23,040 nucleotides of DNA, from positions 1 to 23,040 of the IMG/VR virus record IMGVR_UViG_3300047287_000460; one strand, written 5' to 3'. This document shows, in pieces, positions 1 to 23,040 of this stretch. Numbering within the stretch: the stretch's first letter is position 1; every line of letters starts with the position of its first letter. Position numbers and translations under genes: made by a program. Source of the DNA: a virus. The notes beneath the pieces are model-generated. The model was not told the origin of the DNA. It did not search any database and worked only from the letters and a program-made list of their open reading frames with translations.

Positions 1-2038
1 TGGACACTGCAAACGATGTTATAGATCCTATTGCTGTTGTTGCCCACTGTGACATTGTGGCCAACATCATGTTTGTCTGCATTCCAACTGCTAATGTCCA
101 TCCACTTAAGGTTGTTGCTAAAGTTGGAAATAAGGCAGATAATCCTGTTATAATAGGCACCCATGTGCCAAGTACTTCAGCTGTTCTTCCGCCATAAAAT
201 AATATATTACCTAAAACAGATGAAGAATCTTCCTCTAGCATAGATGTTCCGAGACTGGCAAGTCCTAATCCTGTTACTGCTAATGTGGCAAATTTTAATT
301 CTGTGGAGAATTTATTAACAAACTCCCCTACTTGATATCCAGCTTTGTATAAAGGAGTTTTAGTTGTACCGTCTTTAGTTACACCCGGACCTTCTGGCAG
401 ACGAGGACCTATAAAATCTTTTGGAGCAGATTTTGGTGCAAGACTTGCTTGGAAATTTTTTAATGCATTTACGGATGCAGAAAGCGCTGTTACAACCGAT
501 GATAGTTTTTCTTTAAGTAAATCAAATCCTATTTTAGCAAAAGAAACCACACCCATTAATGCTAACAATACACCAACTACGGTTCCTGCACCGCTGTCAC
601 CAATTATACTGCCTAACCAAGATAAAGGCTTTAGTACTAGTCCTAGTGCTACAGTAAATCCATTTAAGATATCAATGTATGCAGTCCAGTTAATGCCATT
701 TATTAATTTTAAAAATGGAATTGCTAAAGCTTGTAAGTTTGCTTGAAACTCTCTTATAGCGGCATTAAACTCTTGTGCAGATTTATCTTGTTCTCTGCGT
801 TTACGACCTTCTGCGCTGTTATAAAACTCAGCTTCTCTAGCCATTTCAAGAATTTGCCTTGCGCTTTCACCTGCCGGGCCTTCAAGCTGTGCCATCATTC
901 GTAGCTGATCACCACGGGCAGCAACTTCTTGTAAAACTGTATCGTTTAATTTTTTTCTATCTTCTTCTGTAATCTTGTCGCCGCGCTTGGCTTTGGCAGC
1001 TTGTCTTTCTAACTCATAGTAAGTTGCTTGACTGGACATTATCAAATTCTTACCTGTTTGTGTGACTGCAAATGGCAATCCACCCAAAGCAGACTTTAAA
1101 GCATCTTCTGCTACTTTAGCACCTTTTTCGCCAAACTGAGCTGTAAGACCTGCGGCAAAACTATTAACTGCTTCGCTGACTTTTTGACTACCTGATTGTG
1201 CTGACTTTACAAATGTTGAAACAATAGGATCACTGGCCAGCTTGGCTGCGGCTGCGGCCATTTCTAAAACATTTTTACCTGTTCGGTTTGCAAGATCATC
1301 TAATTCTTTACCCAGTGCTTGACTATTCTTAATTACAGCATCTTGTGCGGCGCGACCTTTGAAGCCTTGACTAACAGCAACTTTAGTTTGTTGTGCAGTG
1401 AACATGGCTAGTTCTTCATTGGTCATTCCAAGATTGCCAACGCTTTGTGTTGCTGATCTTACACTAGATACCAATGAAGCAAAATTCTTGGCACCATCTG
1501 TAGCACCATTACCTAAACTAGCAAAACCTCCGCCTGTTTCAGACAGTGCTTTGGTCAATGTTGTCATACTAACGCCAGCTGTTTTAGCGGCAATGGCAAA
1601 GTCCATAATTTCGCCGCTAACACCCATTTTTAATGCACCAGAAATACTGTCAGCGTAAGATGTTAAACTTCCAACTAAAAAGCCCGTAGCACCTGCCATT
1701 CTAGTAAATGGCGTGTCTAATTCTTTGATGGCATTTTTCCAGCCGTATCTTAGTTTATCAGTAACACCTGCTAGATCATCCCACGCTTTTTTAAATTCTT
1801 TGTTTTGCTTGATCTGCTTTTTTTGCTGGTCGCTGAGTTCTTCTAGATTGTCTAACTGTTCTTTTTGTTCTTTGTTGACTTTAGCACCGGTATCTATATC
1901 CGCTTTGATGCGTTTGGCCATGGCTTGAGTTAATTGGATTAACTTTTCCATTTGTTTCTGTGTAGCTAACCCGTTTACATTAAATTGAAACGCTTCGCCT
2001 ACATCAGGAAAATTACCGGTAATTGTGCTGTCTGCCAT
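1..2038 (-). CDS. Tape measure-like tail protein (N-terminal 679 residues, runs off the window)
   Basis: An open frame runs without a stop from an ATG at 2038 to the window edge. An in-frame TAA lies two codons upstream, so this is the earliest ATG; no good ribosome binding site is visible. Residues about 25-100 are charged and helical, like a coiled coil. Residues 110-330 are rich in Ala, Gly, Ser and Thr. A second charged helical stretch (about 340-435) precedes strongly hydrophobic segments (about 437-505 and again after about 590). Long alternating helical and hydrophobic regions of this kind are typical of phage tape measure proteins, which set tail length and sit inside the tail tube. 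It is divergent from the gp26-like gene, which in tail modules is usually close to the tape measure gene. The function is inferred from composition and context, not from a catalytic motif. A large tail-associated structural protein of another kind remains possible. Confidence 0.65.
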   Translation of the reverse strand, partial: MADSTITGNFPDVGEAFQFNVNGLATQKQMEKLIQLTQAMAKRIKADIDTGAKVNKEQKEQLDNLEELSDQQKKQIKQNKEFKKAWDDLAGVTDKLRYGWKNAIKELDTPFTRMAGATGFLVGSLTSYADSISGALKMGVSGEIMDFAIAAKTAGVSMTTLTKALSETGGGFASLGNGATDGAKNFASLVSSVRSATQSVGNLGMTNEELAMFTAQQTKVAVSQGFKGRAAQDAVIKNSQALGKELDDLANRTGKNVLEMAAAAAKLASDPIVSTFVKSAQSGSQKVSEAVNSFAAGLTAQFGEKGAKVAEDALKSALGGLPFAVTQTGKNLIMSSQATYYELERQAAKAKRGDKITEEDRKKLNDTVLQEVAARGDQLRMMAQLEGPAGESARQILEMAREAEFYNSAEGRKRREQDKSAQEFNAAIREFQANLQALAIPFLKLINGINWTAYIDILNGFTVALGLVLKPLSWLGSIIGDSGAGTVVGVLLALMGVVSFAKIGFDLLKEKLSSVVTALSASVNALKNFQASLAPKSAPKDFIGPRLPEGPGVTKDGTTKTPLYKAGYQVGEFVNKFSTELKFATLAVTGLGLASLGTSMLEEDSSSVLGNILFYGGRTAEVLGTWVPIITGLSALFPTLATTLSGWTLAVGMQTNMMLATMSQWATTAIGSITSFAVS

Positions 2039-2052
2039 TAGTTAAATGCGTA

Positions 2053-2060
2053 TATAAATA
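2053..2060 (+). promoter_or_regulatory. T4-type late promoter TATAAATA
   Basis: An exact TATAAATA octamer, the T4 late promoter element recognised by gp55-containing RNA polymerase, lies 40 nt before the gp26-like start codon. The expected transcript would have a leader of about 35 nt with a GGAG ribosome binding site close to the ATG, unlike the other late promoters in this window. Confidence 0.8.
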
Positions 2061-2061
2061 A

Positions 2062-2074
2062 GAGTCTAAGACTC
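2062..2074 (+). promoter_or_regulatory. Perfect inverted repeat just after the late promoter
   Basis: GAGTC (2062-2066) and GACTC (2070-2074) flank a 3-nt spacer, directly downstream of the TATAAATA box. It would form a 5-bp hairpin at or next to the 5' end of the late transcript. It could stabilise the mRNA or be a protein site; the role is not known. Confidence 0.4.
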
Positions 2075-2100
2075 GTATACATTATTTAGTTGGAGAAAAT

Positions 2101-2943
2101 ATGGAAAATCAAAATAACCCGCTGAAGTCATACTTCAGAAAACCAGGCATTTGGATCAAGTTGCCTAGCCAAGGCAACTATTCTGCCAGCAAGCCTGCTG
2201 ACCTAAACGACATGGGCGAAATTCCAGTTTACCCCATGACTGCTAAAGATGAGCTAATGCTTAAAAATGCTGATGCATTATTAAACGGAACAGCTATTAC
2301 CGGCTTGATTAAAAGCTGTGCTCCTAGTATCACTGATCCTGAAAACATGCCAGCTGTTGACTTAGACACTCTTTTAGTTGCAATTAAGCACTGTACTTAC
2401 GGTTCTAAGATGACTGTTGAAACCAAGCACGACTGCGCTGAAGCCGCTGCTCATGAAGTCAGCGTTGATTTAGATATGATGATTGCTAACATCAAAGTAT
2501 TGGATAAAATTGAACCAGTAGAACATGAATCAGGAATTAAGATTTTTATTAAACCAGTAACAGTTAAAGATGTACTAAGGCTTAACTGGGTTCAATACGA
2601 ACAGATCAGACAACTGCAAATGGCAGAAGCACAAAATGTTGATGAAAAAACAAAATTAGATTTATTACAAAAAAGCTATGAGTCATTGACCAACGAAAGC
2701 ATTAAAGTAATATCCAAGTGCATTGACAGTGTACTATTACCAGACGGAGTTGCTGTAACAGATACTGCTATGATTTCCGAATGGGTCAGCGACTTAAGCA
2801 GACCAGAATATACAAAACTAGAACAAAAAATTATGGACACTAACTCTAAAGGTGTTGAAAAACAATTTGATGTTCACTGCCCTGAATGTGGCTCTGCATA
2901 TAAAACTACATTAGACTTGAATCCAACAACTTTTTTCGGATGA
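2101..2943 (+). CDS. 26: gp26-like baseplate hub / T4_baseplate family protein
   Basis: This 280-residue protein matches the family I know as T4 baseplate protein gp26. It has an N-terminal YFRKPGIWIKLPSQG segment (residues 11-25), the stretch GEIPVYPMTAKDE (39-51), a conserved block around residues 85-104, and a C-terminal CPEC knuckle (260-263) followed by LNPTTFFG. The partner zinc knuckle seems reduced to an HDC at 110-112. The family acts in assembly of the tail or baseplate hub. A GGAG sequence sits just ahead of the ATG, and a late promoter lies 40 nt upstream. The stop codon overlaps the start of the next gene, and a slippery heptamer lies at the very end of the frame, so a longer fusion product is possible. 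Confidence 0.8.
   Translation: MENQNNPLKSYFRKPGIWIKLPSQGNYSASKPADLNDMGEIPVYPMTAKDELMLKNADALLNGTAITGLIKSCAPSITDPENMPAVDLDTLLVAIKHCTYGSKMTVETKHDCAEAAAHEVSVDLDMMIANIKVLDKIEPVEHESGIKIFIKPVTVKDVLRLNWVQYEQIRQLQMAEAQNVDEKTKLDLLQKSYESLTNESIKVISKCIDSVLLPDGVAVTDTAMISEWVSDLSRPEYTKLEQKIMDTNSKGVEKQFDVHCPECGSAYKTTLDLNPTTFFG
2931..2937 (+). promoter_or_regulatory. Candidate -1 ribosomal frameshift site T-TTT-TTC
   Basis: The heptamer TTTTTTC is in phase with the gp26-like frame (codons ACT TTT TTC GGA TGA), the canonical X-XXY-YYZ form. A -1 slip continues through CGG into the downstream gene without meeting a stop, giving a fusion of roughly 360 residues. The zero-frame stop is 3 nt beyond the heptamer. 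No stimulatory pseudoknot was identified. Confidence 0.4.
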
Positions 2944-3182
2944 GGCTTTTGGCTCTCAAGTCAGGGCCAGAAATTATGAAGTTGTTAAAACAGTTAGAGT
3001 CTGAGTCAAAAGCCATAACAGAAGATATTGTAACCCTAACAATATATTCGGGTCAAAGCTATGAACAAATGTGGAATACTAGCTATGACGAACGACAAAT
3101 ATTCGTGAAAATCCTTAAAGACAAAATAAACTTAGATCGAGGCATTAAGCCAAAAGAAGTTTTAACACAAGGTATGTTCTAA
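2940..3182 (+). CDS. Small protein coupled to the gp26-like gene (possible tail assembly chaperone extension)
   Basis: An 80-residue protein whose ATG overlaps the upstream stop codon as ATGA. It is predicted helical, with a stretch of the type IYSGQSYEQMW (about residues 36-46) followed by a charged YDERQIFVKILKDK segment (49-62). Short proteins with this look follow the gp26-like or tail chaperone gene in many tailed phages. It may be made by translational coupling, by -1 frameshifting as a C-terminal extension of the gp26-like protein, or both. T4 gp51 is a functional candidate, but I cannot show homology by eye. It is followed by AT-rich hairpins that probably end the transcript. Confidence 0.6.
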   Translation: MRLLALKSGPEIMKLLKQLESESKAITEDIVTLTIYSGQSYEQMWNTSYDERQIFVKILKDKINLDRGIKPKEVLTQGMF

Positions 3183-3188
3183 TCTTTT

Positions 3189-3234
3189 TATTTGTTCATA
3201 GAACAAATAGATTTAATTTTTACTAAAGTAAAAA
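3189..3234. terminator. Two AT-rich hairpins, probable bidirectional terminator
   Basis: TATTTGTTC (3189-3197) pairs with GAACAAATA (3201-3209) around a 3-nt loop. A second stem, TTTTTACT (3217-3224) with AGTAAAAA (3227-3234), follows at once. Both lie in a very AT-rich stretch just past the end of the 2940-3182 gene and have T-rich sequence on either strand. Low GC makes them weak as intrinsic terminators. Confidence 0.5.
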
Positions 3235-3300
3235 CAAAATCTTTTAATTCTTTTTTATTCTTTAAGAGATTTCTTTATACGAGATATTTGCCAAGGTTTT

Positions 3301-3656
3301 GCAGTCGTACTTAGCCCTGTTAAGGGCTAAGGTGAAATAATGAAATACCTGCCGGAGGCCCATTATCGTAATCTATCGCTGCAACTAATATAGTAAGGGC
3401 GGTTACGCTATACCCTTTTACGCAGTCCTTAGGCAACGCAGAAACTTATAGCTGATAGATGAACACTAAGTTTCTTGTGGGTTGTAATGACTCAACAGAG
3501 CCCACTCATTTTCGACTATACATACACTTGCCAGCGTCTTTCAAGTCTAACGCTTCGTCCCAACATCATTGGGGTAGTGGCAATCATGTCTCCGCTACTG
3601 CTCGGAAATTCCTACCGTCACACATCAGAACGGATTCGGGCACCTTATCGACTTGC
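3301..3656. ncRNA. Candidate structured RNA, family not recognised
   Basis: This is the main content of the gene-free stretch 3183-3684. By hand count 3301-3660 is about 46% GC against about 19% in the 120 bases before it. A long-range helix closes the block: GCAGTCG (3301-3307) with CGACT-T-GC (3649-3656, one bulge), stacked inside by TAAGGTG (3328-3334) with CACCTTA (3641-3647). Inside are hairpins 3314-3317/3324-3327, 3337-3342/3361-3366, 3389-3396/3403-3412, 3441-3448/3467-3474, 3477-3482/3500-3505, 3526-3530/3542-3546, 3559-3563/3569-3573 and 3574-3580/3592-3598. The 3526 hairpin could form an H-type pseudoknot (3533-3537 with 3550-3554). The closing region has an alternative pairing (3640-3644 with 3658-3662). 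Strand is undecided because helices read alike on both. It may be an independent RNA, or the 3' region of the GIY-YIG transcript. Confidence 0.45.
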
Positions 3657-3684
3657 CGGTGCGAGCTGTTATCAGTAGTTGTGC

Positions 3685-4113
3685 CTAGATTTTGTTTATA
3701 ATGTGGGAGCCGTGGACTCTGACTTGTATGTGACCGTTATAGTAATCTGCGGATTCTAAAACTTTGTGTGTGAATTGTTCTCTTGCCTCGATGTAACTAC
3801 ATTCTGCCTTAGATTTGCAATAGTATAGTATTTCTCGTTGAAAATTTTCTGCGCCTAGAGTTTGTATGTCTTTATTAAGTTCGTCGTTTGAGCCATAGTA
3901 TGTGCGCCAGTCAGAGTCGACTTTGTTGCGAATTTTCTTTTTCTTTTTTGTGCCGTTTTTGAGTTTAACTGTTTTGTAAGTTGTTTTTGAAAACTTTGCC
4001 AGTTTTTTGCCTATGTATTTGCGGCCTGTGACTGTATTGGTAATGAGATAAACAAAACCAATACAGTCCTCAGGAAGTAGTTCTACTTCGACACCTTGAT
4101 AAAACCATGACAT
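3685..4113 (-). CDS. GIY-YIG nuclease domain protein
   Basis: A 142-residue protein opening with a GIY-YIG core: G19-F-V-Y22 and Y33-I-G35. A basic lysine-rich stretch (about 48-63) follows, then WRTYYGS (69-75) and a SYIEAREQF segment whose E109 fits the conserved catalytic acidic residue. The family cleaves DNA; members include homing endonucleases and repair nucleases. The length and the YYGSNDELNKDI region resemble short free-standing proteins common in marine T4-like phages. It is the last gene of the minus-strand operon and ends at the edge of the candidate structured RNA. No second DNA-binding domain is visible, so homing activity is uncertain. Confidence 0.75.
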   Translation of the reverse strand: MSWFYQGVEVELLPEDCIGFVYLITNTVTGRKYIGKKLAKFSKTTYKTVKLKNGTKKKKKIRNKVDSDWRTYYGSNDELNKDIQTLGAENFQREILYYCKSKAECSYIEAREQFTHKVLESADYYNGHIQVRVHGSHIINKI

Positions 4114-4120
4114 AGCCAGC

Positions 4121-4327
4121 TTACTTAGCTGACAATGCCGCCTTTTCTTCGGTGATTTCTTTGCGTCGAGCTTTGACTAGCTTGGCAACTTCTTGCAGTG
4201 CCTTGCGAGCACGGCCAGCTGCCGCTTTAACTTTTTTAGTTGTGAATTTTTCGTTTTCTTCAATGTAAATTTGGAACTGTTTAACTAGTTCCTCTTGTGT
4301 ATTTACAACTGGTTGTGTGTCAGCCAT
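4121..4327 (-). CDS. Small basic helical protein, possibly histone H1/Hc1-like
   Basis: A 68-residue protein with an acidic N-terminal half and a lysine-, arginine- and alanine-rich C-terminal half (roughly residues 30-60, including AAGRARKALQEVAKLVKARR). Similar small proteins in marine phages are often annotated histone H1-like, from their Ala/Lys helices. It could bind DNA or act as a small coiled-coil partner; no motif settles this. The gene overlaps the end of the acyl carrier protein gene by 8 nt and lies 7 nt before the GIY-YIG gene, so it is part of one transcript. Confidence 0.6.
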   Translation of the reverse strand: MADTQPVVNTQEELVKQFQIYIEENEKFTTKKVKAAAGRARKALQEVAKLVKARRKEITEEKAALSAK

Positions 4328-4562
4328 TATGTCGTCCTTTTAAATATGTAACCAATGCGTTATAGTTTTTAACTTTATCAGTAGCGTCGTCTTCGACTTC
4401 GATGCCAAATTCTTCTTCTAGCTTTAATATTAGTTCAACGATGTCAAGACTGTCAAGTCCCAACTCAGACCAAATACTAGCAGCTTTTACTTCATCAGCA
4501 GTTAACTGATAATCCTTTTCCATCACGGAAAGAATCTTTGCTTCAAGATCATTGAAATCCAT
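4320..4562 (-). CDS. Acyl carrier protein
   Basis: An 80-residue, strongly acidic protein with the full acyl carrier fold signature. The GLDSLDIVEL motif (35-44) places Ser38 as the site for the 4'-phosphopantetheine arm, and helix III and the acidic EEEFGIEVEDD segment (49-59) follow. Acyl carrier proteins hold acyl chains as thioesters for fatty acid or lipid-modifying enzymes. The family normally works with host synthase enzymes and needs a phosphopantetheinyl transferase, which is not in this window. An AGGAGA ribosome binding site lies before the ATG. The gene sits between gp46 and the small basic protein, so it is likely expressed with recombination genes. It has every residue needed to be modified; its acyl substrate is unknown. 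Confidence 0.9.
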   Translation of the reverse strand: MDFNDLEAKILSVMEKDYQLTADEVKAASIWSELGLDSLDIVELILKLEEEFGIEVEDDATDKVKNYNALVTYLKGRHNG

Positions 4563-4575
4563 TTGTGTTCTCCTG

Positions 4576-6351
4576 TTATGCTTCTACCATTTCGATGTCG
4601 GTGTTAAAGGTGGTGAATCCGTTTTCTTTAACTACTTGTAGAATTGTATTTACACGCCCGACCAGTTCATCACGGTGGCTAATGAGGAAAATGTTTTTCC
4701 GATTTTCTCTAGCCATCTTTTTGAGCAAGCCAAGTGCGCTGTCAACTCCGTTGGCGTCCATGCCACTGTCGATCATTTCGTCGATAAACAACAAATTGAC
4801 AGGACGGTTTAGACTTTCATAGACATCGCGGAACGCCCAACTCAATCCAAGGATAAGTCTGTTGCGTTCTCCTCGACTTAGGTTATCAAAGTCAAATTCT
4901 TGTCCAAGTTGTGTAATGTCAACTTCTAAGTCACTTCTAAATTTAACGGTGTGAGGCAAGCTTAGTTTTTCCAAATAGTAAGCAAGCCTGTGATTAAGAT
5001 AACTTAGGTTTTGTTCAATAATACGCTTGCGAATAAAGCTGTCTTTGCTGGTCAGCAATTTAAGCAAAAACTCTTGATGTTCGTTAAGCTTGGTCAATGC
5101 GTTAATCGGATCAAAGTCGACAACTTCAAGTGCAGTTTCTTTTAAGTGTTCTGCTTGTTCAACATAAGGGTCTATGTCTAGCGCCCTGCGCTCAAATTGA
5201 TCTTGAATGGTTTCTAGTGTGCTTTTGTGATTAACGGCATCGTCTATGTTGTCGTACTTTACAACAGGGCTTGCTCCAAGTTCGCCAAGTTTAGCGATTT
5301 CTTTTTGGACTTTCTTTAGTGCTTTTTCTTCTGTGTCTATTTCGGTTCGAATAGAAGCAATGGCAGTTTCTAGCTCGCCCATCATTTCGGCTTGTTTAGA
5401 ATCGTGTAGTTCTTGTCCGCAAGCATGACACTTGTGTTCTTCTGCTTTACCTTTAGCACTTTCCAAATCTGACAAATTATTTTTTAGTCTTTTGATTGCG
5501 CTTTGGTGTGTGGCCAAATCTTTGTTATGACGCTTAAGTTCTTTTTCGTTGGCTTGATACAAAGCAAGTAGTTTATGATTTTCTAATTCCACTGTGATAT
5601 CTATGCCCATGAGTTCGTTGATAGCCGCACCAAGTTTTTCGAGATCATCTTTTTGTTTAGTTTGCCAAAGTCGACTACGCCGTTCTAAGTCGTCGATTGA
5701 AGTTTTAATCTTGTTGTTGGCATCTGTAACAGCTTTGATTTTATATTCTTCTTCTTTAATAGCATCTTTGGTATTCTTAATAAGATCTTTAAGCAACGCA
5801 GCCTTTTCACTGAGCTGTGTAATACCCAGTAACTGCTCAATAATTTCTCTCTGCTCATTTGTTTTTAGACTTAAGAATGGTTCGGTATAAGTGTTCAATG
5901 CAACAATGTGCTTGAACATGTCGTGACTCATTCCCAGGATGCGTTCAATTTCTTCCTGTGTTTCTTTATTTTCACCCTGCTGTTCTTCTGTTGCTTCTTC
6001 ATCGTTAGATTGATCGTCTACAATAAAACGCAACACGCTGGGCTTTCGTCCTCGTTCAATTTTATAAGTATGACCGTTACTTTCGAACTCGCAGGTAACC
6101 ATCATATGTTTGTTGTTTGTTTTATTGACTAAGTTATCCTTACGGATATTAGTCAAAGCGTTTCCATATAACGCATAGCTCAATGCGTTAACTATGGTTG
6201 TTTTGCCCGTGCCATTACGACTGCCGTCGCCACCGAGGTCCATGTTATTACCCAAGACAAGAGTGAGACCGTGTTGGTCAAATTTCAGTGCCTGTGTTAC
6301 ATTACCGACGCTTAAAAAGTTTTTAACTGTTAGGTTTTTAATCTTAATCAT
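4576..6351 (-). CDS. 46: gp46 recombination endonuclease subunit (Rad50/SbcC-like ATPase)
   Basis: A 591-residue SMC-type ATPase. The Walker A motif lies at 42-51 (GDGSRNGTGKTT region). Long coiled coils run from about 165 to 300 and 315 to 460, meeting at a zinc hook CHAC (Cys308 and Cys311). The ABC signature LSRGER is at 491-496 and Walker B LLFIDE at 520-525, with an ISHR switch histidine near 557-560. With gp47 it forms the T4 Mre11/Rad50-type complex that resects double-strand ends for recombination-dependent replication. Length is close to that of T4 gp46. The start at 6351 is only 8 nt past a consensus -10 box that lies in the end of gp47, and it has no clear ribosome binding site. 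Confidence 0.95.
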   Translation of the reverse strand: MIKIKNLTVKNFLSVGNVTQALKFDQHGLTLVLGNNMDLGGDGSRNGTGKTTIVNALSYALYGNALTNIRKDNLVNKTNNKHMMVTCEFESNGHTYKIERGRKPSVLRFIVDDQSNDEEATEEQQGENKETQEEIERILGMSHDMFKHIVALNTYTEPFLSLKTNEQREIIEQLLGITQLSEKAALLKDLIKNTKDAIKEEEYKIKAVTDANNKIKTSIDDLERRSRLWQTKQKDDLEKLGAAINELMGIDITVELENHKLLALYQANEKELKRHNKDLATHQSAIKRLKNNLSDLESAKGKAEEHKCHACGQELHDSKQAEMMGELETAIASIRTEIDTEEKALKKVQKEIAKLGELGASPVVKYDNIDDAVNHKSTLETIQDQFERRALDIDPYVEQAEHLKETALEVVDFDPINALTKLNEHQEFLLKLLTSKDSFIRKRIIEQNLSYLNHRLAYYLEKLSLPHTVKFRSDLEVDITQLGQEFDFDNLSRGERNRLILGLSWAFRDVYESLNRPVNLLFIDEMIDSGMDANGVDSALGLLKKMARENRKNIFLISHRDELVGRVNTILQVVKENGFTTFNTDIEMVEA

Positions 6352-6359
6352 GTATGGGA

Positions 6360-6389
6360 ATTATATATGAAGCTGGTTGTAAATGTCAA
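6360..6389 (-). promoter_or_regulatory. Sigma-70 promoter for gp46, inside the 3' end of gp47
   Basis: On the minus strand TTGACA (6389-6384) and TATAAT (6365-6360) are separated by 18 nt. Both hexamers are exact consensus. Initiation 6-8 nt beyond the -10 box would fall at or within 2 nt of the gp46 ATG (6351), giving an almost leaderless transcript. The -35 box is within gp47 coding sequence and the -10 box overlaps its stop codon. Confidence 0.65.
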
Positions 6390-7380
6390 CAAGGACTTGA
6401 CAGTCGATAACTTCGCTTTCAATTGAATTAAGCTGTTGAACAACAATTTGGTCAACGCTTTCAAAGTGAACATCTCCGCTCCAATCTTGGCTATGTTCTT
6501 CTTTCTTAGCAGGTATTAAATTGATTTCTCTAAGTTTATATTCTTCTTGCCAAGACTCTTTTAAGAATGTTGCTTCTTCAAAACTAATATCAGCATCGCA
6601 GGTAACACGCAAGAATGTGTTAGCATCCATATACTTGTCTGGACTATCAATTAGTTTTGTTAAGTCTATGGTCTTAAACTTTGGAGCATTGGGCCAAGCA
6701 ATATATTCCGGTTCGCCGCCAAATTCTAAAATCATCATACCACGATCGTCATCCCAAGCATCAGCATAGTTATGAGGGAAAGCATTACCAGTATATGTAA
6801 CATTGCCACTGTGCTGTCTCATATGGAAATGCCCGCTGAACACACGCTCTTGATTGGGAAAGTGTCCGCGATTAAGTCCACCGTGATCGGGCATTTCAAC
6901 ATTGGCATTCATTTTAAAGTTAGGTAGTTCAAAATGTCCAAAGACATAACGACTATCTAGTTTTTTCATCTTAGTCCATTCGTCACCAACTAGCCAGGGC
7001 ACTAAACTAACTTGTCCTTCGGTATAAGTGTCGCTGACCAAAATAACATTGTCGAGATTCTTAATAAACGGTATACTAGTTAAGTCTCGTTTTTCTCTAT
7101 AGTATAAGTCGTGATTGCCAGGAATGAAAAAGAATCGTTCGAAGTTTTTAGCAATATGGTCTATGGCATCTACAGTATAGTTCAATGTGCTTACATTAAC
7201 AGTGGCGCGATGGTGATGCCAGTCGCCCATAAAGATAGCTGTATCGCAGTCACGCTGTCGTGCTGTTTCGCAAAACCACTTAACAAAGTTTGAACAATCT
7301 TCGTTGTGTGCCCGACTGTTTTGCCTCATACCAAAGTGTATGTCTGTGAAGACAGCAGCTCGCTTAAACATCTGTGACAT
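6361..7380 (-). CDS. 47: gp47 recombination endonuclease subunit (Mre11/SbcD-like nuclease)
   Basis: A 339-residue calcineurin-type phosphoesterase with the metal-binding motifs in order: DIHFG (13-17), GDWHH (52-56), GNHD (88-91) and GHFHMR (183-188). These residues coordinate the two Mn ions of Mre11 family nucleases. The length equals that of T4 gp47. It pairs with gp46, whose gene follows after 9 nt. The start codon overlaps the last base of the gp55 gene and is preceded by AGAGGA, so translation is coupled to gp55. Together the pair processes DNA ends for phage recombination. Confidence 0.95.
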   Translation of the reverse strand: MSQMFKRAAVFTDIHFGMRQNSRAHNEDCSNFVKWFCETARQRDCDTAIFMGDWHHHRATVNVSTLNYTVDAIDHIAKNFERFFFIPGNHDLYYREKRDLTSIPFIKNLDNVILVSDTYTEGQVSLVPWLVGDEWTKMKKLDSRYVFGHFELPNFKMNANVEMPDHGGLNRGHFPNQERVFSGHFHMRQHSGNVTYTGNAFPHNYADAWDDDRGMMILEFGGEPEYIAWPNAPKFKTIDLTKLIDSPDKYMDANTFLRVTCDADISFEEATFLKESWQEEYKLREINLIPAKKEEHSQDWSGDVHFESVDQIVVQQLNSIESEVIDCQVLVDIYNQLHI

Positions 7381-8240
7381 TAAAAATCCTCTGTTTTTAG
7401 ATTTGCTAAACGCTCGCGCTCGTCACGAATTGTTGCTTCGTGTTCAAACTGTCGTGTAAAGCTAGGGTTACTACCTGTTTCAATCAGCAAGTCGTCTCTA
7501 ATCATTTGATTTTTCTTTTCAATGTTCAAGATGCGAGTGAAGCTGTTGTCAATGGCAGCGGTATAATAAGCAAATGGGTTCTGTGATTTTGATTCATCAA
7601 ACTGTAAACCAATTTGACTTAACTGTAGCAAAGCTTGACTTCGCATTTCGTCTACATAAGTGTAGCCACGCCAGTTAAATCGCATACTGTATTTTTCAAC
7701 TAGTAGCATAAAACTTTTTGCTAGTTTATTGGTCATTGACCCTTCTAAGTTAAACTCGCCAGTTTCTATATCACCTTTCCAATGACTTTTCCCTACACAA
7801 ACTAATTTTTCTTCTCCGTCAACAAGTTCGAATTTAAAATGTTGATAAGGAGGAAAATTTACTTTGGTATGATGATCACCTCTGCTTTTAGGAGTTTTCT
7901 TACGACCTGGTTCTAAAGGAATATGATCGTGTGTCATTAGTCTAAACACTACATCTGTTTTGGCTACCTTTTTGTAGTCAATTTCAACTTCTGCTAGTTT
8001 AGTTTTTGGATTGGTTTTTTGGGCTTCGATTAATGCAAGTTGGCTAAGTCTAGCGGCTTGATTTCGCTTGGCTTCTGCTATTGTTCGAATGTTAATCTTA
8101 TTCAAATCCAAGACAATTAAGTCATAATTGCTGTATTCTGGCTTGGTATAAACGCTATAGTTGTTCTTGCTTAAATGTATTTCTTTGAGCAATTCTTTAT
8201 TCGTTAAGTATTGTTTTGCGGGTGGGTTCGTAGTTGTCAT
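7380..8240 (-). CDS. 55: gp55 late-transcription sigma factor
   Basis: A 286-residue protein that I recognise as the gp55 form seen in marine T4-like phages. The conserved core is RGYTYVDEMR (191-200), QALLQLSQIGLQFDESKS (202-219), NPFAYYTAAIDNSFTRI (221-237) and LNIEKKNQMIRDD (238-250). These correspond to sigma region 2-like sequence that recognises the late promoter -10 element. The N-terminal 160 residues are longer than T4 gp55 (185 residues in total); such an extension also occurs in cyanophage homologues as I recall them. Its presence agrees with the ATAAATA late promoters in this window. The gene has a sigma-70 promoter of its own whose start site coincides with the ATG, consistent with expression before late genes. 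Confidence 0.92.
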   Translation of the reverse strand: MTTTNPPAKQYLTNKELLKEIHLSKNNYSVYTKPEYSNYDLIVLDLNKINIRTIAEAKRNQAARLSQLALIEAQKTNPKTKLAEVEIDYKKVAKTDVVFRLMTHDHIPLEPGRKKTPKSRGDHHTKVNFPPYQHFKFELVDGEEKLVCVGKSHWKGDIETGEFNLEGSMTNKLAKSFMLLVEKYSMRFNWRGYTYVDEMRSQALLQLSQIGLQFDESKSQNPFAYYTAAIDNSFTRILNIEKKNQMIRDDLLIETGSNPSFTRQFEHEATIRDERERLANLKTEDF

Positions 8241-8245
8241 GGCTT

Positions 8246-8275
8246 ATTCTAACATATTTCTTTTAATAAAGTCAA
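8246..8275 (-). promoter_or_regulatory. Sigma-70 promoter for gp55, start site at the ATG
   Basis: On the minus strand TTGACT (8275-8270) and TAGAAT (8251-8246) are 18 nt apart, each one mismatch from consensus. The gp55 ATG is at 8240, 5 nt beyond the -10 box, which is where initiation is expected. No ribosome binding site precedes the ATG, so the transcript is predicted to be leaderless. Confidence 0.6.
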
Positions 8276-8308
8276 CACCTTTTGGATTAAAACTATAGAT
8301 TATCTAGC

Positions 8309-8316
8309 GATAAATA
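8309..8316 (+). promoter_or_regulatory. Late promoter GATAAATA fused to a start codon
   Basis: GATAAATA matches the T4 late octamer at 7 of 8 bases. The next ATG (8322) follows after only 5 nt (TCTGT), where late transcription is expected to begin. It would drive the virion operon 8322-15226. No ribosome binding site is present. Confidence 0.7.
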
Positions 8317-8321
8317 TCTGT

Positions 8322-9020
8322 ATGAGTGTATATCTACAGCCCCGAAATCCAATAGGAAATCTCAATATTCTTGAGTTTCCTTATACGCCTCAGATTGAGT
8401 ACAGTCATGATGTCAAGTATGATGCATATTCGCTTACACATACTAATTATCAACCATATGCGTATGTTAAAAGCGAAAACCCAACAATCAGTATGAGTTG
8501 TAAATTCAGTGCCCATACAGCGGATCATTTTAAAATGAGTGAAAGGGCTATTAGATTTTTAAGAACATACACTAAAATGAACTATGGTAGAACTGATCCT
8601 GATAGAGGTCAGCCTCCTAGGATACTCAGATTGTTTGCTTATGGACAGCAAATGTTCAATGATGTCCCGGTTGTTATCAGCAAGTTTTCAATGACTTTTC
8701 CCGAAGATGTTGATTATGTTCAAGGAGAATTTTCTAACGATGGTGAATTCACTGGCGTGTCAACAAGGGACCCTGGCTTGCCATCAAATCAAAGAGGCAG
8801 AGATCCTAGACAGCAAGGAGCAGGCTATGGGCAAAGTACAGCTAAGTTTGCTGACAACGATCCTAGAAGAATAGATAGAGAAAGTTTTTCTTTGGCTTTG
8901 CCTATAATTTTTACAGTCAACATAAGTTTATTAATTCAACAAAACCTCAGCAAAACAGTTAATGAGTTTAATATCCAAGACTTTGCCTCCGGAAGCCTTG
9001 TTAGAAAAGGATACATTTAA
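8322..9020 (+). CDS. Baseplate/tail-tube initiator-like virion protein (gp48/gp54 type by position)
   Basis: A 232-residue protein beginning with YLQPRNPIGNLNILEFPYTP (residues 4-23), with a well-defined middle region including FLRTYTKMNYG (79-89) and GQPPRILRLFAYGQQMFNDVP (96-116), and a glycine- and charge-rich insert (about 140-180). I know this type from marine myoviruses next to gp53, but I cannot align it with a T4 protein by eye. Position suggests the role: in P2 and Mu a tube-initiator protein precedes the LysM, hub and spike genes, exactly the order here. It likely caps or starts the tail tube on the baseplate. It is the first gene of the late operon and its ATG lies 5 nt after a late promoter. 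Confidence 0.6.
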   Translation: MSVYLQPRNPIGNLNILEFPYTPQIEYSHDVKYDAYSLTHTNYQPYAYVKSENPTISMSCKFSAHTADHFKMSERAIRFLRTYTKMNYGRTDPDRGQPPRILRLFAYGQQMFNDVPVVISKFSMTFPEDVDYVQGEFSNDGEFTGVSTRDPGLPSNQRGRDPRQQGAGYGQSTAKFADNDPRRIDRESFSLALPIIFTVNISLLIQQNLSKTVNEFNIQDFASGSLVRKGYI

Positions 9021-9328
9021 TGGCACAAGTTATATACGATCAAAAAAGTTATTTGGCTAACACGCCATTTAAGAAATTTTATTTAGACAAAGCAAGACTT
9101 GCTTCGTTGTCAGATGCTGTTGGCAAAGAAGTAATTGTTCCTCCTGAGTGTGAACATAGAATTGATTTATTCAGTTATCAACAATACGGCTCGAGCAGAC
9201 TGTGGTGGGTTATTGCATTAGCAAATGCTGATTTGATCAAAGACCCTGTTTGGGATTTTAAATCAGGCATGACTATTTTAGTTCCTGATCGTGCTTTACT
9301 AAAAGAACAATACTCAGGGGTCAAGTAA
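9020..9328 (+). CDS. 53: gp53-like baseplate wedge protein (LysM-like)
   Basis: A 102-residue protein resembling gp53 of T4-like phages. The segment HRIDLFSYQQYGSSRLWWVI (46-65) followed by ANADLIKDP and a SGMTILVPD end is the usual pattern: aromatic tryptophan pair, a DP turn and a final hydrophobic strand. gp53 family proteins have a LysM-like fold and help hold wedges to the hub. The start codon overlaps the previous stop as TAATG, with AAGGA upstream, and the next gene overlaps in the same way, so the genes are coupled in one operon. Confidence 0.75.
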   Translation: MAQVIYDQKSYLANTPFKKFYLDKARLASLSDAVGKEVIVPPECEHRIDLFSYQQYGSSRLWWVIALANADLIKDPVWDFKSGMTILVPDRALLKEQYSGVK

Positions 9329-9951
9329 TGGCGGCAGTGACATCTCCATATGGATACCGTAAAGATCCAGTATCAGGAGCACCTAGTCAGTTTCACGCCG
9401 GTGTTGATTACAAAGCACCCGAAGGAACTCCTTTAGTTGCACAAAAACAAATGACCGTAGTAGATTCTAGATATAGTCCTAGTTATGGAAATGTTATAAC
9501 TACAAAAGATGCTGATGGCAACACTTATACTATGGCTCATTTAAGCAATAGAAAAGTGCAAAAAGGAGATACGATTCCTCCGGGTACTACTATGGGCTAT
9601 ACCGGCAACACTGGTTACAGCACAGGTCCGCACTTACATTATGAAGTGACTAATCCCAGCGGTAAAAAAATAGATCCGCAGTCAACTAATCCAGCAACAG
9701 GAAAGCCATACACAGATGATATAGGTTTTGAAAAAAATAAAGGATTAAATGAAAGCAAAGCTGTACCAGACAAAAATCACAAATGCCAAGGCAATGATGA
9801 GCACACAAACAAACCTGCTCCTCAAAAAGAATCACAACCAAACGCTTCTCCCGCGGCCAAATCTAAACCTGGAGAGAAATCCAAGACACCTCCTGCAAGA
9901 CCAAAAGCCGGAGATGTTGGTATATTGGAAAATCCTTTGAATAAACTATAA
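9328..9951 (+). CDS. M23 family peptidoglycan endopeptidase, virion-associated
   Basis: A 207-residue protein. Residues 5-108 form a lysostaphin-type M23 metallopeptidase with all zinc-site motifs: HAGVD (His23 and Asp27), a MAHLS histidine (His71) and GPHLHYEV (His102 and His104). The enzyme class cleaves peptide crosslinks in peptidoglycan. Residues about 125-207 are a low-complexity tail rich in Lys, Pro, Ser and Ala. There is no signal peptide, and the gene lies between gp53 and the hub, so it is probably a baseplate component that opens the wall during injection. The start overlaps the previous stop (TAATG) and the stop overlaps the next start. Confidence 0.88.
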   Translation: MAAVTSPYGYRKDPVSGAPSQFHAGVDYKAPEGTPLVAQKQMTVVDSRYSPSYGNVITTKDADGNTYTMAHLSNRKVQKGDTIPPGTTMGYTGNTGYSTGPHLHYEVTNPSGKKIDPQSTNPATGKPYTDDIGFEKNKGLNESKAVPDKNHKCQGNDEHTNKPAPQKESQPNASPAAKSKPGEKSKTPPARPKAGDVGILENPLNKL

Positions 9952-12900
9952 TGGCATACTACACTTATTATACACGGCTGACACTTATACATCCTAAAGA
10001 CATAGGTAAGATGGATCCTTCTGTGGGCAAAATCATCGCAGAAACTGCTACCACAGGTAAATTCATCATAGGCGATATAACCTGGGATAGTGCAGTAGCA
10101 TCAAATCCTATGACTACATTGGCTATGAACACACAAGGCGAAATAAAAATTTATGAACCCTTGGGCATGAGATTTTTAGATTACATTCGCTTTGCAGCCT
10201 TGGAGTGCGGAATTGAAAACCACTTGTCAGCGGCTTATCTTTTAGAGATTGAAATACTAGCAGAATCTTTACCAGATAATAAAGAGTTTAGATACATATG
10301 GCCTATCATGTTCTTAAGCACCGAAGCAAGAACAGGCGAAAAAGGAACAGAGTACGCTATTAAATTTGTACATCATAGTCATCATAGCCAAACTGACATG
10401 GTACAGCCTTTGAAAGAAACTTTAACTATCGACGGAGTCAGTAAGGTTGAAGAATATTTTAAAGAGTTTGGAAAAAGACTAGAACTAATGGAGTTTAAGT
10501 ATGCAGAAGCAGGACAAAAAGCCGGACCCGGCGGACAGCCTGGCGGTGACCATCCTGCGTCGTCTAGTCCCTATCACGACGAGTATCATTTTATTTTAGA
10601 TCCTCGTATTAAAGATTACACTTTTACCAGCAAAGATAGTGCAGATCCAGGCGTCAAAGGATCTTGGACTAACTATCTTCCTTTTACTACTAATAAATTT
10701 AATGTCTCGGCTCGTAGCGGAACAACTTTGATTAGTCAAGCACAGCGAGTTTTATCAAGCACTAACGAAGCCGCAAATTTATACTTGGAAGAATACGGCA
10801 GAATTCCTGGCGCAGGAAAATCTGGAAGCCAAAGCAGTGATGCAAACAAAGAAGCTCTTAAAAAAGCACTGGGTAAGATTTATAACTTTTTTAAGATAGA
10901 GTCGCATACAGTTTATAAAGAATTTGATTATATTAGAGGTCGTTATGCGGTCAAACATATTTTTATTATTTGGCTAGCACTACAACCTAACTTGTATCAA
11001 TACCCCGATGAACTAGATGAGTTGAATAAACCAGAGAACAAAGGAAAAGTAGAACAAAAATTAAAAGCTTATATTCAAGAAGGTTTGTTGAGAAAAGCTT
11101 ACTATTATACATACACTGGTTTAAACACAGAAATAATTAAATGTAATCTCACATTGAATCAAGCTTATTATCTGCCAAGCTTTCCTGTTATATGGACTGA
11201 GCGAGGATCTACTGGTCCAGGTAAAATGAAGCCTTATAATTTTAGCAGAGAAATAAGTCCTTACTCTAGAACTGCTGCTGACGAAAAAAATGCACAAGCC
11301 TTGGCAGATGCACAAGCGGCAGCAAGAAAATTAAGCCAGCAAGCTCAAAATGAAAAAAATGAATCAAAGAAAAAAGAACTTGTAAAGCAACAAAAAGAAA
11401 AAGAAAAATTAGTAGAGGAACTAAAAACTAGAAAAAGTGCTAGCGGTACAACTAGTTCAACTAATAAAAATCAGTTAACCAATAGAAGTGATTTGTTAAA
11501 GTCATTGAGTAATTTGTACATTGAAGATGTCGATTATCAAAGCGGATTACAAGCCAGCGCTCAGGCAACTCCTTCGTTAAGGCCTCGAGTAGAACCAGAT
11601 ACTCCTGTCAGCAAGTTAGATACTAAAAAAGATGAAAATGAAAATCTAATGGATAAAATTTTTACAGTTCAGCTTGCGGCAAGAGATTTACTAGAGTTGG
11701 AAATGGAAGTTCGCGGCGATCCTTATTGGCTAGGACAACCTAATATGTGTTTAGCAGGGTTGCCAAACTTAGATAAGCTAGATTTACCTCCAGCATTAAA
11801 AGCCGAACTTGAAAGTAAAATTCCTGAGATAGATCCAGATTTTTCAAACCGAAATTCTTCTTGGGGCAACTACGGTAACGGCGCTAAGTTTTATAAAGGT
11901 GGTAACTTATTCTACTTCAATGCACAACTTCCTGTAAATGATTTTGGACAAGATGACTTAATGAAGTTTGACCAAATAGATCAAATACTAGGCATTTACA
12001 TGGTGCAGTCATGTAAAAACGAATTTAAAAACGGGCAATGGACACAGGTTTTAAAGTGTATAAGAGATTTGACTATTCCAAGTAAGTTTATTCCTAGGGC
12101 AAGTATAGGAGAAACAACATTTCAGGACTATGTGAATCAAGCAACATCAGATCCCAATAGAGCCCTTGACTCGTTTAATCAAAATCGTTCGGATCAGATA
12201 GACCAAAGGAATCAAGAAGCAAGTAGTCAAGGCTTTGCCAATACCGGCGGCGGAGCAGCCACAGGCAATCCTATAATAGCTCGCGGAACACAACAAGGAA
12301 ATCCTAATATTAGACCTGGTAGCTTGCGTGACCGTGCCGCACAGGCCAACGCGGCCAGAGCAGCAGAAGCTAAAGAAAAATTAAACACTGGACTTACAAA
12401 TAATCCGCCACCGCCCTGTGATTCGCCAGTAGATAATGCAGTTAAATCAACAACGAAAGGTCCGGGTAATAATTCTTTTAGCGTCGGTACTTTTGAAGTA
12501 ACAGTTCCATTAAGCAAACAAGAAGCATATTCAATGGCCAAGCAACAGTTCTATGATCAAGTAAATGCTTTCTTTAAACATTTAGAAAAGCTTAACATCC
12601 AAGCTTATAAAGATGCTGGCATTGTTGATTATGTTCCTTACAAAGGCGAGACAATGGCTGGTTTAGTTATTCAAAGAAGCGGTAGCGGCGGCTTAGAAGA
12701 TTGGAAGAAAAATAATACTAAGCCAGGACCTTGGGCAATTAATAACCCAGGTGGCTTGGGCTATGATTCTTCTAAGGGAACTTATACTTCGTACAATTCG
12801 TTCTACGAAGGTTTACTTGCTGTAAATAGTTATTATAATTATTGCGAGGGTGTTCCTTCTAACGGAAAACAAGGCTCTGATAGATTCTTACTTCCTGCTG

Positions 12901-12959
12901 ATAATACTACAAACGAATTGGAATATATTCAACTTAAATCTAAAGGATCTAAATTGTGA
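9951..12959 (+). CDS. Very large baseplate hub protein (gp27-like by position)
   Basis: A 1002-residue protein between the M23 peptidase and the spike, the place of the hub (T4 gp27, P2 gpD). The segment LLELEMEVRGDPYWLGQPNM (about 574-593) resembles the final hub domain of gp27-like proteins. A charged helical insertion (about 443-500, Lys-, Glu-, Gln- and Ala-rich) and a low-complexity region (about 745-830) interrupt it. The last 75 residues contain WAINNPGGLG (928-937), followed by an aromatic- and glycine-rich stretch. This recalls the NNPGN motif of phage lysozyme-like or transglycosylase domains. T4 gp27 is only 391 residues, so this hub carries extra domains. The lytic reading of the C-terminus is weak: the motif is GG not GN, and no catalytic glutamate could be assigned. 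Start is TAATG-coupled. Confidence 0.6.
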   Translation: MAYYTYYTRLTLIHPKDIGKMDPSVGKIIAETATTGKFIIGDITWDSAVASNPMTTLAMNTQGEIKIYEPLGMRFLDYIRFAALECGIENHLSAAYLLEIEILAESLPDNKEFRYIWPIMFLSTEARTGEKGTEYAIKFVHHSHHSQTDMVQPLKETLTIDGVSKVEEYFKEFGKRLELMEFKYAEAGQKAGPGGQPGGDHPASSSPYHDEYHFILDPRIKDYTFTSKDSADPGVKGSWTNYLPFTTNKFNVSARSGTTLISQAQRVLSSTNEAANLYLEEYGRIPGAGKSGSQSSDANKEALKKALGKIYNFFKIESHTVYKEFDYIRGRYAVKHIFIIWLALQPNLYQYPDELDELNKPENKGKVEQKLKAYIQEGLLRKAYYYTYTGLNTEIIKCNLTLNQAYYLPSFPVIWTERGSTGPGKMKPYNFSREISPYSRTAADEKNAQALADAQAAARKLSQQAQNEKNESKKKELVKQQKEKEKLVEELKTRKSASGTTSSTNKNQLTNRSDLLKSLSNLYIEDVDYQSGLQASAQATPSLRPRVEPDTPVSKLDTKKDENENLMDKIFTVQLAARDLLELEMEVRGDPYWLGQPNMCLAGLPNLDKLDLPPALKAELESKIPEIDPDFSNRNSSWGNYGNGAKFYKGGNLFYFNAQLPVNDFGQDDLMKFDQIDQILGIYMVQSCKNEFKNGQWTQVLKCIRDLTIPSKFIPRASIGETTFQDYVNQATSDPNRALDSFNQNRSDQIDQRNQEASSQGFANTGGGAATGNPIIARGTQQGNPNIRPGSLRDRAAQANAARAAEAKEKLNTGLTNNPPPPCDSPVDNAVKSTTKGPGNNSFSVGTFEVTVPLSKQEAYSMAKQQFYDQVNAFFKHLEKLNIQAYKDAGIVDYVPYKGETMAGLVIQRSGSGGLEDWKKNNTKPGPWAINNPGGLGYDSSKGTYTSYNSFYEGLLAVNSYYNYCEGVPSNGKQGSDRFLLPADNTTNELEYIQLKSKGSKL

Positions 12960-15226
12960 CAAAAGTAGCTGGTGCATATGGACAAGCTAGGACTCCTAGC
13001 AACTACTCTAATACGGCAACAAACTCAATGGGTGTGGCCAGTAGCACCGGTGTCTATATTGGTATAGTTAAAAATAACAAAGATCCGCAGAACATGGGCA
13101 GACTGCAAGTTTGGATACCAGATATGGGTGGTAATCCTGAAGACCCGAATAACTGGCAAAGTGTTGCGTATGCAAGTCCTTTCGGCGGAAGCACAAGTAT
13201 TTTTGATCAAGGTGCCAATGTAAAAGAATACAGCGACACCATGAAAAGCTATGGATTATGGTTTGGTTCACCAGACATCGACACTCATGTTTTGGTAACA
13301 TTTGCCGGAGGCAGATTAGACAAGGGTTATTGGTTTGCTTGCTTGTTCCAGCGCGGTACACAAGTAAGTATTCCAGGCATACCTGCAAAAAATACTTACG
13401 CTGGGGAAAATGTTCCAGCTGCTCCTAAAAACAAAAAAGATGACGATCCTGATTTAGAAAAATATGTAGAACACAAACCCATGCACGATGCTTTAAAAAA
13501 GCAAGGCTTGGAAAAAGACAGCCTAAGAGGTTTAACTTCCAGTGGTGCGACCAGAGAAAGCCCTAGCAAAGTGTTTGGTTTGTTAACACCAGGCCAGCAT
13601 CAATTTGTTTTAGACGACGGCGACAAAGACGGCAAGAACAAACAAATAAGACTTAGAACAACAAATGGCGTTCAGTTATTATTAGACGACACTAGCGGGC
13701 ATGTTTACATCATTAGCAAGGACGGAGAAAACTGGCTGGAGTTAAGCAATGACGGACAAGTTCATATCTATGGTTCCAAAGACATTAATATTAGAAGTGA
13801 AGCAAACATAAACCTTAGAGCTGACAAAAGTGTTAACATAGAAGCAAAAGAAAATATACAACTCAAAGCAGGAAAAAATATTGCGTTAGAAGCCAACGAA
13901 AATATTTCCACTAACGCAGCCAAAGATACTTTAATTACCAGCGGAGACACTAGCAATATTAGTAGTGTTAGCGGACACTATGAAACTGCGGGTGTTATTC
14001 ATATGAATGGTCCAGCAGCCGAACAAGCGAGTGTTCTTGAACTTAACACATTGCCGGTCAATCAAAGCGTTAAAGAAAGTATATGTACCACTGTTCCGGA
14101 ACATGAACCATGGGCAGCTCATACAGGAGAAATAAATCCTACAGGAGCCGGTAATAAGCAAATGAAAGAAGATCCTGCACCCGAGCAACAATCTCGACAG
14201 CCAGAAGAAGGCGAACAAGGAGCTCCAGTTGATACTTCTAAATCTGAAAAAGCTGAAGAAGTTCCAGTAGAAGATGCAGCAGCCAGTGACAAAACTATTG
14301 ACATGATCAAAGATGAAAACGGCTTTAGTCCTGTTGCCACAGATGACGCCGACGGACAAAGTGCAGGTTTTGGTTCAGAAGTAAATGATGAATCAGAAGA
14401 TACATTAGAAAATCCTAACACTTTACTAAGCGATATTCCGGATAATTCCGTTGACACTGTTTCTTTAAGCGAAGACGGCAGTATTAAAAAATCAAGCCCT
14501 GGCAAAGATTTACTTAACTCTATGGGTTTTGGAAATTCAAGCAACGACAACGGAAAGTTTGCTCAACAATTAAGCCAAGAAACTCGTTTGAAAAATGATT
14601 TTGCATCTATGCCTATTGTAGGTAGAAATGAACCAAACAATCAAGATAATATTTTCACAAACGGTGTTAGCGCAGATCGAGCAAATCAACTGCTAGCAAA
14701 TGATATTACACAAGCAGAAAAAGAAGTTAAGAATACACTCAAGGGCGTTGATAAGGTTCCGCAAAATGTATTTGATGCATTAGTAAGTATGCAAAACCAA
14801 GTAGGCGATGTTAGCTATGCTTATGTAAAAGGCGAAAAAATTGACCTGACTGGTCTTTATAGAAACGGCGAATGGGATAGAGCCGCAAGCTTTATTGCCG
14901 CAGACGAACGAGATAGACCTAGACGAATCAGAGAAGCTAATTTGATTATCAACAACAACTATGGCAAGTCTTCAAGTCAGGAAGATATTGTTACATCAGG
15001 TTTGAACAAAACCGATGAACTAATTGCTAAAGGAAAACTAAATGCACAAACAGGAAAGCCTGCCAGTTCATTACAAGTGCAGGCCGCAAGCAATAGTTAT
15101 TTTGAACAAACAGGCAAGCTTATGCCAAGCTTAAGTTCGGGCGCTAAAATTAATGTTATTGATAATCTAGGAACAGGCAGTCTAGCTAAATTTGTCAAGC
15201 GTCAAGCTGGTCCATGGCCTTATTAA
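12956..15226 (+). CDS. 5: gp5/VgrG-like tail spike protein with C-terminal lysozyme-like lobe
   Basis: A 756-residue spike. Residues about 30-135 are an OB fold (GVYIGIVKNNKDPQNMGRLQ and following), as in gp5 and VgrG. Residues about 265-350 are a beta-helix with regular repeats of the form N-I-x-L-x-A-x-x-x, as in the gp5 needle. PEHEPWAAH (381-389) follows. Residues 390-540 are an acidic, low-complexity linker. Residues about 570-670 resemble the C-terminal lobe of T4-type lysozymes: a helix with ANDITQAEKEV, then FDALVSM, then ERDRPRRIREANLI. The N-terminal Glu-Asp-Thr catalytic stretch of those enzymes is not visible. In T4 the lysozyme lies between OB and needle; here it lies after. The start is GTG, overlapping the hub stop by GTGA. 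Confidence 0.85.
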   Translation: MTKVAGAYGQARTPSNYSNTATNSMGVASSTGVYIGIVKNNKDPQNMGRLQVWIPDMGGNPEDPNNWQSVAYASPFGGSTSIFDQGANVKEYSDTMKSYGLWFGSPDIDTHVLVTFAGGRLDKGYWFACLFQRGTQVSIPGIPAKNTYAGENVPAAPKNKKDDDPDLEKYVEHKPMHDALKKQGLEKDSLRGLTSSGATRESPSKVFGLLTPGQHQFVLDDGDKDGKNKQIRLRTTNGVQLLLDDTSGHVYIISKDGENWLELSNDGQVHIYGSKDINIRSEANINLRADKSVNIEAKENIQLKAGKNIALEANENISTNAAKDTLITSGDTSNISSVSGHYETAGVIHMNGPAAEQASVLELNTLPVNQSVKESICTTVPEHEPWAAHTGEINPTGAGNKQMKEDPAPEQQSRQPEEGEQGAPVDTSKSEKAEEVPVEDAAASDKTIDMIKDENGFSPVATDDADGQSAGFGSEVNDESEDTLENPNTLLSDIPDNSVDTVSLSEDGSIKKSSPGKDLLNSMGFGNSSNDNGKFAQQLSQETRLKNDFASMPIVGRNEPNNQDNIFTNGVSADRANQLLANDITQAEKEVKNTLKGVDKVPQNVFDALVSMQNQVGDVSYAYVKGEKIDLTGLYRNGEWDRAASFIAADERDRPRRIREANLIINNNYGKSSSQEDIVTSGLNKTDELIAKGKLNAQTGKPASSLQVQAASNSYFEQTGKLMPSLSSGAKINVIDNLGTGSLAKFVKRQAGPWPY

Positions 15227-15480
15227 TCGCCAACTTCTTCTAATATAGGAAGATCTTCTACGCCATAGGTCACTTCGTAGAAGCGGCCGTTGTGTTCGTA
15301 TTCGTCTGTCCAGAATCTTTGATTGTTAGACGAACAAATAGGATCTTTAAGACTTAGCACCATCATCATATGCTTGTACTCATCTCCTTCTAATTGTCGC
15401 TTAGGAGGACCTAATACCCGTCGTAAAAACGCCCGAGCTTCTTCGGGCGTCATGTTTAATACATTAGTCTTTTTTGACAT
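15223..15480 (-). CDS. Conserved-looking small protein, unknown function
   Basis: An 85-residue protein, unrecognised. Its N-terminus contains TPEEARAFLRRVLGPP (residues 11-26) and its C-terminus is acidic with aromatic residues (RFWTDEYEHNGRFYEVTYG). It overlaps the end of the MazG-like gene by 17 nt and its stop codon overlaps that of the convergent spike gene by 4 nt. It is the last gene of the long minus-strand module. A GC-rich hairpin (15430-15449) lies within its start region. Confidence 0.65.
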   Translation of the reverse strand: MSKKTNVLNMTPEEARAFLRRVLGPPKRQLEGDEYKHMMMVLSLKDPICSSNNQRFWTDEYEHNGRFYEVTYGVEDLPILEEVGD

Positions 15481-15835
15481 AGGGCTTCAAGTCGGGCGGA
15501 GTCCAACCCAAGGGCTTTAAGACTTTACCATCTTCACGCTTGCGAACCTTGCCGGTTTCTTTATCAATCTTAGCAAAGTTAGTTTTCATAACTTCTTTCC
15601 AAGCGCCTTCACCGTCGGCACCCATACTGTGAATAGCACCAATGGTAACAACTAAAATGTCGATTAAAGCATCTAATTGTTCTACACGGTCGTCATTGAG
15701 ATAAGCCGCATTAAGTTCGCCGAATTCTTCAGCAATTAAGTCGTAGTACAATTTAAACTGCATATTGTTGTAACCTTCGACAGTTTGATCGCAGGCTCGC
15801 ATAAATTTTTCTTGATCTCTAAAAGGATTAGTCAT
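15464..15835 (-). CDS. MazG-like nucleotide pyrophosphohydrolase
   Basis: A 123-residue all-alpha NTP pyrophosphatase of the MazG/PRA-PH type. The magnesium-binding motifs are visible: EEFGE (36-40) on one helix and DALIDILVV (55-63, Asp55 and Asp59) on the next. A GWTPPDL motif (110-116), common near the C-terminus of phage forms, follows. Such enzymes hydrolyse nucleoside triphosphates to monophosphates. In phages they have been proposed to clean up unusual nucleotides or to alter (p)ppGpp, but the substrate here is unknown. The ATG overlaps the stop of the next gene's upstream neighbour as ATGA, and the gene sits in the small-gene module. Confidence 0.82.
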   Translation of the reverse strand: MTNPFRDQEKFMRACDQTVEGYNNMQFKLYYDLIAEEFGELNAAYLNDDRVEQLDALIDILVVTIGAIHSMGADGEGAWKEVMKTNFAKIDKETGKVRKREDGKVLKPLGWTPPDLKPYVKKD

Positions 15836-16062
15836 GTTGTTAGCTTTTCTATAAATTCTTCATGCACTGGTTGATGGGCAACGGGCAATAGCCATCCATT
15901 GTTAACGCATTCAGCTATAATTATTTTATATTCTCTTGGGCACTGTTCGTTAATTTGAAAGCTGGCTCTCGGAACCAGCATAATGTTATCTGGACTGAAA
16001 TGAAAATCAGGATCCTTATTGGTATAAGTTTTAAATTTTTTACCAGGATTGCTATAGCTCAT
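15832..16062 (-). CDS. Small protein of unknown function
   Basis: A 76-residue protein with no motif that I recognise. It contains a KTYTNKDPDFHFSPDN segment (residues 11-26) and a likely strand and helix region around YKIIIAECVNNGWLLPVA. It overlaps genes on both sides by 4 nt (ATGA), which is strong support that it is translated. No Shine-Dalgarno sequence is clear, so it depends on coupling. Confidence 0.65.
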   Translation of the reverse strand: MSYSNPGKKFKTYTNKDPDFHFSPDNIMLVPRASFQINEQCPREYKIIIAECVNNGWLLPVAHQPVHEEFIEKLTT

Positions 16063-16292
16063 TTTTTAAGATTGTCCATGACTAATTTTTCTGCTTCGTC
16101 TTGTATACGCTTTTTATTGTATTCCACGGCTTTGATAAACATCATGTCAATTAGTTCAGCCATGACCTTTTTTCCAGAATCTTCTAAATGAGAATACGCC
16201 GGGGTACTGCTAACATAGCTGTATTCTCTACTTTTAATAAGACTGAATAGTTGTGCCGAAAGCACATGTCCGATGTCTTTGTCAGAAAGCAT
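16059..16292 (-). CDS. Small helical protein of unknown function
   Basis: A 77-residue protein, starting MLSDKDIGHV and ending in a charged helix rich in Lys and Glu (about 50-77). The frame is open further upstream to an ATG at 16508, but that extension overlaps the better-supported 16294-16587 gene over its whole length. The internal ATG at 16292 is preceded by AGAGAGG and lies one base after that gene's stop, so it is chosen as the start. Function unknown. Confidence 0.7.
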   Translation of the reverse strand: MLSDKDIGHVLSAQLFSLIKSREYSYVSSTPAYSHLEDSGKKVMAELIDMMFIKAVEYNKKRIQDEAEKLVMDNLKK

Positions 16293-16293
16293 T

Positions 16294-16587
16294 TTAACCT
16301 CTCTTAAGCATTTCGAGGAATACGATTTTGCCAATGCTTTCTCCAAAATCCTCGTCACTCGTAATAATATGTAAGCTTCTAATCCAGCGATCTTTGCTTT
16401 CATCGTAGTTCTTAACTTCGACAATTTTGCCTCCATTTGCGTTATAAACAGTAAAATTAAATGAATCATTGCCTTCGTCCGGGGCTCTACTAGAAAGAGT
16501 TGCACCACGACTTATCTTGTTGGCAGCTATAGCCGGGGTTTCGTTGTGCAAAAAGTTATAAAGTAATTGTCTTAGCCATTGTTTCAT
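16294..16587 (-). CDS. Conserved marine-phage protein of unknown function
   Basis: A 97-residue protein. The segment FTVYNANGGKIVEVKNYDES (residues 45-64) and the later SLHIITSDEDFGESIGKI (70-87) match a small protein family that I know from many T4-like marine phages. An N-terminal WLRQLLYNFL helix precedes it. The role is unknown. It overlaps its upstream neighbour by ATGA and is followed one base later by the next start. Confidence 0.75.
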   Translation of the reverse strand: MKQWLRQLLYNFLHNETPAIAANKISRGATLSSRAPDEGNDSFNFTVYNANGGKIVEVKNYDESKDRWIRSLHIITSDEDFGESIGKIVFLEMLKRG

Positions 16588-16844
16588 TTTGGTCCATAGC
16601 CTAATTGATTGAGATAAAATGATGCTACCCTTAGCATGTTCTCTGCATGTTCTTTATTTCTAGGAAGAACTATGCTAGCTCCATTATATAGGTTTCCGAC
16701 ATCTTTGTCGAGCTCTTTTGCAACAGCATTTCTCCATTTCTCGGCAGATTCCTGATCATCAAACCTGGGACTAAATTCGATATTTTCATCGTAGTCATCA
16801 ACCCAAATCCATTCGCTGTCAAATTCATCGTATATAAGTTTCAT
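16584..16844 (-). CDS. Small acidic protein of unknown function
   Basis: An 86-residue protein, strongly acidic at the N-terminus (EFDSEWIWVDDYDENIEF, residues 7-24) and helical after that, ending in a QLGYGPK tail. Tryptophan- and aspartate-rich openings like this can mimic nucleic acid, but that is only a speculation. An excellent GGAGG ribosome binding site lies 4 nt before the ATG. It directly follows the 16845-17102 gene with no spacing. Confidence 0.65.
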   Translation of the reverse strand: MKLIYDEFDSEWIWVDDYDENIEFSPRFDDQESAEKWRNAVAKELDKDVGNLYNGASIVLPRNKEHAENMLRVASFYLNQLGYGPK

Positions 16845-17102
16845 TTAACCTCCGTGTTTGAGTACATATAGCAAAACATCTTCTCCGCCGATGATAACCA
16901 TTTGGTGGCCGTATTCAAGATAAGTTTTATCCTTGCCGCTCCAAGTTTTTTGCTTTTTGACAGGCTCTACACGAACCATCTTAGGAGTTAGAGATTTAAT
17001 TGTGCAAATCTTTAAACCAGACGCTCCTGCACTTACTGCTACAGGCATGCCCACTGCAAGTTCTCGTCCCAGTATGTCGAGATGCGGATTAGCGTCGTTC
17101 AT
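16845..17102 (-). CDS. Small SH3/KOW-like beta-barrel protein
   Basis: An 85-residue protein beginning HLDILGRELAVGMPVAVS (residues 7-24). This is the LGRE-x-x-VG-x-x-V opening of small beta-barrel proteins found in many T4-like phages. Strands with alternating hydrophobic residues (IKSLTPKMVRVEPV) follow. Barrels of this kind often bind RNA or DNA, but no specific role can be given. It overlaps its upstream neighbour by ATGA. Confidence 0.65.
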   Translation of the reverse strand: MNDANPHLDILGRELAVGMPVAVSAGASGLKICTIKSLTPKMVRVEPVKKQKTWSGKDKTYLEYGHQMVIIGGEDVLLYVLKHGG

Positions 17103-17338
17103 TTTAAAGCCTTTACATCTTTGTGTTTAACAATAATTATATCATGGAATTTGCCATCGTGTTTGATAGGCAAGTCCGAAAACACACTAATGCGTGGCCC
17201 TTCGATTTCGCTGATCAGTGTATCATTGCCCACAGTTCCTCGAAATGGAATGCCATTCCATTTTCCCATTACACGGTCGCCGATAAAGTATGTCGGATGA
17301 TACCGATGCTTGCTAAAATACTCAGCAAGGTTTCCCAT
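17099..17338 (-). CDS. Conserved small beta-rich phage protein
   Basis: A 79-residue protein opening with LAEYFSKHRYHPTYFIGDRV (residues 4-23), then GKWNGIPFRGTVGNDT. I recognise this opening from hypothetical proteins shared by marine myoviruses. The GDRV and GTV turns suggest a small beta-barrel like that of its neighbour (16845-17102), so the two could be diverged relatives; their similarity is limited to these turns. A weak AAGGA ribosome binding site precedes the ATG. Confidence 0.65.
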   Translation of the reverse strand: MGNLAEYFSKHRYHPTYFIGDRVMGKWNGIPFRGTVGNDTLISEIEGPRISVFSDLPIKHDGKFHDIIIVKHKDVKALK

Positions 17339-17347
17339 AGAAATCCT

Positions 17348-17590
17348 TTATTTGTTGCGTATTTCTCTACCAACTGTCATAGTTCGAGATAGAGATTTTT
17401 TAAAAATGTACTTTGAGATGGCATGCGGCCACCTAGACATCAAAAAAGGAAAAACCGCGTGAATCAAACTGACCACTGCAAGTACAGTGACGCTACAAGT
17501 AATCCACAGGTTAAATTTAAGATGTTCGAAGTAGCTTTCGTTTACTTCTTTTAAGTGGTTAAAATTAACCAAGTGTTTTTTGTCTTCCAT
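17348..17590 (-). CDS. DUF6356-like small membrane protein
   Basis: An 80-residue protein with one clear membrane segment, LWITCSVTVLAVVSLIHAVF (28-47). The pattern before and after it, HLKEVNESYFEHLKF (12-26) then HAVFPFL (44-50), fits the DUF6356 family as I remember it (short inner-membrane proteins with YFEH and H-A-x-F-P-F motifs). Function of the family is unknown. The C-terminus is basic and would lie in the cytoplasm under the positive-inside rule. Its ATG starts on the base next to the stop of the upstream 54-residue gene. Confidence 0.65.
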   Translation of the reverse strand: MEDKKHLVNFNHLKEVNESYFEHLKFNLWITCSVTVLAVVSLIHAVFPFLMSRWPHAISKYIFKKSLSRTMTVGREIRNK

Positions 17591-17755
17591 TTATCGTTGA
17601 TCTTTAAAAAGTTTTGTTATTAAAAAGTAAATCAGTAAGGCTACGCCTTGGAAATATGTTCTTTCAAATGCGGTGTGGTAATCGTATGTGCCATGTGTAA
17701 ATTGATAAGAAAAGTTGCCAAGTCCTAGTGCCAAAAAAATAAGAAATGTTTTCAT
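17591..17755 (-). CDS. 54-residue membrane protein of unknown function
   Basis: A short gene from ATG 17755 to TAA 17593-17591. The protein starts MKTFLIFLALGLGNF, a hydrophobic N-terminal segment, and has a second membrane segment GVALLIYFLITKLF (37-50) with a basic end. A GAGG ribosome binding site sits 6 nt before the ATG, and the stop abuts the start of the DUF6356-like gene, so the two membrane proteins are probably made together. A weak late-like promoter lies 30 nt upstream. Phage holins and inner-membrane accessory proteins can look like this, but nothing specific supports either. Confidence 0.6.
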   Translation of the reverse strand: MKTFLIFLALGLGNFSYQFTHGTYDYHTAFERTYFQGVALLIYFLITKLFKDQR

Positions 17756-17784
17756 GTTTGACCTCAAAAAGTTCTTTAGACAAG

Positions 17785-17792
17785 TATTTACA
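17785..17792 (-). promoter_or_regulatory. Possible late promoter variant TGTAAATA
   Basis: TGTAAATA on the minus strand shares the TAAATA core of the late octamer. It lies in the only sizeable spacer of this minus-strand module (17756-17821) and 29 nt before the 54-residue gene. Two bases differ from TATAAATA, so this is a weak call. Confidence 0.25.
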
Positions 17793-17821
17793 CAGAGTAG
17801 TACTAGTAATAAAGGCTACTT

Positions 17822-18028
17822 TTAATCTTGCTCAAAGTACTCCTTGATTTGCATGGCCGCATCTTTTAAAGTGGCATCTTGCACATCTTTATAAGGACCG
17901 ATTAACGGCATAGATAAACAAACTTTAGCGCACTCTTTGATAATTAGCTCAGCAAAGTATTCAATTGACTCTTCTTCTTTGTTTAAGAAACCAGCTTGTT
18001 CAGCAAGTTCTTTGATTTTTTTACTCAT
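17822..18028 (-). CDS. Small paralogue 1 of an IKELAEQA...FAELI family
   Basis: A 68-residue helical protein with N-terminal KKIKELAEQAG (residues 3-13), then EYFAELIIKECAKVC (23-37) and a C-terminal IKEYF (61-65). The same three landmarks recur in the genes at 18032-18319 and 18479-18784. This type is common in T4-like marine phages, with unknown function. It is spaced 3 nt from the next gene upstream. Confidence 0.7.
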   Translation of the reverse strand: MSKKIKELAEQAGFLNKEEESIEYFAELIIKECAKVCLSMPLIGPYKDVQDATLKDAAMQIKEYFEQD

Positions 18029-18031
18029 TGT

Positions 18032-18319
18032 TTATTTTCGAGTTCTAATGGTTCGCAAAATTCTGTCCACATTATCTACTGGAGCATCTTTAACTCCAAA
18101 ATGGTCTTTAACTTCTTTAGAAGTTGGCCAAGCATCATCGTTATCAGTGGCCTTACACATAAAGTCATACATTTCATCCACAATCAACTCTACAAACTTT
18201 TCCAAAGTCTCAGGCGGGTCAAAGGTAATATATGCTTTTGGGTTGACAACATCATTTTCAAGTCGTTGCCAAAACTCGCCGCCTGCTTGCAGAGCAAGTT
18301 CTCGAATACGATCGTTCAT
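18032..18319 (-). CDS. Small paralogue 2 of the same family
   Basis: A 95-residue protein with the family landmarks: NDRIRELALQAG (2-13), EKFVELIVDEMYDF (40-53) and VKDHFGVKD (70-78), followed by a 17-residue basic tail. A 26-residue insert lies between the first two landmarks compared with paralogue 1. The start ATG overlaps the stop of the 58-residue gene as ATGA and uses a GAGGTCAAA ribosome binding site located inside that gene. Function unknown. Confidence 0.7.
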   Translation of the reverse strand: MNDRIRELALQAGGEFWQRLENDVVNPKAYITFDPPETLEKFVELIVDEMYDFMCKATDNDDAWPTSKEVKDHFGVKDAPVDNVDRILRTIRTRK

Positions 18320-18492
18320 TCTTTTGACCTCAACATTTCAAATAACTCTTTTCCGAGTTTATTTTTGAATTCTTCCTCAGTCATATGGACAAGAGTATCC
18401 ATGGCCAGTTCCATTGGCAATCTCAATACAATTTCCATTTCTGGAGCAAAGGTATCAGGATTCATTTTTATGTGTCTGCTAATTAGTTTCAT
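18316..18492 (-). CDS. 58-residue protein of unknown function
   Basis: A short gene between two paralogues, from ATG 18492 to TGA 18318-18316. The protein begins MKLISRHIKMNPDTF and continues with a hydrophobic stretch and a charged helix (EEEFKNKLGKELFEML, 39-54). It overlaps the previous gene by 14 nt and the next by 4 nt. A GGAG sequence lies 6 nt before the ATG. It carries the ribosome binding site of paralogue 2. No family recognised. Confidence 0.6.
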   Translation of the reverse strand: MKLISRHIKMNPDTFAPEMEIVLRLPMELAMDTLVHMTEEEFKNKLGKELFEMLRSKE

Positions 18493-18784
18493 TCTTCACT
18501 CCTAGTAATTCTTTGATTAGGGTCTTTTTATCTTCCGTGCTCATTCCATGAAGTCCGAAATGTTCTTTAATCTTATCACCAATATCAGCATTATAATAAA
18601 ATTCAGTTCCTTCATTAGATGATTTACTGCCTGTATTACTCTTGTCAGCAATATTAATACATTCTTTCACAATCAACTCTGCGAACTTTTTACGATTAAA
18701 CGATTCAGCAGTGGCAGTGCCATTCAACCCACATTTTACAATGTCTGTTGCTTGTTTTTCAAGTTCCTGAATTCTTTCGTTCAC
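18479..18784 (-). CDS. Small paralogue 3 of the same family
   Basis: A 101-residue protein with NERIQELEKQA (2-12), KKFAELIVKECINIA (32-46) and IKEHFGLHG (72-80), the same three landmarks as the genes at 17822-18028 and 18032-18319. It starts with GTG, overlapping the ligase stop as GTGA and following a GGAG sequence. The region between landmarks is Ser-, Asn- and Gly-rich. Function unknown. Confidence 0.7.
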   Translation of the reverse strand: MNERIQELEKQATDIVKCGLNGTATAESFNRKKFAELIVKECINIADKSNTGSKSSNEGTEFYYNADIGDKIKEHFGLHGMSTEDKKTLIKELLGVKNETN

Positions 18785-20103
18785 AGTTTTTCTCCTGCTT
18801 CAAATCCACGGAAGCGAAGGAAACGGGGAAAGCGGAGGCTGTAAGTGCCGTCTTGATTTTGTGTAATAGCGTCGGCTCTTACTTCAACAAGCTGACCAGC
18901 CAGTCGATCACGACCAGCCCAATAGGAAATCCTATCGCCATCAGTAAAACCACTCCCACAATTAACTTTAATAGTTCGTCCGTCGTCGACTCCTGAGAGG
19001 ACAAGCGCCCCCAGTCGTCCTGCATATTTTCCTGTTCCTTCTTCGACATCTGTTACCTCCAAAGTTACTTCAATAAAAGGTTTGAGTTTGAGCCAGCTAA
19101 CTGAGCGTTTGCATTCGTAGGGAGCATCAATGTCTTTGATCATAATGCCCTCATAACCGCCGTCAATCGCCGATTGGTTAATAGCACGGAAACGCTTTTG
19201 ACCTTCACTAGTATTTAAGTCAACTAGCTCTTGTGCCAATGTGCGGAAGTTAGGCAATGCTTCGATGTTGCCGTTATACCATTCCTTGAGCCACTCACTG
19301 CGCTTAACTTGTGTAATTTTGCACTTGCCTTGTTCAAAGTCGGACAATGGCAGTGCGTCAAACAAGTAAAGTAATGCGTCTTTGGCATCAACATCACTCT
19401 TACGATGCACCTGCTTCATCAAGTCTTGGAAGCTAGTGCTCATTACTTCGCCGTCTAGCACCATGGGCACAGTAAAGCCAGAAGCCACTGCGGCAAGTTG
19501 TTCCTTAAGGTGCGGAAAGTTTACAAGTTCTTTACCGTTACGGCTATACTGATCAACACGCCCATCTGGATAAACAACAGTGATAATGCGGACCCCGTCG
19601 AGTTTAACTTCGATAAGTTTGCGTCCAGATACTTTCGATTCATGATTAGCACTATCATGAGCAAGCTGACAAGAAAAAATTGGTACAGCATATTTAGGCC
19701 ATTTCCTTTCTACAACCTTGTTGATTGTCTTTTCGCTGACGCCGCAACGAAGATCCTTGATAAGGATGCGACGATACCATCCGTTCCACTGCGATTTTGT
19801 AGCCTGAGCCATTAGTTGTGCTACAACATCACGAGCGGAATTACCGGTACATGCCCGGTTAATAAAAAGTTGTACAGCAGTGTTAAATGATGCCCAATCC
19901 AAGCCGGGACCATCTGTATCTGCATCTTTTTTCTCGGGAATTTGTTTAAGCCCAAATGTAATCATTGGGTCCATTGCCAAACGAACACCGTTAAAAAATT
20001 CGTCATTGCCTGCTTCCGCTTGAGCAAGAATAATAGCTTCTTTGTTCAAACGGCTAGGGTGATCTTCCAAACTAGAAATAACATATTGGCAGGGATCGCT
20101 CAT
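18781..20103 (-). CDS. 30: ATP-dependent DNA ligase (T4 gp30-like)
   Basis: A 440-residue nucleotidyltransferase. The active-site motif EVKLDGVR (165-172) places the AMP-accepting lysine at 167. Motif III LDGEV (216-220), a motif IIIa YLFDA, motif IV YEGIMIKD and motif V WLKLKP follow in order, and an OB-like C-terminal domain ends the protein. Residues 1-150 form the helical N-terminal region with WNGWYRRILIKDLRCGVS, as in T4 ligase. The enzyme seals nicks with ATP and would join Okazaki fragments and recombination products. T4 ligase has 487 residues, so this is somewhat shorter. It has a full-consensus sigma-70 promoter and a GAGGT ribosome binding site, suggesting early expression. The small minus genes follow it closely. 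Confidence 0.93.
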   Translation of the reverse strand: MSDPCQYVISSLEDHPSRLNKEAIILAQAEAGNDEFFNGVRLAMDPMITFGLKQIPEKKDADTDGPGLDWASFNTAVQLFINRACTGNSARDVVAQLMAQATKSQWNGWYRRILIKDLRCGVSEKTINKVVERKWPKYAVPIFSCQLAHDSANHESKVSGRKLIEVKLDGVRIITVVYPDGRVDQYSRNGKELVNFPHLKEQLAAVASGFTVPMVLDGEVMSTSFQDLMKQVHRKSDVDAKDALLYLFDALPLSDFEQGKCKITQVKRSEWLKEWYNGNIEALPNFRTLAQELVDLNTSEGQKRFRAINQSAIDGGYEGIMIKDIDAPYECKRSVSWLKLKPFIEVTLEVTDVEEGTGKYAGRLGALVLSGVDDGRTIKVNCGSGFTDGDRISYWAGRDRLAGQLVEVRADAITQNQDGTYSLRFPRFLRFRGFEAGEKL

Positions 20104-20132
20104 TTAGACCTCGAAAATTGTTTAATGCAAGT

Positions 20133-20161
20133 ATTATAGCACGGCACAGAATTTATGTCAA
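20133..20161 (-). promoter_or_regulatory. Full-consensus sigma-70 promoter for the ligase operon
   Basis: On the minus strand TTGACA (20161-20156), exactly 17 nt of spacer, then TATAAT (20138-20133): both hexamers and the spacing are ideal. The expected start is near 20126, leaving a leader of about 23 nt with GAGGT before the ligase ATG at 20103. This is the strongest host-type promoter in the window. Confidence 0.88.
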
Positions 20162-20176
20162 TTAATGGCGAATTAT

Positions 20177-20184
20177 CGTAAATA
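20177..20184 (+). promoter_or_regulatory. Possible late promoter variant CGTAAATA
   Basis: CGTAAATA shares the TAAATA core of the late octamer and lies 18 nt before the ATG of the 2OG oxygenase gene. An AAGGAG ribosome binding site (20192-20197) follows. Two bases differ from TATAAATA. Confidence 0.35.
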
Positions 20185-20202
20185 CGCTAACAAGGAGCAA
20201 AT

Positions 20203-20922
20203 ATGGAAGATCCAAAAACCAATGTAGTGGTTCCGCCAGGAATCAGCGGCAGAAAACCCAAATATGAAATTGAAAAACAATCTCTAGAAATAGTAGCAAA
20301 TGAATTAGCATTGTTAAGTTTGGGCGACTGCGAACCTTTGACTTGGAAAATAGACCAAGGTGCGTTTATGCACGAAATCAAGCAGTTTGAAAATGATTGG
20401 GTTGACTACTTGCCAAGAACGGATCGTGTTAACAGTCGTAAAGCGTTAGCACTTACTAATTTACCAGGAATGACACACAGGGATAACCCTAGCCACGCCC
20501 AAGCATGTTATGCCGCTGGCAGATATGTTAAAGAGGAAGAATTTTGTGTACCCACAGATGTTTATAAAGCTTGCCCAAGCTTACACAATTTGTTAGATAC
20601 TTTTGCACCTTTGGGCAGGACATTTTTAGTTAAATGTGGCACTGGAGGATACTTTGTTCCGCACAGAGACCATCCTGCAAGTCCCAGGGACAGCCTGAGA
20701 ATAATTGTGTTTTTAAATAATTGCGATACCTATGAGTATGATTGGATTTTTGGCGCAGACAACAAAATTCCAATTGAAATTGGTCGTGCTTACTATGCCA
20801 ACACCAAGAAGACTCACAGAACAGTTAGTTGGGTTGACGAAAGTATTCACTTAATCATAAATGTTCCATTTACTTCAGAGAATGTGTCAAAGGTTATTGC
20901 ACACCTCAAGCATCCGCACTAA
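20203..20922 (+). CDS. 2-oxoglutarate/Fe(II)-dependent oxygenase (aspartyl/asparaginyl hydroxylase-like)
   Basis: A 239-residue protein with the iron-binding facial triad of double-stranded beta-helix oxygenases. HRD gives His154 and Asp156 in GGYFVPHRDHP (148-158), and His205 lies in KKTHRTVSW (202-210). SLRIIVFLNN (164-173) holds an arginine that may bind 2-oxoglutarate. The family hydroxylates proteins or small molecules; aspartyl/asparaginyl beta-hydroxylase is the nearest type by motif. 2OG oxygenases are frequent in marine T4-like phages and their substrates are mostly unknown. The gene stands alone on the plus strand, with its own ribosome binding site (AAGGAG) and a strong terminator just after it. 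Confidence 0.8.
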   Translation: MEDPKTNVVVPPGISGRKPKYEIEKQSLEIVANELALLSLGDCEPLTWKIDQGAFMHEIKQFENDWVDYLPRTDRVNSRKALALTNLPGMTHRDNPSHAQACYAAGRYVKEEEFCVPTDVYKACPSLHNLLDTFAPLGRTFLVKCGTGGYFVPHRDHPASPRDSLRIIVFLNNCDTYEYDWIFGADNKIPIEIGRAYYANTKKTHRTVSWVDESIHLIINVPFTSENVSKVIAHLKHPH

Positions 20923-21349
20923 ACTGTTTAACCAGTTCTAAAAATGAATCTTCTAAAGGCAACTCGAAAGGTTGCCTTTTTAGTTTATAGTTGGCTTTTT
21001 TGGCAGAGATGAGTAGTTGCTTAATTTCTAAAATACTTTTTTCTATGGCTTGAGAATCTGTGTCATTGGCTATAAGATAAAAAGATTCTAACTCTGAAAG
21101 TCTTTGGTTAAGATACTCTATATGTTCTTCATTGGCTGTAATACCCAACTCGAATTTTTTAAGTTTTGTGTGCAAGGAAACTGTAACTTTGAGCTGTCCC
21201 AGGTCGACGCTGAGGCCGTCTAGTGCTTGATAAGAAGCGTTTGGATACAGCTCCACCGCTCTACTATGAGAATTTAAAAGTTGCCTGTTGATCTGCGATA
21301 TCAACAGCTCCAACGAATCTATGGTAAAATTATTCCCAGTGTATTTCAT
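20906..21349 (-). CDS. Helical protein of unknown function
   Basis: A 147-residue protein, largely helical. Residues about 60-120 have heptad-like spacing of Leu, Ile and Glu, suggesting a coiled coil. A YPNASYQALDGLSVDLGQLK segment (about 35-54) lies in the first third. Its last codons overlap the end of the convergent oxygenase gene by 17 nt, and they carry that gene's terminator hairpin. The start overlaps the end of the DUF465-like gene by 20 nt. No family recognised. Confidence 0.65.
   Translation of the reverse strand: MKYTGNNFTIDSLELLISQINRQLLNSHSRAVELYPNASYQALDGLSVDLGQLKVTVSLHTKLKKFELGITANEEHIEYLNQRLSELESFYLIANDTDSQAIEKSILEIKQLLISAKKANYKLKRQPFELPLEDSFLELVKQFSADA
20955..20981 (+). terminator. 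Intrinsic terminator of the 2OG oxygenase gene
   Basis: AAAGGCAAC (20955-20963) pairs with GTTGCCTTT (20971-20979) around a 7-nt loop and runs into a short T tract on the plus strand. It lies 32 nt after the oxygenase stop, inside the coding end of the convergent minus gene. Confidence 0.8.
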
Positions 21350-21539
21350 TCATCAGCTCGTGTCGTTTTCGGTAACAGCGACCAAGCTCATCTTTGATTT
21401 TGAGCTTTTGTTTTTTAAGTTCTTCGACTTCAAATTCATTCCAGCTTTTTTGCTTGAGCATTTTTTCCAATTGGTATTCTATCGTACTATGTTGGTTAGT
21501 CAGTGTTCGGATGTGGCGCTCTAAAGAATCTATGTCCAT
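21330..21539 (-). CDS. DUF465/YdcH-like small protein
   Basis: A 69-residue two-helix protein: IDSLERHIRTLTNQHSTIEY (3-22), then EVEELKKQKLKIKDEL (about 39-54). The spacing of LE-x-H and LKKQKLKIKDE matches the DUF465 (YdcH) family of short bacterial proteins with unknown role. The open frame extends upstream to 21740, but that extension overlaps the HNH gene and its promoters. The ATG at 21539 has an ideal GGAGG ribosome binding site, so it is taken as the start. It overlaps the next gene by 20 nt. Confidence 0.75.
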   Translation of the reverse strand: MDIDSLERHIRTLTNQHSTIEYQLEKMLKQKSWNEFEVEELKKQKLKIKDELGRCYRKRHELMNEIHWE

Positions 21540-21569
21540 GGTAAAATCCTCCAAAAAAATTGTTGAAAG

Positions 21570-21598
21570 TTGACACAATATATTTAATAGCGTATACT
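21570..21598 (+). promoter_or_regulatory. Sigma-70 promoter upstream of the HNH gene
   Basis: TTGACA (21570-21575), a 17-nt spacer and TATACT (21593-21598) form a near-consensus promoter on the plus strand. The expected start near 21605 gives a leader of about 30 nt that contains the late promoter box. Confidence 0.6.
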
Positions 21599-21622
21599 TG
21601 TTTTTCCTGGCATTTTTTTGAT

Positions 21623-21630
21623 TATAAATA
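21623..21630 (+). promoter_or_regulatory. T4-type late promoter TATAAATA fused to the HNH start
   Basis: An exact TATAAATA octamer. The HNH gene ATG (21637) follows after 6 nt, at the expected transcription start, with no ribosome binding site between them. Confidence 0.75.
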
Positions 21631-21636
21631 TACAAA

Positions 21637-22173
21637 ATGAGTGATACACTACTTTTAAACAGCGACGGACAGCCTTTGAGTATGCTGCCTCCCAGTGTGA
21701 TTGATTGGCAAATGGCTATCAAACTTGTGTTTTTGAACAAAGTTCATGTAGTCAAAGAGCACAACGATTGGGAAGTTCATAGTCAACATTTGGCTATGAA
21801 AGTTCCTAGCATTGTAATGACTCGAAGATATGTGCGCCCAAAGCACAGAGTCCTATTCAACCGAAAAATGATTTATCTTCGGGACAATTACACTTGCCAA
21901 TACTGCGGCGATCAATTTACAGCCAAAGAATTAACTTTGGATCATGTTAAGCCAAAAAGTCTCGGCGGCGGTAGCACATGGAGTAATTTGGTAACTTGTT
22001 GTGGTACTTGTAATTGGCTAAAAGGTGCTAAAGCAATGGAACCACTGACATTGCCCAAAGAACCCAGCTATTGGCAAATGGTTAGAACTGCTAAAAAGTA
22101 TCCATATATGATGCGCGATCCTGCTTGGGCAGAATACTTGGGCTATGAAGAACAAGAAGTAAGAGCCGCATAG
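21637..22173 (+). CDS. HNH endonuclease
   Basis: A 178-residue protein. The HNH core lies at about 80-130: a zinc knuckle CQYC (87-90), LDHV with Asp102-His103, an asparagine at 117 (SNLVT) and the second knuckle CCGTCN (121-126). HNH nucleases cut DNA with a single metal. The first 75 residues form an N-terminal domain ending in RPKHRVLFNRK, a pattern seen in many bacterial and phage HNH proteins. It could be a free-standing homing endonuclease, or a nuclease working in packaging or host DNA degradation; context does not decide. It has both a sigma-70 and a late promoter and is closed by a strong terminator, so it is an independent unit placed ahead of gp25. Confidence 0.88.
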   Translation: MSDTLLLNSDGQPLSMLPPSVIDWQMAIKLVFLNKVHVVKEHNDWEVHSQHLAMKVPSIVMTRRYVRPKHRVLFNRKMIYLRDNYTCQYCGDQFTAKELTLDHVKPKSLGGGSTWSNLVTCCGTCNWLKGAKAMEPLTLPKEPSYWQMVRTAKKYPYMMRDPAWAEYLGYEEQEVRAA

Positions 22174-22190
22174 GTCAACAACATCTTTTA

Positions 22191-22217
22191 AAAGGACGCA
22201 GCCAGCGTCCTTTTTTT
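22191..22217 (+). terminator. Strong intrinsic terminator after the HNH gene
   Basis: AAAGGACGC (22191-22199) pairs with GCGTCCTTT (22205-22213) around a 5-nt loop, followed by a run of T residues to 22217. It lies 18 nt after the HNH stop and separates that gene from gp25. Confidence 0.92.
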
Positions 22218-22246
22218 ATGACCATTAACAGCTAACATTATTTTAT

Positions 22247-22254
22247 AATAAATA
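22247..22254 (+). promoter_or_regulatory. Late promoter AATAAATA fused to the gp25 start
   Basis: AATAAATA matches the late octamer at 7 of 8 bases. The gp25 ATG (22260) follows after 5 nt (CTAAC), at the expected start site. No ribosome binding site is present. Confidence 0.7.
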
Positions 22255-22259
22255 CTAAC

Positions 22260-22646
22260 ATGAGAACTTTTAAAGGCTTTAGCACAATCAATCGCCAATA
22301 CGGTAACTTCAAGCTTTATGACAAAGAGCTTGCGCTCCGTGACTTATTAAACGAATTATACACTAGAAAAGGTGAGCGTTTAATGAGTCCTTCGTATGGT
22401 TCTATTGTTTGGGATTTGTTATTTGACCCACTTATAGACGCCGTAATCGAAGCAATTACCGATGATTGTCGCAGGATTGTCGATAAAGACCCAAGGCTAG
22501 AATTAATTCAGGTTTTAGTAACAGAATCTGTTGACCAGCAAAGCGTTCAAGTAACGCTGGTGCTAAGATACCTCCCAACATCTACAGTAGAAGAACTTGT
22601 TGCGACATTCAACAGAAATACAGATATTGAACGCACAGAAGGATAA
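22260..22646 (+). CDS. 25: gp25-like baseplate wedge protein
   Basis: A 128-residue protein of the GPW/gp25 family. The segment LYDKELALRDLLNELYTRKG (19-38) and then GERLMSPSYGSIVWDLLFDP (38-57) are the usual signature, with a later DPRLELIQVLV strand. gp25 is the most conserved wedge protein; it joins the sheath to the inner baseplate ring together with gp6 and gp53. It heads a late transcript: a late promoter lies 5 nt before the ATG. gp6 follows after 3 nt. Confidence 0.93.
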   Translation: MRTFKGFSTINRQYGNFKLYDKELALRDLLNELYTRKGERLMSPSYGSIVWDLLFDPLIDAVIEAITDDCRRIVDKDPRLELIQVLVTESVDQQSVQVTLVLRYLPTSTVEELVATFNRNTDIERTEG

Positions 22647-22649
22647 AAA

Positions 22650-23040
22650 ATGTCAAAGGATATTAGACAAGGAAATCTATACGGAGCAGAAGATTGGAGT
22701 TTAGTCTACACCAGTTTTAAAAACGCCAATTTTACAAGCTATGACTTTGATACTTTACGACAAAGTATGGTCGACTACATGCAGGTCAACTATGCCGAAG
22801 AGTTCAATGATTACATTCAAAGCAGCGAGTTTGTTGCGTTATTAGACTTGGTTGCTTATGTTGGGCAAAACTTGTCCTTTCGCATGGACTTAAATGCTCG
22901 TGAAAACATTCTTGATACAGCAGAAAAGCGTGAAAGCGTGTTACGCATTGCTCGTATGCTTTCTTACAAACCCAAGCGTGTTCGCCCAGCACAGGGTTTG
23001 TTAAAAGTTGTCAGTGTCGTCACCACAGAAAATTTACTGG
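22650..23040 (+). CDS. 6: gp6-like baseplate wedge protein (N-terminal 130 residues, runs off the window)
   Basis: The frame begins at ATG 22650 behind an AAGGA ribosome binding site and is open to the window end. The protein contains LRQSMVDYMQVNYAEEFNDY (about 41-60) and LLDLVAYVGQNLSFRMDLNA (70-89), which match the N-terminal region of gp6-type (baseplate_J-like) proteins of T4-like marine phages. gp6 forms the inner ring that holds the six wedges together. Gene order gp25 then gp6 is the same as gpW-gpJ in P2. Confidence 0.92.
   Translation, partial: MSKDIRQGNLYGAEDWSLVYTSFKNANFTSYDFDTLRQSMVDYMQVNYAEEFNDYIQSSEFVALLDLVAYVGQNLSFRMDLNARENILDTAEKRESVLRIARMLSYKPKRVRPAQGLLKVVSVVTTENLL

Follow-up and report, generated by a model that had tools for sequence, protein, structure and literature searches.

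RF01718 (Polynucleobacter-1) was filed in 2010 by Weinberg et al. as 'probably RNA, probably cis-regulatory' (PMC2864571), and in the literature as far as searchable it is mentioned solely in that source paper, the main text of which holds no jumbo-phage or satellite-like contexts. GOLLD and ROOL are large, ornate, pseudoknotted phage RNAs without coding function, and GOLLD combines a conserved 3′ region with a variable 5′ region, many of its members being longer than 800 nt (PMC12286853). In the lytic phage ICP1 and its satellite PLE, the most abundant transcript of each is noncoding (PMC7567579), and PICMI, PLE, tycheposons and VEIMEs, as satellites of virulent phages, are small integrative elements with an integrase, replication genes and defence cargo (PMC10803314).

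The RNA presented here was found in a 23,040-nt stretch of a viral record of IMG/VR (hereafter, the window). Its 5′ 144 nt are a gathering-level member of RF01718, with which it shares the habitat of fresh water and Burkholderiales (PMC2864571). It is likewise large, ornate, pseudoknotted and without coding function, as GOLLD and ROOL are, and its 3′-conserved pattern resembles that of GOLLD, as three loci (L241, L227 and L232) match a model of the 3′ domain and not RF01718. In contrast to GOLLD and ROOL, it is shorter (~400 nt), is not linked with tRNA islands in the phages and does not match the Rfam model of either in sequence and structure. The RNAs of ICP1 and PLE are reported to be distinct transcripts, whereas a single family is found here in phages and in bacterial islands. 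These islands, which are candidate satellites, are similar to PICMI, PLE and the related elements in size, integrase, replication genes and defence cargo, but they have a different set of components, namely DUF6641, two tyrosine recombinases, a gp44-like clamp loader and a T4-late-promoter-like site.

Identity and extent of the RNA

The RNA lies in the longest gap of the window, 502 nt (3183-3684) bordered by convergent genes, with 99 nt for the second longest. The GC content is 46.1% in 3301-3656, 19.5% in 3183-3300 and 39.1% in the whole window. The unusual gap of about 500 bases, the contrast between a 46% GC block and its 19% flank and the lack of a real protein frame, all three pointed out in the first-pass annotation of the window, hold. 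The protein-coding reading is rejected because no open frame is kept across 43 homologues, in which the longest ATG frame has a median of 24 codons in the RNA sense and 35 in the antisense. Homologues were collected by exact-match searches of IMG/VR with DNA patterns taken from the conserved regions, which gave 16 stretches at first and 99 later; INPHARED contains no nucleotide relative of the RNA.

In a cmscan search, positions 3667-3524 of the minus strand match RF01718 over the full model (1-141 of 141) with 49.5 bits against a gathering threshold of 37 (E 4.9e-8), and the RF01718 helices P1, P3, P4 and P6 are kept with covariation in the 43 relatives. The 5′ domain (3524..3667, minus strand, 144 nt; cmscan and alignment) is therefore a member of a known orphan family of unknown function. 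The Rfam search over 601 bases gave just RF01718 and one chance match (E 3), so that the earlier remark that the block could not be matched to any family fails for the 5′ third and stands for the remaining ~250 nt. Conservation and covariation continue through these ~250 nt, and the full conserved RNA of ~394 nt (3285..3678, minus strand; 43-sequence alignment and covariation count) is nearly three times as long as the 141-position model. Its borders, CUACUG near 3678 and the last conserved base near 3285, are limits of conservation and not mapped termini; the RNA does occupy the block 3301-3656 originally delimited, but runs slightly beyond it on both sides. The 3′ domain, which has no match in the Rfam search and for which a separate model was built, is located at 3286..3427 of the minus strand.

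Of the molecular classes that had been considered for a block of this size, a tmRNA is rejected because neither ARAGORN nor Rfam finds one, with tRNA-like ends and a tag reading frame as the criterion. Known ribozymes and group I or II introns are likewise rejected, as no Rfam covariance model matches, and the models of GOLLD, ROOL and HEARO also have no match in the block. It could be argued that the RNA is nevertheless a ribozyme or a ligand-binding regulator, as in the original table entry for RF01718 (PMC2864571), because internal bases beyond the pairs are also highly conserved in the 43-sequence alignment. Apart from the missing ribozyme family match in Rfam, this reading is opposed by the lack of a consistent same-strand downstream gene, the next phage gene downstream being convergent, and is very improbable.

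Covarying structure and the direct repeats

The folding energy of the single sequence is ordinary on both strands (z -0.64 and -0.79) and thus uninformative; folding energy alone would have missed the RNA, which is revealed by covariation. A 14-helix model with 65 named pairs is paired in 97.2% of the cells of 43 distinct phage sequences, a percentage biased by the derivation of the structure from these same sequences, and this bias does not explain the double changes found at 42 of the 65 pairs. The covariation score is 0.512, compared with 0.202 for shuffles (0 of 500 reach the observed score) and at most 0.105 for slid partners. The idea that a GC-richer block folds by chance, as a functionless artefact, would agree with the ordinary folding energy, but it is refuted by covariation far above both controls and by the RF01718 match, and its probability is practically nil. 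The existence and the structure of the RNA are near certain, and the candidate phage RNA of the first-pass annotation is strongly supported by the covariation. The RNA is assigned to the minus strand because its G-U pairs, including one pair of P10 that is U-G in 43 of 43 sequences and many further ones, would be A-C on the plus strand; a plus-strand RNA is rejected by these pairs and by the strand of the RF01718 match.

Many local hairpins do exist, but the two long-range helices that were thought to close the structure are not kept: the seven pairs of the outer one (3301-3307/3649-3656) form in 2-38 of ~43 homologues, and the seven of the inner one (3328-3334/3641-3647) in 8-31. These helices are refuted, but pseudoknots are real, and three others than the one first proposed are supported by covariation, all on the minus strand. 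In pseudoknot 1, the 5′ end of the RNA (CUACUG, 3673..3678) pairs with the loop of hairpin P3 (CAGUAG, 3595..3600); it is 99.6% paired and occurs as CUACUG/CAGUAG, CUACCG/CGGUAG, CUAUCG/CGAUAG and CUACGG/CCGUAG. Pseudoknot 2, the top stem in an unbiased scan, joins the loop strand AUCUAUC (3454..3460) to GAUAGAU (3371..3377), with 96% pairing and double changes at 7 of 7 pairs, and in pseudoknot 3 the P6 loop (ACU, 3544..3546) pairs with a downstream strand (AGU, 3515..3517), with 95% pairing and double changes at 3 of 3 pairs. The 141-position RF01718 model leaves out, at least in part, the three pseudoknots, the 3′ domain and both repeats, R1 and R2; as far as searched, there is no earlier description of the 3′ extension, the pseudoknots, the co-varying repeats or the contexts in phages and islands.

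The 3′ hairpin P12 (CUUAGCCC...GGGCUAAG, 3310..3331, minus strand, 98.2% paired) is flanked in all lineages examined by two direct-repeat modules of the minus strand, R1 (3350..3371, core CCUCCGGCA at 3350-3358) and R2 (3289..3310, core CCUUGGCA at 3289-3296). The core is the same within one RNA and different between lineages, being GGCA or GACA in clade A, GGUCAAG or GUGUCAAG in clade B, GGAUAAU, AGAUGAA or ACAUGAU in marine phages, and GCGAAAG or ACAAAAG in bacteria. In a free alignment, the two repeats of one RNA match at 7.47 of 9 positions and swapped pairs at 6.43 (permutation p 5e-5). On the tree of the flanking genes, the clade A states require 3-4 changes, in which R1 and R2 always change together. 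A four-column link in clade A connects a P7 pair, R1 and R2 (15/15 vs 15/15), the source of which may be recombination of whole RNA alleles.

Pairing in cis is rejected as the cause of this concerted change, as the pairing of GACUGAA with both repeats in clade B (by eye) has no equivalent in clade A and in marine lineages, and no cis partner valid for all lineages was found. Exact complements of R1 and R2 in two phage genomes occur only in the RNA itself, and one-mismatch complements in these genomes are few, at the chance level for 10-12-mers. The simplest reading would be two equal sites for one partner, for example a dimeric protein.

Since the repeats flank a hairpin in every lineage examined, they might instead mark a DNA-level site, such as a replication origin or a site of packaging or recombination, which phage and satellite carry for the same machinery and in which the RNA structure is secondary or belongs to an origin transcript; the gp44-like clamp loaders of some islands make a hijacking of replication plausible. 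However, the G-U pairs of one strand and the three covarying pseudoknots argue for single-stranded RNA, and a GC-skew turning point is absent at the locus in two large contigs, which is a weak test. A DNA-level site is therefore considered quite unlikely.

The locus in phages

In ~100 contigs, the RNA follows a nuclease gene, and a small gene and a T4-type baseplate gene converge on it from the other side. In the window, the gene directly upstream encodes a SegE-type GIY-YIG endonuclease (3685..4113, minus strand; Pfam PF19835, 116.5 bits), and the small conserved gene on the other side (2940..3182, plus strand; context table) adjoins the baseplate gene (2101-2943; T4_baseplate PF12322). The RNA ends a minus-strand run of gp55, gp47, gp46 and nuclease genes, the first of which encodes a gp55-like late sigma factor (7380..8240, minus strand; phrog_12791, E 8e-79). 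The nuclease is of the GIY-YIG type in 84 and of the PDDEXK type in 12 of the ~100 contigs, and the RNA stays in place despite this swap. An acyl carrier protein gene (4320-4562) and a histone H1-like (Hc1) gene (4121-4327), both on the minus strand, are also present in the window near the recombination nuclease genes.

To avoid circularity, 80 baseplate loci were drawn independently, by the baseplate protein, and nhmmer located the RNA at its fixed place in 59 of them. Among the remaining 21, three loci end too soon to show it, several others carry diverged copies recognized by eye or by the 3′-domain model, and some continue into coding sequence, with no RNA seen. The 3′-domain model, although built only from freshwater phages, also matches marine phages and bacterial islands. 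In two marine T4-like contigs (L167:3329 and L168), a diverged relative of the RNA stands behind a strong sigma-70-like promoter (TTGACA-17-TATACT), and heat-shock, ClpS, ClpP and heme-oxygenase-like genes were noticed by eye.

A gp55 homologue is present in 11 of the 12 RNA-bearing phage contigs tested and in the window, from which the host phages are predicted to use T4-like, gp55-dependent late transcription. TAAATA is enriched before the genes of two phages (44 vs 17 and 59 vs 19 on the reverse strand). The baseplate protein most resembles its counterparts in Agrobacterium phage Atu_ph07 and further Rak2-like jumbo phages; the phages bearing the RNA are T4-like jumbo relatives, and many large viruses of water bacteria carry it.

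In clade A, the RNA starts at most ~10 nt from the stop codon of the nuclease gene, and no promoter was found directly upstream of it in the window, so that the RNA of phages may be a 3′ UTR only. Located between convergent genes, it would then be a cis-acting element that ends, protects or processes the long gp55-gp46/47-nuclease mRNA and has no role in trans. However, a 394-nt fold with three pseudoknots far exceeds the needs of a terminator, a search of the window gave no U-tract terminator, and the island RNA is divergent from the DUF6641 gene, without the gp55-nuclease operon upstream and with a promoter-like site of its own. A role confined to cis is rather unlikely on this evidence. Downstream of the RNA, in phages and in islands, a double inverted repeat recurs, often with GAGCGAnAGCGA in the first loop, which is possibly a shared type of terminator.

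Burkholderiales islands and the proposed function

In Burkholderiales, RF01718 exceeds the cut-off only rarely, in 2 of 401 and 4 of 399 genomes (with G001 in both counts), and the 3′-domain model matches six bacterial loci (L110, L115, L116, L139, L157 and L159; E 7e-7 to 0.014). Small, often tRNA-adjacent DUF6641 islands with T4-late-promoter-like sites were observed in Burkholderiales at L115, L116, L153-L163 and L166, and one Burkholderiales genome contains four DUF6641 copies. The gene set common to sixteen DUF6641 regions consists of a large tyrosine integrase (10), a small tyrosine recombinase (10), two unknown families (6 each) and a gp44-like clamp loader (4). Duplications delimit the islands of L159 (53 bp of tRNA-Phe, ~13.3 kb) and L161 (48 bp of tRNA-Pro, ~10.6 kb), and L154 has a 17-bp att duplication; for the other six of the nine loci tried, no duplication was found within the available stretch. 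With an integrase and an att duplication, such islands appear to be delimited integrative elements, as phage satellites are, and no capsid or tail family was found among the subset of island ORFs scanned.

TAAATA is present in 17 of 21 DUF6641 upstream regions, pointing away from DUF6641, where 3.7 are expected, and a hand count places it 46-53 nt before the RNA in each of the five RF01718 islands. The islands thus carry an TATAAATA-type element, a putative promoter for gp55-dependent late transcription. Such an element would be expected in a satellite that takes its timing from a T4-like helper. The islands are regarded as candidate satellites. DUF6641 was rejected as a partner common to phages and islands, as it is absent from 12 phage contigs in the same family search that does detect the bacterial copies. 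Its almost complete absence from IMG/VR, where one contig has it, gives no support for packaging of the islands.

Other cargo was also observed. A complete Zorya type I set (ZorA, B, C and D) is located beside the RNA-bearing island genes at L116:11562-19727, L155 has genes homologous to this set, and the 13.3-kb island of L159 contains an OprB-type porin gene (L159:11743-13191) between the RNA and the small recombinase. At L121, L123, L126 and L142, a different conserved RNA-like block (consensus GCGGGTTGnrATAnnnCGGCTAAyGAnCCCGC) occupies the same cargo position upstream of DUF6641, often after a small ORF; this alternative cargo was not found in viral contigs.

Sequence analysis defines a multi-pseudoknotted, noncoding minus-strand RNA of ~394 nt, composed of an RF01718 domain and an undescribed 3′ domain; from its sequence and contexts we infer its function. 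The best explanation as a whole, to which we give somewhat less than an even chance, is a trans-acting phage RNA shared with candidate satellites and serving as a two-site protein scaffold or decoy. This reading is favoured by the fixed phage locus in which the RNA is kept while the nuclease is swapped, by the island RNA that stands apart from the operon with its own promoter-like site, by gp55 in the phages, the enrichment of TAAATA and the concert of R1 and R2, and by the precedent of the noncoding ICP1 and PLE transcripts (PMC7567579). In phages, the RNA would be made as the tail of the gp55-gp47-gp46-nuclease transcript and then freed by processing, and would act in trans during infection. 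As a scaffold or decoy, it would probably hold a phage-encoded or host protein at R1 and R2, both close to the 3′ end, and the repeats would change in concert to follow a partner that differs between lineages. The copy that islands carry behind the T4-late-promoter-like TAAATA would be made only in infected cells. More tentatively, one RNA may be common to T4-like jumbo phages and their parasitic satellites, with the helper's late sigma factor switching on the satellite copy and R1 and R2 serving as recognition sites for one infection-specific partner that phage and satellite either share or compete for.

With its extent, strand, pseudoknots and contexts, RF01718 is turned from an orphan 141-nt motif into a testable large phage RNA, which joins GOLLD, ROOL and the ICP1 and PLE transcripts. 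If the DUF6641 islands are satellites with a T4-type late promoter, they would represent a new family of jumbo-phage satellites, and the RNA common to both elements would indicate a step of infection on which phage and satellite both depend.

Follow-up and report, generated by a model that had tools for sequence, protein, structure and literature searches.

It is very likely that, in this phage and its relatives, late promoters of the gp55 type are fused to the AUG start codon under selection, which would give leaderless initiation beside late mRNAs led by a Shine-Dalgarno (SD) sequence. More than one third of the predicted late promoters in this phage and its relatives sit about 5 bases before a start codon. 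The window analyzed here is the whole of the complete virus record IMGVR_UViG_3300047287_000460 (23,040 bases), which probably covers only part of a larger genome. It encodes a late sigma factor gp55 of 286 codons (7380..8240, minus strand; phrog_12791, E=8e-79), which would read the late boxes of the window and is longer than T4 gp55 by ~100 residues. In the profile search of the window the gp55 gene adjoins the first of the boxes that lie close to an ATG (8309), and such searches also identified gp46/gp47-like recombination genes, a DNA ligase gene and a gp5-like tail lysozyme gene. No close DNA relatives of the window were found in the named phage collection. The closest named gp55, in Pseudomonas phages of the PA5oct group, shows 51% identity, and identity to uncultured IMG/VR contigs, several of them of 128-236 kb, reaches 82-88%. 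We used as a comparison set 12 near-clade contigs (uncultured IMG/VR) and 3 more distant contigs (266-327 kb).

ATAAATA occurs at exactly four sites on the two strands of the window (2053, 8309, 21623 and 22247). The window bears two marks of T4-type late promoters, namely the T4-type octamer NATAAATA 5′ of late genes and a gene for a gp55-type sigma factor. The box GATAAATA (8309..8316, plus strand) is separated by the 5-nt spacer TCTGT from ATG 8322, where a virion structural protein gene begins (8322..9020, plus strand; phrog_12050, E=8.8e-40), and the box AATAAATA (22247..22254, plus strand) by the 5-nt spacer CTAAC from ATG 22260 of the baseplate wedge gene gp25 (22260..22646, plus strand; PF04965, E=4.5e-9; phrog_43, E=1.3e-13). 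Both genes are the first of a virion operon and are predicted to be leaderless, with +1 at the A of ATG 8322 and of ATG 22260, respectively. The box TATAAATA (21623..21630, plus strand) stands with the 6-nt spacer TACAAA before ATG 21637 of an HNH endonuclease gene (21637..22173, plus strand; PF14279, E=7e-16; phrog_16726, E=6.5e-37), for which a leader of 0-1 nt is predicted. All three close ATGs (3/3) lack an SD, as AUG starts of leaderless mRNAs do. The remaining box, also TATAAATA (2053..2060, plus strand), lies 40 nt before ATG 2101 of a late baseplate hub protein gene with a normal leader (2101..2943, plus strand; PF12322, E=1.8e-16; phrog_150, E=5.6e-21), whose SD, TTGGAG (2090..2095, plus strand), is kept in relatives. 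The sequence-only reading had described three boxes 5-6 nt before an ATG without SD, a fourth with a normal leader and GGAG, and lead genes that open two virion operons, and direct reading of the boxes, spacers and starts bears it out on all these points. That three of the four boxes should lie 5-6 nt before an ATG that opens an ORF is improbable by chance (P = 1.6e-6): when the motif is scrambled into other 7-mers of equal composition, 0.74% of the near-clade sites are followed by such an ATG at 5 or 6 nt; within the window itself, this is true of none of the 217 scrambled-motif sites. A minus-strand box CTAAATA (2083-2089) faces the 2053 promoter and serves a divergent gene starting at 2038. 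This facing box (TATTTA before the SD) is kept in most relatives, and between the facing boxes an inverted repeat is frequent, as judged by eye, with its sequence changing on both sides across relatives.

To obtain the distribution of spacings among relatives, ATGs opening at least 60 codons were tallied at each distance 3′ of every ATAAATA, and the expectation was taken from 18 scrambled motifs of the same composition, two one-base shifts being left out. The genome-wide count of this distance had been proposed in the sequence-only reading, and the excess that it foresaw is evident in the near clade: among 261 ATAAATA sites on the 12 contigs, 55 have an ORF-opening ATG at exactly 5 nt, against 1.0 expected (P ~6e-77). 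In the distant clade the corresponding numbers are 18 of 175 sites against 0.7 expected. Scrambled motifs and reversed patterns together rule out chance as the source of the 5-nt spacing. The near-clade site counts are not independent events because contigs within the clade are related, and 255 of 265 sequence contexts are distinct. The spacing from box to ATG falls into two parts, one at 4-8 nt, mainly 5, and one at 16 nt or more, with the range of 9-15 nt nearly empty between them; the first part, i.e., the predicted leaderless class, makes up 78 of the ~203 box-associated genes in the near clade. Some sites are spaced 4 or 7-8 nt and would need a shifted transcription start or a leader of 2-3 nt. 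ATAAATA is also about threefold rarer in the near clade than its scrambled counterparts (261 sites vs a mean of 787). This fits a functional signal that is avoided elsewhere, and it suggests avoidance of stray late promoters. The relaxed boxes CTAAATA, GTAAATA and TTAAATA show a modest excess at 5 nt as well; a generally relaxed box is not supported, as other single-base changes are mostly without excess at this distance.

The spacing is conserved to different degrees among gene families. In the family of the 8322 gene, every near-clade ortholog compared has a spacing of exactly 5 nt, even where the box reads CTAAATA, and the spacers themselves diverge (TCTGT, TCATT, ATGAT, TAGTT, CTAGC, GTGTT and others). 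For gp25 it is 5 nt in the near-clade orthologs that hold the gene, and in most of the distant contigs it is 4, 5, 7 or 8 nt, where the N terminus of the protein also differs. The HNH gene (21637) has the least conserved spacing among the three close sites of the window, with 5-6 nt in some relatives, often behind a TTAAATA or GTAAATA box, and 10-14 nt in others. Because of this spacing conservation, we regard two of the window sites as strong and the HNH site as moderate. The led hub gene has 31-53 nt and GGAG in most relatives. Genes predicted to be leaderless in relatives include those for a tail fibre, an endolysin, a virion structural protein, a DNA methyltransferase, radical-SAM proteins and a cysteine dioxygenase, and the leaderless class is thus broad.

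The late octamer of T4 occupies positions -13 to -6 (PMC1524935); with a spacer of 5 nt, +1 therefore coincides with the A of the ATG. That +1 lies six nt after the octamer in the present phages as well is an offset taken from T4, and it is backed indirectly by two patterns. Immediately before the ATG, the 5-nt group has T in 78% and C in 17% of the cases (T/C in 95%) and never G; this would be the usual pyrimidine-purine initiator and supports a T4-like geometry independently of T4. Where late genes have short leaders (14-24 nt), the SD core starts before offset 5 in only 2 of 89 cases and its offsets show a sharp peak at 6-7, so that the SD lies just inside the predicted transcript, which also places +1 independently of T4. 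The nearly empty range of 9-15 nt would be where a leader is too short to hold an SD and likewise supports a T4-like +1. The SD of led late genes situated 14-24 nt from the box begins at the predicted +2/+3, and the short-leader message would therefore start almost directly with its SD. Sequence evidence from many genomes thus lends strong support to the claim that the mRNAs should begin with the A of the start codon or a base very near it.

These observations can be put together as follows. Phage gp55 together with the host RNA polymerase would read the box, and transcription would start 6 nt past the octamer, at the A of the start codon when the spacer is 5 nt long and one base before that A when it is 6 nt long. 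The resulting late mRNAs would have a leader of 0-1 nt and be initiated without an SD, probably by 70S ribosomes that bind the 5′-terminal AUG; led late genes would use the same promoter but with room for an SD. Selection would then hold two designs, one in which the AUG is at or no more than 3 nt past +1 and no SD is present, and one in which the SD is found from +1 onward. The parts of this account that we infer are the actual 5′ ends, the use of the promoters by gp55 and leaderless translation.

It is improbable that other, upstream promoters also or mainly transcribe these genes, which would make the leaderless mRNA a minor product. In cyanophages, a gene can be served by an early as well as a late promoter (PMC2984593), and two of the promoters in the window carry an extra conserved element, TTAA-N8-ATTATY, which may be a second promoter element or an activator site. 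It reads TTAA-N8-ATTATC at 8287..8304 (plus strand), 5 bp before the 8309 box, and TTAA-N8-ATTATT at 22225..22242 (plus strand), 5 bp before the 22247 box of the gp25 promoter. Among the promoters of the 8322 and gp25 families, 15 of 18 have the element at a fixed spacing of about -35 to -18, and it was found at none of 57 other leaderless promoters and at 1 of 104 led promoters. It is hence confined to these two families and cannot be a general upstream element of leaderless promoters; apart from the 8322 and 22260 families, most late promoters here have no conserved upstream element. Late promoters of T4 have no conserved -35 element (PMC7892883), and the two window promoters differ from them in this respect. 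Transcription mainly from elsewhere, however, would produce a longer transcript with no SD to use, and in the near clade the element occurs mainly with the box at fixed spacing. In addition, 8322 and 22260 are virion genes and are expected to be late.

Genome compaction provides a second explanation, in which the missing leader is a by-product of squeezed-out intergenic DNA. Phage genomes are compact, and the box of gp25 in distant-clade contigs frequently shares bases with the stop codon of the preceding gene. We nevertheless hold this to be very improbable: the upstream gap is larger at leaderless than at led promoters (median 62 vs 31 nt), and the smooth spread of distances predicted by compaction contrasts with the spike at 5 nt and the gap at 9-15 nt. 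Compaction also concerns the cause and not the mechanism, and the mRNA would be leaderless either way.

Several lines of evidence indicate that the ATGs close to the boxes are true starts. In the near clade, 55 of the 61 ATGs at 5 nt (90%) open at least 60 codons, compared with 18.5% of all ATGs. An SD within 20 nt is found in 4% of the genes at 4-8 nt (3/78 and 2/45), in 72% and 66% of those at 16-45 nt, and at 14% of random positions. An SD-backed internal start within 30 codons is present in only 1 of 122 leaderless genes, which excludes reassigned downstream starts as a general account. Genes 8322 and 21637 have no SD-backed internal start within 60 codons, and gene 22260 has one only at codon 41, the use of which would delete one third of gp25; a reassignment of the window starts to positions behind a ribosome binding site, which would have spoken against the sequence-only reading, is thus not indicated. 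Orthologs of the 8322 protein and of gp25 are conserved from the predicted start methionine. In Pelagibacter myophage HTVC008M, 8 of 8 box-N4-Y-ATG sites are annotated CDS starts, including those of gp25, a tail tube cap gene and a DNA end protector, and in Mosig 6 of 7 box-N5-ATG sites in the stretch read are, including that of a DNA end protector; the gene calls of both phages are predictions, and the gene-finding references for Mosig include a program that models leaderless genes. In view of these starts, and of led late promoters that have no ATG at +1, there is hardly any chance that the ATG at 5 nt reflects solely an initiator preference (Y-A-T-G around +1) with translation starting elsewhere, although the -1 base is indeed strongly T/C.

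T4 late transcription is the textbook system, and its late genes have ordinary leaders. The promoters described here resemble those of T4 (TATAAATA, with gp55/gp33/gp45) in an octamer with a free first base, a gp55 homolog and virion genes 3′ of the boxes. Unlike in this phage and its relatives, however, none of the 65 ATAAATA sites in T4 has an ORF-opening ATG at 4-8 nt; the corresponding numbers are 1 of 59 in S-PM2, 2 of 145 in PA5oct and 12 of 45 in HTVC008M. A systematic leader/no-leader design of the kind predicted here is absent from T4 itself. The excess of exact box-N5-ATG over a reversed-pattern control is shared with the window clade by the Pelagibacter myophages HTVC008M (8 vs 0) and Mosig (8 vs 0) and by the Methylophilales phage Melnitz (4 vs 0), which are distantly related to the window clade and have smaller genomes; in HTVC008M the spacer preferentially opens with G. 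Erwinia phage Hallingskeid, with 3 such sites vs 1 reversed pattern, is assigned to neither group, and no excess in pattern counts was found in Syn9, KVP40, 121Q, ACG-2014a, S-SSM7, PhiW-14, a Vibrio Ackermannviridae phage, XbC2 and an Aeromonas phage. The spacing of the gp25 box differs among related marine phages, being 5 nt in HTVC008M, 8 nt in Mosig and 16 nt in Melnitz, where the leader contains the SD AGGAG.

Leaderless mRNAs are known from lambda cI and from many mycobacterial genes. The messages predicted here are similar to such bacterial and phage examples in having the AUG at or near the predicted 5′ end and no SD, but differ from them in that a whole class of phage late promoters is involved, with a fixed box-to-AUG geometry and mixed with SD-led genes, and in that the 5′ ends are predicted. 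For leaderless mRNAs in general, 70S-type initiation is expected (PMC9031893). The giant phage AR9, which has its own RNA polymerase, is also a large phage with defined late promoters; its transcription starts have been mapped, and its 5′ UTRs are 26-491 nt long with no leaderless late class (PMC5312081), but its polymerase and promoters differ from those of the window phage. A search of the open-access literature brought up no earlier description of leaderless late mRNAs for phages of the T4 type. In the phages described here, which come from water samples, the promoter of that textbook system stands at a fixed distance from the start codon of many genes and is fused to it. Should mapping of the 5′ ends confirm the prediction, the way in which translation is initiated would be set by promoter sequence alone, and two virion operon heads would be leaderless. 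Prediction of late promoters in pelagimyophages was reported to be unsuccessful (PMC7029224), and the box-to-ATG spacing offers a practical guide for placing starts and late promoters where prediction failed. Cultured Pelagibacter phages allow a direct test, and the natural fusions of promoter and start codon form a set in which leaderless translation can be studied.

As to function, the sequence-only reading proposed that leaderlessness might reserve translation for late messages. This part is not supported, because late genes are a mixture of leaderless and led ones: ordinary leaders, mostly with an SD, precede about 60% of the late genes that have a box, including the hub gene at 2101. The second proposal of that reading, that ribosomes accepting leaderless mRNA might be favoured, is likewise not supported as worded. 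A more speculative and somewhat doubtful extension is that several lineages of the T4 superfamily (the uncultured jumbo-type clade, its distant relatives and the Pelagibacter myophages) might practice late translation in two modes. In one, used by ~35-40% of the late promoters, a selected spacer of ~5 nt would fuse promoter and AUG, and in the other the start would lie at or before the SD. One sigma factor would then divide the late genes between a 70S/leaderless and a 30S/SD class, each with its own response to the ribosome state of the dying host. A general link to phage-encoded initiation factors was also considered and was rejected, since IF3 and bS21 are encoded together in only one of the six near-clade relatives searched. 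The two genes adjoin in one relative (17029-17801) and in Atu_ph07 (NC_042013), and bS21 occurs without IF3 in several other relatives. The IF3 of the relative is too distant from its best matches to name a host (~50% to Myxococcales/Deltaproteobacteria and 40-47% to Pelagibacteraceae). N termini of the type M[KR]xxE[FLI][LI]xE, which we take to resemble the capsid-targeting sequences of T4, are found in 9 of 43 leaderless genes of the distant clade, compared with ~0.3% of other ORF starts, and the same tendency is weaker in the near clade.
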